From: Clostridium sp. AF37-5
GTDB lineage: Bacteria; Bacillota; Clostridia; Lachnospirales; Lachnospiraceae
Reading direction: 5' to 3'
Length of the DNA: 64,000 nucleotides
NCBI RefSeq assembly: GCF_003477605.1
Contig: NZ_QUDR01000012.1
Coordinates: 27,911-91,910 of the forward strand
Shown: positions 1 through 64,000 of the stretch, piece after piece
Position numbering within the stretch: the stretch's first letter is position 1
Layout of the letters: every line of letters starts with the position of its first letter
Notes under the pieces: generated by a model
The model's database searches: none
What the model was told of the DNA's origin: nothing
The model's input: the letters and a program-made list of their open reading frames with translations, nothing else
Program-made: the position numbers and the translations under genes

Positions 1-5
1 TTTGC

Positions 6-536
6 ATGTTTGTTATGGGAGCATTAAACCGGGATTTGAGAGATAAAAGGTATTTATCGACAATGGGTTGTCTTTTGTCTGTTATGTTGATTGTTTGTGT
101 ATGCTTTTTTCCATTTCCGTATCAAGATGAATTATTGCAGACGATGATTACGGATGGAGAAGGACTGGGGAATAATTTTATTCCGTTTCATACAATAATA
201 TCTATTTTTGGTGAAGCAATAACATATCATACATATGGCACTTTGTGTTATCAATTTTTTGGAAACATTCTTTTATTTATACCTTTTGGTTTTTCACTTT
301 GCTATTATTTTAAAGAAGGCAAAAAGTTTTTCAAGGTATTATGCTGCATTATTCTTGTAACAGTTTTAGTAGAAGTTTGGCAGGGAGCATTTAACGCTAT
401 GTTACAAGTAAATTACCGTTGTGTTGATATTGATGATGTAATGTTAAATACCATTGGGGGAATTTTTGGCTTTTGTGTGGCTTATTTTGGGATTCCGCGG
501 TTGCAGACAATTTTTAAGAAAACAAAGAATAATTAG
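6..536 (+). CDS. VanZ-like family membrane protein (start possibly outside window)
   Basis: A 176-residue integral membrane protein of the VanZ-like family. The visible family signature is a hydrophobic block ending in NILLFIPFGF (residues 87-96), a Glu-Val-Trp-Gln at 123-126, and DIDDVMLNTIGG (141-152). Hydrophobic stretches at about 18-36, 84-100, 110-126 and 148-163 suggest four membrane segments. VanZ relatives are often linked to glycopeptide tolerance, but most homologues have no proven role, so none is assigned. The first ATG is 6 bases from the window edge and the frame is open upstream, so the true start and its ribosome binding site cannot be judged; ATG at 15 is an alternative. It converges on pncB. 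Confidence 0.8.
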   Translation: MFVMGALNRDLRDKRYLSTMGCLLSVMLIVCVCFFPFPYQDELLQTMITDGEGLGNNFIPFHTIISIFGEAITYHTYGTLCYQFFGNILLFIPFGFSLCYYFKEGKKFFKVLCCIILVTVLVEVWQGAFNAMLQVNYRCVDIDDVMLNTIGGIFGFCVAYFGIPRLQTIFKKTKNN

Positions 537-636
537 TACAAGAAAAGGAAGAAACATTATGCCCTTCTATGGCTATTATTTGATGAGTTAGAAGGATGGA
601 AATGTTTTGTATCTTTGTATACGAAAATAACAATTT

Positions 637-661
637 GTAGGACGCTTACTCAGCGTCCTAC
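637..661. terminator. Hairpin between convergent VanZ-like gene and pncB
   Basis: A perfect 10-bp stem (GTAGGACGCT / AGCGTCCTAC) with a 5-nt loop. The pncB stop codon lies inside the stem (650-652), so the last pncB codons form one arm. The T-tracts on both sides are broken, so terminator strength is uncertain; it could serve both convergent genes. Confidence 0.55.
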
Positions 662-2095
662 TTCATTTAATAATTCTTTTTTCATTTCATACAACTTGTC
701 AGACAAATCAACAAATACTTCCTGAGGATTAACCAGACGTCTTGATTCTTCCCACATCGTTTCCAATTGCTCCTTGCAGTGTTTTTGAATTTCCATAACG
801 GATGGCGAGTCGTAAACACACTGTCCGTTTTTGAAAATAGGAACTAAAATTTCTTTCATCGTGTAGGTGCCGCCTTCAAGACGCGTTTTTTTCCAAGTAG
901 CATTCGGGTCAAAAAGAAGCAAATCTTCGGATTCGTCAAAGGTTTCGTCCGCAAGTGTTATGTAATCGGCACGGATTTTTCCGGATTCTTTGTCGTAAAT
1001 GCGGTAAACCGTTTTGTTGCCAGGATTTGTGATTTTTGCCGGGTTTTCGGATAATTTGATTTTTGGAATCATTTCTCCGTCAATTTCTACCGCAGCCAAT
1101 TTGTATACACCGCCAAACGCAGGTGTGTTTTTGGATGTAATCAGGTTTGTGCCAACGCCCCAGGAATCAATGCAGGCACCCTGTGAGAGCAGAGAGTCAA
1201 TCAGATATTCATCCAAATCACTTGAAGCACAGATTTCGGCGTCCGGAAATCCCGCATCGTCTAACATTTTTCTTGCTTTTTTTGAAAGGTAAGCAAGGTC
1301 GCCGCTGTCGAGACGAATGCCATATTTTTTCGGCATGCGGTTCTGCTCACTCAATTCTTCAAATACACGGATGGCATTCGGTACGCCCGAACGAAGGGTG
1401 TCATAGGTGTCAACAAGAAGTGTCGTGTTATTTGGATACAATTCGGCATATTTGCGGAATGCAGTCAATTCATCCCCATAACTCATAATCCAGCTGTGTG
1501 CGTGCGTGCCAAGTGCGGGAACATCATATTCTTTTGCGCAAATTACGTTGCTTGTACCAATACATCCGCCAATGACAGCCGCACGTGCCCCGAATGTACC
1601 GGCATCCGGTCCCTGTGCGCGCCGCAGACCAAATTCCATAACGCCACCGCCCTTTGCTGCATAGCAGACACGGGAAGCTTTTGTTGCAATCAGGCTTTGG
1701 TGGTTAATCAGATTTAAGAGTGCTGTTTCCACTAACTGCGCCTCTAAAATCGGTGCGACAACTTTTAAAAGCGGCTCGCGCGGAAAGACTACGGTACCTT
1801 CCGGAATCGCATAAATATCCCCTGTAAAATGAAAACTTGCAAGATAATCCAAAAAGTCTTCATCAAACACGCCAAGACCGCGTAAGTAATCAATATCCTC
1901 ATAATCAAAGTGAAGGCTTTTGACATAGTCAATTACCTGAGCCAGTCCGGCACATACGGCATACGCACCATCATCCGGATTCTGACGGTAAAATAAATCA
2001 AAAACAACACAATTTGATGCATGATTTTTAAAATAGCCCTGCATCATTGTGATTTCGTAAAAATCAGTAAGCAGAGTAAAATTTCGATTATCCAT
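650..2095 (-). CDS. pncB: Nicotinate phosphoribosyltransferase
   Basis: A 481-residue cytosolic enzyme of NAD salvage that converts nicotinate and PRPP (with ATP) to nicotinate mononucleotide. Family signatures are the N-terminal LLTDFYEITM (8-17), FGLRRAQG (155-162), GTHAHSW (196-202), which should hold the catalytic/phosphorylated histidine, and RLDSGDL (261-267) of the phosphoribosyl-binding barrel. Length is normal for the family. The start is preceded by a GAGAGG-type ribosome binding site on the minus strand. It is transcribed alone, divergently from the 2854 gene, and its upstream region contains the first large palindromic repeat. Confidence 0.96.
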   Translation of the reverse strand: MDNRNFTLLTDFYEITMMQGYFKNHASNCVVFDLFYRQNPDDGAYAVCAGLAQVIDYVKSLHFDYEDIDYLRGLGVFDEDFLDYLASFHFTGDIYAIPEGTVVFPREPLLKVVAPILEAQLVETALLNLINHQSLIATKASRVCYAAKGGGVMEFGLRRAQGPDAGTFGARAAVIGGCIGTSNVICAKEYDVPALGTHAHSWIMSYGDELTAFRKYAELYPNNTTLLVDTYDTLRSGVPNAIRVFEELSEQNRMPKKYGIRLDSGDLAYLSKKARKMLDDAGFPDAEICASSDLDEYLIDSLLSQGACIDSWGVGTNLITSKNTPAFGGVYKLAAVEIDGEMIPKIKLSENPAKITNPGNKTVYRIYDKESGKIRADYITLADETFDESEDLLLFDPNATWKKTRLEGGTYTMKEILVPIFKNGQCVYDSPSVMEIQKHCKEQLETMWEESRRLVNPQEVFVDLSDKLYEMKKELLNEVGR

Positions 2096-2211
2096 ACTAA
2101 CCTCTCAATCTGCGCAAAACTCAAAAAGTGCGCGTTTGCTTTTCAATCGTAATTCTTATTTTAGTAGAAAAAGAGATATCTTTCAAGTTAAACTGAGTTT
2201 TGGTTTGTGTT

Positions 2212-2410
2212 AGGGGGCGTTGGCGCCTTTTTGGTTTTCGTAATTTATCAAGAAAAGTTTGTGCTTCGTGGGTGCTCCCGCTTAACAAACGCGTAAGGGT
2301 ATGGGCATGCAAAATACGCAATGCCTCATACCCACGTGTTTGTACCCACTCACCCCAAATCTTTTCTTGATAAATTACGGGGAATCCAAAAAGATTGCTA
2401 ACGAACCCCT
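2212..2410 (+). repeat. Palindromic repeat family 1, copy 1 (orientation A)
   Basis: A 199-nt imperfect palindrome that folds into one long hairpin. The outer ends are AGGGG/CCCCT. The next arm pairs CGTAATTTATCAAGAAAAG with its complement near 2361-2379. A one-sided bulge GCTCCCGCTTAA is followed by the inner hairpin (about 2286-2342: CAAAC/GTTTG, GGGTATG/CATACCC, GGCAT/ATGCC, loop AAAATAC). The core matches the five other copies. It lies between divergent genes and contains no credible gene. Confidence 0.85.
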
Positions 2411-2435
2411 GATGCAAACTAATAACTTTGACCTC

Positions 2436-2475
2436 ATATGCAACCTTTCTTCTCGGAAAAAGACAAAAGAGCTGC
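2436..2475 (+). repeat. 40-nt repeat family 2, unit 1
   Basis: A 40-nt unit with CAAC at positions 6-9 and AAAGAGCTGC at 31-40. It has the same spacing as seven related units in this window; GCAAC and the terminal GYTGC are complementary ends. Copy 1 of the large palindrome ends 26 nt upstream. Confidence 0.6.
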
Positions 2476-2488
2476 ATGCCTTTTGAAC

Positions 2489-2530
2489 AAAAGCAACCCA
2501 AAACAACGGAAAATTAGAAGAAAGAGTTGC
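2489..2530 (+). repeat. 40-nt repeat family 2, unit 2 (42 nt)
   Basis: A tandem neighbour of unit 1, same strand, 42 nt long, with CAAC at 6-9 and AAAGAGTTGC at the end. The remaining 2531-2853 is AT-rich (about 320 nt) and shows nothing else I can support beyond the upstream region of the next gene. Confidence 0.55.
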
Positions 2531-2853
2531 ATAGAACCATAAAGCCATCTTGACCATACATATAGTTCCCCTCAATTTTTTTGATACTATACTGGAACCC
2601 AATTGGCAGCAAATACTTAACATAGCTCAAATATCATTGAAATTTCTCAAAAAGAAAATGTCGATATAAATCACTTGCTTTTTAAATAATAGTAATACTT
2701 AGTTGTGTATATATCTATGAAATTTGTAATATCTTAATTGCCTGTAAATTGGGATTAAAGACTAATATAGATAATGACAATAGAATAACTAAGGAGTATA
2801 ATAAGTAACTACAGGTGTTGTATTACGTGGGAATTGAAAGAGAGGGATAAATG

Positions 2854-3654
2854 ATGAATATAAGTTGGAAACGTGTTTGGATTCTTATAAAAAAATGGAG
2901 ACTGTTTATTATTAGTTCTGCTATAGCAGTTCTCTCATTAATATTTGTAATAAAGACATATGGCGAAACAAATGAGAGTTGTAAATTGATTAATGATATT
3001 GCAGTGTCCTTTTTTTCTGGGGCTCTTTTTGCTGATGTAACTTTTTTTGTTGAAATAAGAATTGCAACGCAAAAAGAATGGCAACAATTTGCTAATGTTA
3101 TTTCAAAATACATTTTTGAACTTGACAAAAAAATTTTCGAATTAGAGAAGGAAAACATTCTAACAGAGGATAGAAATAGAATAAGAGAATTGGAACACAT
3201 TAATGAGTGCATTGGAGAAATGATTGATGAGATACGTCAGTATAATATGATATATTTTCTGAAGGCATATCAAATGGAAGTTTTTTTAGGAAAATTGTTA
3301 TGTGTTATTGAAAGATATCTAGAGATTATTAAAAAAGAAGAGAAAATAGAAAAGCAGAAAAAACTTTTTTCTAGATTAATGAAGAAATTAATTATAGAGA
3401 AAGAGGTGCCCGTTGAAGAAGCGGCAGAGGTGTATCCTTATGATTCTTTTTGCGAAAATGATTTAGATGAAGTTGATAAATTGGTATTAAATGGTATGAG
3501 TGATTCTACAATGAATGATAAACTAAAAATTTGTGATGATTCTGACCTTTCTCATGGAACGGAGTATAGTTTTGCAGAGAAACTAAAAAAGAGATATAAC
3601 ATTGTTAATTATTATATTGTACATGTTTTGCCGAAGGAGCATTTTTTGTTTTAG
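2854..3654 (+). CDS. Hypothetical membrane-anchored, charged helical protein
   Basis: I do not recognise this 266-residue protein. It has a short basic N-terminus, two hydrophobic segments (about residues 17-35 and 46-66), and then a long Lys/Glu-rich, probably helical or coiled-coil cytoplasmic region (about 80-185). An acidic stretch and a basic tail follow. ATG at 2854 is preferred over 2851 because the AGAGGG ribosome binding site (2841-2846) is better spaced from it. The gene is visibly more AT-rich than its neighbours, has no operon partner, and is bracketed by family-1 palindromes copy 1 and copy 2 in inverted orientation. That suggests an accessory or acquired gene. Function unknown. 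Confidence 0.65.
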   Translation: MNISWKRVWILIKKWRLFIISSAIAVLSLIFVIKTYGETNESCKLINDIAVSFFSGALFADVTFFVEIRIATQKEWQQFANVISKYIFELDKKIFELEKENILTEDRNRIRELEHINECIGEMIDEIRQYNMIYFLKAYQMEVFLGKLLCVIERYLEIIKKEEKIEKQKKLFSRLMKKLIIEKEVPVEEAAEVYPYDSFCENDLDEVDKLVLNGMSDSTMNDKLKICDDSDLSHGTEYSFAEKLKKRYNIVNYYIVHVLPKEHFLF

Positions 3655-3759
3655 TACTCCAAAACTGATTGTACGCAGCCTTAGAATAGGAGCGTTTCTT
3701 GTTAAGCATTTTTTATAAGAGAAAGAATCATACTAAGTTTCAAATGCGTAGTTTGTGAC

Positions 3760-3958
3760 AGGGGGGCACTTCCGATTTTTTGTTTTCTAATAAATCATCA
3801 AGAAAAGATTTGGGGTGAGTGGGTACAAACACGTGGGTATCTGGCATTGCGTATTTTGCATGCCGATACCCATACGCGTTTGTTAAGCGGGAGCGCCCAC
3901 GAAGCACAAACTTTTCTTGATGATTTATGGAAACCTAAAAAATCGGCAACGACCCCCT
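3760..3958 (-). repeat. Palindromic repeat family 1, copy 2 (reverse orientation)
   Basis: A 199-nt palindrome of the same length and end sequences as copy 1 (AGGGGG/CCCCCT, then CCGATTTTTT/AAAAAATCGG, then ATAAATCATCAAGAAAAG and its complement). The inner hairpin is the reverse complement of copy 1's core. Its right end lies 3 nt before the -35 box of the polysaccharide operon. Short open frames inside it are by-products of the repeat. Confidence 0.85.
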
Positions 3959-3961
3959 ACA

Positions 3962-3991
3962 TTGACAATAACTTTCCATCTATGGTAAAAT
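3962..3991 (+). promoter_or_regulatory. Sigma-A promoter of the polysaccharide operon
   Basis: TTGACA (3962-3967), 18-nt spacer, TAAAAT (3986-3991) with an extended TG at 3983-3984. It lies 47 nt before the start codon of the priming transferase. The adjacent palindrome could influence this promoter; that is inference. Confidence 0.7.
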
Positions 3992-4037
3992 TACTATACT
4001 TGTGCATGACAGACAGTTTGGGAGGTGGATGGTTGTC

Positions 4038-5474
4038 ATGAATAAAAATTATGACCCGTACAAGAAGACGATTTTGTTCTTCTTTTCCTTAATAAGCGTG
4101 GCATTGATGGCGACAGTTTTTGCGTATTTCTGGTACCGCGTGTACTGGGACACGATGTACTTTTTCCATTTCTACCGCAAAGGTAACTGGGCTTTGATTG
4201 GGCTTTACGCAATTTTAGTGTACTTTTTCTCAACGATGTATGGGGCACTCAGAATTGGACAGCTGCGGCGGATGGAAGTGGTGCTGTCGCAGTTTTTAGC
4301 TACATTTTTAGCAAATATTGTGATGTATTTCGTGATTTGTCTGCTGGCTTTTGGGCTTGTCAATCCGGGATACATGATTTTGATGCAGTTAATTGACTGC
4401 GTGATTGCGGTTGTTTGGACAGTTGTGACGAGACGATTGTATAACCGCATTTTCCAGCCGTGGAAAATTCTTCTGATTTATGGTGACAGACCGGCGTCGG
4501 AGTTAGTCGATAAATTGGAGACAAGACGTGATAAGTATGCGATTTACGGGGCAATTGATGCCCATGCCGGAATCGACCGCATTGCCGAGACGGTGAAAGA
4601 TTATCAGGCGGTTTTGATTGGAGATATTGCGGCGGAAACAAGAAATGAAATTTTAAAATATTGTTATGGAAATGGAATCCGGGCGTATGTAATGCCGAAG
4701 ATTTCCGATATTATTTTGATGGGTGGCGACGAAATTCATGTGTTTGACACCCCATTTTTGCTGTCTAAGGGATATTCTTTGAGTTTCGACCAGCGGTTTT
4801 GGAAGCGTACGGTAGATTTGCTCATTGCGGTGCCGCTTACGATTTTATTGTCGCCGATTATGCTCTTGGTGGCATTTGCGATAAAATGCTGCGACGGAGG
4901 TCCGGTTTTTTACAGGCAGGTGCGGTGCACGAAAGACAATCGGGAATTTTCTATTTTAAAATTCCGCAGCATGATTGTGGATGCCGAAAAGTCGGGAGAA
5001 GCCGTTCTTGCCAAAGAGCATGATGAGCGGATTACGCCGGTGGGCCGTTTTTTGCGTGCTGTCCGGTTAGATGAACTGCCACAGCTTTTTAACGTGCTTT
5101 CCGGGGATATGTCGCTTGTCGGACCGAGACCGGAGCGGCCGGAAATTATTGCAGAATACCAGAAAGAAATGCCGGAGTTTGTTTTCCGCACCCGTGTAAA
5201 AGCCGGAGTGACCGGATTTGCACAGATTTACGGAAAATACAACACCGTTCCCTATGACAAACTGAAACTGGATTTGTTTTATATTGAAAATTACTCTCTG
5301 TGGATGGACTTGAAACTGATTCTTATGACAGTAAAAACCGTTTTGAAAAAGGACTCGACAGAGGGCGTGGATACCGACCAGACAACGGGATTGAAAGAAC
5401 ACACCGAGGGCAACGAAGAGGTCGAACGCAAGATTCAGGAATATACATCCAGGGAGGAATCGCATCATGAGTAA
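4038..5474 (+). CDS. Polyprenyl-phosphate sugar-1-phosphate transferase (priming)
   Basis: A 478-residue membrane enzyme that should start polysaccharide synthesis by moving a sugar-1-phosphate from a nucleotide sugar to undecaprenyl phosphate. About four membrane segments occupy the first 135 residues, followed by a CoA-binding-like middle domain. The catalytic bacterial sugar transferase domain starts at KRTVDLL (about 256) and includes FRSM (309-312), LDELPQL (344-350) and DMSLVGPRP (357-365). ATG at 4038 is chosen because GGAGG at 4021-4025 is well spaced; the earlier GTG at 4002 and ATG at 4029 are not. It is the first gene of the operon, and its end overlaps the next gene by 8 nt. The sugar transferred cannot be told from sequence. 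Confidence 0.92.
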   Translation: MNKNYDPYKKTILFFFSLISVALMATVFAYFWYRVYWDTMYFFHFYRKGNWALIGLYAILVYFFSTMYGALRIGQLRRMEVVLSQFLATFLANIVMYFVICLLAFGLVNPGYMILMQLIDCVIAVVWTVVTRRLYNRIFQPWKILLIYGDRPASELVDKLETRRDKYAIYGAIDAHAGIDRIAETVKDYQAVLIGDIAAETRNEILKYCYGNGIRAYVMPKISDIILMGGDEIHVFDTPFLLSKGYSLSFDQRFWKRTVDLLIAVPLTILLSPIMLLVAFAIKCCDGGPVFYRQVRCTKDNREFSILKFRSMIVDAEKSGEAVLAKEHDERITPVGRFLRAVRLDELPQLFNVLSGDMSLVGPRPERPEIIAEYQKEMPEFVFRTRVKAGVTGFAQIYGKYNTVPYDKLKLDLFYIENYSLWMDLKLILMTVKTVLKKDSTEGVDTDQTTGLKEHTEGNEEVERKIQEYTSREESHHE

Positions 5475-6612
5475 AAAAGCATTACTGGTAACAAGAGTCA
5501 GCGGCTTTGTACCACAGTTTGAAATGAACAACGTGAAAATATTACAGGAAATGGGATATGAAATCCATTATGCGGCAAACTTTGATGTTGTTGTGTATGG
5601 AAAAGACAATTCCCGGCTGATGGGCACGGGAATCCACCGACATCATATTCCGTTTGGGCGCTCGCCATTTTCCAGGGATGTGCGGACGTGCTATTTGGCG
5701 TTGAAAAAACTGATGCTTGAGGAAAAATTTGATTTGATTCACTGCCATATGCCGATGACAGGAGTTCTCACACGCAAAGCGGCAGAGAAAGTATACAAAA
5801 TGACAGGAAGAAAAGTTCCTGTTATTTATACCGCACATGGCTTTCATTTTTATGAGGGTGCACCGGTTTCCAATTGGAAATATTATGTAGCGGAAAAGCA
5901 TTATGCGAGATATACGGATAAACTTTTGGTGATTAATCAGGAAGATTATGCGAGGGCAAAAAAATTCCCGATTCGCGGAAATGTGGAATATGTGCAGGGT
6001 GTTGGCTTGAAACCGGCCCCTGAAAAAGACCCTGATTTTGATATGCGGAAAGCATACGGAATCCCGGCGGACCACAAAGTAGTTGTGAGTGTTGGCGAGC
6101 TGACGGAAGGAAAAAATAATGAAGTTATGCTCCGGGCGATGGATCGATTCCGCAGAAAAAAACTGACGTATCTTATTTGTGGTACTGGTGCGATGGAAGA
6201 ACATCTGCGCACCGTGGTGCGGGAGATGCATCTTGATGAACAGGTGGTATTTGCCGGTTACTGTGAGAAAATTCCGGATGTTCTTTTGCAGGCAGACTGC
6301 TTTGCCTTTCCATCGAAGCGTGAAGGACTTCCGGTAGCGATGATGGAGGCAATGCGTGCCGGACTCCCGGTGCTTGCCTTAGATATCCGTGGAAACCATG
6401 ATTTGATTTCCGATGGAGAAGGCGGATTTTTATTTGAAGAGGGAAATGCATCCGATTATGTAAAAGGTCTTTCCTTTTTCTTAGATTACCCGGAAGAGGC
6501 AAAACGGATGGGTGAATGGAACAAAAAAAGAGTGCAGGATTTTTCGATTGATTTAGTGGAAGAAAAAATGCGGAGAATTTATGCAGAGGCAGAAAGCGGG
6601 GAATTGAAATGA
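5467..6612 (+). CDS. Glycosyltransferase family 4 (EpsD-like)
   Basis: A 381-residue GT-B glycosyltransferase. The N-terminal acceptor domain includes IHCHMP (91-96) and the TAHGFHFY region (about 122-129), typical of EPS-type GT4 enzymes. The C-terminal donor-binding domain has GELTEGKN (210-217) and FPSKREGLPVAMMEA (281-295), the E-x7-E-type nucleotide-sugar site. It probably adds the second sugar to the lipid-linked primer at the inner membrane face. The start overlaps the upstream gene by 8 nt behind GGGAGG, and its stop overlaps the next gene as ATGA, so translation is probably coupled. Confidence 0.9.
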   Translation: MSKKALLVTRVSGFVPQFEMNNVKILQEMGYEIHYAANFDVVVYGKDNSRLMGTGIHRHHIPFGRSPFSRDVRTCYLALKKLMLEEKFDLIHCHMPMTGVLTRKAAEKVYKMTGRKVPVIYTAHGFHFYEGAPVSNWKYYVAEKHYARYTDKLLVINQEDYARAKKFPIRGNVEYVQGVGLKPAPEKDPDFDMRKAYGIPADHKVVVSVGELTEGKNNEVMLRAMDRFRRKKLTYLICGTGAMEEHLRTVVREMHLDEQVVFAGYCEKIPDVLLQADCFAFPSKREGLPVAMMEAMRAGLPVLALDIRGNHDLISDGEGGFLFEEGNASDYVKGLSFFLDYPEEAKRMGEWNKKRVQDFSIDLVEEKMRRIYAEAESGELK

Positions 6613-7607
6613 AACTTTTGACGGTGTCCATAGCCGCCTATCATGTGGAGGATTATCTTCGTGAAACATTGGATAGTTTTTTGATTCCGGAAGTAACGGA
6701 CCAGTTAGAAGTTTTGATTGTAAATGATGGTTCCGGTGAAGGGGTCAATGAAATTGCCCGTGAATATGAGGCTAATTATCCGGATGTATTCCGTTTGATT
6801 GATAAAGAAAATGGCGGTCATGGTTCGACGGTAAACCGCGGAATCGAAGAGGCAGCGGGTAAATATTTTAAGACCGTTGACGGGGACGATTACGTGTCCG
6901 CAGAAGGCTTGAAAGAGTTGCTTTCATATCTTCAGACCGCAGAGGCTGATTTGGTGGTGAATGACTACCATAGTTTTAACGATGCTTCCGGTGAAATGGT
7001 GAGTGAGATGCACCATGAATTTCCGGAAAAAGAGTATCGGAAAACGTATCCATTTGAGAAAGTCTGCGGCAAAGTTTACATTAATATGCATGCTGCTACT
7101 TACCGCACGGAATTGCTGAAAAAAATGGGAAGACGTCTGGATGAACATTGTTTTTATGTGGACGCCGAGTATAATTTGTATCCGATTCCGTTTGTGAAAA
7201 CAATTGCGTTTTTGGAAAAGCAGGTGTACTGTTACAGACTTGGGATGGAGACGCAGAGTATGAACATCCGAAATATGCAGAAAAACTGCGCACACCATGA
7301 GATGGTGCTGACACATTTGCTGGAATTTTATAAGGAAGAAGCAGAGCGTCTGACGCCGGAGAAAAAAGCATATGTGGCGGAAGGCGTAGCGAAAATATTG
7401 ACAAGCCAGTATAAAATTTATTTGAGTTATCCGGCAGAGGCGGTTCACAAAAATCAAATTGTGGCTTGGGATAAACGAATTAAAAAAGAATTTCCGGATA
7501 TTTACCACAGTGTGACAAACCGTGCCGTGAAAATGCTGCGGCATAGTGGGTATGGATTGTATCGTTTGGCGTCGTATTTATGCCGGAAGGCATACGGATG
7601 CGACTAG
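6609..7607 (+). CDS. Glycosyltransferase family 2
   Basis: A 332-residue GT-A fold transferase. Nucleotide-sugar motifs are VNDGS (38-42) and the metal-binding DGDD (91-94), followed by acceptor-side sequence with no transmembrane segment. It acts on the cytoplasmic side in building the operon's polysaccharide; donor and linkage are unknown. The 4-nt ATGA overlap with the GT4 gene indicates co-translation. The ABC permease gene begins 16 nt after its stop. Confidence 0.9.
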   Translation: MKLLTVSIAAYHVEDYLRETLDSFLIPEVTDQLEVLIVNDGSGEGVNEIAREYEANYPDVFRLIDKENGGHGSTVNRGIEEAAGKYFKTVDGDDYVSAEGLKELLSYLQTAEADLVVNDYHSFNDASGEMVSEMHHEFPEKEYRKTYPFEKVCGKVYINMHAATYRTELLKKMGRRLDEHCFYVDAEYNLYPIPFVKTIAFLEKQVYCYRLGMETQSMNIRNMQKNCAHHEMVLTHLLEFYKEEAERLTPEKKAYVAEGVAKILTSQYKIYLSYPAEAVHKNQIVAWDKRIKKEFPDIYHSVTNRAVKMLRHSGYGLYRLASYLCRKAYGCD

Positions 7608-7623
7608 AGAATGGAGGTAGTGT

Positions 7624-8427
7624 ATGTCATTATTTGTTGCCAGAATAAAGGGCTTTGTCCGATTCAAAGATTTGATGGGACAGCTTGTGAGCAGGGATTT
7701 GAAATTGAAATACCGCCGCAGTGTGCTGGGCTATTTGTGGAGTGTATTAAACCCGCTGTTTATTATGATTATCATGGCGATTGTATTTTCTAAAATGTTT
7801 ACGAGAGCCAGTATTACTAACTTCCCGGTATATTTGATGAGCGGCCAGGTTATGTTTAACTTTATGAATCTGTCCACGAAATCGGCGATTCAGTCGATTA
7901 ACGGAAGTGCATCACTCCTCAAAAAAACATATGTACCGAAATACGTTTTTACCGTTTCAAAAATTATCAGTGGTTTGATTGACTGTGTATTTTCAATGGG
8001 AGCGCTTTTGATTGTTATGTTATTTACCGGGGGAGAATTTACGTGGCGGCTTTTTCTGTTCCCGCTTGTGCTCGCACAGAATTTTGTATTTACGATGGGG
8101 CTGGGACTTTTCTTGGCCGCAACCAATGTATTTTTCCGGGATATCCAGTATATTTACAATGCCATTACAACGGCATGGCTTTATTTGACACCGATGTTTT
8201 ATCCGATTGAGGCACTGCCACAGAATCTTCAGTACATTGTATCGCATCTGAATCCGATGTACTCCTATGTTTCACAGTTTCGTATGCTGACGCTGCCAGG
8301 GTTCGTGCCGGCTGGAATCAGTATTATGTGGCTCATTATAATTGGAATTGTGTCGGCATTTCTGATGCTCATCATCGGACTGTGGGTATTTGTAAAGACG
8401 CAGGACAAATTTATTTTGTATATTTAA
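7624..8427 (+). CDS. ABC-2 polysaccharide/teichoic acid export permease (TagG/Wzm type)
   Basis: A 267-residue membrane component of an ABC exporter for lipid-linked polymers. An amphipathic N-terminus (LKLKYRRSVLGYLWSVLNP, residues 24-42) precedes six hydrophobic segments, and the conserved TPMFYPI lies before the last third; this is the usual layout of the TagG/Wzm/RfbA permeases. It has a GGAGG ribosome binding site at 7612-7616 (ATGGAGGTAGTGT). It should pair with the ATPase encoded 13 nt downstream to flip the finished polymer across the membrane, in place of a Wzx/Wzy system, which is absent here. Confidence 0.93.
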   Translation: MSLFVARIKGFVRFKDLMGQLVSRDLKLKYRRSVLGYLWSVLNPLFIMIIMAIVFSKMFTRASITNFPVYLMSGQVMFNFMNLSTKSAIQSINGSASLLKKTYVPKYVFTVSKIISGLIDCVFSMGALLIVMLFTGGEFTWRLFLFPLVLAQNFVFTMGLGLFLAATNVFFRDIQYIYNAITTAWLYLTPMFYPIEALPQNLQYIVSHLNPMYSYVSQFRMLTLPGFVPAGISIMWLIIIGIVSAFLMLIIGLWVFVKTQDKFILYI

Positions 8428-8440
8428 GGAGGAGAATGGC

Positions 8441-9181
8441 GTGAATGATATTGCAATCGATGTAAAAGATGTGACGATACGGTTTAATCTGGCATCGGAA
8501 AAAATTGATAATCTAAAAGAATATTTTGTAAAATTAATCAAACATGAACTTCTCTTTCAGGAGTTTCTTGCCGTCCGGGATGCTTCTTTTACAATCCGTA
8601 AAGGAGAGGCGTGGGCGCTTGTGGGAAGCAATGGTTCCGGCAAGTCAACACTTTTGAAGGCAATCAGCGGAATTTTGAAACCGTACAAAGGGGAGATTGT
8701 TGTAAATGGAACGATTTCTCCGCTATTGGAGCTTGGCGCCGGTTTTGATATGAATCTGACGGCAAGGGAAAATATCTTTTTGAATGGAACAGTGCTTGGA
8801 CATTCTAAGAAATATATGCAGGAGCATTTTGATGAAATTGTGGAGTTTTCAGAACTTCATAAGTTTTTGGATTCGCCGGTGAAAAACTTTTCATCCGGTA
8901 TGCGTGCAAGGCTTGGCTTCTCGATTGCTACGATTGTGCGTCCGGACATTTTGATTGTGGATGAGATTCTGGCGGTTGGCGACTATTCGTTCCAGCAGAA
9001 GTGTTTGAAGCGAATGGATGAAATGATGGGCGGCGGAACAACGCTTTTGTTTGTATCACATTCGATTGACCAGGTGCGTAAACTCTGCGACCATGCGGTG
9101 TGGATTAATAAGGGACAGATTATGCAGATTGGCGAGGTAAATGAAGTGTGTGATGCCTATATGGCAACTCAGAAGAAATAG
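8441..9181 (+). CDS. ABC exporter ATPase (TagH/Wzt type)
   Basis: A 246-residue ATPase powering the TagG/Wzm-like permease. Walker A is GSNGSGKS (62-69), the signature SSGMRA (151-156), Walker B ILIVDE (170-175) and the switch histidine is in SHS (about 206-208). The 20-odd residue insertion before the strand leading to Walker A is typical of the TagH/Wzt branch. It lacks the C-terminal carbohydrate-binding domain of long Wzt proteins, so export should not need a modified chain end. The start is GTG, supported by AGGAGG at 8428-8433. Confidence 0.93.
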   Translation: MNDIAIDVKDVTIRFNLASEKIDNLKEYFVKLIKHELLFQEFLAVRDASFTIRKGEAWALVGSNGSGKSTLLKAISGILKPYKGEIVVNGTISPLLELGAGFDMNLTARENIFLNGTVLGHSKKYMQEHFDEIVEFSELHKFLDSPVKNFSSGMRARLGFSIATIVRPDILIVDEILAVGDYSFQQKCLKRMDEMMGGGTTLLFVSHSIDQVRKLCDHAVWINKGQIMQIGEVNEVCDAYMATQKK

Positions 9182-9190
9182 AGGATAAAA

Positions 9191-10945
9191 ATGATATTAC
9201 AGAATTTAGTTTTTCCAAAAGAAAATATTTGCAATGAGCCGGAGCTTTATTTCCATGGGACGACAGACGGAAAAATACCGGCTGGAAATGAAGCGGATTT
9301 ATTTACTTATTTTAATAGTTTTTCGGCTTATAAATGGAAAATGTATACGAAAATAAAAGAGGTTCGATTCCGCCTGCGCTGTAAGGGAAGCTGCATGGTT
9401 CGACTGTGGGATGCCGGAGTTACGGGTGGAACAATGGCATTGACTGAAAATTTTACCAGTGAGAGACATAGGCAGGCAGATCCGGATGAGGTTTCTCTTT
9501 CCTTTTCTCTGGCAGACGTAAAGGGAATTGTTTACGCAACGGTTAGGGCAGACAGTGATACGGAGATTCTCGGTGGATGTTTTGAGACAGTTTTTGAACC
9601 CATCCAGTTAGCGAAAATAGCGATTGGAATTTGTACATTCCGGCGCGAAGAATTTGTGAAGAAAACGCTGGAAACTTTAAAGCGTGAAACGATGGAAAAT
9701 CCGGATTCACCGCTTTATCAGAATGTTTATGTTTATGTGTCGGATAACGGACAGACGCTTCCTTGCGAAGAGTTGTCAAACGACAGAATTTTTGTGATGC
9801 CAAATCGAAACACCGGCGGCTCCGGCGGTTTTGGACGCTGCATGAAAGAAGCATATGAGGATAGGGAAAAGTATGGCCTCACACATATTTTATTGATGGA
9901 TGATGATATTGTACTGGAACCGGAGTCACTTTTCAGAACGTATACACTTCTTAACTTCTTAAAAGAGGAGCGGAAAGGGGCTATGCTCGGCGGAGGGCTT
10001 TTGCGTCTTGATATCCCTTACATTCAGCATGCGAATGGAGAACTTTGGCAGGGGGGACGTATTGGTTTTACTAAGCGTGGCTATGATTTACGGAGAATGA
10101 CAGATGTTGTCCGCAATGAATATAATCTCCCGATGGACTATAATGGCTGGTGGTACTGCTGCGTGCCGTTAGCAGCACAATTTCGTGGTTTTCCGCTTCC
10201 AATTTTTATTCATGGCGACGATATTGAATATGGTCTGCGTTTCGATGGAAATATTATGACAATGAACGGAATTGGTGTGTGGCATGATGCGTTCGATAAT
10301 AGAAAGGCGTCTTCCATGGAATATTACGATATGAGAAACACATTGATTGCCTGTGCCATCCATCATCCGGAGTATTCTCGTCTGCACATGATAAAACGTG
10401 TTGCGAGACATCTTATTGGACAAATGCTTCATCTTCGCGTGAAAGATCAGGAATTGACGATGAAGGGCGTCGAAGATTTCTGTAAGGGAACTGATTTTTT
10501 GAAGGAACTAGATCCGACAAAACTTCATCCGGAAATCATGAAAATGGGTTATGCCATGCAGGATGTTTCGGATGATTTACACAAGTTTGGCGTTGATGTG
10601 GAAAAGACAAAGCCGCAGCCTTCGCATTTATATGAGGACGGTGGTTTTGCAAAGAAACATTTGCTGTCTGTGAACGGATGGCTTCTTCCGGCGAAAAAAG
10701 AGACGGCGGTGCTTCCTATGGGCGTGCATCCGGATGCTTTGTATCGCAGAAAAACGGCTCTTTTATACGACCCGGACACAAGCCGTGGATTTTATGTCGA
10801 ACGGAAAGCAAAAGATTTCTTTGCAACCATTGGCAGATGTTTCAAAATGGGCTGGCTGCTTGCAGGCAAGTATAAAAAGACCGTGAAAGATTTTCAGAAA
10901 AATGGTGCGGAATTGATTTCGTATGATTTCTGGAAAGGGTATTGA
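9191..10945 (+). CDS. GlfT2-like glycosyltransferase (galactofuranosyl-type)
   Basis: A 584-residue protein. The N-terminal beta-rich domain (about 1-135) resembles the jelly-roll domain of GlfT2-type polymerising galactofuranosyltransferases. The GT2 catalytic domain has NRNTGGSGGFGR (205-216), MDDD (236-239) binding metal and donor, GDDIEY (342-347) with the likely catalytic base region, and WHDAF (364-368). A helical C-terminal domain follows. By family it would transfer galactofuranose or a related furanose, but no UDP-galactopyranose mutase gene lies in the window, so the donor is uncertain. It is the last gene of the operon, 9 nt after the ATPase. Confidence 0.85.
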   Translation: MILQNLVFPKENICNEPELYFHGTTDGKIPAGNEADLFTYFNSFSAYKWKMYTKIKEVRFRLRCKGSCMVRLWDAGVTGGTMALTENFTSERHRQADPDEVSLSFSLADVKGIVYATVRADSDTEILGGCFETVFEPIQLAKIAIGICTFRREEFVKKTLETLKRETMENPDSPLYQNVYVYVSDNGQTLPCEELSNDRIFVMPNRNTGGSGGFGRCMKEAYEDREKYGLTHILLMDDDIVLEPESLFRTYTLLNFLKEERKGAMLGGGLLRLDIPYIQHANGELWQGGRIGFTKRGYDLRRMTDVVRNEYNLPMDYNGWWYCCVPLAAQFRGFPLPIFIHGDDIEYGLRFDGNIMTMNGIGVWHDAFDNRKASSMEYYDMRNTLIACAIHHPEYSRLHMIKRVARHLIGQMLHLRVKDQELTMKGVEDFCKGTDFLKELDPTKLHPEIMKMGYAMQDVSDDLHKFGVDVEKTKPQPSHLYEDGGFAKKHLLSVNGWLLPAKKETAVLPMGVHPDALYRRKTALLYDPDTSRGFYVERKAKDFFATIGRCFKMGWLLAGKYKKTVKDFQKNGAELISYDFWKGY

Positions 10946-10993
10946 TGGCGGGGGAGATTTATAAATTATAAAAAAGGGGAATGTAGTTTCGTT

Positions 10994-11746
10994 ATGAATG
11001 AATATGTAAAAAATTTAAATCGAATTGAATTTGTTGTAACAATGGCATGCACCGGAAAATGTAAACACTGTTCAGAAGGGGAACATACAAATTGCAGAGG
11101 GCATATAGACACAGCACTTGCCGTAAAATCAATTCGTGAAATATGTGGACAATATAAAATTGAATCTTTGATGACATTTGGTGGAGAACTACTTATTTAT
11201 CCGGAAGTTGTCTGTGCGATTCATAAAATGGCAACGGAGATGGGAATTAAAAAAAGGGAATTAATCACAAATGGTTATTTTTCAAGAAAGAAAGAGCGGA
11301 TAAAAGAAGTTGTTAAGAGTCTGGAAGAAAGTGGTGTTGAGAGCCTGCTTTTATCAGTTGATGCTTTTCATCAGGAAACAATACCCATTGACCCAGTAAA
11401 GTATTTTGCTAAGTGCGTTTCAAATTCAAAGATACACATTGAGTTAGGTCCTGCATGGCTTGTTAGTAAAGAAGATGACAATCCGTATAATCTGAGGACA
11501 AAAGAAATATTAAAAGAATTTGAGGATTTAAAAATTCCCATTGGGGCAGGAAATGTCATTTTCCCGAGTGGAAATGCGTTAAAATATCTTGGGGAATATT
11601 TTGATGAGGAACTTTCGTATTCGTCGCCCTATGATGAAGACCCATATGATATAAGGGCAATTAGCTTTTCGCCGGATGGAAGTATTTTAAATGGAAATAT
11701 TCATAGGAAAAAGATACTGGATATTTTAGAAGAATATCAGCCATAA
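10994..11746 (+). CDS. Radical SAM protein
   Basis: A 250-residue radical SAM enzyme. The cluster motif CX3CX2C is at C19, C23 and C26, with a GGE-type SAM-binding turn in FGGELL (about 62-67). The C-terminus keeps an 'SPDGSILNGN' strand but has no cysteine-rich SPASM or twitch domain. Substrate unknown. It lies 48 nt after the polysaccharide operon, has a weak AAGGGG ribosome binding site, and is more AT-rich than the glycosyltransferases, so it may be a later insertion rather than part of the pathway. A strong bidirectional terminator follows. Confidence 0.8.
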   Translation: MNEYVKNLNRIEFVVTMACTGKCKHCSEGEHTNCRGHIDTALAVKSIREICGQYKIESLMTFGGELLIYPEVVCAIHKMATEMGIKKRELITNGYFSRKKERIKEVVKSLEESGVESLLLSVDAFHQETIPIDPVKYFAKCVSNSKIHIELGPAWLVSKEDDNPYNLRTKEILKEFEDLKIPIGAGNVIFPSGNALKYLGEYFDEELSYSSPYDEDPYDIRAISFSPDGSILNGNIHRKKILDILEEYQP

Positions 11747-11776
11747 AGTTAAGTCTTTAAATTGCAAAAAAAGTCG

Positions 11777-11820
11777 AAAAAAGCAAGTTTGTGCATTTGA
11801 GTGCACAAACTTGCTTTTTT
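11777..11820. terminator. Bidirectional terminator between convergent genes
   Basis: A perfect 19-bp stem beginning AAAAAAGCAAG and ending CTTGCTTTTTT, with a 6-nt loop. Both strands carry a run of T after the stem, so it should stop transcription from the radical SAM gene and from the opposing 11832 gene. Confidence 0.9.
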
Positions 11821-11831
11821 CGTAAACTGTT

Positions 11832-14800
11832 TTAATATTTATTCTTAAATATTTTCCCCCTGATATTATCGCAGTAATAACAGTAACTCTTATAAATCCA
11901 CCGATAAATAAATTTCGATTTTTTCATCGACATTTCAAACGATTTTGTATGGTATGACTTTCCATGCATCCAGTCGACAATTGTCTGGAAGGTTACCGGA
12001 GGAGCGTATTCCTCAGCACGCTCACCAAGTGCCACGGCATCCTTGAGGCTTCCAAAGACATTCAGCAGAATCGGATCGTCGGTTGTCTGCTTGAAGTTTG
12101 CCATGCCAAAGTCATACAGGTAATGGCCGGTTGTAAATTCATCCTCTAAGTTGAGTGCACAGAAATCCTTTGCAAAGCGAACCAGATAAGTTTCCAATGC
12201 CTGATTCATTTCTTCGTCATTTTCACAGGAATTAAATACCGGCTCGATGCGTCCATTTTTCTCTTCGTAGGTTTCGATGGTACGATACGGAAGATTTGCA
12301 AAAATGGATTCTGCAAACACAACGGAATGTGTGTTGCAGGTGTAGTTGTAGCGGATGGATTTGCCGATGGTCGGGTAAATGCTCCGTACATAATACATCG
12401 GGTCATCTACTTCGTGACCGGCGGCATCGGCTAACAATCTTGTCAGGCAGTCCTGTGTATAGCCACGGCCCCAATACTCAACAAAGGCAAATGGTTCGTT
12501 GAAATCAATTTCCTGACGAAGATAGTCGGAAACGATGACACGCTGCTTTTTGGCAACGGCAAGCAAATGTTCTTTGTAAGCATCGGAACGTTTTAATTTC
12601 TGGCTCACATCAGAAATTAACTGGTCTGAATAACGCTTCGTTGTTTTTAAGTAACCAAGCTCCGGGAAGAACTTATCAAATGCTGCTTCGTCAATCAAAA
12701 GGGCGGAAAGCAATTTGTTGAAATTGCGAACGCCGCTGAAGTTGCCGTAAGGCTCGAAAAATTCTTCATCCACTTTGTCGATAAACGATGGCACACGCCA
12801 TGCTTTTCGTGAACCGTAAATATATTTTGTGCGCAGCGGAAGTCCTTTGCTCTCAATTACGGCATCCGCCATAAGTTTCAAATAATAGCCGTCACGGGAA
12901 ATAAAATAAAGTGTTTTGTAACCTCGTTTTAAGGCGTCGTGAACTGCCCAGTGAACATAAGGAACGAAATAAAGACTGGCATATTTGTAGGCAAAAGTCT
13001 CTTTGTCCGTGTGCTCCTCCAGGCGGAAGTTGCGGAACAATTTCACAACACTGTGCATACCATATTCTTCAATGTAGGCTGCCATATGTTTTTCATAGTT
13101 GTCAAGTTCCGGAACCGACACCGGCTGTGTGTGGATGCCAAGACGGGATGGCTGGGTGTCATCGGCAAATTTATTATCGCCAATGTGAATCCATTCCGAA
13201 TAATGGTAGTCGAGAGAACTATAAACTTCCAAAAATAATTTTCTGGTTGTTTTTTGATAACCTTTATCACTCGATAAAAACAGTGGAAGTGTGGCAAGAA
13301 GCGGGTCCGCTTTTGCTAACATTTTCTGAATCGTTTCTTTCGGCAAATACATATCACTGATTAATACAACATCGTTTCCTTCGGCAAGATACGATTTGAG
13401 CATATCAATGTGGTCGGTTAAAGGAATGACGGAGCGGATTTCTTCCTCGCACTCCCATGTAATCAACTGCTGTTTCTGCTCATCGGTGAGAGGAAACAGT
13501 GTTGCCATGTGGTCATAAATTTCCGACAACTGGATTTCCAAATGGTCGTCATTTCGGATTAATACCGACTTTTTATAAAACTCACGCACATTGGATTCGC
13601 ACCAGCGGCGAATCTGCGAAAATTTGCGGATAAAATAGCTGTCGTAGCCACAGTCAGACTGCTCCAGTTTTTTGCGGACATTGTCGAAAACGCTGGAAGG
13701 ATGACAGCACTGACGTGAAAACAGGGTATCAAAAATATCGAAACTGTAAAGTTTCGGAAATTCTCGTTTTTCCGGCGTGAAAGAAAGTGCGGTGTCGATA
13801 ATCCGCTCGCAGTCATTTTCATCCGAATAAGACCAGAATAACTGATTGATTCGGTCGAGTTCTTTTTTCTCTGTCTCTTTGCAGGAAGCAAGAGCTGCAA
13901 GTAATTCATCAAAATCAGATGCTTCGGTTCCGCAGGTCATTTCTCGTACATCGAAAACAAAATCGCGGAAATTTTCTTTGTCATCAATATCATAAAAATA
14001 CCTAATAAAAGTTTTTACTCCACGCGCTAATAAATCATAGAAAATGGAGGAGTAATCAACAATGGCAATGTCGATATCGGAAAAGATTTCGTACACATCA
14101 TCTTCATTTTCCCAGAAATAAAAATTCGGATGTTCACGATATACTTCTTTCATTGCGAGATACTGAGTGTCTTTTTCCACTAAAGGATGCATTTTTAATA
14201 TCAAAAGAATGTTGTTTTCATGAAGGACTTCTGCTAGACGTTTCATATCCGGAAGAGCGGACTTCATGAAATTAGCACCATTATTATCGCGGTAAGTAGG
14301 GCAGTATATTGCCAGCTTGGTATCGGCAGACAGCCCTTTCTTTTTGCGAATATCATGGTCGTAACTTTGAATGTTATCGTTCACAACACAGCGTGGATAG
14401 CCTGCACGGATTACTTTGTCATCATCAATGCCGCACTGCTCTTTGAAATGTTTTTCCATAATTTCCGAGGTAACTAAAAAGAGCTGGTTGTTGCGAAGAA
14501 TATCGTTGTTTTGAATGTATTTTTTCGCAATGCGCTCCTGAAGAAATCCGTCGGTTACCTTTCTTTCGATACTCTTGCAGCCAACGCCGTGCCACAGATT
14601 CAAAACGGTAATACCGGAAAGTTCCGGCTGAAATACTTCTTTACACATTTCAACGACATAGACACCGGCTTTTTTCATGACATCTTTTCCTTTGGAAGAG
14701 CGGTAAAGTTCTGCCTCGTAACCAAGTTTATGCACGTAGTTCATCGTGTCTGCATTGTAGCACATCCAGACCGGTTTGATTTCTTTGTGATGTCTTATGA

Positions 14801-14885
14801 TATATTCAAACATCCATTTTGGATTGCCGGCAAAGCTATTTCCGGCGTTAAAAATCCATAAATTTTTATCTCGTTGTTCGCTCAT
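11832..14885 (-). CDS. CDP-glycerol glycerophosphotransferase fused to HAD-type domain
   Basis: A 1017-residue multidomain protein. Residues 1-340 form a TagB/TagF-type CDP-glycerol:poly(glycerophosphate) transferase, with LNLWHG (95-100), KMHP (231-234) and DYSS (277-280). Residues about 378-590 are a HAD-fold phosphatase-like domain with nucleophile motif FDIFDTL (382-388), ISDMY (509-513) and GDNKFAD (569-575). The remainder (about 630-1017) contains FISRDGYYL (661-669), a pattern seen in polysaccharide-locus HAD proteins. It probably adds or remodels phosphoglycerol units on a surface polymer at the membrane. It lies downstream of the 14905 gene on the same strand, with a 19-nt gap. Confidence 0.85.
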   Translation of the reverse strand: MSEQRDKNLWIFNAGNSFAGNPKWMFEYIIRHHKEIKPVWMCYNADTMNYVHKLGYEAELYRSSKGKDVMKKAGVYVVEMCKEVFQPELSGITVLNLWHGVGCKSIERKVTDGFLQERIAKKYIQNNDILRNNQLFLVTSEIMEKHFKEQCGIDDDKVIRAGYPRCVVNDNIQSYDHDIRKKKGLSADTKLAIYCPTYRDNNGANFMKSALPDMKRLAEVLHENNILLILKMHPLVEKDTQYLAMKEVYREHPNFYFWENEDDVYEIFSDIDIAIVDYSSIFYDLLARGVKTFIRYFYDIDDKENFRDFVFDVREMTCGTEASDFDELLAALASCKETEKKELDRINQLFWSYSDENDCERIIDTALSFTPEKREFPKLYSFDIFDTLFSRQCCHPSSVFDNVRKKLEQSDCGYDSYFIRKFSQIRRWCESNVREFYKKSVLIRNDDHLEIQLSEIYDHMATLFPLTDEQKQQLITWECEEEIRSVIPLTDHIDMLKSYLAEGNDVVLISDMYLPKETIQKMLAKADPLLATLPLFLSSDKGYQKTTRKLFLEVYSSLDYHYSEWIHIGDNKFADDTQPSRLGIHTQPVSVPELDNYEKHMAAYIEEYGMHSVVKLFRNFRLEEHTDKETFAYKYASLYFVPYVHWAVHDALKRGYKTLYFISRDGYYLKLMADAVIESKGLPLRTKYIYGSRKAWRVPSFIDKVDEEFFEPYGNFSGVRNFNKLLSALLIDEAAFDKFFPELGYLKTTKRYSDQLISDVSQKLKRSDAYKEHLLAVAKKQRVIVSDYLRQEIDFNEPFAFVEYWGRGYTQDCLTRLLADAAGHEVDDPMYYVRSIYPTIGKSIRYNYTCNTHSVVFAESIFANLPYRTIETYEEKNGRIEPVFNSCENDEEMNQALETYLVRFAKDFCALNLEDEFTTGHYLYDFGMANFKQTTDDPILLNVFGSLKDAVALGERAEEYAPPVTFQTIVDWMHGKSYHTKSFEMSMKKSKFIYRWIYKSYCYYCDNIRGKIFKNKY

Positions 14886-14904
14886 TTTATTACTCCTTAC
14901 ATTC

Positions 14905-16032
14905 TTAGTTCTCTAATATATGAAGAATTTGTTCACATGCTGTTCCTTTTTCAAAAGAACCCATGGTTTCAAAATGCTGTTTGTACAAAGTTGTGAAGTC
15001 TTCGTCCCGGTATTTGACTGCCATGTCGGGAAGTGCCGCAATGTCTTTGCATTTCAAATACGGCCATGTGTCATATGGAACAAAGAAACCGCGGTCCATT
15101 TGTTCGTATTCTTTCAGGCGGTTTTCCAATAAGAAAACCGGGCGCCCGGTCAAGGCAAAATCCCAGATGCAGGAAGAAAAATCGGTTACCAGTAAATCAC
15201 TGGTGTAAAGTAAGTCCTGCATTTCATAATAGGCATTTCCGTCAAGAATCCGCTCATCAAGGGATTCATTTGTTTCCTCTCGGAAATAATGTGAGCGGTA
15301 AAGAACAATCCAGTTGCTTTTGGTCGCTTCTTCTAAACGGTCAATTGTTTCTGATAAATAGCGCAAATCGTACTGCTCTTTTTCCGGAGCAGTCATCTGA
15401 AAACTTGGCGCAAAAAGCAAAATTTTTGTCTGCTCGCTTATATGATAAAAGTCCTGTACACGTTTTTTGATTTCCGGATGCTTGGAGAAAAAAATATCGT
15501 TTCTTGGCGTTCCGGTTTCCAAAAAGATTTTTCGGTCTAACGAAAATGCTTCGGCGTACATGTCAGTGCATGCTTGGCAGGAAGACACAAAGTAATCTAA
15601 CCGCTTATACCATTTGTCGAAATTTGCGGCAAAGGTTTTATCTTCGTTTATTGTTTCTTTGCCGACTTTTTTATAAGCACCGCCACCATGCCAGGTTGTC
15701 AAAAAGATTTGTCCTCTTTTTTTGACAAGTGCTTCATCAATCATATCGTTAGTGATAAAAATACCACAGCGCAGAAATAATTTAAAATAGCTTAAGCTTC
15801 GCTGGCGCACGACTGTAATTCCGGTCCGCATCGTACAGGTTTCCGGAAAACGGGTGACCCAGATAAGTTCGTATTCTCCCGGATGTTTTAACCAAAACGA
15901 CTCCATAAGAATACTTGGGTTGCACACATAGCCCTTGCGGTTATTCGCATAAAACATAATCCGGTTTTTTTTGACCGGAATAAAAAACAGCAGGTACTGA
16001 AGAAGTCGTGCTATTCGTATTTTTGCTTTCAT
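14905..16032 (-). CDS. CDP-glycerol glycerophosphotransferase family protein
   Basis: A 375-residue, single-domain relative of TagB/TagF. Active-site motifs are TWHGGG (113-118), YRSH (245-248, in place of the usual KxHP) and TDFSS (283-287). A hydrophobic/basic N-terminus may sit against the membrane. It should transfer glycerol-phosphate (or a similar polyol-phosphate) from a CDP-activated donor to a lipid-linked glycan. It forms a two-gene unit with the larger fusion protein and converges on the polysaccharide operon, so the two transcription units probably build one surface polymer (inference from position). Confidence 0.88.
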   Translation of the reverse strand: MKAKIRIARLLQYLLFFIPVKKNRIMFYANNRKGYVCNPSILMESFWLKHPGEYELIWVTRFPETCTMRTGITVVRQRSLSYFKLFLRCGIFITNDMIDEALVKKRGQIFLTTWHGGGAYKKVGKETINEDKTFAANFDKWYKRLDYFVSSCQACTDMYAEAFSLDRKIFLETGTPRNDIFFSKHPEIKKRVQDFYHISEQTKILLFAPSFQMTAPEKEQYDLRYLSETIDRLEEATKSNWIVLYRSHYFREETNESLDERILDGNAYYEMQDLLYTSDLLVTDFSSCIWDFALTGRPVFLLENRLKEYEQMDRGFFVPYDTWPYLKCKDIAALPDMAVKYRDEDFTTLYKQHFETMGSFEKGTACEQILHILEN

Positions 16033-16120
16033 ATTAAAACGCTTCCTCTTTCCTTTTTCATAACCTCAATATTTTACTACAGAGCATAAATAGATGTCAA
16101 GTGTTGACAAATCAAGGGGT

Positions 16121-16300
16121 TGGCAGTTGTTAAGGATTCCATAAATCATCAAGAAAAGTTTGTGCTTCGCGGGCACTCTCGTTTGACAAACGCGTAGGGG
16201 TATCGGCATGCAAAATACGCAATGCCAGATACCCACGTGTTTGTATCCGCTCTTCACGAACTTTTCTTGATGATTAAATGCAAGCCTAATAAGCTGCCAG
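16121..16300 (+). repeat. Palindromic repeat family 1, copy 3 (orientation A)
   Basis: An imperfect palindrome of about 180 nt. Its outer arm TGGCAG pairs with CTGCCA, and ATCATCAAGAAAAGTT with AACTTTTCTTGATGAT. The bulge (ACTCTCGTTTGA) is the most diverged of the family. The inner hairpin CAAACGCGT...ACGTGTTTG, with TATC/GATA and loop AAAATAC, is intact. The next stem reads GCGG/CCGC where copies 1, 2 and 5 have GTGGG/CCCAC. Confidence 0.82.
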
Positions 16301-16352
16301 CAGATACTTGTTAGTGAATCTCTCCTGCACGAATTAGGTGCGCAGTTTTGAA

Positions 16353-16392
16353 ACAACGCTTTTCCTGCAATTTGCTCTATAGGGTTGCATGT
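16353..16392 (-). repeat. 40-nt repeat family 2, unit 3
   Basis: On the minus strand, 40 nt with ATGCAACC near the start and AAAGCGTTGT as the last ten bases. Spacing is the same as in the other units. Confidence 0.6.
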
Positions 16393-16426
16393 GTTAGGCT
16401 TCATCTGGAGAAATTAGATGGCACAA

Positions 16427-16466
16427 GCAACTCTTTGTGGTAATTTTCGCTGTTTAGGTTGTTTTT
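16427..16466 (-). repeat. 40-nt repeat family 2, unit 4
   Basis: On the minus strand, 40 nt starting AAAAACAACC and ending AAAGAGTTGC. It is closely similar to the unit at 49966, including an internal GAAAATTAC/GAAATTAC. Confidence 0.6.
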
Positions 16467-16506
16467 TTCTTATATATTTTCTTGATGAAAGTTGAATGTG
16501 ACGAAA

Positions 16507-16546
16507 AAATGCAACCTTTTGAAGAAAATAAATGGAAAAGAGTTGT
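16507..16546 (+). repeat. 40-nt repeat family 2, unit 5
   Basis: On the plus strand, 40 nt starting AAATGCAACC and ending AAAGAGTTGT. It is inverted relative to units 3 and 4, and palindrome copy 4 starts 10 nt later. The whole 16033-16829 gap is made of repeats and holds no gene. Confidence 0.6.
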
Positions 16547-16556
16547 TCCATAGGGG

Positions 16557-16762
16557 CAAATGTTAGTTGTTTATCTTTTTAGGTTTCCGTAAATTAGCAG
16601 GAAAAGATTTGTGGTAAGTGAGTACAAACACGTGGGTATCAGGCATTGCGTATTTTGCATGCCGATACCCCTACGCGTTTGTTGAGCGTGAGCGCTCACG
16701 AACCACAAACTTTTCCTGCTAATTTACGGAAACCTAAAAATTTTAAAAGCAACAAACATTTG
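16557..16762 (-). repeat. Palindromic repeat family 1, copy 4 (reverse orientation)
   Basis: A palindrome of about 206 nt. The outer arm CAAATGTT...GTTGTTT pairs with its complement ending AACATTTG; the middle arm TTTTTAGGTTTCCGTAAATT is perfectly repeated in inverted form. Where copy 2 has ATCATCAAG this copy has TTAGCAGG, changed on both sides so that pairing is kept. The inner core is the reverse complement of orientation A. Confidence 0.85.
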
Positions 16763-16829
16763 AAAAAAGGATGACAAAAACAGAGGAGTTTCATATAATA
16801 AGTGTGAAGATATTTCTTTGGGGATTTAT

Positions 16830-17279
16830 ATGTCAGAAAAGAATAATTTTTTGTATGATGTCAGTATGTCCTATGTAAATGCCGGATGGCAGGAGCGTTA
16901 TTGTGCGCTGGTAAAGTATCTTGATGCATATCTGAAGGAGAATTGTGGTGAATTTTTTGCCGATTTGCAGCTTTACCAGACCGGGCCGATGAATTATGTA
17001 GTAGTGGCGGTGTATTATGATGTGCCGGGTGTCGGCGAGGCTCTTCCTAAGATTCTTGGATTTGTAAATGCAAAATATCGGGAAGTTGTTGGACATAATG
17101 TAAGACGAAAGCAGATTTTGAAGTTTGACTTAGCAAAAAAATTACACGGGCAGAGTGAAGTGTGTCTGCACGCTTCCTCGGAAGAGATGGAGGAATCAGA
17201 AGATGAACAACCGCGAGAGGATTATGCGTCTTCGACAGGAGAAGAAATTAGACAGGAACGAAATGATACAACTTCTTGA
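16830..17279 (+). CDS. Hypothetical protein overlapping hydE
   Basis: A 149-residue soluble protein I do not recognise. The N-terminal two thirds read like a compact alpha/beta domain (beta strand around MNYVVVAVYYDV). The last about 45 residues are acidic, low complexity and probably disordered. ATG at 16830 follows a TGGGGAT-type ribosome binding site; the TTG at 16818 is less likely. Its 3' end overlaps hydE by 77 nt in another frame, and the HydE ribosome binding site lies inside it. Tight coupling suggests a role near hydrogenase maturation, but this is inference from position only. Confidence 0.65.
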   Translation: MSEKNNFLYDVSMSYVNAGWQERYCALVKYLDAYLKENCGEFFADLQLYQTGPMNYVVVAVYYDVPGVGEALPKILGFVNAKYREVVGHNVRRKQILKFDLAKKLHGQSEVCLHASSEEMEESEDEQPREDYASSTGEEIRQERNDTTS

Positions 17280-18252
17280 AACAGCAAATAGAGAGGACCG
17301 AGAGTTTCTTGCCGCACAGGCGAGAGAGGTTCGGGAGAAGATTTATGGGAAGGACGTATTTGTACGGGGGCTGATTGAATTTACAAATATCTGCCGCAAT
17401 GATTGTTATTACTGCGGGATACGCAAAAGTAACGAAAAAGTGGAGCGGTACCGCCTGACGCCGGAAGAAATTTTGTCCTGTGCCAAAGAAGGATATGAAT
17501 TGGGGTTTCGCACTTTTGTGCTGCAAGGCGGCGAAGATGGCTGGTTTACGAAAGAGCGGGTGGCTTCGATTGTCCGGGAATTAAAGAAACAATTTCCGGA
17601 TTGTGCAGTGACGTTATCTATCGGAGAGCGCACCAAAGAGGAATATGAATGTTTTCGTGAGGCGGGGGCAGACCGTTACCTTCTGCGCCACGAGACGGCG
17701 GACGACGCTCACTATAGAAAACTGCATCCTCAGGAAATGAAACTTAAAAACCGTAAAGAATGTTTATTTACCTTACGTGAACTTGGATATGAAGTAGGTG
17801 CCGGTTTTATGGTAGGCTCGCCGGGACAGACGGTGGAGTGTCTTGTTGAAGATTTTGAATTTTTGCAGGAACTGAAGCCCCATATGATTGGAATCGGACC
17901 GTTTCTTGCCCATCAGGATACACCATTTGGTGCAGAAGAAAATGGTTCCTATGAGCAGACACTTTTATTATTAAGTATTCTTCGTCTGATGTTTCCGGGG
18001 GTGTTACTTCCTGCGACGACAGCACTTGGAACAATTGCACCGGATGGACGAGAGCAGGGATTATTGGCAGGAGCGAATGTATTAATGCCAAATTTATCAC
18101 CGGTTTCTGTGCGGAAAAAGTACGAGCTGTATGATAATAAAATATGTACCGGGGAAGAGTCGGCACAGTGTAAAGATTGTTTAAGCAGGCGTGTGGAATC
18201 GGTTGGCTACCGGATTGTGACTGACCGGGGAGACAGCCGGATTGAGAAATAG
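17203..18252 (+). CDS. hydE: [FeFe] hydrogenase H-cluster radical SAM maturase HydE
   Basis: A 349-residue radical SAM enzyme of the BioB/HydE group, needed to build the H-cluster of [FeFe] hydrogenase. The SAM cluster motif CX3CX2C is C64, C68, C71. A second cysteine set near the C-terminus, C315, C323, C326 (CX7CX2C), matches the auxiliary cluster position known in Thermotoga maritima HydE. Other HydE-like segments are LQGGED, RHETAD and MVGSPGQT. ATG at 17203 is supported by GGAGG at 17189-17193. HydF, HydG and the hydrogenase are not in the window. The gene is followed 9 nt later by the DUF1294 fusion. Confidence 0.93.
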   Translation: MNNRERIMRLRQEKKLDRNEMIQLLETANREDREFLAAQAREVREKIYGKDVFVRGLIEFTNICRNDCYYCGIRKSNEKVERYRLTPEEILSCAKEGYELGFRTFVLQGGEDGWFTKERVASIVRELKKQFPDCAVTLSIGERTKEEYECFREAGADRYLLRHETADDAHYRKLHPQEMKLKNRKECLFTLRELGYEVGAGFMVGSPGQTVECLVEDFEFLQELKPHMIGIGPFLAHQDTPFGAEENGSYEQTLLLLSILRLMFPGVLLPATTALGTIAPDGREQGLLAGANVLMPNLSPVSVRKKYELYDNKICTGEESAQCKDCLSRRVESVGYRIVTDRGDSRIEK

Positions 18253-18261
18253 GAGGAACGT

Positions 18262-20031
18262 ATGATAGCGTATTTTTTGGCAGCATATTTGATTTTAAAT
18301 GGAATTGTATTTTTGATTTACGGAGTGGACAAGTATAAAGCAGTTCACAATAAGTGGAGAATCCCGGAAACTACCCTTCTTGTTATCGCTGTTATTGGTG
18401 TAATAGGTGCCTTTGCCGGAATGCATGTTTTTCATCACAAAACACGTAAACCAAAGTTTTATGTAGGGGTTCCCGTTATCTTTTTCTTGGAGGTGCTTGC
18501 TGTTATTGGTATTTTTTGTGCGGGTGGGAAATACATGGGGAACACTGCCAAAAAAGAAAATGCAGCGAAAACGGCGAGCCTTTCTTCCACATCAAGGGAG
18601 GGATTAAAAAGAGGGGAAGAATTTACCATTGAAAAACAGGAGTTTAAGAAAAGTCTTTCGCAGGAGTCTTTTTCGATTCCATTCAATACAATGGATGAGT
18701 GTTATCGTGTGGGGGACTTGTTTGTGTCTTTTGATTCGGGAACAAAATCAAAAATAAAGATTTATTTTTGGAATCCAAAGACAATGAAAGTTCCGGCTGT
18801 ATATACATATCGTGAAAATGTTGAAAATTATGATGATTCGTTATTTGCAGCGAATGAGAGCGGACAATATGTGATTGCGCAGATTGCCGAAAAGTTAATT
18901 GTATTTAATTTTTTGGGAAAGGCCATGAAGGAGATTTCAATTGAAGAAGGCCGGCCAACAGATATTATGGAAAAGGATGGGAAACAATACATTTTGACAT
19001 CATCGACGCTTTATGTCGGCAGTATCCAGTCGGGATTTCGTAAGGTGGGAAGCAATTCTGACAAAGAGGAAAAGAAGAATGCCGAGGAGGATAGATGGTC
19101 GTTAGAATTTTTATTTTCCTGTGGAGATTATGTTTATGTATTGATGACTGTGCCTGCTAAGTATCATAGTTTTAGTTGGTTGTGGCAGATATCATTAAAA
19201 AATGGCGAGTGGAAAAAAATCATGGACGAAATGCCCGGCTTTTCTTTTGATAAGGATACAAAAGAAGTGGCAGCGGGAATTGAAATTGGCGAAAAAAATG
19301 CTGAGGTATTGTATTATAAATTCCATGAAGATGGAACGTATGAAAAGAAAAAAATCAAGGCGATTCCGGGAGCTGTGGAAAATGGAGTTATTTACACCGC
19401 ATCGAAAAAAGAATTTCTCGCTATTTCGGTGAAAGACAACAAAAAAACGGTGTTAAAGCATGTAGGGCGGTATTGTGAAATTGCAGATTTAAAGTATGAA
19501 AATTTAAGTAATGTAAGGCAGGAAAAAAAGGGGAAAATTATTTACAAGGTATCCGTTTATTTGTCGGAGAAACCGATGAAAAACCGGTATGGAAAGCCGA
19601 TGCCGGATTATGAAAATTATTACTGCTATGATGTGGAAACAAAGCAGACGCAGACAGTGAATACAGGTGTCAGCTATATAGATTTTGATTATGCGGAAGG
19701 AAAGACATATATGAAAAATCGGGAAAAATGGCTTACACTTGAAAAGGAAACGAACATGGTAGAAATGGCAATTGATTATATGTATGAGGATAATGCGACA
19801 CCGGATAAAAGAGTTGTGCGTGTGGCGCAAAAAGACAAGCAGGAAAAGGTAGTCTCGGATAAAGTGTATACTTTTTGTGGAGACGAACAAGGAAATTGCC
19901 GGATTGAAGATGTGACTGGCAAGTATAGAACGCTTGAGAAGAAAGAAAAGTGGTTTACAATTACAGCAAAACAAGTAAAAACGATTTCGGATAAGAAGTT
20001 GTTAAAAGGGCTGATGAAAACGGATGAATAG
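18262..20031 (+). CDS. DUF1294 membrane domain fused to large extracytoplasmic domain
   Basis: A 589-residue protein. Residues 1-90 match the small DUF1294 membrane family, with GVDKYKA (24-30), a KWRIPE motif (36-41) and HHKTRKPKF (58-66) between three hydrophobic segments. After a Ser/Thr/Lys linker come about 480 residues rich in beta strands with repeated 'W..L....G.W'-like and aromatic/Gly-Lys turns. This suggests a beta-propeller-like domain, probably outside the membrane. Ordinary DUF1294 proteins are about 90-200 residues, so the long C-terminus is unusual. The ribosome binding site is AGGAGG at 18252-18257. It may be co-transcribed with hydE. Function unknown. Confidence 0.75.
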   Translation: MIAYFLAAYLILNGIVFLIYGVDKYKAVHNKWRIPETTLLVIAVIGVIGAFAGMHVFHHKTRKPKFYVGVPVIFFLEVLAVIGIFCAGGKYMGNTAKKENAAKTASLSSTSREGLKRGEEFTIEKQEFKKSLSQESFSIPFNTMDECYRVGDLFVSFDSGTKSKIKIYFWNPKTMKVPAVYTYRENVENYDDSLFAANESGQYVIAQIAEKLIVFNFLGKAMKEISIEEGRPTDIMEKDGKQYILTSSTLYVGSIQSGFRKVGSNSDKEEKKNAEEDRWSLEFLFSCGDYVYVLMTVPAKYHSFSWLWQISLKNGEWKKIMDEMPGFSFDKDTKEVAAGIEIGEKNAEVLYYKFHEDGTYEKKKIKAIPGAVENGVIYTASKKEFLAISVKDNKKTVLKHVGRYCEIADLKYENLSNVRQEKKGKIIYKVSVYLSEKPMKNRYGKPMPDYENYYCYDVETKQTQTVNTGVSYIDFDYAEGKTYMKNREKWLTLEKETNMVEMAIDYMYEDNATPDKRVVRVAQKDKQEKVVSDKVYTFCGDEQGNCRIEDVTGKYRTLEKKEKWFTITAKQVKTISDKKLLKGLMKTDE

Positions 20032-20184
20032 GGGCACGCATGTGATATGTTTTGTCTTGCATGTTGTAGAAAATGATGTTAGACTATAAGAGATAAGCAG
20101 ACAGAAAGGATACTTGAATTGATGGAGAAGATGGAGAAAACATCTTACAATGAGTAAATTATTTATATGTCAAGGAGGGGGAAT

Positions 20185-22140
20185 ATGAAAAAAACAATTA
20201 AGGGGAAACTTACACTAAACACAGCAATTTTTATTGTTGCAGCAATTATTGTCTGCGAAATTGTCAGTGTGAATGCATTAAAAACAAACATGACAAATCA
20301 GACAAGACAATATGTCAGCAGAGAGGCACAGACCAATGCACGTGTGGTTAATGAATGGCTGCAGGGGCAGGCAAACACGGTACATACAATTACGAATACG
20401 ATTGCTTTTATGAACACAAAAGATACGGATCACGTGATGGATTACCTGGAAAAAGCCTTGAGTGAGAATAAAGAGGCATTGATGTATTATTTGTGTTTTG
20501 GATATGATGGAGGAGTATTTCCTGCAAACCATTCTAAAATAGATCTGGATCCAACGACAAGAGACTGGTGGAAGCAGGCCATTAAGAAAAATAGTTTGAT
20601 TTATACGGCACCATATAAAGATTTTGCTTCTGGGAAAATGATTGTTACCATTGCAGAACCGCTGGAAATAAAAGGCGAACAGGCGGTTGTGCTGGCGGAT
20701 ATTACGATTGATACTTTGACTAAACTTGTTTCTAATGTAAGTACGGATGAAAACATTCAGGGCTTTTTGTTAGATGCCGATGGTATGGTTGTTTCGCATC
20801 AGAATAAGGATTATCTGCCGAAAGAGGAAGGAAATACTTCTTTGGCTAAGGTACTTTCTGTTAATGTAAAAGAGGTTTCTGAGATAACAGATTATGATGG
20901 ATATTCAAAATTTATTCATACCGCGCAGATTACAGCTACCGGATGGACATTTGGTGTAACGGAGAGGGAATCAGTAGTAACAACACAAGTGGTGAAGAGT
21001 GTGATTTTAGTTGTCGGAATCGGGGTTGTCCTTTTGATTCTCGTAGTTCTTCTTACCATTGCCAGTGTGAAGAAAAATTTGAGGCCACTTGAAAATATGA
21101 AGACATTTATCCGGGAGAAAGTCATCGGTGATTCTCAAAAGAATGTACATAAAAATGAGGTTGAGGAAATCTCTTATTTATTACAGGAGTTAGAACAGCG
21201 TTTTATTGGTGTGATTCGCAAAACAAAAGATGAATCCAATGTCATTCATACCAGAGTGGAAAATACGAATGACAAGGTCTCCTTAATTAATCAGAATATT
21301 ATGGAAATCAGTGCAGCAATGGAAGAAACCGGAGCAAACATTGATTCCCAGACAACCAGTATTCAAAACATTGATAAAACTTGCAAGGATACAACGCATG
21401 CAGTGGATGTTCTTGTATCCCATGCAGAAGAAATGTCTGATAAAGCGAAAGAGATTGGTGAGCGTGTCAATGAAGCGGTGCAGAAATTAATGACAGATAA
21501 AGACAGTGCTGTGGTGAAGGCGGACGAAAGCAGAAATCGTATGCAAATGGCGATTCAGCAGACAAGAATTATTGGCGAGATTGCAACTGTCTCAGCGTCA
21601 ATTGAAGAAATTGCTTCTCAGACAAATCTTCTTGCATTAAATGCTTCGATTGAGGCGGCAAGAGCCGGAGAGTCAGGAAAAGGATTTGCGGTTGTTGCGG
21701 AAGAAATCAAACAATTGAGTGAAGATACATCAAACGAAATTCGTAAAGTGAATGACTTGACGCAGAAAGTATTTGAAAGTGTGAAGATACTGTCCACTGA
21801 AAGTAACGAGTTATTAGTCTTTTTAGATGAGACAGTTTTGGCAGATTATGATAAATTTGCAAGTCTTGCGAATCAGTATAAAGAAGACGCAAATTATTAT
21901 GAGGAAACAAGCGGTTCCATGGAACATAATGCAGAAGAAGTAATGGACGCAATTCAAAGTATTTCAAATGTTTTGGAAAATGCAAGTTCAGCACAGATGG
22001 AACTTGCGTCTGCAGTAGAAAGCGTAAATGAGAATTTGCAGAACATGACAAGTTCAAGTGAAAGCATGACTAAGGAAACGAAGAATGCGATGGAAAGCGT
22101 AAATGCTTTGCGGGAGACGATGGAAAAATTTAATATGTAA
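20185..22140 (+). CDS. Methyl-accepting chemotaxis protein (dCache sensor)
   Basis: A 651-residue transmembrane chemoreceptor. TM1 lies near 10-30, followed by a periplasmic-side double-Cache domain containing [11 protein letters not shown], the pattern of amino-acid-type dCache pockets. TM2 lies near 275-300, followed by a cytoplasmic signalling coiled coil with the conserved tip [18 protein letters not shown]. It signals through CheW/CheA to flagella, so the organism should be motile. ATG at 20185 is chosen because AGGAGGGGG precedes it directly; the ATG at 20167 lies before that site. Transcribed alone. The ligand cannot be told with confidence. Confidence 0.93.
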
Positions 22141-22156
22141 AGCAATATACATATTC

Positions 22157-22307
22157 TTGGAATTTCCAGTCAATAAAGAAAGGTTATGTTTTGTGGGCGC
22201 TTCCGCTTAACAAGCGCGTAGGGGTATCGGCATGCTAAATACGCATGCCGGATACCCACGTGCTTGTACCCACGCAACATAACCTTTTTATTGACTGGAA
22301 ATTCCAA
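22157..22307 (+). repeat. Palindromic repeat family 1, copy 5 (orientation A)
   Basis: A 151-nt palindrome starting 17 nt after the MCP stop. The outer arm TTGGAATTTCCAGTCAATAA pairs almost perfectly with its complement. This arm and the next (GGTTATGTT/AACATAACC) share no sequence with copies 1-4. The core is conserved, with paired changes: CAAGC/GCTTG instead of CAAAC/GTTTG, apical stem GGCATGC/GCATGCC, loop TAAATAC. It may also act as the MCP terminator. Confidence 0.85.
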
Positions 22308-22401
22308 AAGAAGAACTATATTACTACATATTAATTTCTATCTATTTTGCAATTTCCCTTTTTCTTATTTTTCTCAAACCTAATCCCCAATCCATTCCGT
22401 A

Positions 22402-22527
22402 GCAAAAAAACACGACCCATTGACTGCATACAGCCACGCGGGTATGAGACATGCGTATTTAGCATGCCCATACCCTTGCGCGGCTGTTAAGCGGGAGCGT
22501 GCAGTCAATGGGGGTGTATTTTTTTGC
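22402..22527 (-). repeat. Palindromic repeat family 1, copy 6 (reverse orientation)
   Basis: A 126-nt palindrome, the most diverged copy. Its outer arm GCAAAAAAACAC...CCCATTGACTGCA pairs with TGCAGTCAATGGG...GTGTATTTTTTTGC and is unrelated in sequence to the other copies. In orientation A the core reads CAGCC/GGCTG, CGC/GCG, GGGTATG/CATACCC with loop TAAATAC and bulge GCTCCCGCTTAA. It shares the TAAATAC loop with its partner, copy 5. Confidence 0.82.
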
Positions 22528-22532
22528 AAATT

Positions 22533-22587
22533 TTTACGAACTTTTTACATAGAAATGATTTCAGATTTTACATTCGCCTCCTAAACT
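22533..22587 (+). promoter_or_regulatory. Candidate Pho boxes and promoter upstream of pstS
   Basis: TTTACG (22533), TTTACA (22544) and TTTACA (22567) lie 11 and 23 nt apart on the same strand, resembling the direct TTNACA repeats bound by PhoP in Firmicutes. A possible -10 (TAAACT, 22582-22587) follows. PhoP control under phosphate limitation fits the pst operon, but the boxes are imperfect and the call is tentative. Confidence 0.45.
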
Positions 22588-22641
22588 AGGACTTGTAAGA
22601 AAGAAAAAGAAAGATGAAAAGATTGAAAGGAGAAAACAAAA

Positions 22642-23544
22642 ATGAAGATGACAAAAAAAGTATTAGGAATGGTTTTATGCGGGGTTATGACAGTGGGGAT
22701 GATTACCGGCTGTGGCGGCTCTGACAGCAGCACAACAAATGATGCAGGAAATACATCTGCAGATGCAGCACAGGAAATTTCCGTTGTATCACGTGAAGAT
22801 GGTTCCGGTACACGAGGCGCTTTTGTAGAGCTTTTTGGTGTTGAAGATGAGGAGAACGGAGAAAAAGTAGACAAGACGACAGAAGAAGCAACAATCGCAA
22901 ACAGCACGGAAATCGTTATGACAACCGTAGCCGGTGATAAAAATGCAATTGGTTACTGCTCACTTGGTTCTTTAAATGACAGTGTGAAAGGACTTAAGAT
23001 TGACGGTGCAGAGCCAACGGTTGATAACATTAACAATGGAAGTTATGCAATTTCCCGACCATTTAACATTGCAACAAAGGATAAGAAAAGTGAAGTAACA
23101 CAGGACTTCATTAACTACATCCTGAGTGAAGACGGACAGAAAGTAATTGAGTCTAACGGTTACATCAAAGCAAGTGATGCCGGTGCTTTCAAGAGTAACG
23201 GTGCCAAAGGTAAAATTGTAGTAGCCGGTTCCTCTTCGGTTACGCCGGTTATGGAAAAACTTGCTGAAAGTTACAAGACAGTAAACAGTGGAGCAGAAAT
23301 TGAAATTCAGGAAAGTGATTCCACAACAGGTATGAATTCAGCAGCAGAAGGAACTTGTGACATCGGTATGGCATCCCGTGACTTAAAAGACAGTGAAACA
23401 GGTGCAGGACTTACACCGACAGTAATTGCAAAAGACGGAATCGTAGTAATCGTAAATAACGAAAACAAAGTAGATAACATGACAAAAGCACAGGTAAATG
23501 ATGTGTTCCGCGGAACAATCACAGACTGGAGTGCCATCAAATAA
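22642..23544 (+). CDS. pstS: Phosphate-binding lipoprotein PstS, circularly permuted
   Basis: A 300-residue substrate-binding lipoprotein of the high-affinity phosphate ABC importer. The signal peptide ends in the lipobox MITGC, with C24 as the lipidated residue. The order of conserved blocks is swapped. SREDGSGTRGAF (50-61), which in standard PstS lies in the second half, comes first with the GYCSLGSLNDSV and SRPF blocks. VAGSSSVTPVMEKLA (194-208), CDIGMASRDLKD (239-250) and GTITDWS (291-297), normally the first half, come last. Both phosphate-binding loops are present, so function is probably kept. The start follows GAAAGGAG. First gene of pstSCAB-phoU. Confidence 0.93.
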   Translation: MKMTKKVLGMVLCGVMTVGMITGCGGSDSSTTNDAGNTSADAAQEISVVSREDGSGTRGAFVELFGVEDEENGEKVDKTTEEATIANSTEIVMTTVAGDKNAIGYCSLGSLNDSVKGLKIDGAEPTVDNINNGSYAISRPFNIATKDKKSEVTQDFINYILSEDGQKVIESNGYIKASDAGAFKSNGAKGKIVVAGSSSVTPVMEKLAESYKTVNSGAEIEIQESDSTTGMNSAAEGTCDIGMASRDLKDSETGAGLTPTVIAKDGIVVIVNNENKVDNMTKAQVNDVFRGTITDWSAIK

Positions 23545-23555
23545 AGGAGGCAGCC

Positions 23556-24398
23556 ATGAAAGAAAAGGCAATGAAAGTAGTGTTTCTGATTGCCGCTTGT
23601 GTTTCGATTCTTGCTGTAGCATTAATTTGTATCTTTCTCTTCGCAAATGGTATCCCGGCAATTAAGGAAATCGGCTTGTTCGATTTCCTGACGGGAACGG
23701 CGTGGAAACCGGGAAATCACAAATTTGGGATTTTGCCGATGATATTAGGAAGTATATATGTGACCGCCGGAGCTCTTATTGTAGGAGTTCCGATTGGCAT
23801 TTTGACAGCAGTGTTTTTAGCAAAGTATTGTCCGAAAAAATGGTATCGAATCTTAAAAGGCGGCGTCGATTTGCTTGCCGGAATCCCATCCGTTGTCTAC
23901 GGATTTTTTGGACTTGTTGTTCTGGTTCCGATGGTGCGCGACACCTTTGGCGGAAATGGAAACAGTATTTTAACGGCATCTCTTTTGCTTGGCATTATGA
24001 TTCTGCCAACGATTATTGAGACATCAGAGGCAGCTATTCAGGCGGTGCCGGATAAATATTACGAAGGAGCACTGGCACTTGGTGCCACGCATGAGAGAAG
24101 TGTTTACCGTACGGTTGTACCGGCAGCGAAATCCGGAATTTTAGCAGGAATCATTCTTGGTGTCGGACGTGCGATTGGTGAGACGATGGCAGTCATTATG
24201 ATTGCCGGAAATCAGGCAAGAATGCCTGCCGGTTTGTTAAAGGGTGTTCGTACACTTACAGCAAACATAGTAATTGAAATGGGATATGCGGCAGATTTAC
24301 ACCGCGAAGCGTTAATTGCGACAGGTGTTGTCCTGTTTGTCTTTATCCTGATTATCAATTTATTGTTCTCACTCTTAAAGAGAAAGAAGGTGGACTAG
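23556..24398 (+). CDS. pstC: Phosphate ABC transporter permease PstC
   Basis: A 280-residue inner-membrane permease with about six transmembrane segments. Visible signatures are LAGIPSVVYGFFGL and the EAA-type loop EGALALGATHERSV...GRAIGETMAV, which contacts PstB. It forms the transmembrane channel with PstA. AAAGGAGG lies just before the ATG, 11 nt after pstS. The stop codon abuts the pstA start codon (0-nt gap). Confidence 0.96.
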   Translation: MKEKAMKVVFLIAACVSILAVALICIFLFANGIPAIKEIGLFDFLTGTAWKPGNHKFGILPMILGSIYVTAGALIVGVPIGILTAVFLAKYCPKKWYRILKGGVDLLAGIPSVVYGFFGLVVLVPMVRDTFGGNGNSILTASLLLGIMILPTIIETSEAAIQAVPDKYYEGALALGATHERSVYRTVVPAAKSGILAGIILGVGRAIGETMAVIMIAGNQARMPAGLLKGVRTLTANIVIEMGYAADLHREALIATGVVLFVFILIINLLFSLLKRKKVD

Positions 24399-25274
24399 AT
24401 GGCAAATGGTTTGAAAAAACAAAAGCAGAAATGGAAAGCACTTGCAAAACATAAGTCCTCTCTGGTTCTTTACCTGATTACAATTTTGGCAGCAGCGATT
24501 ACGGTATTTGTGTTAGGATACCTGATTGTTTATATTCTGGCAAATGGTATTCCACATTTGAAACCGTCACTGTTTGCTTTTACTTATACATCGGACAATG
24601 TTTCGATGATGCCGGCACTGATTAATACGGTGCTTATGACACTGGCAACCTTGATTGTTGCGGTTCCGCTTGGCATTTTCGCCGCCATTTATCTGGTGGA
24701 ATATGCGAAGAAAGGGAACAAATTAGTAAGTGCAATTCGTGTAACGGCAGAAACACTGACCGGAATACCATCGATTGTTTATGGATTGTTTGGTATGTTG
24801 TTCTTCGTCGGTTACTGCAAATGGGGATTTTCCCTTTTGTCAGGAGCTCTCACCTTAGCAATTATGGTGCTTCCGGTTATTATGCGAACGACCGAAGAAG
24901 CACTTATGGCAGTGCCGGATTCTTACCGAGAAGGAAGCTTTGGGCTTGGTGCCGGAAAACTGCGAACGGTATTTCACGTAGTTTTGCCGAGCGCCGTTCC
25001 GGGGATTTTATCCGGTGTTATTTTGGCTACCGGGAGGATTGTTGGTGAGACCGCAGCATTGATTTATACGGCAGGAACGATTGCAAAAGTGCCAAGCAGC
25101 ATTTTTGATTCGGCAAGAACGTTATCGGTTCATATGTATAATTTGTCAAAAGAAGGACTGCATACGGATGAATCGTATGCAACGGCAGTGGTTCTTTTGG
25201 TCCTTGTAATTGCAATCAATATGTTGTCGAATTTTGTCGCTCGAAAAGTTGGGAAAAACAAATATGGCAATTAG
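24399..25274 (+). CDS. pstA: Phosphate ABC transporter permease PstA
   Basis: A 291-residue partner permease of PstC. It has [14 protein letters not shown] and the coupling loop [15 protein letters not shown]...[10 protein letters not shown], with about six membrane segments after a basic cytoplasmic N-terminus. Its ATG follows the pstC stop directly, and the AGAAGGTGG ribosome binding site lies inside pstC, so translation is probably coupled. Confidence 0.96.
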
Positions 25275-25288
25275 AATGGAGAATGAAT

Positions 25289-26041
25289 ATGGAAGATAAA
25301 TTTTGCATACAAAACATGAATCTCTATTATGGAGATTTTCATGCACTGAAAGATGTCAGTATGAACATTCCGGCGAATGAGATTACCGCTTTTATCGGAC
25401 CTTCCGGCTGCGGTAAATCTACATTTTTAAAATCGCTAAACCGGATGAATGATTTGGTAGAAGGGTGTCGGATTTCCGGTTCCCTTCAGTTAGATGGCGA
25501 AGATATTTACGGTGACATTGATGTCAATCATCTTCGCAAGCGGGTTGGAATGGTGTTCCAGAACCCGAACCCATTTCCAATGAGTGTGTACGATAATATT
25601 GCTTATGGTCCACGAACTCATGGAATTCACTCCAAGGCAAAATTAGATGAAATAGTTGAACGGTCGCTGAAACAGGCAGCAATTTGGGACGAACTCAAAG
25701 ACCGTTTGAAAAAAAGTGCCCTTGGTTTATCCGGCGGACAGCAGCAGCGTTTGTGTATTGCCAGAGCACTTGCAATAGAGCCGGAAGTGATTTTGATGGA
25801 TGAACCAACAAGTGCCTTAGACCCGATTTCCACTTCAAGAATTGAGGATTTGGTACTGGAATTAAAAGATAAATACACAATTGTAATGGTAACGCATAAT
25901 ATGCAGCAGGCAACGCGTGTATCTGACCGCACGGTATTTTTCCTTCTTGGAGAAGTAGTTGAAATGGACAAAACGGAAAAATTATTTTCCATGCCAACGG
26001 ATAAACGTACAGAAGATTATATTACGGGGAGGTTTGGATGA
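25289..26041 (+). CDS. pstB: Phosphate ABC transporter ATPase PstB
   Basis: A 250-residue ATPase of the Pst importer. Walker A is GPSGCGKS, the signature LSGGQQQR, Walker B VILMDEP, and the switch histidine is in VMVTHN. ATG at 25289 is preferred over 25283, because the TGGAG ribosome binding site (25277-25281) would be too close to the first. The stop overlaps the phoU start as ATGA. Confidence 0.96.
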
Positions 26042-26688
26042 TGAGAAATCGATTTGACAGACAGCTTACAGAATTAAATCAGGACATGATTCAGATGGGG
26101 CATATGATTGGCCAGGCAATCGGCATGGCAATCAGCGCACTGAATAACCGTGACAAAGAACAGGCGGAAAAAGTAATTGATTATGATGATGAAATTAATG
26201 AGGAGGAGCGGATTATCGAAAATCTCTGCTTGAAACTTTTGTTGCAGCAACAGCCTGTGGCAAGGGATCTGCGCGTAATTTCATCGGCACTGAAAATGAT
26301 TACAGACATGGAAAGAATTGGTGATCAGGCAGCAGATATTTCGGAAGTAACCCTGCATTTAATTGATGCTAAGTATAAAAGAGATATGGAGCATATTCGA
26401 AAGATGGCAGCAGAAACGACCTATATGGTTGTGCAGAGCGTGGAAGCATATGTAGAAAAAGACGAGGAAAAAGCAAAAGAAGTCATTGCACATGATGACA
26501 TTATTGATGATTTATTTATTAAGTCAAGAGAGGATGTAATTTCTCTTATTCGCAGTAATCCGGAAGAGGGGGCTTGTGCGACGGATTTACTTATGATTGC
26601 AAAGTACTTTGAGCGAATCGGAGACCATGCCTGCAACATTGCGGAATGGGTCATTTTTTCAATTACCGGAGAGCACAAGAAAAAATAA
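26038..26688 (+). CDS. phoU: Phosphate signalling protein PhoU
   Basis: A 216-residue all-helical cytosolic protein with two PhoU three-helix repeats. Each carries an acidic metal-binding pattern ([10 protein letters not shown] around 85-94 and [10 protein letters not shown] around 188-197). It links Pst transport status to the PhoR-PhoP two-component system and restrains phosphate uptake. The 4-nt overlap with pstB and GGGGAGG before it indicate coupled translation. No phoPR genes lie in the window. Confidence 0.96.
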
Positions 26689-26790
26689 AAATAAAGTAAA
26701 AATATGTAAAGTTATAATTGCATTTTTTCCTTATCAGCAGTAAAATAAATATAACATTGATTTTACTTATGAGATAGGAGGAGCGTGTGT

Positions 26791-28884
26791 ATGAAATCAA
26801 AATCATTGCGATTTCGCATATTGTTACTATTGGTAGGAACAACGGCTATAGCTGCTTTAATTTGCGGAATTATAGGATATTATAATTCGAGAGCAGTTGC
26901 CGACAGTGATGCAAAAGAAAAATTGACGACAGTGAGTGAAGGGTATGGGAAAGATATCGATAACCTGCTTTCACAGGTAGAAGTTGCGGTGAATACTCTT
27001 GCAGATGTAACAAAAAATCAGATTCAGGATGTAGACAAGTTCAAAAGCAGCAGCAGCTACGTGGATTCCTGTACGGAGGCGTTAGAGACTACAGCTCTTC
27101 AGTGTGCGAATAACACGAAGGGCGCGATGACTTATTATATCCGCTATAATCCGGAATTTACAGAAGCAACATCCGGTATTTTTGCTTCGAAAGAGAGTGA
27201 GAATGCAGATTTTAAGTCATTGACACCGACAGATTTCAGCAGTTTTGACAAAGACGATGCAGAACATGTGGGCTGGTATTATATTCCGGTTAAAAATGGA
27301 AAGGCAACTTGGATGGATCCGTATTTAAATTCCAATGTGAATGTATATATGATTTCCTATGTTGTTCCGATTATGATTGACAATGAAGCAATTGGAGTTG
27401 TTGGCATGGATATCAACTTTAATCAGTTAAAACAACTTGCCGACAAAGCCAAATGTTTTGATTCCGGATATGTTTTCTTGGTTGATTCATCGAATAAAGT
27501 TTTGTCACATAAGGATATAAAACAGGGAACGGATTTGCAGAAAGTGGATGGCGAACTGGCCTCATTTGTGAAGGCCGGAAAGACGGGCGAAATAAAAGAG
27601 TACACTTATAATGGAAACAGGAAAATGGTAAGTGCTGTTTCATTGAAGAATGGCATGAAATTGGTAATGGCTGTTTTAGATAAAGAAGTGCAGAGCAATT
27701 CCACCCGCTTGATGTATATGATGATTATTGCGATTGTTGCAGCAACTTTATATGCAGCAATTACAGGATTTTTCTTCAGTGGTTCGATGATTCGTCCAAT
27801 TAAGGATTTGACAGGAATTATTGAGAATACGGCGAAACTTAATTTTGTAAAAAGTGAAAAGGGTGAGAAATTAGTCCGTATGAAGGACGAGACCGGTGCG
27901 ATGGCACGTGCCGTACAGCAGATGCGAAGTAAACTTCGTGCGATGGTAGCGTTAATTGACCAGGCAGGAATTAAAATGGGTGATAATGTTACCGACTTGA
28001 CTGTGAATATGTCAGAGGTCAATGATATCTGTAATAATAACTCGGCCACGACAGAAGAACTCGCAGCAGCGATGGAAGAAGCAGCCAGTGCAACGGATAC
28101 AGTAAATCAGACGATTGCAACCGTAAAAGAAAATGCCGAAAGTATTAAGGCACTTTCGGGAAGAGGTGCCGCACTGTCAACGGAAGTGATGGAGCGTGCG
28201 AATCAGTTAAAGACAACGACGGAGAATGCCGGAAAACGTACAGATGAAATGTATGCAGAAGTGAAACAGCGTACGGAAGTTGCGATGAAACAGGCAGAAG
28301 CGGTAGAGAAGATTAATGAACTTACGCATGATATTATGGAAATTTCTTCTCAGACAAATCTCCTTGCCTTAAATGCTTCCATTGAAGCAGCAAGAGCAGG
28401 AGAGGCCGGTAAAGGATTTGCCGTTGTAGCAACCGAAATCGGTGCTTTGGCTACACAGACCCAGAATGCAGTTGGTGATATCGACAGCATTATTGGCGAG
28501 GTACATAACGCAGTAAGCGGTATGGTAGATTGTTTACAGAATGCGATGGACTTTTTGGAAAATACGGTTCTTGGCGATTACAAAGGATTTATGGAAGTCG
28601 GCGAGAAGTATTCCGAAGATGCTGCTGCTTTTGAAGATGGCATGACTAAAATTAATCATTCAATTGTTACGTTGGTTGATGCGATTACTGATATTTCTCA
28701 TTCAATCGAAGAGATTAATCTGACGGTAAATGAGTCGGCAACCGGTGTTTCAGACATTGCAGAGAAAACTTCTGAGATGGTTCGGAAGATTGAGGCAACC
28801 GGAACATTTATGCAGGATAGCGAAGAAAGTGCTAACAATTTAAATCAGATTGTCAGTGAATTTGATTTGGATGGCAAGAAATAA
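26791..28884 (+). CDS. Methyl-accepting chemotaxis protein (dCache, HAMP)
   Basis: A 697-residue chemoreceptor. TM1 lies near 8-28, a large double-Cache sensor domain (about 35-300) follows with [18 protein letters not shown], then TM2 near 308-330. A HAMP linker and a methyl-accepting coiled coil with tip [18 protein letters not shown] complete it. ATG at 26791 is preferred over the GTG at 26785, because ATAGGAGGAGCG is correctly spaced. It follows phoU by 102 nt but need not share its promoter. The ligand is unknown; location next to pst is not evidence for phosphate sensing. Confidence 0.93.
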
Positions 28885-28891
28885 CAAACTC

Positions 28892-28920
28892 TTGACAATT
28901 GCAAATAATCGTACTATCAT
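28892..28920 (+). promoter_or_regulatory. Promoter of the ileS T-box transcript
   Basis: TTGACA (28892-28897), exactly 17 nt, TATCAT (28915-28920). Transcription should begin near 28927, giving a leader of about 290 nt. Confidence 0.8.
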
Positions 28921-28926
28921 GAAAAT

Positions 28927-29200
28927 GCTCATAGAGAAAAGCGTTGACGGAGACAGTACCCTGTGTGGAAGTGTTTCAGTGAGCCGGCGATAGTGAGAAT
29001 CCGGCACCAGTAAGCATAGGCGAATATCACTCCTTAGCTGCAAAGTCGAACGGTATTTATCCAGTAGACTACGCCGGTATCTCCCGTTATAGAGATATAT
29101 GTTCGGTTTGTGAAACACTCACAGTCCTGACGTAGAAGACAGGTGGTATAATGAAAGTTTAGGCTCTCATCCTAGTTGGATGGGAGCTTTTTTATTTTTT
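28927..29200 (+). ncRNA. T-box riboswitch (isoleucine) with terminator
   Basis: The leader RNA senses uncharged tRNA-Ile. Visible parts are the long Stem I (from about GCGTTGACGGAGACAG), the AGTAAG...GAAT specifier loop with codon ATC at 29026-29028 (Ile), and a T-box sequence AGGTGGTATAATG near 29141-29153, which pairs with the tRNA acceptor end. A terminator follows, with stem GCTCTCATCC/GGATGGGAGC (29163-29188) and a T-run. When uncharged tRNA-Ile binds, the antiterminator forms and ileS is transcribed. Confidence 0.95.
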
Positions 29201-29215
29201 TTAATGGAGGTAACT

Positions 29216-32200
29216 ATGTATAACAAAGTATCAACAGGCATGAATTTTGTCGAGAGAGAAAAAGAAGTAGAAAAATTTTGGAAAGACAAAGATATTTTTC
29301 GCAAAAGTATTAAACTGCGTGAGGGGGCACCAACGTATATGTTTTACGATGGACCGCCAACGGCGAATGGAAAACCGCATATTGGTCATGTATTGACCCG
29401 TGTTATTAAAGATATGATTCCGCGTTACCGTACAATGAAAGGCTATCGTGTGCCGCGTAAAGCCGGATGGGACACGCATGGTCTGCCGGTTGAGCTGGAA
29501 GTAGAAAAACTGTTAGGTCTGGATGGAAAAGAGCAGATTGAAGAATATGGTATGGAACCATTTATTAATCAGTGTAAAGAATCTGTCTGGAAATACAAAG
29601 GTATGTGGGAAGACTTTTCCGATACCGTAGGTTTCTGGGCTGACATGGATGACCCATATGTCACATATGATGACAATTATATTGAGTCTGAGTGGTGGGC
29701 ATTGAAGGAAATCTGGAATAAAGACCTTTTGTATAAAGGATTTAAAATCGTGCCTTACTGCCCTCGCTGTGGTACACCGTTGTCCGCACAGGAGGTTGCG
29801 CAGGGATACAAAACCGTAAAAGAGCGTTCTGCTATTGTCCGCTTTAAGGTGACAGGTGAGGATGCCTATTTCCTTGCATGGACGACAACACCTTGGACCC
29901 TGCCAAGTAACGTGGCTCTTTGTGTAAACCCGAATGATACTTACTGTAAAGTAAAAGCAGCAGATGGCTATACTTATTATATGGCGCAGGATCTTTTGGA
30001 TACGGTACTTGGTAAACTGGCAAAAGATGATGAGCCGGCTTATGAAGTGTTAGAGAGTTTCCCGGGAACCGCATTAGAGCATAAAGAATATGAGCCATTG
30101 TTTGCCTGCGCGAAAGAGTGTGCTGATAAGCAGAACAAAAAAGGATTTTTCGTAACCTGTGATACTTACGTTACGATGACCGATGGTACCGGTATTGTTC
30201 ATATCGCACCGGCATTTGGTGAAGATGATGCCAATGTGGGAAGAAACTATGACCTTCCTTTTGTGCAGTTTGTAAATGAAAAAGGCGAGTTGACAGAAGA
30301 GACTCCATTTGCAGGTATTTTCGTAAAGAAAGCGGACCCTGAGGTATTAAAAGACTTAGATGCCAGAGGACAGTTGTTTGATGCACCGAAGTTTGAGCAT
30401 GAATATCCACACTGCTGGCGCTGTGATACACCGTTGATTTACTATGCAAGAGAATCCTGGTATATCCGTGAAACAGCAGTAAAAGACGATTTGATTAAAA
30501 ATAATAACACTGTAAACTGGATTCCGGAGTCAATTGGAAAAGGACGTTTTGGAAACTGGTTAGAGAATATTCAGGACTGGGCAATTTCCCGTAACCGTTA
30601 TTGGGGAACTCCATTAAACATCTGGGAGTGTGAAGGATGTGGACATCAGGAATGTATCGGCGGAAGAAAAGAACTGGCAGAGCGTGCCGGAGATCCAAAA
30701 GCCGCTGAGGTAGAACTCCACCGTCCATACATTGATGAAGTAACCTTTACCTGTCCGGATTGTGGAAAAGTTATGCACCGTGTACCGGAAGTAATCGACT
30801 GTTGGTTTGACTCCGGTGCGATGCCATTTGCACAGTATCACTATCCATTTGAAAATAAAGACGTGTTTGAGAAACAGTTTCCGGCCCAGTTTATCTCCGA
30901 GGCGGTTGACCAGACACGTGGATGGTTCCATTCGCTGATGGCAGAATCTACTTTACTTTTCAACAAAGCACCATATGAAAATGTAATCGTTCTTGGACAT
31001 GTGCAGGATGAAAATGGACAGAAGATGAGTAAGAGTAAGGGAAATGCCGTAGATCCGTTTGATGCTCTGGAAAATTATGGAGCAGACGCAATCCGCTGGT
31101 ATTTCTATGTAAACAGTGCACCATGGCTGCCGAACCGTTTCCATGGAAAAGCGGTTACCGAGGGACAGCGTAAATTCATGGGTACACTGTGGAACACATA
31201 TGCCTTTTATGTGTTGTATGCGGAGATTGACCAGTTTAATCCAACCGAGCATACATTAGAATATGAGAAACTTTCGATTATGGACCGCTGGCTTTTGTCC
31301 CGTCTGTATTCGACGGTTAAAGAAGTTGATGAGGACCTTGACAACTACAAAATTCCGGAGACCGCAAAAGCATTGCAGAGTTTTGTGGAAGATATGAGTA
31401 ACTGGTATGTGCGCCGCTGTCGTGATCGTTTCTGGGCAAAAGGCATGGAGCAGGATAAAATGAATGCCTACATGACTTTGTATACGGCACTTGTAACAAT
31501 CAGTAAGGCAGCAGCTCCGATGATTCCATTTATGACCGAGAGCATTTATCAGAATCTTGTGTGCAATCTGGATTCAAAAGCACCGGAAAGTATTCATTTG
31601 TGTGATTTTCCGAAAGTTAAGGAAGAATGGATTGACAAAGAACTTGAGACACAGATGAAACAGCTTTTGGACATTGTTGTTCTTGGCCGTGCATGCCGTA
31701 ATACAGCAAATATCAAAAACCGTCAGCCAATTGGAAAAATGTATGTAAAGGCAGAAGGCGAATTGTCCGATTTCTATAAAGAAATCATTGCAGATGAGCT
31801 GAATGTAAAAGAAGTTGTATTTACCAATGATACAAAAGAATTTACGACATATCAGTTTAAGCCGCAGCTTCGTACTCTCGGACGCCGTTTCGGAAGCCGT
31901 TTGAACGAATTGAAAGAAGTGCTTGCCGGATTAGATGGCAATGCTACGATGGATGCGTTGAATGCTTCCGGTGAAGTGACTGTTACGGTTGGCGGCGTAG
32001 ATGAAGTGCTGGCAACAGAGGATTTGCTGGTAGAAACGGCACAGATGGATGGCTATGTGAGCGAGGAAGATCACGGTATTACCGTTGTATTGGATACAAA
32101 CCTGACACCGGAGTTAATCGAGGAAGGATTTGTGCGTGAGGTTATCAGTAAAATTCAGACCATGCGTAAAGATGCAGGTTTTGAAGTGGTTGACCATATC

Positions 32201-32377
32201 CGTGTTTACGAGCAGGGAAATGATAAGATTAAAGAAATCATCAAAGCAAATGAATCTCAGATTAAAGCCGATGTTTTGGCAGATGAGGTTATTTTGGATA
32301 AAGTAGAAGGTTACACCGCAGATTGGAAAATTAACGGTGAGGCTGTTACACTGGGTGTTACAAAAGTGGAAGCGTAA
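29216..32377 (+). CDS. ileS: Isoleucyl-tRNA synthetase
   Basis: A 1053-residue class I aminoacyl-tRNA synthetase charging tRNA-Ile. The ATP-binding signatures are PHIGH (54-58) and KMSKS (603-607). The CP1 editing domain includes WTTTPWTLPSN and TYVTMTDGTGIVHIAPAFGEDD. A zinc-type CPRCG lies near 182-186, and the anticodon-binding helical domain follows KMSKS. The length and the HCWRCDTPLIYYARESWYIR segment fit the longer, eukaryote-like IleRS2 group rather than the about 930-residue IleRS1. ATG at 29216 behind GGAGG is chosen over the ATG at 29180, which lies in the terminator hairpin. Controlled by the upstream T-box. Confidence 0.97.
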   Translation: MYNKVSTGMNFVEREKEVEKFWKDKDIFRKSIKLREGAPTYMFYDGPPTANGKPHIGHVLTRVIKDMIPRYRTMKGYRVPRKAGWDTHGLPVELEVEKLLGLDGKEQIEEYGMEPFINQCKESVWKYKGMWEDFSDTVGFWADMDDPYVTYDDNYIESEWWALKEIWNKDLLYKGFKIVPYCPRCGTPLSAQEVAQGYKTVKERSAIVRFKVTGEDAYFLAWTTTPWTLPSNVALCVNPNDTYCKVKAADGYTYYMAQDLLDTVLGKLAKDDEPAYEVLESFPGTALEHKEYEPLFACAKECADKQNKKGFFVTCDTYVTMTDGTGIVHIAPAFGEDDANVGRNYDLPFVQFVNEKGELTEETPFAGIFVKKADPEVLKDLDARGQLFDAPKFEHEYPHCWRCDTPLIYYARESWYIRETAVKDDLIKNNNTVNWIPESIGKGRFGNWLENIQDWAISRNRYWGTPLNIWECEGCGHQECIGGRKELAERAGDPKAAEVELHRPYIDEVTFTCPDCGKVMHRVPEVIDCWFDSGAMPFAQYHYPFENKDVFEKQFPAQFISEAVDQTRGWFHSLMAESTLLFNKAPYENVIVLGHVQDENGQKMSKSKGNAVDPFDALENYGADAIRWYFYVNSAPWLPNRFHGKAVTEGQRKFMGTLWNTYAFYVLYAEIDQFNPTEHTLEYEKLSIMDRWLLSRLYSTVKEVDEDLDNYKIPETAKALQSFVEDMSNWYVRRCRDRFWAKGMEQDKMNAYMTLYTALVTISKAAAPMIPFMTESIYQNLVCNLDSKAPESIHLCDFPKVKEEWIDKELETQMKQLLDIVVLGRACRNTANIKNRQPIGKMYVKAEGELSDFYKEIIADELNVKEVVFTNDTKEFTTYQFKPQLRTLGRRFGSRLNELKEVLAGLDGNATMDALNASGEVTVTVGGVDEVLATEDLLVETAQMDGYVSEEDHGITVVLDTNLTPELIEEGFVREVISKIQTMRKDAGFEVVDHIRVYEQGNDKIKEIIKANESQIKADVLADEVILDKVEGYTADWKINGEAVTLGVTKVEA

Positions 32378-32409
32378 CGAAGAGTTTGTTACAGAAAGAG
32401 AGGTAATTT

Positions 32410-34872
32410 ATGGCATTTGTAACGGAAAAGGAAAAGAAAAAGGAATTGAAGAATAACATTTCGAACTACATGAAATTGTTGTTCCGCCGTTCGGTTGAAG
32501 AGGCAACTCCACAGCAGTTGTTTCAGGCAGTTTCTTATGCAGTCAAAGATATCGTAGTTGATGACTGGATGGCAACGCACAAAGCCTATGAGAAAAAGGA
32601 TGTGAAGACAGTTTACTATTTGTCCATGGAGTTTTTGATGGGTCGTGCACTTGGTAACATGATTATCAACCTCAAAGAGGACAAAGTTGTACGCGAGGTA
32701 CTTGACGAGATGGGTGTAAACTTAGACTTGCTTGAGGATGAAGAGCCGGATGCAGCTCTTGGTAATGGTGGTCTTGGACGTTTGGCAGCCTGCTTTTTGG
32801 ATTCCTTATCTACACTTGGGTATCCGGCTTATGGCTGTGGTATCCGCTACAAATATGGTATGTTCAAGCAGAAAATCGAAAATGGTTTCCAGATTGAAGC
32901 ACCGGATGACTGGTTAAAAGATGGTAATCCATTTGAGATGAAGCGTCCGGAATATGCCGTTGAAGTACGTTTTGGCGGTTATGTAGCGGTAAGAAAAGAC
33001 GAAAAGACCGGAAGGGATCGTTTTGTACAGGAAAATTATCAGTCCGTAATGGCAGTGCCTTATGATTTGCCGGTTGTCGGTTACGGAAACCACATTGTAA
33101 ACACACTTCGTATCTGGGATGCTGAGGCAATTGATACGTTCAATCTGGATTCTTTTGATAAAGGTGATTATCAGAAGGCAGTTGAGCAGCAGAACCTTGC
33201 CCGTACTATTTGTGAAGTGCTGTATCCAAATGACAACCATATGGCAGGAAAAGAGCTTCGCTTGAAACAGCAGTATTTCTTTGTATCGGCAAGCGTGCAG
33301 CGTGCGATTATGAAGTATATGGAAAACCACAATGATATTCATGGTCTTCCGGAAAAAGTATGTTTCCAGTTAAATGATACCCATCCAACGGTAACAGTAC
33401 CTGAATTGATGCGTATTTTGTTAGATGAATATGGTCTTGAGTGGGATGATGCGTGGGATATCACAACCCGTACCTGTGCTTATACAAACCATACAATTAT
33501 GGCGGAAGCATTGGAGAAATGGCCGCTTGAGTTATTCTCCCGTCTGCTTCCTAGAATTTATCAGATTACCGAGGAAATTAACCGTCGTTTCCAGAATGAG
33601 ATTCAGGCAAAGTATCCGGATAATCAGGATAAAGTAAAAAGTATGGCAATTATTTATGATGGTCAGGTCAAGATGGCACATCTTGCTATCGCTGCCGGAT
33701 TTTCGGTAAATGGTGTGGCAAGGCTTCATACGGAAATTTTGAAACATCAGGAATTAAAAGATTTCTATGAAATGATGCCGGAGAAATTTAATAACAAGAC
33801 AAATGGTATTACACAGCGTCGTTTCCTGCTTCATGGAAATCCGAAACTTGCTGCATGGGTAACAGACAAAATCGGTGATGAGTGGATTACAGACTTGTCT
33901 AAAATTGATAAACTTTCTGTTTTTGTGGATGATAAAAAAGCGCAGCAGGAATTTATGAATATCAAGTTCCAGAATAAAGTTCGTCTTGCGAAGTATATTA
34001 AGGAGCACAATGGTGTTGAAGTAGACCCTCATTCGATTTTCGATGTACAGGTAAAACGTCTGCATGAGTACAAACGCCAGCTGCTTAACATTTTGCATGT
34101 TATGTATTTGTATAATCAGTTGAAGAAAAATCCGGGTATGGATATGTATCCTCGTACTTTCATTTTTGGTGCGAAAGCTTCTGCCGGATACCGCCGTGCA
34201 AAGGCAATTATCAAACTGATTAACAGTGTTGCTGACGTAGTAAACAATGACGCTTCAATTGAAGGAAAAATCAAAGTTGTATTTATTGAAAACTACCGTG
34301 TGTCCAATGCAGAAATCATTTTTGCTGCTGCTGATGTATCAGAGCAGATTTCAACTGCAAGTAAAGAGGCATCCGGTACCGGTAATATGAAATTTATGCT
34401 AAATGGTGCACCTACCCTCGGAACAATGGATGGTGCCAATGTTGAAATCGTAGAAGAAGTAGGCGAGGAAAATGCTTTCATCTTCGGCCTTTCCTCACAG
34501 GAAGTAATTGATTTCGAGCATAATAACCAGTATGATCCGAAAGAAATTTACAACATGGATTCGGATATCCGTGCCGTGCTTACCCAGTTGATTGATGGAA
34601 CATATTCCCCTGAAAATCTTGATTTGTTCCGTGAGATTTACAATTCTCTGCTTGAGACAAACGGCTATGAGCGTGCGGACCAGTACTTTATTTTGAAAGA
34701 CTTCCGTTCTTATGAGGCGGCACAAAAGAAAGTAGAAGAAGCATACCGCGATGAGGAGCGATGGGCGAAGATGGCAATGCTCCAGACTGCTAAATGCGGT
34801 AAATTCTCTTCCGACCGCACCATCGAAGAATATGCGAAAGAGATTTGGCATTTGGAGAAAGTTACTTTGTAA
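32410..34872 (+). CDS. glgP: Glycogen/starch alpha-glucan phosphorylase
   Basis: An 820-residue PLP-dependent GT35 enzyme. It releases glucose-1-phosphate from the non-reducing ends of glycogen or maltodextrin using phosphate. The PLP-binding lysine is K661 in SGTGNMKFMLNG. Other signatures are YYLSMEFLMGR near the N-terminus, LGNGGLGRLAACF and the glucan/phosphate-site VKRLHEYKRQLLN. Length matches the family. It lies 32 nt downstream of ileS with an AGAGAGG ribosome binding site and may be read through from it, although the two share no pathway. Confidence 0.96.
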   Translation: MAFVTEKEKKKELKNNISNYMKLLFRRSVEEATPQQLFQAVSYAVKDIVVDDWMATHKAYEKKDVKTVYYLSMEFLMGRALGNMIINLKEDKVVREVLDEMGVNLDLLEDEEPDAALGNGGLGRLAACFLDSLSTLGYPAYGCGIRYKYGMFKQKIENGFQIEAPDDWLKDGNPFEMKRPEYAVEVRFGGYVAVRKDEKTGRDRFVQENYQSVMAVPYDLPVVGYGNHIVNTLRIWDAEAIDTFNLDSFDKGDYQKAVEQQNLARTICEVLYPNDNHMAGKELRLKQQYFFVSASVQRAIMKYMENHNDIHGLPEKVCFQLNDTHPTVTVPELMRILLDEYGLEWDDAWDITTRTCAYTNHTIMAEALEKWPLELFSRLLPRIYQITEEINRRFQNEIQAKYPDNQDKVKSMAIIYDGQVKMAHLAIAAGFSVNGVARLHTEILKHQELKDFYEMMPEKFNNKTNGITQRRFLLHGNPKLAAWVTDKIGDEWITDLSKIDKLSVFVDDKKAQQEFMNIKFQNKVRLAKYIKEHNGVEVDPHSIFDVQVKRLHEYKRQLLNILHVMYLYNQLKKNPGMDMYPRTFIFGAKASAGYRRAKAIIKLINSVADVVNNDASIEGKIKVVFIENYRVSNAEIIFAAADVSEQISTASKEASGTGNMKFMLNGAPTLGTMDGANVEIVEEVGEENAFIFGLSSQEVIDFEHNNQYDPKEIYNMDSDIRAVLTQLIDGTYSPENLDLFREIYNSLLETNGYERADQYFILKDFRSYEAAQKKVEEAYRDEERWAKMAMLQTAKCGKFSSDRTIEEYAKEIWHLEKVTL

Positions 34873-34900
34873 TAAAATTGAATAAATTATTTTAAAATCG

Positions 34901-34943
34901 AACATACTATCATCAAACAATTTTTGTGAGGTGATAGTATGTT
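34901..34943 (+). promoter_or_regulatory. Inverted repeat covering the start codon of the M23-like gene
   Basis: AACATACTATCA (34901-34912) and TGATAGTATGTT (34932-34943) form a perfect 12-bp stem with a 19-nt loop. The start ATG (34939-34941) is inside the stem and the Shine-Dalgarno GTGAGG is in the loop edge. In RNA this could limit translation; in DNA it could be an operator. Either reading is inference. Confidence 0.5.
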
Positions 34944-35628
34944 TTTTAAACAAAAAGGATTCTATATATCATTAGCCTGTGGCATTGCTGCAATTGGCGC
35001 CTTTGCGGCGTTATGCATCAATATGAACCGCAGTGAACAAAAGGAGCCGGTGGCTTCGGCGAGTAATCCCCCGCAGGCGACCGCGGCGGCAACACCGGAG
35101 ACGAAAGAAGCGTCCAGCAATCATGCAAATTCCGAGGTAAAAGAAAAGAAAACAAAAAAACGTAAGAAAAAATCTGTACAGACCAATGCAAAACCTGCGA
35201 AAAAGCAATTATCGTTTAATCAGGAAGAGGGCCTTTCCTGGCCAATAAAAGGCGATGTGCTGATGGAGTACAGCGCAGACAAAGTGGTATATTTTAAGAC
35301 ACTGGCACAGTACCGCACAAATCCGGCACTTCTTATAGAAGCCAAAGAAGGAATGGATGTAAAAGCGAGTGCGGATGGTATCGTGGAATCGGTGGAAACT
35401 TCTGAAGAAACCGGTCGTACGGTTTCGATATCAATTGGTGATGGTTTTACAGTTGTTTATGGACAGTTAAAAGATGTTTCTGTAAGTAAAGGTGATATGG
35501 TTTCGGAAGGACAGGTCCTCGGGAAAATTGCAGAGCCGACAAAGTATTATAAAGAAGAAGGAACAAACCTTTATTTTCAAGTGAAGGAGAATAAAACCAC
35601 GGTAAATCCGATGTTGCTGCTTAAATAA
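34939..35628 (+). CDS. Membrane-anchored degenerate M23 (LytM) protein, SpoIIQ-like
   Basis: A 229-residue protein with one N-terminal transmembrane segment (about 8-27), an Ala/Thr/Lys-rich spacer (30-90) and a LytM-type beta domain (about 95-229). Typical M23 endopeptidases need HxxxD and HxH zinc ligands. Here the corresponding region reads VLMEYSADKVVYFKTLAQY and later YFQV, without the histidines, so it should not cleave peptidoglycan. The layout resembles forespore SpoIIQ-type proteins, which serve in engulfment and channel assembly, or a cell-wall activator. The assignment is tentative. The ribosome binding site (GTGAGGTG) and start lie in an inverted repeat. Confidence 0.75.
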   Translation: MFFKQKGFYISLACGIAAIGAFAALCINMNRSEQKEPVASASNPPQATAAATPETKEASSNHANSEVKEKKTKKRKKKSVQTNAKPAKKQLSFNQEEGLSWPIKGDVLMEYSADKVVYFKTLAQYRTNPALLIEAKEGMDVKASADGIVESVETSEETGRTVSISIGDGFTVVYGQLKDVSVSKGDMVSEGQVLGKIAEPTKYYKEEGTNLYFQVKENKTTVNPMLLLK

Positions 35629-35737
35629 GTGTGCCGAATATATCAAAAACAATACGTTTATCATCATGGCAGGGAACTTCTTTTTGTGTTATTATAAACA
35701 AAATATAAAAACTATATAATGTAAAGGAGGAACTGCC

Positions 35738-38209
35738 ATGAAACAATGGAAACGAGTTAGTGGAGTTGTTTTATCGGGGATTTTAGCTTTGTCAATGACA
35801 CTTGGCGGGATGACAGCGCCGGATGCAGGGGCAAAAGCGAAAAAAGCAAAATTAAAGACAAAAAAGATTAGTGTTACGGTAGGAAAGAAGAAAACAATTA
35901 AAATTGCAAACAAGAAAAAATCCTGCAAGTACACATTTAAGAGTAACAAGAAAAAGGTTGCCAAAGTATCGAAAAAGGGTGTTGTGACCGGTCAGAAGAA
36001 GGGGACAGCCAAGATTACGGTAAAAGAAGTTAAAAAGAACGGAAAAACGAGAAAACTTGGAACTGTTAAGGTAACAGTGACGAGGAAAAAAGGACCGGAT
36101 AAAAACGTAGTAAATACGACAAAACCTACGGCAAAGGCTACAGCGAAAGCAACAGAAAAGCCAAATCCGGCAAAAGCAACACCGACACCTGTTGTAAAAG
36201 GCACATCGGTAAAAGTGTATACGGACGAAATTAAGGATTCTAATTTGGTTGCAGAGGCAGACGGATTTGGACATATGCCGACACCGGAACCGACAAAATC
36301 AGCAGATGCTACACCGGAACCAACACCGGCAGTGCTTGTTAATGCGGACATGGAAAAGGGCGAATATGAGCCAATCGCTTCTCGTGGTTCAGCTTCTATT
36401 TCAGTCGTTGATGATGGAGCAAATAACACAAAGAAAAGTGCTAAAGTAACAGGACGTACAGCAGACTGGCATGGTGCTTCAATTGATGTTTCTTCTTTGG
36501 TTGAAACAGACAATGAATATGCGATTTCTTTTTATGCAAAGCAGGAAACAGGAGAGGATCAGAAACTGGATCTTTCCATGCAGTATGTTGGGGATGATGA
36601 GTCCACTCATTACGATTCAATTACGTCCGTTGAACTTTCGGATTCTACATGGACAAAATGTGAGGCAACTATGAAGGTGCCGGAGCACACGGGAACGATC
36701 TTGATTTACTGGCAGTCTGTGTACCAATCCAATAATGATATGGACTTTTACCTGGATGAGGTAACCATGACAGGAGTTGCAAAAACAGCGGATAAAGATG
36801 CAGGCGTTCCGGATCTTAGTACAGGACTTGTTAAAGGGAAAATCGGTAATCCGATTATGACCTCCCGTTTGACAGCGGATCCGTGGGCTATGGAATACAA
36901 CGGAAGAGTGTATGTTTATGGAACAAATGATTCTCAGCAGTACGAGGCAGCAGCTAATGCAGATAATAACTACAGCAAAATTAAATCATTGAACTGCTAT
37001 TCTTCTGCCGATATGGTGAACTGGACAGATCATGGAACGATTGCAGTATCCGGAAGTAAAGGAGCTGCGAAATGGTCGGCAAATTCATGGGCACCTGCAG
37101 TATGTCATAAGAAGATTAACGGCAAAGAGAAATTCTTCCTGTATTTTGCGAACAACGCAAGCAGTATTGGTGTATTGACGGCAGACAGCCCAACCGGTCC
37201 TTGGACGGATCCGATTGGAAAACCAATTATTGACCGCTCTATTACCGGCTGTGCAGAATCTGAAATTGGATGGCTCTTTGACCCGGCAGTTTTGGTTGAC
37301 GATGATGGAACCGGCTACCTTTATTTTGGTGGTATTGGTAATACCGATGGAAAGAAAGAAGACTTTATCCGCAATCCTAAATGTGCACGAGTTGTAAAAC
37401 TTAGTGACGATATGACTAGTGTAGATGGGGATGCAAAAACGATTGATGCACCATTCATGTTTGAAGATTCCGGTATTAACAAAATCGGAGATAAGTATTA
37501 TTACAGTTACTGCACAAACTGGACCGGAAGCATTGACGGTGTTACCATTGACCGTGCAGACTGCCCGACGGCAAACATTGCGGTAATGGTAAGTGACAGC
37601 CCAATGGGTGACTTTAAATATGTTGGCTGTGTTTTGAAAAATCCGGGTACATATTTTGGAGTAACCGGTAATAACCATCACTGTTTTACACAGTTTAATG
37701 GTAAACTGTATGCATTTTATCATACGAAGAAAGACACAATAGCAGTCGGTACGAAACAGGATTACCGTACGACTTATGTAAATGAGTTAAATCTTGGTGA
37801 CAATGGAGATTTTACAAATGCGGATGGAACAATTGCCGATACAAAGATGACAAAGACCGGTGTATCATCGATTGGTACAATCAATCCTTATGAGACGGTT
37901 GAGGCAGAAACATTTGCGATGGCAGATACGGTAGGAACTGTTATTAATAATGAAAAAGCGTCCAATGAAGACTGGGCCGTAAATTATTCCGTATACAATG
38001 GAAAGATTGGTGCTTATATTGGTGTAGCGGATGTTGATTTTGGAACGGATGGAGCATCTGAAATTACCATGAAACTTGGTGATTCCACATCGGATTCTTA
38101 CCAGACGGTTACAAAGAAACTCGGTAAAAAGCTGACAGGAAAGCATACCATTTATTTTGAGTTTGATACACTGGATGTTCGTATGGATTCTTGGAGCTTT
38201 AAAAAGTAA
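35738..38209 (+). CDS. Secreted glycoside hydrolase family 43 with Ig-like and CBM domains
   Basis: An 823-residue secreted enzyme. Domains in order: signal peptide (1-about 32); lysine-rich BIG2/Ig-like domain (about 35-115); Thr/Pro linker; CBM22/CBM4-like beta-sandwich (about 205-345); five-bladed GH43 catalytic domain (about 360-700); C-terminal CBM6-like domain (about 715-823). Likely catalytic acids are D381 in LTADPWAM, D515 in LFDPAVLVDDDG and E576 in FMFEDSG. GH43 members cleave arabinofuranosyl or xylosyl linkages, so arabinoxylan or arabinan is a probable substrate. There is no LPXTG or S-layer motif. AAAGGAGG precedes the start. An AraC regulator follows. Confidence 0.9.
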   Translation: MKQWKRVSGVVLSGILALSMTLGGMTAPDAGAKAKKAKLKTKKISVTVGKKKTIKIANKKKSCKYTFKSNKKKVAKVSKKGVVTGQKKGTAKITVKEVKKNGKTRKLGTVKVTVTRKKGPDKNVVNTTKPTAKATAKATEKPNPAKATPTPVVKGTSVKVYTDEIKDSNLVAEADGFGHMPTPEPTKSADATPEPTPAVLVNADMEKGEYEPIASRGSASISVVDDGANNTKKSAKVTGRTADWHGASIDVSSLVETDNEYAISFYAKQETGEDQKLDLSMQYVGDDESTHYDSITSVELSDSTWTKCEATMKVPEHTGTILIYWQSVYQSNNDMDFYLDEVTMTGVAKTADKDAGVPDLSTGLVKGKIGNPIMTSRLTADPWAMEYNGRVYVYGTNDSQQYEAAANADNNYSKIKSLNCYSSADMVNWTDHGTIAVSGSKGAAKWSANSWAPAVCHKKINGKEKFFLYFANNASSIGVLTADSPTGPWTDPIGKPIIDRSITGCAESEIGWLFDPAVLVDDDGTGYLYFGGIGNTDGKKEDFIRNPKCARVVKLSDDMTSVDGDAKTIDAPFMFEDSGINKIGDKYYYSYCTNWTGSIDGVTIDRADCPTANIAVMVSDSPMGDFKYVGCVLKNPGTYFGVTGNNHHCFTQFNGKLYAFYHTKKDTIAVGTKQDYRTTYVNELNLGDNGDFTNADGTIADTKMTKTGVSSIGTINPYETVEAETFAMADTVGTVINNEKASNEDWAVNYSVYNGKIGAYIGVADVDFGTDGASEITMKLGDSTSDSYQTVTKKLGKKLTGKHTIYFEFDTLDVRMDSWSFKK

Positions 38210-38234
38210 TAGTATTGTTTTGTAGATGTATAAA

Positions 38235-38277
38235 AGGACAGCATACCATAGAAGATTGTGGTGTGTTGTTCTTTTTT
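38235..38277 (+). terminator. Terminator after the GH43 gene
   Basis: An imperfect stem (GGACAGCATACCATA against TGTGGTGTGTTGTTC, with G.U pairs) followed by TTTTTT, 26 nt after the stop codon. Confidence 0.65.
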
Positions 38278-38280
38278 GTG

Positions 38281-38310
38281 TTGCTATAATTCAAAATGAC
38301 ATGTTATAAT
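38281..38310 (+). promoter_or_regulatory. Promoter of the AraC-family gene
   Basis: TTGCTA (38281-38286), 18-nt spacer, TATAAT (38305-38310) with an extended TG at 38302-38303. It lies 30 nt before the start codon. Confidence 0.65.
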
Positions 38311-38340
38311 AGCACTAATAGTTGAGGAGGTGTTTAATAC

Positions 38341-39114
38341 ATGTTTCGAATTATATATGCAGTCGAACGTGAATGTAAGCCGGAGGGGTTTGAGGATAAT
38401 CTTGTATTTGCTGAAGGTGAGTATGAGATGATGTTGTTTGAAAACGATACGATGATTGAAGTGGATGGCGAAATGCGTCCATACCCGGCACATACCGGGA
38501 TTATTTATAAGCCCGGACAGAGAGTTCATTATCATGCGAAAGAGGGAAGATTAACATACACATGGATACGATTTGATTGTGATGAACCATTGTTTGCGGA
38601 AGGCTATGTGCCATTTGGGGTTCCTATTTTCTGTTCAAATTATGACTATTTTCTTGTTTATTGGCATATGGTTGCCTGTGAGAATTATTGGCATAGTAAA
38701 AGCGAAGAATATATTATTTCGAATTTGATGCATATTATTTTCCACTGGTTTCATGATTATGCATTTCCTAAGCAAGGCTCCAGGTATCAGCCGCTCTTAG
38801 AAAAACTGCGCGGGGATATTTATGCACATCCGGAATATGACTGGACGTTGGAAATGATGGCAGAGCGGATAAATCTAAGTCCACGCTCGCTTCAGAAAGT
38901 GTATAAAAATTTTGCAAATGTTTCATGTATTTCAGAAGTGATTGAGAGTCGGATGATTCGGGCAAAGATGCTTTTACTTCGAAGTGCCTTTGATGTTGGT
39001 GAAATTAGTATGCAGTGTGGATATCGCAATGTAGAGCATTTTTGCCGCCAATTTAAAAAGCATGAAGGATGTTCTCCAAGCCATTATCGTAAAGAACATT
39101 TGGTTCGGCCGTAA
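38341..39114 (+). CDS. AraC-family transcriptional regulator
   Basis: A 257-residue regulator with an N-terminal cupin-like sensor region (about 1-140). The C-terminal AraC DNA-binding domain has two helix-turn-helix units: the first around LEMMAERINLSPRSLQKVYK, the second around VGEISMQCGYRNVEHFCRQF, ending in the family-typical SPSHYRK. It probably controls the neighbouring GH43 and other secreted carbohydrate genes in response to a sugar, an inference from position. GAGGAGG precedes the start. Confidence 0.92.
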   Translation: MFRIIYAVERECKPEGFEDNLVFAEGEYEMMLFENDTMIEVDGEMRPYPAHTGIIYKPGQRVHYHAKEGRLTYTWIRFDCDEPLFAEGYVPFGVPIFCSNYDYFLVYWHMVACENYWHSKSEEYIISNLMHIIFHWFHDYAFPKQGSRYQPLLEKLRGDIYAHPEYDWTLEMMAERINLSPRSLQKVYKNFANVSCISEVIESRMIRAKMLLLRSAFDVGEISMQCGYRNVEHFCRQFKKHEGCSPSHYRKEHLVRP

Positions 39115-39235
39115 AGTGTGCATGATAAATCAATTTTCGTTCAAGATATATCATGGATTTGCTGCAGGAAGTGAGTTATACTAATACTCAAGTAAATCAA
39201 TATTTACTTTCCCTCAAAACAAACTCTTATAACTA

Positions 39236-39277
39236 AAAATACTGTCATTGTGAAAACAGTGGCAGTATTTTGCTTTT
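39236..39277 (+). terminator. Terminator upstream of the Ig/CBM protein
   Basis: AAAATACTGTCATTG pairs with CAGTGGCAGTATTTT (one mismatch) around a TGAAAA loop, followed by GCTTTTTT. It ends the AraC transcript; the next gene then needs its own promoter or read-through. Confidence 0.75.
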
Positions 39278-39318
39278 TTGGGGTTTTGATGGAAAAGTCA
39301 AAAAGGAGGAATCAGAGC

Positions 39319-41490
39319 ATGAGAAAAAATGTATTTCGTGCAAAGGGGCTTGCACTGTTATTAACAGCTGCCCTGCTTGTGCCGCAGATGTCGGGCGTAT
39401 CTGCTGATGCAAAAGCAAAAAAACCAAAATTGAGTAGAACAAAGGTTTCCGTTACAGTGGGGAAAACAAAAAAGGTGACAGTAAAAAATGCAAAAAAAGT
39501 TACTTGGAAAGTAACAAAAAAAGCAGCCAAAATTGTTAAACTCACAAAGAAATCCAAAAAGGGAGCAACAATTAAAGGCTTAAAAAAAGGAACTGCAAAA
39601 ATTTCCGTTCAAATGAAGAATGGAAAGAAAAAAGTGAAAAAGACGCTTACGGTGAAAGTAAGCAGTGCAAAAAAAGTTGTTGTTACCGCAGAACCGGCTA
39701 AGACTACAAACAAACCGACAAACGGTCCAACGAATGGTCCAACAAAAGAACCGGTAAAAGAGCCAACAGCGACACCGACTGCAACATCAACAACAGAACC
39801 GTCGGTAACGCCAACAGCAACGCCGACAGAAGAACCATCGGCAGAGCCAACAGCGACACCAACACCAATGCCGCTTCCGGATCTTGGTAAAAACGACGTT
39901 AAAGTTGACCTGACAAAAGAAAACGAATACGGGCAGAATTCAGTATTGGAAGATACCATTACTTATTATGAAGGAAATGGTGTAAGCTATACATCGACCG
40001 GAGAATTTAGCGGTGGTGGTGTAGCATACTGGACCAATGCAGACAAGTCCGGAATTGATTTATCCAAATACAAATCCATTCGTATTGTAGCGTCATCAGA
40101 TACAGCAAATACACCTGTTGTTTGTGAATTGCTGAAGAGCAATCCGGCAAATGTATGGGGTGGTGGAATCGACGTATTTGATGGCTACAGTGAGTACAAT
40201 GCTATTACAGAAGCTGGTAAAGCACAAGTGTTTGAATTCCAGATTAGTGATGATTTGGCAGCTGATTTGGCAGAGGGAACACTTGCTTACGGTATTCGCT
40301 TGAAATACAATGCATATCATACGGATGGTGACGATTTACCAAATTGCAATTTTAATATTTATTCCATTATTCTTATGGGAAAAGATGATGTGCCAGAGCC
40401 AACAGCAACACCAACAGAAGAACCGACACCAACACCTGGTGTGGCAAGCGGAAGTGCTGCGGTTGTGGTAACAGCGACAGGAAGTGCGGCAGGACTTGAT
40501 TTGGAAGAGGGAGATACTCTTGATTTAAATGCCAGTGTAAGCACTACTGGATGTGCGGTAACCGGTGATATTGTTTGGACAAGCTCCAATGAAGAGGTAG
40601 CAACGGTTAGTGCAAGTGGCGCATCGGCAACAGTAACGGCGGTTGGAGAAGGAACGGCAACGATTAAAGCAACAATTACAACCGATACCGGCATTGTTAC
40701 ATATGACAAATATGATGTTACGGTAGTCGCTTCTGACCTTGTTTTAGAAGGTGATGATTTAGGAGCAGGTGCATCTTATACGTATGTACCTAATGGATTT
40801 GCTCTGTATGCTTCTATGGGAATTTTTGAGATTGATAAGTCAAAATTGAGTAAAGAAGGAACAACTATTTCGATAAAGTACACAGCGATGGAAGGAGATA
40901 CTGACGTAAAAGATACACAGAGATTTAACATTGGATTAAAGACCGGTGACAAATGGAATTCCCCGGCAATTAAAGATTACTATGGCAAGACAGGCGGCGA
41001 GGTAAATCTAACATTGACTGCTGATGACATGAAGAAAATCGGTGCGGATGATAAGGTTTATGTTCATGTAGGCACAGGAACTGCCGGATTTAAAGGAACA
41101 TTTACGTATCTGTCGGTAACAGCAGGAGAAGATAGTCTTGTGTCGGAACTTCCAAAGGCTGTAAGTTATGTGGAAAGCGGACTGGCACAGTGGGCTCCAA
41201 CAGCAAAAGTTATGCTTCCGAGTGATATTGATTTTAAGCAATATTCAAAATGCCAGATTGAATTTACAGCATCCGATCCGACTTTCGAATTCCACGGAAT
41301 TGTTGGTCATAAAGTGAATGGTAAAGATGTAACAGATCCTAAGTATGGTGTTACATCAGAAGGATATTTTGAGGTAAATCTTTCCAATGTGAAAAAAGAA
41401 GAGGGTACAGAACCGTTTGTTGTAATCAATGCCGGAAAGGCAGGGTACGCAGGCTCTGTGACGATTACTAAGATAACATTTGTAAAATAG
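39319..41490 (+). CDS. Secreted Ig-like/carbohydrate-binding multidomain protein
   Basis: A 723-residue secreted protein with no catalytic domain that I recognise. After a signal peptide (about 1-34) come a lysine-rich BIG2-like domain similar to that of the GH43 protein, and a long Thr/Pro linker (TATPT/TEEPT repeats). A beta-sandwich module follows (about 200-355), then a second linker, a canonical BIG2 domain (with VTGDIVWTSSNEEVATVSA) and one or two further beta-sandwich, CBM-like modules to the end. It may bind plant polysaccharide or the cell wall and act as an adhesin or enzyme helper. ATG at 39319 is set by AAAGGAGG; the earlier GTG at 39250 lies in the terminator. Confidence 0.8.
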   Translation: MRKNVFRAKGLALLLTAALLVPQMSGVSADAKAKKPKLSRTKVSVTVGKTKKVTVKNAKKVTWKVTKKAAKIVKLTKKSKKGATIKGLKKGTAKISVQMKNGKKKVKKTLTVKVSSAKKVVVTAEPAKTTNKPTNGPTNGPTKEPVKEPTATPTATSTTEPSVTPTATPTEEPSAEPTATPTPMPLPDLGKNDVKVDLTKENEYGQNSVLEDTITYYEGNGVSYTSTGEFSGGGVAYWTNADKSGIDLSKYKSIRIVASSDTANTPVVCELLKSNPANVWGGGIDVFDGYSEYNAITEAGKAQVFEFQISDDLAADLAEGTLAYGIRLKYNAYHTDGDDLPNCNFNIYSIILMGKDDVPEPTATPTEEPTPTPGVASGSAAVVVTATGSAAGLDLEEGDTLDLNASVSTTGCAVTGDIVWTSSNEEVATVSASGASATVTAVGEGTATIKATITTDTGIVTYDKYDVTVVASDLVLEGDDLGAGASYTYVPNGFALYASMGIFEIDKSKLSKEGTTISIKYTAMEGDTDVKDTQRFNIGLKTGDKWNSPAIKDYYGKTGGEVNLTLTADDMKKIGADDKVYVHVGTGTAGFKGTFTYLSVTAGEDSLVSELPKAVSYVESGLAQWAPTAKVMLPSDIDFKQYSKCQIEFTASDPTFEFHGIVGHKVNGKDVTDPKYGVTSEGYFEVNLSNVKKEEGTEPFVVINAGKAGYAGSVTITKITFVK

Positions 41491-41500
41491 TATTTGCGAT

Positions 41501-41533
41501 GAAAGAGACCTGCTCTTTTTGCAGGTCTCTTTC
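41501..41533 (+). terminator. Terminator after the Ig/CBM gene
   Basis: A perfect 13-bp stem GAAAGAGACCTGC/GCAGGTCTCTTTC with a TCTTTTT loop. The 3' T-run is short, but the hairpin is strong. Confidence 0.75.
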
Positions 41534-41559
41534 GTTATCAAAGGAAAGCGAGAGTATTA

Positions 41560-43575
41560 ATGAAATTAAAAAAAATCATGAAATGGTCGGTGATTACGAT
41601 GGCAATGATGGCGGGGATTTGTTTTGCGCCGCAGTCGGGAAAAGCGGCGGAAAAATTGGAGGTTAAAATTCCTACCGAGCGCGCAATTTATCAAAGGGAC
41701 AATAACAATTATGCCAACGTAAAGGTTTCTATTGAGTACAGTGGAACCGGGGAGGTGTCGGCAAAACTTTATGACGGAGATAAAGAATTAGGAAAAACGG
41801 CGGTTTTAACCAAAGGGGAAGGTAATACATATGAAGGAAGTATTGCAAATGTACCCGGAGGTGGCTGGTATACATTGATTGTAAATGCGGGAAGTGAGAG
41901 TAAAACAGTAGAAAAAGTTGGAGTCGGTGAAGTTTTTATTACCGGTGGACAGTCAAATTCCTGTAACTTTGGAGGCGAAAAAACAACTGCTCAATCAGAT
42001 TTAGTATCAGCATATAATCCGAATACTAACACGTGGCAGCATTGTGAGGACAGTCAGCCGAGTGAAAGTGGATTTAATACCGGTAATGGCGGTGGCTCCG
42101 CATGGCCTTCCATGGGAGACGCCCTGACACAGAAGACTGGTGTTCCGGTTGGCTTTGTATCAACGGGTGTTGGTTCTGCTAAAATTGAGGAACTTCGTAC
42201 AAAACATTATTTTGCAATTAAAAATGCAATTAATGACTTGAAGCCATATGGGTATCGTGCTTTTTTGCTTCACCAGGGAGAGGCTGATACGGATGGAACA
42301 AAGCGCGAAAAATATCTGGCTTCTTTACAGCAGTTAATTGCACAGACAAGAGAAGATGCCGGATATAATTTGAATTGGTGCATTGCGCAGGTTTCCTATG
42401 CATGGAGCAATTACAATAATACGAAGAAAATGGAATCCATGAAAGAGACCCAGCGTGCGGCCTGCAACGATGAAACTATTTTTGTGGGACCAACGACCGA
42501 TGATTTACAGGGTGAGTATCGACACACGGATAATCTTCATCTGAGCAAACTTGGTTTGATTGAACACGGAAAACGCTGGGCAGATGTTGTGTATAATAAA
42601 ATGATTACAGCATATGAAGTTTCCATGGATACAAATACGAAGCATGGTCAGATAAGTGGAGAAAAATCCACATATCATGCTGGTGACATTGTAAAGGTAA
42701 GTGTAAAGGCAGATGAAGGATACTATTTGAAAATAGGTTCCTTTACGGTAAATGGAAAGCAGGAAGCACTGGATGGTTCTTCATTTGTTATGCATGCGGA
42801 AAATGCCGTTATGACAGGAGAATTTGTGACAATAGACGAGCTGGTTGGTTTTCTAAAGGATGAATTAGAAAAGGCGAAAAAAATTGATGCAGCCAAGTAT
42901 GAAGAGGTATCGGCAACTGCATTAAAAAATGCAATTTTGGCAGGTGAACAAGCGATAATTACGCCGGCGGTAACCGGGGAACAGGTTCAAAAATGTACGG
43001 TTGAACTTATGACAGCACAAACGTCACTTGTTGAAAAGTCAGTGCCGGATGCAACACCAACACCGCTTCCGACAGCAACACCAACCGCTGCCCCAACAGA
43101 AGCACCGAAACAGACAGAAGCACCAAAACAGACAGAAGCACCAAAACAGACAGAAGAACCAGGTGTCAGTCAGCCGGTTGCCGGTACACCTGCCGCAAAG
43201 ACAAAACTTCCGAAAAAAGGAACTATAATCAAAAAAGGTGGAGTGAAATATGTGATTACAACGTCTTCCGGAAAGGTAAAGACGGTATCCGTTCTCGGAG
43301 TGGCAAACAAGACAAAGAAAAGTATTACGATAGCCAAGACAGTTTCTTATAAAGGGTATCAATATGCCGTAACCGGAATTTGCAAAAAAGCGTTTTACAA
43401 AATGTCAAAATTAAAGAAAATAAAGGTTTTGTCAATAAAGATAACAAAGGTTGGTAAGCAGGCATTCAAAAAAACAAATGTTAAATTAAAAATTCAGGTT
43501 CCAAAGAAAAAACTAAAAAAATACCGGAAATTGTTTCAGGGAAAGGGACTTGGCAAAAAAGCAAATATCGTGTAA
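41560..43575 (+). CDS. Secreted SGNH carbohydrate esterase with C-terminal LRR-like domain
   Basis: A 671-residue secreted esterase of the sialate O-acetylesterase/CE6-like SGNH group. It probably removes acetyl groups from hemicellulose or another glycan. A signal peptide (about 1-29) and a small beta domain precede the catalytic domain, with nucleophile S132 in GGQSNS and the DXXH pair D324/H327 in HTDNLHLS. Then come an Ig-like module, a helical FIVAR-like stretch (about 425-490) and a Pro/Thr linker with APKQTE repeated. A basic domain with LRR_5/BspA-like repeats (about 570-660) ends the protein. It belongs with the GH43 group in function. The ribosome binding site is GGAAAGCGAG-like and weak. 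Confidence 0.85.
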   Translation: MKLKKIMKWSVITMAMMAGICFAPQSGKAAEKLEVKIPTERAIYQRDNNNYANVKVSIEYSGTGEVSAKLYDGDKELGKTAVLTKGEGNTYEGSIANVPGGGWYTLIVNAGSESKTVEKVGVGEVFITGGQSNSCNFGGEKTTAQSDLVSAYNPNTNTWQHCEDSQPSESGFNTGNGGGSAWPSMGDALTQKTGVPVGFVSTGVGSAKIEELRTKHYFAIKNAINDLKPYGYRAFLLHQGEADTDGTKREKYLASLQQLIAQTREDAGYNLNWCIAQVSYAWSNYNNTKKMESMKETQRAACNDETIFVGPTTDDLQGEYRHTDNLHLSKLGLIEHGKRWADVVYNKMITAYEVSMDTNTKHGQISGEKSTYHAGDIVKVSVKADEGYYLKIGSFTVNGKQEALDGSSFVMHAENAVMTGEFVTIDELVGFLKDELEKAKKIDAAKYEEVSATALKNAILAGEQAIITPAVTGEQVQKCTVELMTAQTSLVEKSVPDATPTPLPTATPTAAPTEAPKQTEAPKQTEAPKQTEEPGVSQPVAGTPAAKTKLPKKGTIIKKGGVKYVITTSSGKVKTVSVLGVANKTKKSITIAKTVSYKGYQYAVTGICKKAFYKMSKLKKIKVLSIKITKVGKQAFKKTNVKLKIQVPKKKLKKYRKLFQGKGLGKKANIV

Positions 43576-43586
43576 TATATGAAAAG

Positions 43587-43620
43587 AAAAAGACATCGTG
43601 GTCTGACACGGTGTCTTTTT
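43587..43620 (+). terminator. Terminator after the SGNH esterase gene
   Basis: AAAAAGACATCGTG pairs with CACGGTGTCTTTTT around GTCTGA, followed by T. It is nearly perfect and U-rich on the 3' side. Confidence 0.85.
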
Positions 43621-43747
43621 TGCTTTAAGACAAAAGGAGATTTTATTTGCATTTTGCAGAAAAATGATTTACAATGATAATGAATCATTAGACTTATGAT
43701 TACACATAAGAGAAGAAATTTGAACAGCCACGGAAGGCGTGATGGTT

Positions 43748-44371
43748 ATGATAGCGGCATATAATTTATATCTTGGGGGCTTCCTGCCGGAAGTGTCACC
43801 AAAAAACAGTATTCACAACAAAAGAGAATTAAAAAATAAATATAAAAGCATTGTCAGCCTGAATAATGCGAATCCGCTTGTTATGGTGAAACTTTCTGCG
43901 GACACGCAGGCGTATGCGCTGAATGTGAAGGAAATGTCGATGGAACTTTCAGAAGCTTCGCAGGATGTGCTTAATGGGCGAAGTGAGGACGTGGAGGATA
44001 ACATGAACCGCGTCTTGTCGTTGTACAATGGTCTGCTCAAACGCAGTGACGAGTATGGTGAGGCGAATCATAAGCCATCGAGACCGGGCGGTGAGCTGCG
44101 CTATCTTGTGGAGGGACACACGGCAGAATTGTTTGAATCCGGAATTGCGATTGATTCCGATGGCTTTTTGTCATTTTCAGATGAGGCAGAGATAAAAGTA
44201 CCGGAGAAATTTATTGCGGATTTGGCATCGAAAGCAGAACAGATGAGTATGAATCCGATGGAGTATGTGGATAAGAAAGTTTATAGTTATGCGCATTTAT
44301 ATCGGAGCGACATTGGAACTGCTTATCAGGCATCTGCATTTAGCGGTATGCTGTTCAATTCGTACTGCTAA
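43748..44371 (+). CDS. Hypothetical protein
   Basis: A 207-residue protein I do not recognise. It is soluble with no signal peptide, mostly helical. The middle (about 50-115, SADTQAYALNVKEMSMELSE onward) resembles a coiled coil of the type found in flagellar filament-associated proteins, but this is not enough to assign a role. Starts at 43739 (GTG), 43742 and 43748 are possible; GGAAGG at 43732-43737 is best spaced for 43748. It converges on the Gx-transporter gene with a 17-nt overlap at the 3' ends. Confidence 0.6.
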   Translation: MIAAYNLYLGGFLPEVSPKNSIHNKRELKNKYKSIVSLNNANPLVMVKLSADTQAYALNVKEMSMELSEASQDVLNGRSEDVEDNMNRVLSLYNGLLKRSDEYGEANHKPSRPGGELRYLVEGHTAELFESGIAIDSDGFLSFSDEAEIKVPEKFIADLASKAEQMSMNPMEYVDKKVYSYAHLYRSDIGTAYQASAFSGMLFNSYC

Positions 44372-44867
44372 AGAGTGGGATTCTTTGTCGGCAAAGCAGA
44401 ACAAAGGCACCAATCAGACCGCCGGCAATTAAGCCGGAGAAATACAAAAAAGGAAAATAAGGAAGGATGGCAGAAGGACCCACAAGCCATGCGGCTACGG
44501 CAAACTGCCCAATGTTATGTGTAATTCCGCCTGCAACACTAACTCCGAAAGCGGAAATGTGTAAGTGGGTTTTATTTTTCAACAAATTCATGATAATAAG
44601 ACTAAGTACACTTCCGGCGAGGCTGTATAGAAATCCGAACAGACTGCCAAAGGTAAAAGCATTTAACAGTCCTCGTACAATGCTTACGGTAAGCGCTTGG
44701 CAGAAGCCATTTTTATACAAAACAAGTACAATAACCAGATTGGCAAGCCCCAGTTTGATTCCCGGAAATGGGATAGGAAGCGGAAAAAGACTTTCAATAT
44801 AACTGAATATGAAAGCGATGGCGGTAAAAATAGCAAGTTCAGTGATTGTGTGGATGTGCGGTTTCAT
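44355..44867 (-). CDS. Gx transporter family / heptaprenyl diphosphate synthase component I-like
   Basis: A 170-residue membrane protein with five to six hydrophobic segments of the Hpre_diP_synt_I (PF07456) 'Gx transporter' family. Signatures are PGIKLGLANLV, RGLLNAFTFGS and GGITHNIGQ, which resemble S-components of ECF transporters. Despite the old name, members are membrane proteins without prenyl synthase motifs. It follows the NusG_II gene by 19 nt on the same strand. This pair is found together in Firmicutes extracellular electron transfer loci (EetB/EetA in Listeria, from memory), so a redox or flavin-related role is possible. ATG at 44867 is supported by GGAGG. Confidence 0.8.
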   Translation of the reverse strand: MKPHIHTITELAIFTAIAFIFSYIESLFPLPIPFPGIKLGLANLVIVLVLYKNGFCQALTVSIVRGLLNAFTFGSLFGFLYSLAGSVLSLIIMNLLKNKTHLHISAFGVSVAGGITHNIGQFAVAAWLVGPSAILPYFPFLYFSGLIAGGLIGAFVLLCRQRIPLFSSTN

Positions 44868-44886
44868 ATAAGCCTCCTGTTTGGTA

Positions 44887-45279
44887 TTATCGTACAATAG
44901 CATCCGGTGCAGAATCCGAAGAAGAATCCGTAATGGTTATGACAAGACGGTGCGGCAGACAGACAATCGACTGTCCGGTTTCTTTAATTGAGCCGGTTTT
45001 AACACAGGTTTTGTCACCACAGTCTGCATCCGTCATAGTAACGGCGCCATCCTGAATAAGGAATTGATTGCTTCCTCCGTCTGTACAGCGAATCGTTTGT
45101 TTTGTGTTTTCTGACAGGGGTAAGGATAGAATCAATTTTCCATTTTCACGGACTTCAACGGTTGAGGCAGGTGTGGATTTTGGATAATAAATCCAAACGG
45201 TAATGCCGATACCGATGAATAATAAAAATAGAATTAATATAAAATCGCTTTTGGTAAGATGTGAGCGTAAATTTGACAT
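44887..45279 (-). CDS. NusG domain II-containing membrane-anchored protein
   Basis: A 130-residue protein with one N-terminal transmembrane segment (about 12-32) and an extracytoplasmic NusG_II (PF07009) beta domain. A conserved cysteine-containing segment DADCGDKTCVKTG and a later CLPHRLVI match the family pattern (CxDKxCvktG...I.CLPHrvvi). It is not the transcription factor NusG. It is transcribed with the Gx transporter gene from a divergent promoter. The cysteines could bind a cofactor or form a disulfide. ATG at 45279 follows AAGGAG. Confidence 0.88.
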   Translation of the reverse strand: MSNLRSHLTKSDFILILFLLFIGIGITVWIYYPKSTPASTVEVRENGKLILSLPLSENTKQTIRCTDGGSNQFLIQDGAVTMTDADCGDKTCVKTGSIKETGQSIVCLPHRLVITITDSSSDSAPDAIVR

Positions 45280-45324
45280 TGTTATCTCCTTGTCAACCGT
45301 AAAAACGTTAAGCAACTATCTTAC

Positions 45325-45353
45325 ACGATAGCAGATTTTGTATAAAAAGTCAA
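45325..45353 (-). promoter_or_regulatory. Promoter of the NusG_II/Gx transporter pair
   Basis: On the minus strand, TTGACT (45353-45348), 17-nt spacer, TATCGT (45330-45325), 46 nt before the start codon. Confidence 0.6.
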
Positions 45354-45371
45354 AAAGAGAGGATGAACTAC

Positions 45372-46637
45372 ATGAGAAATCAAAAAGGAAAAAAGATAGG
45401 ACTTCATATGCTGACGGCAGCACTTTTTTTTGTACTTGCCATGAGCGTCTGCACAGTAAAAACGGAAGCGAAAGATTATAAACAGGGCAAGGTGTATAAA
45501 ATCACAGCTAAAAGCAAGCCGTTGAAAGCATCGAAGTTTACAAAATCTTCCTTATATAATAAAAAAACAAGGATGTATTTTACCATTCGTTCCTATATGG
45601 AGAAATTCCAGAAAAAAGGAAAAGGAACGCTTATTTTGAAAAAGGGAACGTACACTATTACCAATACCATTCATGTGCCATCGAATGTTACGATTATTTT
45701 TGAAAAGGGCGTTAAAATTGTAAAAGGAACGAAGACGAATAAGAAAAAGATGCCGGCAGCGATTACGCTGTTCCAGTTGATTCGCCCATCAAATGCGAAA
45801 AAGAAAGGCGTTTACAGTGCTTATAATGGTGAGAAAAACATCCACTTTGTTGGCAAAGGCGGTGTTTCAATTGACATGAAATACATGAAATACGGCATTG
45901 CTTTTGATGTAGCACATAATGATGGCGTGACGATTGAAAAAATTAATTTTAAAAATGTAAATGTAGGACATTTTATTGAAATGGATGCATCTGCAAATGT
46001 TTCGGTTACCAGATGTACTTTTAAAAATGTGAAGAAAAATTCAGATTATGTAAAAGAGGCAATCAATCTGGATACGCCTGACCGCGAAACGCAGGGATTC
46101 CACAATGACTGGTCCACGTATGACAAGACACCGAATCAGAATGTGACAATTGCAAACTGCAAATTCTCGAATCTGGGACGTGCGATTGGAACTCATAAAT
46201 ATAGTGCGAATGGTGAAGAGCAGGTTTATCATAAGAACATTGTTTTGCGAAATAACCGCATTGAAAATATGCTCTGGGATTCGCCGGTACGCGTGATGAA
46301 CTGGTCAGATTCTGTGTTGGAGAACAATGTTATTTCCAATGTAAAACAAAAAGGAAAAAGTGATACCCGTGGTATTTTGGTGAGCGGCGGTGTCAACGTT
46401 TCGATTAAAAATAACACACTCAGCGGCATGGGACGCGCAATTCAGTGCATTGCATGGAAAAACAGCGGGCCTGGATCGGTTTACCCGATTACTTATAATA
46501 ATCTGACAGATCAGAACAAGGAAGATTTAAAAACAAATATTGGAAAGAAACTGGGACTTTCGGAGTATTTTGTACGAATTAACCCGGTATATAATGTATT
46601 TACAAATGCGGAAACAGTTGCGATAAGAAAAGGATGA
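45372..46637 (+). CDS. Secreted right-handed beta-helix (pectate lyase-like) protein
   Basis: A 421-residue secreted protein. A signal peptide (about 1-32) precedes a lysine-rich N-terminal part with the GTLILKKGTYTITNTIHVPSN strand pair that opens many parallel beta-helix polysaccharide-active proteins. Repeated short strand-turn units follow (NVTI, NISVTRCTF-like, NIVLRNNRIENM, NVSIKNNTLSGM). It could be a lyase or hydrolase on pectin-like glycans, but no catalytic residues can be assigned with confidence. ATG at 45372 is preferred over 45363 by spacing from AGAGAGG. It is divergent from the NusG_II gene. Confidence 0.8.
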   Translation: MRNQKGKKIGLHMLTAALFFVLAMSVCTVKTEAKDYKQGKVYKITAKSKPLKASKFTKSSLYNKKTRMYFTIRSYMEKFQKKGKGTLILKKGTYTITNTIHVPSNVTIIFEKGVKIVKGTKTNKKKMPAAITLFQLIRPSNAKKKGVYSAYNGEKNIHFVGKGGVSIDMKYMKYGIAFDVAHNDGVTIEKINFKNVNVGHFIEMDASANVSVTRCTFKNVKKNSDYVKEAINLDTPDRETQGFHNDWSTYDKTPNQNVTIANCKFSNLGRAIGTHKYSANGEEQVYHKNIVLRNNRIENMLWDSPVRVMNWSDSVLENNVISNVKQKGKSDTRGILVSGGVNVSIKNNTLSGMGRAIQCIAWKNSGPGSVYPITYNNLTDQNKEDLKTNIGKKLGLSEYFVRINPVYNVFTNAETVAIRKG

Positions 46638-46644
46638 AACTAAG

Positions 46645-47415
46645 ATGTTGACACAGTTTTCAAGAACGGAATTATTGTTGGGAAAAGAAGGTATGGAACG
46701 CTTGAAAAATGCCAGAGTGGCAGTTTTCGGAGTTGGCGGTGTCGGTGGCTATGTATGTGAAGCGCTTGTTCGCAGCGGCGTGTTTACATTTGATTTGATT
46801 GATGATGATAAAGTCTGTCTGACGAATCTGAACCGGCAGATTATTGCTACGAGGAAAACAGTTGGACAGTACAAGGTGGATGTCATGAAAGAACGAATTT
46901 TAGATATCAACCCAGATGCTGTCGTAAATGTTCATAAGTGCTTCTTTTTGCCGGAAAATGCAGCAGAATTTCCGTTTGAGGAATATGACTACGTGATTGA
47001 TGCGGTTGATACGGTGACGGCAAAGATTGAGTTAATCCTGCGTGCGAAGGAGACAAATACACCGATTATCAGCAGTATGGGTGCCGGTAATAAGCTAGAT
47101 GCGAGCGGTTTCCGTGTTGCGGATATTTATAAAACAAAAGTGTGTCCGCTGGCAAAAGTAATGCGGCGCGAGTTGAAGAAACGCGGTGTGAAGAAACTCA
47201 AGGTGGTGTATTCGGAAGAACAACCGAAACGCCCGATTGAGGATATGGCAATCAGCTGCCGGACAAACTGCATCTGTCCGCCGGGGGCAAAGCATAAGTG
47301 CACGGAGCGCCGGGATATTCCGGGAAGTACAGCATTTGTACCTTCGGTTGCGGGGCTTATTATTGCCGGTGAGGTGGTTAAAGACTTGTGTCAGACGGAA
47401 AGTGAGCGGCGTTAA
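46645..47415 (+). CDS. tcdA: tRNA threonylcarbamoyladenosine dehydratase (TcdA/CsdL type)
   Basis: A 256-residue cytosolic E1-like enzyme that uses ATP to dehydrate t6A37 to cyclic ct6A37 in ANN-decoding tRNAs. The Rossmann nucleotide-binding motif is FGVGGVGGY (29-37), the adenylation region is DLIDDDKVCLTNLNRQ, and the family-specific TSIGKxK-like region reads KTVGQYKVDVM. The ending with CRTNCICPPG and GSTAFVPSVAGLI is typical. It is 7 nt after the beta-helix gene and 1 nt before the rhodanese-TtcA fusion, placing two tRNA modification genes side by side. Confidence 0.92.
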   Translation: MLTQFSRTELLLGKEGMERLKNARVAVFGVGGVGGYVCEALVRSGVFTFDLIDDDKVCLTNLNRQIIATRKTVGQYKVDVMKERILDINPDAVVNVHKCFFLPENAAEFPFEEYDYVIDAVDTVTAKIELILRAKETNTPIISSMGAGNKLDASGFRVADIYKTKVCPLAKVMRRELKKRGVKKLKVVYSEEQPKRPIEDMAISCRTNCICPPGAKHKCTERRDIPGSTAFVPSVAGLIIAGEVVKDLCQTESERR

Positions 47416-47416
47416 T

Positions 47417-48559
47417 ATGAGTATTACAGTAGATGAATTATTTGCAATGAACCCGGAAACTTATCAGATTATTGATATTCGCGGTGAGCAGGAAGTGGCT
47501 AGAGGTGCCATAGATGGAGCGTTGCATTTAGATAAAGATGAAATTTCGGCAAGTCCTGAGGTGGATAAGACAAAAAAACTTGTTATTTGTTGCAGCAGAG
47601 GCGAGACCAGTATCGGTGTTGCGGAAAAACTTTGTGAAGAAGGATTTGATGCCGTGAGCCTTCAGGGCGGCTATGCTTCGTGGCTTTTGGCACGTTTTCG
47701 TCAAATGGAAGAACAAGATGCTGCCGTTGACAAGGCGAAAGAAGTGGAGCGGAGTCTTCATAAAAAATTTCGAAAAAATATTTGGTCGAAATTTACGAAA
47801 GCGGTTACGCAGTATGAATTGGTAAAACCGGGAGATAAAATTGCGGTCTGCATTTCCGGCGGAAAAGATTCGATGTTGATGGCGAAATGTTTTCAGGACT
47901 TGAAACGTTTCAGCAAGTTCGAATTTGATGTAAAATTTCTTGTTATGGACCCCGGCTACAGCGAGGCAAACCGCAAGGTGATTGAGAACAATGCGAAAAT
48001 TCTGAATGTGCCGATTACGATTTTTGAATCGAATATTTTTGATTCGGTTTACCATATTGAGAAATCGCCGTGTTATTTGTGTGCCCGTATGAGGAGAGGT
48101 CATTTGTATAATTTTGCGAGAGAACTTGGCTGCAATAAGATTGCACTTGGACATCATTACGACGATGTAATTGAAACGATTTTGATGGGAATGCTCTATG
48201 GGGCGCAGGTGCAGACGATGATGCCAAAACTTCACAGCACAAATTTTGAGGGAATGGAGTTGATTCGTCCGTTGTATCTTGTTCGTGAAGATGACATTAA
48301 GGCGTGGCGCGATTACAATGATTTGAAATTTATTCAGTGTGCGTGCAAATTTACGGACACTTGTACAACATGCGATAACGAGGAAACTCGCTCGAAACGG
48401 CTGGAAATTAAAAATCTGATTCATGAATTGAAGAAGACAAATCCTTTTATTGAGGGAAATATTTTTAAGAGTGTGGAAAATGTAAATCTAGATACGGTAA
48501 TTGCTTATAAAAAAGATGGTGTAAAGCATCATTTTCTGGAGCATTACGAGGATAAATAG
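47417..48559 (+). CDS. Rhodanese-TtcA-like fusion (tRNA 2-thiolation type)
   Basis: A 380-residue fusion. Residues 1-95 are a rhodanese domain with active loop CSRGETS (59-65; C59 the likely persulfide carrier). Residues about 110-380 are a TtcA/TilS-like ATP-pyrophosphatase domain with PP-loop SGGKDS (147-152), the cysteine pair CYLC (219-222) and cysteines at 308, 310, 316 and 319, suited to an iron-sulfur cluster. GHHYDDVIETILM is the family core motif. It probably thiolates a tRNA cytidine (s2C32) with sulfur passed from its own rhodanese domain. The start at 47417 overlaps no upstream gene; the longer in-frame extension from 47237 lies inside tcdA and is rejected. Confidence 0.88.
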   Translation: MSITVDELFAMNPETYQIIDIRGEQEVARGAIDGALHLDKDEISASPEVDKTKKLVICCSRGETSIGVAEKLCEEGFDAVSLQGGYASWLLARFRQMEEQDAAVDKAKEVERSLHKKFRKNIWSKFTKAVTQYELVKPGDKIAVCISGGKDSMLMAKCFQDLKRFSKFEFDVKFLVMDPGYSEANRKVIENNAKILNVPITIFESNIFDSVYHIEKSPCYLCARMRRGHLYNFARELGCNKIALGHHYDDVIETILMGMLYGAQVQTMMPKLHSTNFEGMELIRPLYLVREDDIKAWRDYNDLKFIQCACKFTDTCTTCDNEETRSKRLEIKNLIHELKKTNPFIEGNIFKSVENVNLDTVIAYKKDGVKHHFLEHYEDK

Positions 48560-48570
48560 GAGGAGAGAGT

Positions 48571-49794
48571 ATGAAAAAATGGCTTGAAAAAGTGGATTGG
48601 ATTTATGTCATTGTGCCGCTTGCGTTACTTGGTACGTTTTGGGTGATTGCGGCATTTACCGGACAGTGGCCATGGCAGAGTAATCCGTACAATTCGTATG
48701 CATTGCAAACGGATTCGTGGCTGAAAGGAAGGCTTGATTTAGGGCAGGACTATCCATGGCTTGAACTTGCTATTTATCAGGGAAAGTATTTTGTTAGTTT
48801 TCCTCCATTTCCCTCTTATGTGTTGATTCCTTTTGTTATGATTTTTGGTACCAATACGCCGGACCATTTGATTGCTCTTTTGGTCACTATTGCCGGATGT
48901 GTGTACGCGATTAAACTTTACCGAGAGGTTTCTCTTGAAAAGCAGCATGCATTGTTCTGGGTGCTTATGCTCTATTTTGCGTCCGGTTATCTTTTTGTCG
49001 GGATGAACGGCTATGTCTGGTTTATTGCTCAGAGCATGAGTTTTACGCTTAGTTTAATGGCACTGTATTATGCGATGCGTCAAAAAGGTGGTTTGTCGTT
49101 AGCGTTTTGGGCGTGTGCTGTGGGATGCCGTCCGATGCTTGCGTTGTATGGTATTCTTTTGGTTTATCTTTTGGTGAAAGGGTACAAAAAGGAAAATCCG
49201 AAAGGGACAGTATGGCAGCTTGTAAAAGATAAATGGTACTGGGCGATTGGCTGTGGTGCGATTGCAATTTCGTATATGGCGCTTAATTATGCCCGCTTCG
49301 GCAATATCACGGAATTTGGACATAATTATCTGCCGGAGTTTACGAGAACTACGACTGGTCAGTTTAATTTTTCTTATTTAAAAGAAAATTTAATGCATTA
49401 TCTGCGTCTGCCGGCAGCAGGGGGAAACGGTGGTGCGCTTTCGTTTTTCTCATCGGATGGAATGGCGTTTTGGCTGATTGCGCCGATTTTTATTACCATG
49501 ATTGGTGTTTGGATATATGCGCTGGTGAAAAAGAGAGAGGGAAATTTGACGCTGCTTGTTATGCTTCCGATTTTGGCAGTGGCGCATTTGTTGATTATCT
49601 GCTGTCATAAAACGCTTGGCGGCTGGCAGTTTGGCAATCGCTATTTGCTTGATATGATGCCGTATTTGTTCTTTGGTCTGACACTCTGGAAACCAAAGGG
49701 TGAAAAGTTTGTGCAGTGGAATACGGTGATTTTGGTGTTTGGGTTTGCGATTAATCTGATTGGAACCGTGGCAACGTATAATCATTGGATTTGA
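48571..49794 (+). CDS. Polytopic membrane protein, GT-C-like
   Basis: A 407-residue membrane protein with about ten hydrophobic segments. After TM1 (about 12-32) an extracytoplasmic loop carries QTDSWLKGRLDLG (about 47-59), like the acidic loop of GT-C glycosyltransferases that use polyprenyl-phosphate sugars. Weak similarity in layout only; the exact family is not recognised. GGAGGAGAG precedes the ATG, 11 nt after the rhodanese fusion, so it may be in that operon. It could modify a surface glycan. Confidence 0.65.
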   Translation: MKKWLEKVDWIYVIVPLALLGTFWVIAAFTGQWPWQSNPYNSYALQTDSWLKGRLDLGQDYPWLELAIYQGKYFVSFPPFPSYVLIPFVMIFGTNTPDHLIALLVTIAGCVYAIKLYREVSLEKQHALFWVLMLYFASGYLFVGMNGYVWFIAQSMSFTLSLMALYYAMRQKGGLSLAFWACAVGCRPMLALYGILLVYLLVKGYKKENPKGTVWQLVKDKWYWAIGCGAIAISYMALNYARFGNITEFGHNYLPEFTRTTTGQFNFSYLKENLMHYLRLPAAGGNGGALSFFSSDGMAFWLIAPIFITMIGVWIYALVKKREGNLTLLVMLPILAVAHLLIICCHKTLGGWQFGNRYLLDMMPYLFFGLTLWKPKGEKFVQWNTVILVFGFAINLIGTVATYNHWI

Positions 49795-49805
49795 CGCATT
49801 CGTGT

Positions 49806-49880
49806 TGTATGGCGGCTAAGTTGCGTGATGGCTAAGTTGCGTGGCGGCTGTGCTGTGTGTTGCTGTGTTGTGCGTTGCGT
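49806..49880. repeat. Low-complexity G/T-rich tandem repeat stretch
   Basis: GGCTAAGTTGCGTG is repeated twice and then decays into TGCTGTG/TTGCGTG units. No frame or structure of note. It starts about 12 nt after the membrane protein gene and precedes three 40-nt repeats. Confidence 0.6.
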
Positions 49881-49901
49881 GTGGATAGAGACGAAAACGT
49901 G

Positions 49902-49941
49902 AAAAACAACGCAAATTGTCTGAAAAGCGGAAAAGCGTTGC
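49902..49941 (+). repeat. 40-nt repeat family 2, unit 6
   Basis: AAAAACAACG at the start and AAAGCGTTGC at the end, 40 nt. CAACGC and GCGTTG are complementary ends. Confidence 0.6.
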
Positions 49942-49965
49942 ATCGGAATGATGGAACTTGCTATC

Positions 49966-50005
49966 AAAAACAACGCTAATTTGAAATTACACCTAAAAGA
50001 GTTGT
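49966..50005 (+). repeat. 40-nt repeat family 2, unit 7
   Basis: AAAAACAACG at the start and AAAGAGTTGT at the end, 40 nt, 64 nt after the start of unit 6, same strand. Confidence 0.6.
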
Positions 50006-50058
50006 TTTTGTGGCGTAAAACATCGCGAAAGGGCGAGGAGCACTTCTAAAATTCAGAA

Positions 50059-50098
50059 AAAGGCAACCATTAAAGGGAAAAATGAGTTAAAGAGTTGC
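50059..50098 (+). repeat. 40-nt repeat family 2, unit 8
   Basis: AAAGGCAACC at the start and AAAGAGTTGC at the end, 40 nt, same strand as units 6 and 7. The gap 49795-50187 holds these three units and the low-complexity stretch and no gene. Confidence 0.6.
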
Positions 50099-50187
50099 TT
50101 GGTAGAATTATATTGAAAAATTCCAAAGAAATTTCTTTTTTTTCTTGATATAATATCGAAATCAAGAATGTTTTAGGAGGTAGAAAA

Positions 50188-50631
50188 ATGAGAAAGAAGA
50201 TTATTGTAAAGTTATTGGTGTTATCCCTTTTGGTTGGAGGATTGTGTCAATGGAGCGGAGGAAGTAAGGCTAAAGCGGCAAGTTCATATTGGCTTTATGG
50301 AACGGGGCTTACAAAAAGTCAGGGCGGCGAAGCTGGATGTCGTATTAAAATGTATTATCGGGGTGGAAAATTGATTATTAAGGGTGGCATGAGCAAGGTG
50401 AAGAAAAAGTTTGATTGGGATACAAGTAAAAAAATCAAGGCAAAGACACGAAAGTATAAGGTTGCATCTAATTGCAAAGTGGTAGAATGCGAGGGAAATG
50501 AAGAGTATTCCTATGCAATTAAAAAGTTCACAAAACAACGTGGAATTAAAAGTACGAAAAATTGGGCTGGTATTTCCACATGGGTTAAAATAGTGAAAGG
50601 AAAGGTTTCAAAAATTTATCTTTCTGCATGA
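50188..50631 (+). CDS. Secreted basic hypothetical protein
   Basis: A 147-residue exported protein with a clear signal peptide (basic start, hydrophobic 6-20, cleavage probably after AKA near 30). The mature part is lysine- and aromatic-rich, with beta-strand-like alternation (CRIKMYYRGGKLIIKGG) and two or three cysteines. I do not recognise the family. The high positive charge resembles the basic domains of the secreted enzymes in this window. TTAGGAGG precedes the start. It is a single-gene unit followed by a terminator. Confidence 0.7.
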   Translation: MRKKIIVKLLVLSLLVGGLCQWSGGSKAKAASSYWLYGTGLTKSQGGEAGCRIKMYYRGGKLIIKGGMSKVKKKFDWDTSKKIKAKTRKYKVASNCKVVECEGNEEYSYAIKKFTKQRGIKSTKNWAGISTWVKIVKGKVSKIYLSA

Positions 50632-50639
50632 TTTTGCGG

Positions 50640-50662
50640 CAGGGGTATATGTTTTGCCCCTG
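50640..50662 (+). terminator. Terminator after the small secreted protein
   Basis: CAGGGG/CCCCTG stem with an 11-nt loop, followed by TTTGTT. Moderate strength. Confidence 0.6.
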
Positions 50663-50725
50663 TTTGTTATTTGCAGAAGAATAAAGGTGACTAGATGTGA
50701 AATAGAAAATATTTGAAAAAACATG

Positions 50726-50754
50726 TTGACGTTTCATGTGATTTTTAATATACT
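50726..50754 (+). promoter_or_regulatory. Strong promoter of a short non-coding unit
   Basis: TTGACG (50726-50731), exactly 17 nt, TATACT (50749-50754). The next open frame starts about 270 nt later, after a terminator-like hairpin. Confidence 0.75.
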
Positions 50755-50760
50755 ATACAT

Positions 50761-50856
50761 AAGAAAAGCATTGTGCTTTAACAATAGGTGATGCACAGCC
50801 TTATAAATGAGCGATTTATGAGCAGAGGGCACGTAGTTGCCCTCTATTTTGTTGTT
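50761..50856 (+). ncRNA. Candidate small structured RNA or leader, unassigned
   Basis: About 95 nt between a strong promoter and an intrinsic terminator. Possible stems are TTGTGC/GCACAG near the start, ATAAAT/ATTTAT with loop GAGCG in the middle, and the terminator AGAGGGCA/TGCCCTCT (50824-50845) followed by ATTTTGTTGTT. No open frame with a ribosome binding site fits. It could be a small RNA or an attenuated leader for the downstream MNT/HEPN genes. It does not match a riboswitch class I know. Confidence 0.5.
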
Positions 50857-50876
50857 AGGAGAGAATGTTGGCGATA

Positions 50877-50897
50877 GAAAGCTACAAGCCATGCCAA
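50877..50897 (+). repeat. Direct repeat upstream of the MNT/HEPN module
   Basis: GAAAGCTACAAGCCATGCCAA. The same sequence, minus one A, recurs at 51748-51767 exactly at the HEPN stop codon, and an inverted copy ends at 51896. The MNT/HEPN genes are thus bracketed by direct copies 870 nt apart. Confidence 0.7.
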
Positions 50898-51025
50898 TTT
50901 TGCAGACTGTTATACTAAATATAAAGAAGTTATAAAATTAGTGGATGTTAGTTGGATGGTGTGATATACTATAATTATTAAATAACTTGATTGAAAAAAG
51001 AGCAGATTAACTAGGAGGTGAGGTT

Positions 51026-51361
51026 ATGCCAGAGGCAATTCGTAATGTAGTGGATTTGTTTGTGCAAGAGATAAGAAATGTTTTGGGAGAAGATTTAAAA
51101 AAGGTAATTGTGTATGGATCCTATGCCAGAGGTGATTATAGGGAAGGCTCAGATGTGGATGTTATGGTATTGACGTCGCTTACTGATGAGGTTATAAAAC
51201 CAGTTGAATATAAATTGTATGATGTTGCTTTTGATTTTTTAATGGAGTATGGAGTTGACATAAGCATTATTGTAAAGAATGAAGAGCATTTTAAATATTG
51301 GTTGGGAGCCTTACCGTTTTATGATAATGTTGTAAAGGAAGGTGTGGTTATTGATGGATAA
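51026..51361 (+). CDS. MNT-type nucleotidyltransferase (antitoxin-like)
   Basis: A 111-residue minimal nucleotidyltransferase. The catalytic motif GSX10DXD is G31-S32 and D43/D45 (within GSYARGDYREGSDVDV), and a later VDISII supplies a probable third acidic residue. In MNT/HEPN pairs the nucleotidyltransferase neutralises the HEPN partner, in studied cases by AMPylation. The start is behind TAGGAGGTGAGG. It overlaps the HEPN gene by 8 nt. A TATAAT-like -10 lies near 50972. Confidence 0.88.
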   Translation: MPEAIRNVVDLFVQEIRNVLGEDLKKVIVYGSYARGDYREGSDVDVMVLTSLTDEVIKPVEYKLYDVAFDFLMEYGVDISIIVKNEEHFKYWLGALPFYDNVVKEGVVIDG

Positions 51362-51749
51362 TAGAAAGCAGGACTTATCAAGTTATCGACTTTCGCAGGC
51401 GGAAGACAGTATTAAAGTTGCACAGATGAGTTATGATAATGCGTTATTTAAAGATTCCATTAATCGTTCGTATTATGCTACTTTTTACGCGATAAAGGCA
51501 GTATTGGCGTTGGAAGAAATTGATTTTAAACGGCATAAAGATGCAATTGGATATTTTAACAAAACCTATGTGGCAACAGAAAAGTTTTCAAAAGAATTAG
51601 GAAGAAGAATAGGGATGTTGAAGCAGTTGCGGGAAAAAAGCGATTATGATGATTTTTATATTGCAGGGAAAGAAGAGGCTGCTAAGCAAATTGAAACAGC
51701 AGTGCAGATGATTAATGAAGTGAAAAAATATGTTGGAAAAAACTCGTGA
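51354..51749 (+). CDS. HEPN domain protein (toxin-like partner of MNT)
   Basis: A 131-residue helical HEPN protein (PF05168 type), with the family core SINRSYYATFYAIKAVL (about 34-50). The RX4-6H RNase motif of toxic HEPN proteins (HepT) is not evident, so it may act as a nucleotidyltransferase cofactor rather than an RNase. It overlaps the MNT gene by 8 nt (ATG at 51354, upstream stop at 51361). The stop codon coincides with the start of a repeated sequence. Confidence 0.85.
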   Translation: MDNRKQDLSSYRLSQAEDSIKVAQMSYDNALFKDSINRSYYATFYAIKAVLALEEIDFKRHKDAIGYFNKTYVATEKFSKELGRRIGMLKQLREKSDYDDFYIAGKEEAAKQIETAVQMINEVKKYVGKNS

Positions 51750-51896
51750 AGCTACAAGCCATGCCAACCTCGTGAGCAAAGCTCCCTCGGTCGCGGGCTG
51801 TCGCCCTATAAAAAATAAAAATCCCACTGCTTCTTATGTGAGCAAGCTCCCAACGAAGCAGCGTGAATTTTATTTTTTGCATGGCTTGTAGCTTTC
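51748..51896. repeat. Nested inverted repeat after the MNT/HEPN module
   Basis: The outer arms are GCTACAAGCCATGC (51751-51764) and GCATGGCTTGTAGC (51879-51892). Inner arms are AAAAATAAAA/TTTTATTTTT, then TGCTTC/GAAGCA. Two near-direct GTGAGCAA(A)GCTCCC hairpins lie inside. The left arm is also the second direct repeat bracketing MNT/HEPN. It could act as a terminator or be a mobile-cassette end. Confidence 0.65.
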
Positions 51897-51910
51897 GCGA
51901 AAAAAACTTA

Positions 51911-51940
51911 TTGACGTGGACCTATGGCTTGTGGTATAGT
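51911..51940 (+). promoter_or_regulatory. Promoter of rpmG-secE-nusG-rplK-rplA
   Basis: TTGACG (51911-51916), 18-nt spacer, TATAGT (51935-51940) with an extended TG. It lies about 130 nt before rpmG. Confidence 0.75.
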
Positions 51941-52066
51941 GGATAGGCGATGAATTAGGTCTTTTTTTTATGCCAAAATTTTGACCAAGCCGCAGTTGCG
52001 GTGTAAGAGCTGAATAAGCGCAGGATTGCGTGGGTTCAGAAAAAATAATTTCACGGAGGTGACAAG

Positions 52067-52216
52067 ATGCGTACTAAAATTACTTTGGAATGTACAGAAT
52101 GCAAACAGCGTAATTACAACATGACCAAAGATAAGAAGAACCATCCGGACAGAATGGAAACAAAGAAATATTGTAGATTTTGCAAGAAACACACGTTACA
52201 CAAGGAGACTAAGTAG
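52067..52216 (+). CDS. rpmG: 50S ribosomal protein L33
   Basis: A 49-residue ribosomal protein of the large subunit. The zinc-ribbon cysteines are present as CTEC (residues 9-12) and CRFC (36-39), the zinc-binding C+ form of L33. CACGGAGGTGACAAG precedes the ATG. It is the usual first gene of the secE-nusG cluster. Confidence 0.95.
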
Positions 52217-52249
52217 TCCGTGTGATGTTTCGGAAAGGATGTGTGTCAC

Positions 52250-52453
52250 ATGAGCGAAGCAGAAAAGACTTCGAAACCTGGCTTCTTTAAAAGTGTAAAG
52301 AGTGAGTTCAAGAAGTGTACCTGGCCGAAGAAGGAAGATTTGGTGAAACAATCTGCACTTGTAATCGTAGTGTCCGTATTGCTCGGTGTACTGATTGCCG
52401 GTGTTGACTGGGTGATTCGTCTGGGATTGGCTGCACTTCACATTGTTTCATAG
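52250..52453 (+). CDS. secE: Preprotein translocase subunit SecE
   Basis: A 67-residue single-span membrane subunit of the SecYEG channel. An amphipathic KSEFKKCTWPKKEDL segment (the conserved SecE 'W P' cytoplasmic helix) is followed by one transmembrane helix (about 38-60). ATG at 52250 is chosen by spacing from AAAGGA; the GTG at 52241 would be too close. It lies 33 nt after rpmG and 9 nt before nusG. Confidence 0.93.
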   Translation: MSEAEKTSKPGFFKSVKSEFKKCTWPKKEDLVKQSALVIVVSVLLGVLIAGVDWVIRLGLAALHIVS

Positions 52454-52462
52454 GAGGTTGCC

Positions 52463-52981
52463 ATGGCAGAAGAAGCAAAATGGTATGTAGTTCATACTTA
52501 TTCCGGTTATGAGAATAAGGTAAAAGCAGATATTGAGAAAACAATCGAGAATCGTAATCTGCAGGATCAGATTTTAGAAGTTCTGATTCCGCTGCAGACG
52601 GTCGTAGAAGAGAAAAACGGAGAAAAGAAACAGGTTCAGAAGAAAATGTTTCCGGCGTACGTTTTAATCAATATGATTATGAATGACCAGACTTGGTATG
52701 TTGTGCGAAACACACGTGGCGTAACAGGATTTGTTGGACCGGGATCCAAACCGGTACCGTTGACAGAAGAAGAAATTGCCAACATGGGATTTTTGGCAGA
52801 GGCAGAGGCTTCTCCATTTTCCATTGGAGATCATGTTATCGTTACAGAGGGAGTATGGCAGGATACTGACGGTGTTGTTCAGGAAGTTCACCCGGCAAAA
52901 CAGATGGCAGTCATTGTCATTGATATGTTTGGCCGTGATACTCCGGTTGAGATTGACTTCTCAGAATTGAAACTGGTTTAA
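52463..52981 (+). CDS. nusG: Transcription termination/antitermination factor NusG
   Basis: A 172-residue RNA polymerase accessory factor. The N-terminal NGN domain starts KWYVVHTYSGYE and includes FPAYVLINM and RNTRGVTGFVG. The C-terminal KOW domain has GDHVIVTEG...DGVVQEV. It couples transcription with Rho, NusE and translation. TAGGAGG precedes the ATG. Order secE-nusG-rplK is standard. Confidence 0.97.
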   Translation: MAEEAKWYVVHTYSGYENKVKADIEKTIENRNLQDQILEVLIPLQTVVEEKNGEKKQVQKKMFPAYVLINMIMNDQTWYVVRNTRGVTGFVGPGSKPVPLTEEEIANMGFLAEAEASPFSIGDHVIVTEGVWQDTDGVVQEVHPAKQMAVIVIDMFGRDTPVEIDFSELKLV

Positions 52982-53001
52982 TCGTTTAGGAGGAATTGAA
53001 A

Positions 53002-53427
53002 ATGGCTAAGAAAGTCGAAGGATATATTAAATTACAGATTCCGGCAGGAAAGGCAACTCCGGCACCGCCGGTTGGTCCTGCACTTGGACAGCACGGAATC
53101 AATATTGCTCAGTTTACAAAAGAGTTTAACGCTAAAACACAGGGACAGGATGGAATGATTATTCCTGTTGTAATTACTGTTTATGCAGATAGAAGTTTTA
53201 GTTTTGTAACAAAGACTCCGCCGGCTGCTGTTCTTTTGAAGAAAGCATGCAAGATTCAGTCTGGTTCCGGCGAGCCGAACAAAAAGAAAGTTGCTACAAT
53301 TTCTAAGGAAGATATCCAGAAAATTGCAGTAACAAAAATGCCTGACTTAAATGCCGGCAGCTTAGAAGCAGCTATGAGCATGATTGCTGGTACAGCAAGA
53401 AGTATGGGTATCACAGTAGAAGAGTAG
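53002..53427 (+). CDS. rplK: 50S ribosomal protein L11
   Basis: A 141-residue protein of the large-subunit GTPase-associated stalk base. The conserved [20 protein letters not shown] near the N-terminus and a C-terminal RNA-binding domain ending TARSMGI are present. ATG at 53002 follows TTAGGAGG; an in-frame TTG at 52996 is not needed. Confidence 0.97.
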
Positions 53428-53513
53428 TCAAAATTTATCGCAGAAAAAAGAACTAATGTCATTTGGACGTTGTGGGAGACAATGTTCGTTAATACCACTA
53501 GGAGGTTTGAAAA

Positions 53514-54206
53514 ATGAAAAGAGGTAAAAAATATACAGAGGCCGCAAAATTAGTAGATCGTGCAACACAGTATGATGTGGCTGAAGCAATTAGCCTTGTT
53601 AAGAAAACAGCAGTTGCAAAATTTGATGAAACCGTAGAAGCTCATATCCGTCTTGGTGTAGATGGCCGTCATGCTGACCAGCAGGTGCGTGGTGCCGTTG
53701 TTCTGCCTCACGGTACTGGTAAAACAGTTCGTGTTCTTGTATTCGCTAAAGGTGATAAAGTGGCAGAAGCAGAAGCAGCAGGTGCAGATTTCGTTGGTGG
53801 CGAAGAACTCATTCCAAGAATCCAGAATGAGGGATGGTTCGATTTTGACGTTGTAGTAGCAACACCTGACATGATGGGCGTAGTTGGTCGTTTAGGACGT
53901 GTCCTCGGACCAAAAGGCTTGATGCCAAACCCAAAAGCTGGTACGGTTACAATGGATGTTACAAAGGCTGTTAATGATATTAAAGCAGGTAAAATCGAGT
54001 ATCGTTTGGATAAAGCAAATATTATCCATTGTCCGGTTGGTAAAGCTTCCTTCACAGAAGAGCAGCTTACCGAGAACTTTAACACATTGATGGATGCTAT
54101 TGTTAAAGCAAAACCAGCAAGTGCAAAGGGAACCTATATGAAGAGTGTTACCGTAACTTCTACAATGGGTCCTGGAATCAAAGTAAATACTTTGAAAATT
54201 GGATAA
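53514..54206 (+). CDS. rplA: 50S ribosomal protein L1
   Basis: A 230-residue L1 stalk protein. Signatures are [17 protein letters not shown], the domain II segment [21 protein letters not shown], and a C-terminus with [20 protein letters not shown] precedes the start. In related bacteria L1 binds its own mRNA leader to regulate the rplK-rplA operon; a specific site is not obvious here. Confidence 0.97.
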
Positions 54207-54214
54207 TTAAAAAC

Positions 54215-54243
54215 TTGACAATTGTGTAGCGCTATGCTACACT
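54215..54243 (+). promoter_or_regulatory. Promoter of rplJ-rplL
   Basis: TTGACA (54215-54220), 17-nt spacer, TACACT (54238-54243), giving a leader of about 215 nt. Confidence 0.75.
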
Positions 54244-54254
54244 GACTAAAGTTT

Positions 54255-54385
54255 ATAACTGCCGTAGACAGCAAGTATAGCTTTGCTATGTAAGTGCGGA
54301 TGCCGCTTGCCGAGGAAGATTGTGAATGCAATCATAGTGAGATTATATCCTCTGTCTGCGTGCGCAGGCAGAGGATTTTTTATAA
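54255..54385 (+). ncRNA. Ribosomal protein L10 leader RNA with attenuator
   Basis: The leader contains AACTGCCGTAGACAGCA and GCTTGCCGAGGAAGATT, characteristic of the Firmicutes L10 leader bound by the L10-L12 complex. It ends in a strong terminator (TCCTCTGTCTGCG/CGCAGGCAGAGGA, 54348-54375, then TTTTTTAT). Excess L10-L12 should favour termination before rplJ. Confidence 0.9.
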
Positions 54386-54464
54386 ATGTCAATGACATTT
54401 TTGATGAAATCTCCGGCAGATTATATGGCAGCATAAGCTGACAATAATAAGGAGGTAACAAATC

Positions 54465-54965
54465 ATGGCTAAAGTCGAATTAAAAGCGCCTATCGTTGAT
54501 GAAATCAAAGGCTATGTATCAGATGCTAAATCTGCAGTTCTTGTTGATTATCGTGGACTGACAGTTGAGCAGGATACAAAACTTCGTAAACAGTTAAGAG
54601 AAGCTGGTGTTGTATACAAAGTATACAAAAATACAATGCTTCACTTGGCGTTTGATGGAACCGATTTTGCGCAGCTTGACAAAGACTTGGAAGGTCCTAC
54701 AGCAATCGCATTCGGTATCGAAGATGAGACTGCTCCGGCAAGAATTATTAATAATTTTGCAAAAGAAGCAGAGGCTCTTGAGATTAAGAGTGGAGTTGTA
54801 GATGGTGAGTATTATGATGCCGCTGGCGTTAAAGTTCTTGCTACAATCCCGTCAAAAGACGAGCTTATTTCCAAGTTGCTTGGAAGCCTGCAGTCACCAA
54901 TCACGAACTTTGCTCGTGTCGTAAAACAGATTGCAGAAGCTCAGGGCGAAACAGCAGCAGAATAA
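54465..54965 (+). CDS. rplJ: 50S ribosomal protein L10
   Basis: A 166-residue stalk protein that anchors L7/L12 dimers through its C-terminal helix. The N-terminal region includes SAVLVDYRGLTVEQ...LRKQLREAGVVYKVYKNT. AAGGAGG precedes the start. Probably autoregulated through the upstream L10 leader. Confidence 0.97.
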   Translation: MAKVELKAPIVDEIKGYVSDAKSAVLVDYRGLTVEQDTKLRKQLREAGVVYKVYKNTMLHLAFDGTDFAQLDKDLEGPTAIAFGIEDETAPARIINNFAKEAEALEIKSGVVDGEYYDAAGVKVLATIPSKDELISKLLGSLQSPITNFARVVKQIAEAQGETAAE

Positions 54966-55005
54966 GTTATTATTATTTTTTTAAATTTGAATGGAGGAAA
55001 ACAAA

Positions 55006-55374
55006 ATGACAACACAGGAATTTATCGATGCTATCAAAGAGATGAGCGTTATGGAATTGAATGATTTAGTAAAAGCATGTGAGGAAGAGTTCGGCGTATC
55101 TGCAGCAGCAGGTGTAGTCGTTGCAGCAGCAGGCGGAGACGCAGCAGGCGGTGCAGCTGAGAAAGACGAGTTCGACGTAGAGTTGACAGAAGTTGGAGCA
55201 GCTAAGGTTAAAGTTATCAAAGTTGTTCGTGAAGTAACTGGTCTTGGATTGAAAGAAGCTAAAGAAGTTGTAGACGGAGCTCCTAAAGTAGTTAAAGAGG
55301 GCGCTACAAAAGAAGAAGCTGAAGAAATCAAAGAGAAACTCGAAGCTGAAGGCGCAAAAGTAACATTAAAATAA
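55006..55374 (+). CDS. rplL: 50S ribosomal protein L7/L12
   Basis: A 122-residue stalk protein recruiting translation GTPases. A dimerising N-terminal domain, an Ala/Gly-rich hinge (about 36-54) and a C-terminal domain with [12 protein letters not shown] are present. ATG at 55006 follows ATGGAGGAAAA; the upstream ATG at 54991 overlaps the ribosome binding site itself and is rejected. Confidence 0.97.
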
Positions 55375-55414
55375 TCGCGTTCACACTAAGCGGTGCAAAA
55401 CCAGAAATAGACTC

Positions 55415-55458
55415 AGAAACTGCAAGCTTGCTTGCGAGTTTCTGAGTCTATTTTTGAT
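55415..55458 (+). terminator. Strong terminator after rplL
   Basis: AATAGACTCAGAAACT pairs perfectly with AGTTTCTGAGTCTATT around a small CAAGC/GCTTG-containing loop, followed by TTTTTGATTTT. A further AAGCGGTGC (55388-55396) and GCACCGCTT (55496-55504) could pair around it. It separates rplL from rpoB, which has its own promoter. Confidence 0.88.
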
Positions 55459-55502
55459 TTTATAGCGCGCGTAGAGACGCACGAAGTGCGGCACGGCACC
55501 GC

Positions 55503-56099
55503 TTATGCATCCTTGATATTGTTAATAAACTCCTCCAATAACTTAGCCGTTCTTTCCACACCAATCCGGCTGCTATTGATACAAACATCATAATTGCGCG
55601 AGTCACCCCATTTAAAATCCGAATAGTGATTATGGTATCGGCGGCGGTATGCGTCATGTTTAGTGATTTTAGCTGCGGCGGCAGTTTCGGAAAGCGAAAA
55701 CTTCTCCATAACATGTTTTAATTTGCGGTCCTTGTTTCCGGTAACAAAAATTGAAACTAAGCTATCATATTCCTTTAGAATCGTTTCGGAACAACGGCCA
55801 AGCACGACGAAAGATTCGCCGGAGGCGGCCTTTTTACGAAGAAATTCGAACTGCATCTGCGCCAGATTGTCTTCGGTTGCGTTAGAATATCCTTTTACTC
55901 GGCGCGAAAGCAGTTTGTTGCGCGGCTTTTCATCTACACCGGCAAAAACAGCCGGGTCAAAGCCCTTTTCTTTTGCGATTTCGTCAAGCATATTGCGGTC
56001 ATAAAAAGGAAGCCCCAGATCTTTCGCAATTTGTTTCGCAATTGTGTGTCCTTCACTGCCGTATTCACGGCTGATTGAAATAATGATTTGATTCCCCAT
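55503..56099 (-). CDS. Cytidylate kinase-like family protein
   Basis: A 198-residue P-loop protein of the cytidylate-kinase-like family (PF13189). The nucleotide-binding motif is SREYGSEGHTIAKQIA (about 10-25); then come FYDRNMLDEIA and FVVLGRC. The C-terminal lid region is HDAYRRRYHNHYSDFKWGD. The substrate is probably a nucleoside monophosphate, but many members are untested. It lies on the opposite strand between rplL and rpoB, interrupting the usual co-directional block. ATG at 56099 follows AAGGAGACG; the longer frame to 56192 overlaps the rpoB promoter and is rejected. Confidence 0.88.
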   Translation of the reverse strand: MGNQIIISISREYGSEGHTIAKQIAKDLGLPFYDRNMLDEIAKEKGFDPAVFAGVDEKPRNKLLSRRVKGYSNATEDNLAQMQFEFLRKKAASGESFVVLGRCSETILKEYDSLVSIFVTGNKDRKLKHVMEKFSLSETAAAAKITKHDAYRRRYHNHYSDFKWGDSRNYDVCINSSRIGVERTAKLLEEFINNIKDA

Positions 56100-56152
56100 A
56101 CATCGTCTCCTTAAAAATATTAAAAAAATAGAAAAAAGTGCCAAATAAACGC

Positions 56153-56181
56153 TTGACACCTTACTACATTTGTGGTACGAT
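56153..56181 (+). promoter_or_regulatory. Promoter of rpoB-rpoC
   Basis: TTGACA (56153-56158), 17-nt spacer, TACGAT (56176-56181) with an extended TG. The leader holds a small GGTAGG/CCTACC hairpin (56204-56224). Confidence 0.75.
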
Positions 56182-56276
56182 AGAAAATGCACTATTGTGG
56201 TATGGTAGGCGCAATATCCCTACCTAATTTGTAGTATATCACAGTTCTGTAGAAAAGACAAGGAGTGAAATCATCA

Positions 56277-59200
56277 ATGGAGAAAAACAGAATACGCCCT
56301 GTCCATGTGGGCAAAGGTGTGAGAATGAGTTACTCGAAACAGAAAGAAGTATTGGAGATGCCAAACCTCATTGAGGTTCAGACAGATTCGTACAAATGGT
56401 TTCTGGAAGAGGGCTTGAATGAAGTATTCCGCGATATTTCGCCGATTGCGGATTACAACGGCAATTTAAGTCTGGAATTTGTTAGCTTTGAGCTGTGCCG
56501 GGATGATGTGAAATATTCCATCGAAGAGTGTAAGGAGCGGGATGCGACTTATGCGGCACCATTGAAAGTTAAAGTAAGACTCCATAATAATGAAACAGAG
56601 GAAATTAGTGAACATGATATTTTCATGGGAGACCTTCCTCTTATGACCGCGACAGGTACGTTTATTATTAACGGAGCAGAGCGTGTTATTGTAAGTCAGT
56701 TGGTTCGTTCCCCTGGCATTTATTATGGTATCGCCCATGATAAAATTGGTAAAGAGTTGTATTCTTCGACTGTTATTCCAAACCGTGGAGCGTGGTTGGA
56801 ATATGAGACAGACTCCAATGATATATTTTACGTTCGTGTAGATAGAAATAGAAAAGTTCCGATTACGGTTTTGATTCGTGCACTTGGTGTAGGGACAGAT
56901 CAGGAAATTTTGAACATGTTTGGCGAGGAGCCGAAAATTTTGGCAAGTATTGAGAAGGACGTTTCCAAGAACTATCAGGACGGTTTGCTTGAATTGTATA
57001 AAAAACTTCGTCCGGGTGAACCGCTTGCTGTTGACAGTGCGGAAAGCCTCATTAACAATATGTTCTTTGATGTAAGACGTTATGACTTGGCGAAGGTTGG
57101 ACGTTATAAATTTAATAAGAAATTATCCTTCACAAATCGTATTGTCGGATTTGCACTTGCAGAAGATGCAGTCAGCCCGGAAACCGGTGAAGTAGTGGCA
57201 GAAGCCGGAACGATGGTTTCCGAAGAGCTTGCTCGTGAAATTCAGAACGCAGCCATTCCGTTTGTAATGATGCAGACAGAAGAAGGACATGTTGTAAAAG
57301 TATTGTCCAATATGATGGTTGATTTACATGCATTTTTGCCACAGGCAGATAAAAAAGCGTTGGGAATTACAGAAGATGTTTACTATCCGGAATTGAAGAA
57401 GATTTTGGAAGAAAATGAGACGGATGAGGAGCGTTATGACGCAATCCGCCGCAATGTAGCATTGTTAATTCCGAAACATATAACAAAGGAAGATATTTTT
57501 GCTTCTATTAACTACAACATCCATTTGGAATATGGTCTGGGAAATGACGACGATATCGATCACTTGGGAAATCGTCGTATCCGTGCAGTAGGCGAGCTGC
57601 TTCAGAACCAGTACCGTATTGGTTTGTCCCGTATGGAGCGTGTGGTGCGTGAAAGAATGACAACGCAGGATATCGAAGGTATTTCTGCACAGTCGTTGAT
57701 TAATATTAAACCGGTAACGGCAGCGGTTAAGGAATTCTTCGGAAGTTCCCAGCTGTCACAGTTTATGGATCAGAACAACCCGCTTTCTGAGTTGACACAC
57801 AAACGTCGTCTGTCAGCCCTCGGACCTGGTGGTTTGTCCCGTGACCGTGCCGGATTTGAGGTGCGTGACGTACACTATTCCCATTATGGAAGAATGTGTC
57901 CGATTGAGACGCCTGAGGGACCGAACATCGGTTTGATCAACTCACTGGCATCTTACGCAAGAATTAACGAGTATGGATTTGTTGAGGCTCCATATCGTAA
58001 AGTAGACCACTCGGATGCGGAGAATCCACGTGTAACAGATGAAGTTGTTTATATGACGGCAGACGAAGAAGACCGTTACCACGTTGCACAGGCGAATGAG
58101 CGTCTGGACGAAGAAGGTCATTTCGTTCGTAAAAATGTATCCGGTCGTTTCCGTGAAGAGACATCGGAATTTGAGAGAAATAAAATTGATTACATGGACG
58201 TATCGCCAAAGATGGTATTCTCTGTGGCAACAGCCATGATTCCATTCTTGGAAAATGATGATGCGAACCGTGCTCTGATGGGTTCCAACATGCAGCGTCA
58301 GGCAGTGCCGCTTCTTGTAACAGAAGCACCGGTTGTCGGAACAGGTATGGAAATGAAAGCGGCTGTTGACTCCGGAAACTGTGTGGTAGCAAAAGAAGGC
58401 GGTGTGGTAGAACGTGCCGAAACAAACCGCATTTTGATTCGCAAAAAAGATGGAAATCTGGATGAGTATAAATTGTCTAAATTTGTACGAAGCAACCAGG
58501 GTACCTGCATGAACCAGAGACCGATTGTTACAAAAGGTGATGAAGTTGAGACTGGTCAGGTAATTGCTGATGGACCTTCTACTTCCGGCGGCGAAATCGC
58601 CCTTGGTAAAAACCCATTGATTGGATTTATGACATGGGAAGGTTATAACTACGAGGATGCCGTACTGCTCAGTGAAAGACTGGTGCAGGAAGATGTGTAT
58701 ACTTCTGTTCATATTAATGAATATGAGACAGAAGCACGTGATACAAAACTCGGACCGGAAGAAATTACACGTGATGTACCGGGCGTCGGTGATGATGCTC
58801 TCAAAGATTTGGATGAGCGCGGTATTATCCGTATTGGTGCAGAAGTTCGTGCCGGAGACATCTTAGTTGGTAAAGTAACACCAAAAGGTGAGACAGAACT
58901 GACTGCAGAAGAAAGACTTCTTCGTGCTATTTTCGGAGAGAAAGCAAGAGAAGTAAGAGATACATCTCTTCGCGTTCCACATGGTGAATTTGGTATCGTT
59001 GTGGATGCGAAAGTATTTACCCGTGAAAATGGGGATGAATTGTCACCTGGTGTAAATCAGACCGTGCGCATTTATATTGCACAGAAGAGAAAAATTCAGG
59101 TCGGCGATAAGATGGCTGGTCGTCATGGTAACAAGGGTGTCGTTTCCCGTGTACTGCCGGTTGAAGATATGCCATTTTTGCCAAACGGACGTCCGCTTGA

Positions 59201-60074
59201 CATCGTGTTGAATCCTCTGGGTGTGCCTTCCCGAATGAATATCGGACAGGTGCTTGAGATTCATTTGAGTCTGGCAGCGAAAGTCCTTGGTTTCAATGTT
59301 GCAACACCGGTATTTGATGGCGCAAACGAGATTGACATCATGGATACCTTGAAACTGGCAAATGATTATGTAAATACACCGCTTGAGGATTTTGAGAAGA
59401 AATACAAAGATGTTCTTGATCCGGAAGTGATGGATTATCTCCTGACAAATCAGGACTATAGAAAAGAATGGGCAGGTGTGCCGATTAAGGAAGATGGAAA
59501 GGTTCAGCTTCGTGACGGACGTACCGGAGAGTATTTCGATGGCGAAGTTACGATTGGTTTCATGCATTATCTGAAACTCCATCACTTGGTTGATGATAAA
59601 ATCCATGCTCGTTCCACTGGTCCTTATTCACTGGTTACCCAACAGCCACTTGGTGGTAAAGCGCAGTTTGGTGGTCAGCGATTCGGAGAGATGGAGGTAT
59701 GGGCTCTTGAGGCGTATGGTGCAGCTTATACTCTTCAGGAAATTCTGACCGTGAAGTCGGATGACGTAGTAGGACGTGTTAAGACATACGAAGCAATTAT
59801 CAAAGGCGACAATATTTCTGAGCCTGGCATACCTGAGTCCTTTAAGGTATTGCTGAAAGAGTTACAGGCTCTCGGATTGGATGTTGCAGTGCTGGATGAA
59901 GAAGGAAACGAAGTTCAGATGAATGAGTCCATAGAAGAAGGAACTCATGAAAATGTGAATGAATTAATCAATGACAAAAACTTTGAACTCAAAGAAGAAT
60001 CCTTTGAAGATGCCGGTTTCCGCGAAACGGATGTACAGGGCATTGATGACGATAGCAGCATCAGCGCAGATTGA
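56277..60074 (+). CDS. rpoB: DNA-directed RNA polymerase subunit beta
   Basis: A 1265-residue core RNA polymerase subunit. Conserved blocks include the rifampicin region [20 protein letters not shown]...[10 protein letters not shown], in which the Asp, His and Ser positions changed in resistant mutants are wild type. Others are [28 protein letters not shown] and the C-terminal [21 protein letters not shown]. An acidic tail ends the protein. ATG at 56277 lies 11 nt after AGGAG; the GTG at 56265 overlaps that site. Confidence 0.98.
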
Positions 60075-60095
60075 TAGAAAGGACGGGTTATAAAT

Positions 60096-63000
60096 ATGCC
60101 ACAGTATGGTAATGAAGAAGAAAAGACATTGACTTACGATAAAATTAAAATCAGACTGGCATCTCCGGAAAAAATCCGTGAGTGGTCCAGAGGTGAGGTA
60201 AAGAAGCCGGAGACCATCAATTATCGTACCCTGAAACCGGAAAAAGACGGTTTGTATTGCGAGCGTATTTTTGGACCGAGCAAAGACTGGGAATGTCATT
60301 GCGGTAAGTACAAAAAAGTACGTTATAAAGGTGTTGTCTGCGACCGATGTGGTGTGGAAGTCACAAAATCCAGCGTTCGTCGTGAGCGCATGGGTCACAT
60401 TGAGTTGGCTGCTCCGGTATCCCATATTTGGTACTTCAAGGGAATTCCGAGCCGCATGGGCTTGATTTTGGATATTTCTCCAAAAGTATTGGAAAAAGTA
60501 TTGTATTTTGCTTCCTATATTGTATTGGAATCTGAGACACCGGAAATTCAGGTAAAACAGGTTCTTTCTGAGCAGGAATACCAGAAAGCAAGAGAAGATT
60601 TTGGTGATACGTTCCGTGTTGGTATGGGTGCAGAATCCATTCAGGAACTTTTGCAGAGAATTGATTTGGAAGAAGAGTCCAAAACATTGAAAGATGAATT
60701 GAAGGATGCCAGCGGACAGAAACGTGCCCGCATTATCAAGCGTCTGGAAGTTGTAGAAGCATTCCGTGAATCCGGAAACCATCCGGACTGGATGATTCTT
60801 ACGGTGATTCCTGTTATTCCACCGGATCTTCGTCCGATGGTACAGCTGGATGGTGGACGTTTTGCAACTTCCGATTTGAACGATTTGTATCGTCGAATCA
60901 TTAATCGTAACAACCGTTTGAAGAGACTTTTGGAACTTGGCGCTCCGGATATCATTGTGCGAAACGAAAAACGTATGCTGCAGGAAGCAGTTGATGCATT
61001 GATTGATAATGGACGTCGTGGCCGTCCGGTTACAGGACCTGGAAACCGTGCATTGAAATCATTGTCTGATATGCTTAAAGGTAAACAGGGACGTTTTCGT
61101 CAGAACCTTCTTGGTAAGCGTGTTGACTATTCCGGACGTTCTGTAATCGTCGTAGGACCGGAACTTAAGATTTATCAGTGCGGTCTGCCAAAAGAGATGG
61201 CAATTGAGCTTTTCAAACCATTTGTAATGAAAGAATTGGTTGCAAACGGAACTGCTCATAATATTAAAAATGCAAAGAAAATGGTAGAGAAGTTAGAGCC
61301 TGCTGTATGGGATATCCTTGAAGAAGTAATTCGCGAGCATCCGGTTATGTTAAACCGTGCCCCTACACTTCACCGTCTGGGTATTCAGGCATTTGAGCCA
61401 ATCCTTGTCGAAGGTAAGGCAATCAAACTTCATCCACTCGTATGTACAGCGTTCAACGCCGACTTCGATGGAGACCAGATGGCTGTGCATTTGCCACTTT
61501 CCGTGGAAGCACAGGCAGAGTGCCGCTTCCTTCTGTTGTCACCAAACAACCTGCTGAAACCATCCGATGGTGGTGCCGTAGCCGTACCTTCTCAGGATAT
61601 GGTCCTTGGTATTTATTATTTGACACAGGAGAGAACTCCGGAGCAGGGAGCAAAAGGAACCGGACGTTTCTTTAAAGATATGAATGAGGCAATTATTGCC
61701 TATGAAAACCATGAGATTACACTTCATGCAAAAATTAAAATTCGTCGTTTTGGCGTAAATGCTGCAGGTGAAGAAGAATCTCGTATTATTGAATCGACAT
61801 TGGGAAGATTTATTTTCAATGAGATTATCAGCCAGAATCTTGGGTTTGTTGACCGAAGCAATCCGGATAACTTCCTTAAACTGGAAGTAGATTTCCACGT
61901 TGGCAAAAAGCAGTTGAAACAGATTCTGGAAAAATGTATTAACAATGAAGGTGCAACAAAGACAGCGGAAACGCTCGATGCAATTAAAGCACTTGGTTAT
62001 AAATATTCGACAAAGGCAGCAATGACTGTTTCCATTTCCGATATGGAAGTGCCGGCAACGAAGAAAGATTTGCTTAAGCAGGCAGAGAATACGGTTGAGG
62101 TTATTTCCCAGAAATACCGCCGTGGTCTGTTGACTGAGGAAGAACGTTACAAATCTGTTGTTGAGACATGGAAAACTGCCGATGACCAGATTACACATGA
62201 CTTGTTGAGTGGTTTGGATGAATTGAATAACATCTACATGATGGCGGACTCCGGAGCTCGTGGTTCGGATAAGCAGATTAAACAGCTTGCCGGAATGCGT
62301 GGTTTGATGGCAGATACATCCGGTCGTACCATCGAACTTCCAATCAAGTCAAACTTCCGTGAAGGTCTTGACGTATTGGAGTACTTTATTTCTGCGCATG
62401 GTGCTCGTAAAGGTCTTTCCGATACAGCGCTTCGTACAGCCGATTCCGGATATTTGACAAGACGTCTTGTTGATGTGTCTCAGGAATTGATTATTCGTGA
62501 GACGGATTGCTGCGAGAGCCGTAACCGTGCAGAAATTCCGGGTATGTGGATTAGTGCGTTCATGGATGGAAAAGAAGTAATTGAGACGCTTGAGGAGAGA
62601 ATTACAGGACGTTATTCCTGTGAAACAATTCTTGATGACGATGGTGAAGTGATTGTTAAGGCAAATCATATGATTACGCCAAAACGTGCGGCACGCATTG
62701 TGAATACAAAGAAAATTATTGATGCAGGTGATAAGGCACAGGTTAAGATTCGTACGATTCTTACTTGCAAATCACACATTGGTATTTGTGCTAAATGTTA
62801 TGGTTCAAACATGGCAACGAAAGAACCGGTACAGGTTGGTGAAGCAGTTGGTATTATTGCTGCTCAGTCCATCGGTGAGCCGGGTACACAGCTTACCATG
62901 CGTACGTTCCATACCGGTGGTGTGGCCGGCGACGATATCACACAGGGTCTTCCTCGTGTCGAGGAGCTTTTTGAGGCAAGAAAGCCAAAGGGACTTGCTA

Positions 63001-63836
63001 TTATTTCCGAATTTGCAGGAAAAGTTCAGCTTCGTGACACCAAGAAGAAACGTGAAGTGGTTATTACAAATGATGAAACCGGACAGAGCAAAGCATATCT
63101 GATTCCATATGGTTCCCGTATTAAAGTATTGGAAGGACAGGAATTAGAGGCTGGTGATGAGTTGACAGAAGGTAGTGTAAATCCACATGACATCTTGAAA
63201 ATTAAAGGTGTTCGTGCGGTTCAGGATTATATGCTCCGTGAAGTACAGCGCGTATACCGTCTGCAAGGTGTAGAAATTAATGATAAGCATATCGAGGTTA
63301 TTGTACGTCAGATGCTGAAGAAGATACGCATTGAGAATAATGGGGATTCTGACTTCCAGCCTGGTGTTATGGTAGATGCTCTGGATTATGAGGATGTAAA
63401 AGAGCAGCTTGAAGCTGAGGGTAAACAGCCACCGGAAGGCAAGCAGGTTATTCTTGGTATTACAAAAGCTTCCCTGGCAACGAATTCCTTCTTGTCAGCG
63501 GCATCTTTCCAGGAGACTACTAAAGTGTTGACCGATGCAGCAATTAAGGGCAAAGTGGACCCATTGATTGGTTTGAAAGAGAACGTTATTATTGGTAAGC
63601 TGATTCCGGCCGGAACCGGTATGAAGCGTTATCGTAATATCAAGCTGCACAGTGACCTGGTAGACAGTCTTGAGCCACCGGAACCGGTAGAAGAGGTTGT
63701 AGAAGTGGTAGAAGAAGAAAAAGAGAAAGAAGTAAAGATTCTCGTAAAAGATCCGGATGTTGAACTGGATATTGCGGAAGACGAAGAAATTGCCATGACA
63801 GAAGCAGATGATGACGTGGTAACGATTGAAGAGTAA
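60096..63836 (+). CDS. rpoC: DNA-directed RNA polymerase subunit beta'
   Basis: A 1246-residue catalytic subunit. The N-terminal zinc cysteines are in [20 protein letters not shown]. The catalytic magnesium triad is D456, D458 and D460 in [12 protein letters not shown]. The second zinc set is C-x6-C-x2-C in [13 protein letters not shown], followed by the trigger loop region [22 protein letters not shown] long acidic Glu/Val-rich tail (about 1190-1246) ends the protein. It lies 21 nt after rpoB with GAAAGGACG. A terminator follows. Confidence 0.98.
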
Positions 63837-63855
63837 TTAACAAAATCGAAAAAAT

Positions 63856-63900
63856 AGGTGCTTTGCTATATGGTTAAGCACCTGTTTTTTTCTTTTTTTG
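63856..63900 (+). terminator. Terminator after rpoC
   Basis: AGGTGCTT/AAGCACCT stem with a 12-nt loop, followed by GTTTTTTTCTTTTTTT. Confidence 0.88.
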
Positions 63901-63960
63901 TCGTGATTTAAGTTAGAAAAACGCTCAAAATAAAAAATGCAAAAAACATGAAAAAAAGTG

Positions 63961-63989
63961 TTGACAAACGTCGAACCGTTTGATAAGAT
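63961..63989 (+). promoter_or_regulatory. Promoter facing out of the window
   Basis: TTGACA (63961-63966), 17-nt spacer, TAAGAT (63984-63989). In most relatives the next operon is rpsL-rpsG-fusA-tuf, so this is probably its promoter, although the genes lie outside the window. Confidence 0.65.
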
Positions 63990-64000
63990 ATAACTCGTTG

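Follow-up and report, generated by a model that had tools for sequence, protein, structure and literature searches.

The nearest described counterparts of the elements reported here are the REP, BIME and REPIN elements (GTAG and CGTC super-families); the relevant sections of PMC3733652 present REPs as high-copy folded hairpins of 20-40 bp with neighbours in opposite orientation, and terms for Firmicutes or Clostridia are absent from its main text. The elements here are likewise high-copy, intergenic, folded palindromes with oppositely oriented neighbours, but against the REP size given in those sections they are large, with hairpins of about 125-220 bp across the family (longer with inserts) and a branched core. 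They carry no unpaired GTAG or CGTC foot tag: the GT of the core motif CGTAG is paired (51 G-C and 40 U-A in 55 alignment rows), the core bulge also occurs with GCAG, GTAA or GCAA in place of the GTAG of CGTAG, and the distribution of Y1 transposase does not follow that of the element. In MITEs, which are also non-coding and have terminal inverted repeats, the ends are the conserved part; one of our lineages (genome G075) shows the 8-bp target duplication, yet here the ends vary by lineage and it is the structured centre that is conserved. Integron attC sites and IS200/IS605 ends are alike as a class, being functional folded single-stranded DNA, and the part of PMC8266576 concerned with them groups IntI, relaxases and TnpA together; our elements differ from both in having no Y1 link, and from attC sites, which form cassette arrays, in occurring as convergent pairs or locus-specific tandem repeats. 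Among candidate structured RNAs from gut metagenomes, 250 of 3161 are palindromic according to the cited portion of PMC8040213, and one of these could overlap our family; compared by the described cases alone, the four palindromic candidates set out there are mostly or wholly from Bacteroidetes, unlike the family here.

The window, a 64,000-nucleotide stretch of a Clostridium sp. AF37-5 contig, contains six palindromes that an initial annotation had located correctly and to which it had assigned one architecture of apical loop, stacked stems and 5' bulges, which all six do share. They form three inverted pairs, separated by spacers without assigned strand, and each carries on long self-complementary arms a common core of ~88 nt; the bit scores of these cores are for model R2, which was built from sequences that included the window copies. 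In the first pair, hairpin 1 (2212-2410, + strand, orientation A, outer arms and core; fold -99.9 kcal/mol, z -12.1) has its core, comprising small arm, CGTAA bulge and loop, at 2265-2352 (+, 79.9 bits), and is followed by a spacer (2411-3759) and its inverted partner hairpin 2 (3760-3958, -; core 3816-3903, -, 83.3 bits). The second pair consists of hairpin 3 (16121-16300, +; core 16166-16253, +, 81.3 bits), a spacer (16301-16556) and hairpin 4 (16557-16762, -; core 16615-16702, -, 82.1 bits), and the third of hairpin 5 (22157-22307, +; core 22190-22276, +, 85.1 bits), a spacer of 94 nt (22308-22401) and hairpin 6 (22402-22527, -; core 22421-22507, -, 76.5 bits), hairpins 5 and 6 having one A fewer in the core, with the loop of hairpin 5 reading TAAATAC. 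Hairpin lengths are 126-206 bp in the window and 216-220 bp in G075; copies 1-4 look, by eye, palindromic somewhat beyond the limits given, and better-kept relatives terminate near GTTTGTGTCAAG..CTTGACACAAAC. The core pattern GGGTATSGGCATGCWAAATACGC, with up to three mismatches allowed, occurs exactly six times in the window, thrice per strand and each time without a mismatch, and a second pattern placed on the 5' bulge also has six; neither matched in 100 shuffles. Fold z-scores of the window copies range from -10.7 to -12.8, with copy 1 folded on both strands and copy 2 under DNA energy parameters.

The window alone does not show the full size of the family. The covariance-model search that the annotation had proposed recovered the core from 23 of the 397 genomes of one bacterial family and, with a refined model, from 48 of the 392 of the order, at between 1 and over 130 copies per positive genome; G111 and G269 have the most (131-132 each, from 150 candidates scored). 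The carriers are bacterial relatives of a Eubacterium sp. MAG. Rfam gave no match on the elements at the gathering score in the window, nor at relaxed E-values in window positions 1-24000 or at 20 related loci. The annotation had not recognised it as a named repeat or RNA class. Element ends read GTAACAGTTCAG in G075, TAAACTGYAG in G038, GTTTGTGTCAAG in the window's relatives and GAGTGTCAAAAGCC in G111, and the arms differ both between lineages and between close species. We rejected a phage or plasmid origin: three records labelled as phage are, by eye, contigs with bacterial genes, and model R2 matches neither the seven viral contigs that had one pattern match nor the four that had the insert pattern. 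A further three patterns hit no viral sequence, hairpin 1 had no plasmid match, and L009 was set aside as a chance match inside an apparent phage tail region.

Compensating stem changes that the annotation had listed are visible on both sides in the alignment of the six copies, and in larger alignments, whose rows are related sequences, covariation is strong. In set A4 (55 distinct copies) both sides change in 28 of 30 pairs, 95.4% of cells are paired against 68.7% in shuffles, and the covariation score is 0.721 versus 0.205, falling to at most 0.091 when slid. Set A7 (47 copies from genomes outside A4 and outside the model-building set) gives both-side changes in 29 of 30 pairs, 93.7% of cells paired and a score of 0.726 against 0.208, dropping to no more than 0.132 on sliding; the sets A4, A5, A6 and A7 overlap, except A4 with A7. 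The original observation is confirmed. Neither an Rfam match nor a loss of covariation in a larger alignment was found, and the annotation's interpretation, that the folded form is maintained, is supported. Unpaired core positions are at least 91% fixed in 14 of 30 cases, whereas for many stem bases the figure is 34-60%.

On balance, these hairpins probably constitute a new REP-like family of palindromic folded-DNA elements, far larger than REPs and recognised by a putative protein. The functional part would be the folded tip, in which a short arm (CGCTYYCGC) adjoins a long arm bearing a CGYAR bulge and an AAA..AC loop; this tip would form once the DNA becomes single-stranded or extrudes. A putative sequence- and structure-specific protein would bind this tip, and that binding may be what selection keeps, with the arms free to change in sequence and chiefly needing to pair. 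The palindrome appears to have moved in at least one lineage, behaving as a miniature transposon, whereas a different lineage would retain it in place at most loci, its tip kept by selection.

That the core is instead a structured non-coding RNA, or a 3'-UTR or leader RNA element acting post-transcription, seems unlikely to us, although strong covariation with fixed unpaired bases is typical of RNAs, some copies (e.g. L033 and L035) lie by eye between genes of apparently one operon, and A4 leans to G.U over A.C (32 vs 17, binomial p = 0.044). Elsewhere the two counts balance, with 49 G.U and 49 A.C among 3498 cells in A6 (117 distinct copies), 41 and 38 in A5 and 16 and 16 in A7, and G.U accounts for just 1-2% of element cells. 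The L10 leader of carrier genomes (26 sequences: the one in the window itself and 25 of the 30 loci located) has 44 G.U against 7 A.C in 364 cells (G.U 12%), or 22 against 7 without one fixed wobble. A6 differs from this control, for which no model guided the alignment, whereas models R1 or R2 guided that of the elements (Fisher p = 1e-5; p = 0.019 without the fixed wobble); against the stricter 22:7 count A4 shows no difference (p = 0.45) and A7 hardly any (p = 0.06). A tRNA control gave 13 G.U and 0 A.C among 228 pairs in 10 tRNAs, but the leader was preferred because the tRNA finder itself favours G.U. By crude ORF calls, flanking-gene strands were same/same at 27 and opposite/opposite at 23 of 97 places, so there is no strand bias, and the lack of Rfam matches also counts against an RNA. 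The covarying helices of structured RNAs are present, but their G.U and strand preferences are absent, A4 alone leaning to G.U; as G.U pairs are few and strand bias is lacking, the core fold looks, from sequence, to have been selected as DNA rather than RNA. In this leaning, drawn from pair statistics, we go beyond the annotation, which had left RNA versus DNA open. The comparison suggests that counting G.U against A.C is a cheap check before a covarying intergenic motif is labelled an RNA.

Conservation in place and mobility bear on two further explanations. At 10 orthologous loci of two close species, with copies chosen by model score and ORFs called crudely, the core is 95.9% identical, ORF flanks 93.1%, arms 80.5% and non-ORF flanks 82.7%; the core exceeds the ORF flanks at 8 of the 10 (p = 0.11) and lies below them at 2, clearly at one (78.3% vs 96.6%). 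In orthologue arms a change on a single side abolished pairing 55 times and left it intact 22 times, and 18 changes were compensated; the idea that they are strictly compensated helices was not upheld, as they lose pairs. In G075, 8-mers match at 7-8 places in 10 of 20 elements against 1 of 380 permuted, indicating 8-bp target duplications, and deletion derivatives are present; in the other lineages inspected, and at two sites empty in G455, no duplications were found. Two of 12 copies in G208 occupy places that are empty in its close species G455. These signs of movement in G075, together with arms that vary between lineages and close species, would suit selfish palindromic miniature transposons whose tip has no role and whose pairing is kept merely by arm-to-arm copying in replication. 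We consider this improbable, because arm copying accounts neither for the half of the unpaired core positions that hardly vary between lineages whose arms are unrelated, nor for the conservation of the core above ORF flanks at 8 of the 10 common loci. Equally doubtful is a site of the host chromosome, perhaps one serving a nucleoid or replication protein, with mobility as a by-product: it would fit the conservation in place, the copy numbers reached in G111 and G269 and the lack of a recurrent mobility gene near copies, yet an essential host site would not be so patchy among genomes or range so widely in copy number.

Neighbouring copies within 1.5 kb of each other are convergent at 20 distinct places, divergent at none and tandem at 4; the convergent places derive from 22 rows with two duplicates (L093 = L065, L095 = L074) and include two orthologues (L235 and L245) and six copies of one G038 unit. 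That such copies are true REP/REPIN elements mobilised by a RAYT (Y1) transposase is very improbable: REP-like copy number, folding and neighbour orientation (in the cited sections of PMC3733652) and the presence of Y1 in the two top-copy genomes speak for it, but the unpaired GTAG tag is missing, and the draft assemblies of the four genomes ranking next by copy number (G075, G038, G012, G335) yielded no Y1, nor did those of G148, G168, G222 and G302, eight genomes with 9-89 copies each. Among the draft genomes, Y1 occurs in 13 of the 23 positive ones and in 11 of the 17 others, a blunt contrast because two of the latter (G009 and G018) later proved positive with R2, and it was rejected as partner. 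IS66, considered as mover in G075 on account of its GTAA ends, was rejected too, being absent from that genome and present in 2 of 15. A search for an autonomous transposon sharing the element's ends within one genome located such ends, with no transposase beside the few inspected. A common neighbour gene was rejected as well: ten clusters recur in at least three genomes and are, by eye, transporters, GTPases and other common genes. These Y1, IS66 and neighbour-gene surveys yielded no binding protein for the tip.

For the preferred folded-DNA reading, direct fishing for the binding protein is possible, because the tip is well defined, the covariance model works and there are genomes with more than 100 copies. 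To our knowledge, selected DNA hairpins are few outside phages, plasmids and integrons. More tentatively, the family might represent a class of folded-DNA chromosomal site, in which a dedicated putative protein would read a branched hairpin at up to more than 100 places per genome, selection would keep the hairpin in place, and unrelated transposon ends would repeatedly have taken it as cargo.

The spacer of the first pair contains an ORF (2851-3654, +) of 267 aa, which has no Pfam family and whose database relatives are seven proteins (one identical), all without names; as no similar gene occurs in the other pairs inspected, we rejected it as a cargo gene. The spacer of the second pair is homologous to that of a related pair (L006), with 78.5% identity over 163 nt (E = 2e-35) in opposite orientation, a relationship that the initial annotation had missed, as it had the inverted pairing of the six hairpins. 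Spacers 1 and 2 share a short match (81% over 42 nt).

The six palindromes that the initial annotation described as sharing one architecture (2212-2410, 3760-3958, 16121-16300, 16557-16762, 22157-22307 and 22402-22527) were borne out at those coordinates, each a long hairpin with a conserved core, or tip, of ~88 nt on self-complementary arms. The core pattern matched six times in the 64 kb and not once over 100 shuffles, and fold z-scores ran from -10.7 to -12.8 in the window copies and from -8.7 to -16.4 in four relatives. The annotation had recognised no named RNA class, and this held: at gathering score the only Rfam match in the whole window was an L10 leader (54244-54389), which served as our RNA control, and at relaxed E-values nothing fell on the hairpins in positions 1-24000, where one chance-level microRNA match (E 0.63) lay inside the first spacer (2411-3759); across 20 related loci all six matches likewise missed the hairpins. 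Read by eye, outward-facing TTGACA-like hexamers often stand at the outer ends of window-type hairpins (window 2190-2215, 3955-4000 and 16085-16125; related loci L006 at 2310-2370 and L007 at 5240-5270), near sequence resembling the promoters of flanking genes that run divergently, and the L006 outer end carries an exact TTGACA-17-TATAAT.

The existence of a family of such elements is certain. In a species-genome collection a core pattern matched five contigs, one of them genuine, a Eubacterium sp. MAG; the other four failed covariance model R2 (best 15.6 bits). A blastn search with the first hairpin reached three faecal-virome contigs, all bearing bacterial genes. The annotation had proposed a covariance-model search of Lachnospiraceae genomes; a search of this kind in the MAG's family (model R1, ten copies, E 1e-5) placed the core in 23 of 397 genomes, and at order level it was present in 48 of 392, a sample overlapping the first (R2, sixty copies, 55 distinct, E 1e-6). 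Scoring up to 150 candidates in each of the 23 positive genomes with R2 at E 1e-4 gave 132 copies in G269, 131 in G111, 89 in G075, 77 in G038, 30 in G012 and 20 in G335, then 16, 15, 14, 13 and 12, with 1-9 in each of the last twelve.

The argument that the folded form is maintained was likewise upheld, and the fold is very likely under selection. In alignment A4, made from the copies used for R2, both sides changed together in at least one copy at 28 of 30 pairs, with 95.4% of cells paired and a covariation score of 0.721 against 0.205 shuffled and at most 0.091 slid. Alignment A7, 47 copies all from genomes absent from A4, gave 29 of 30 pairs, 93.7% of cells paired and a score of 0.726 against 0.208 shuffled and at most 0.132 slid, the slid controls mattering here because A7 was fitted to the model. 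Among the unpaired positions of A7, 14 of 30 reach 91%. The bulge A stands at 98%, the small-arm C and T at 100%, and the seven loop positions, A A A.. A C, at 98, 91, 98, 79, 45, 100 and 100%. Many stem bases stand at 34-60%, and some pairs are near fixed too, among them C-G and G-C around the bulge.

Copies in place were compared between two genomes that look like close species, G208 and G455, whose flanks are mostly 86-96% identical. We examined 12 of the 15 copies found in G208, and 10 had an orthologue in G455, with identities of 95.9% in the core, 93.1% in ORF flanks, 80.5% in the arms and 82.7% in other flanks (68.6% with gaps counted; three loci had no such flank by mask). The choice of copies by model score may have raised core identity; at 8 of the 10 loci the core was above the ORF flank (p 0.11, sign test), and one pair (L229/L241) had 78% in the core against 97% in the ORF flank. 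Arm changes comprised 55 single-side losses, 22 single-side changes that kept pairing and 18 compensated changes, and selection therefore looks focused on the tip. In three pairs (L231/L238, L232/L239 and L229/L241) the orthologous arms largely differ in sequence yet pair, and the core is recognisable. At the two remaining G208 copies the site is empty in G455, with no target duplication visible.

Neighbouring copies within 1.5 kb, in the loci collected and with repeats removed, were convergent at 20 distinct places, tandem at 4 and divergent at none. The convergent places span 10 genomes and the window; among them are six copies of a single G038 unit and two places orthologous to each other. 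This ~495-bp unit consists of two different hairpins separated by a spacer, with TAAACTGYAG as shared ends. G111 carries further tandem direct arrays, in which the element alternates with a linker specific to the locus (contigs C21, C41 and C59; L016 1500-1910; one array read in sequence); their periods vary by locus, at 148, 159, 164, 178 and 187 bp, among others. Homology links the window's second spacer (16301-16556) with the spacer between the paired L006 hairpins, at 78.5% over 163 nt; the second of those L006 hairpins is only partial. At the end of another contig, L008 5990-6181 contains a 180-nt inverted repeat (87%), which is either a pair partner or an assembly fold-back.

Selection on an RNA would tolerate G.U and not A.C. 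The L10 control, 26 leaders (25 from carrier genomes and the window's own), had 44 G.U, or 22 once one fixed wobble is left out, and 7 A.C in 364 cells. The element had G.U and A.C counts of 49 and 49 of 3498 cells in A6 (117 distinct copies), 41 and 38 in A5 (79), 16 and 16 in A7, and 32 and 17 in A4; these alignments overlap one another, save A4 with A7. Fisher tests, indicative since rows are related, gave p 1.3e-5 (A6), 6e-5 (A5), 8e-4 (A7) and 0.019 (A4) against 44:7, and 0.019, 0.029, 0.063 and 0.45 respectively against 22:7. G.U made up 1.1-2.0% of element cells versus 6.5-12% in the leader. By a simple ORF caller, the core ran with both flanking ORFs at 27 of 97 places and against both at 23. 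Pair counts and orientation together lean towards a fold that matters as DNA, and selection on DNA is the more probable reading. Single-stranded DNA has been raised as a possibility for the STAXI motif (PMC2864571).

REPs are described as 20-40 bp long, bearing an unpaired tag (GTAG or CGTC) and often facing each other, with no mention of Firmicutes or Clostridia found in the main text of that source (PMC3733652); TnpA-REP requires GTAG and, in E. coli, a bulge, reading one folded strand (PMC8266576), and 250 palindromic candidates are reported from gut metagenomes (PMC8040213). Among the entries listed by literature searches on palindromes, MITEs or structured RNAs in these bacteria, mainly non-subscription papers, no description of the element appeared, and an earlier one is possible. 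As candidate movers, the IS66 transposase PF03050 was found in 2 of 15 genomes and the REP-type (RAYT) transposase PF01797 in 13 of the 23 positive genomes, including the two with most copies, G111 and G269, and in none of the next four by copy number. ORFs near copies had no recognised mobility family in common.

Movement was examined in G075, where the 15 core-bearing palindromes with both ends measure 216-220 bp, with ends GTAACAGTTCAG..CTGAACTGTTAC. Among its 41 loci, 20 elements had both ends, and flanking 8-mers matched at 7 or 8 positions in 10 of these (seven with the core, three shorter derivatives without it) versus 1 of 380 permuted pairs. Other lineages have different element ends, and in those inspected no target duplication was seen. 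A different 144-bp element without the core in G075 (L052 505-649) has the same GTAACAGTTCAGCC ends. Partial palindromes at L166, L161, L178 and L006 2851-3010 are interrupted within the core or close to it, a pattern that unstable palindromes would be expected to show. In the last of these and in L012 123-230, from a different genome, an insert of ~55 nt sits beside the core's small arm. The insert forms a separate stem-loop, AGAAGTCC/GGACTTCT in one copy versus AGAGGTTCC/GGAACCTCT in the other, and its motif occurs at 2 of 213 loci.
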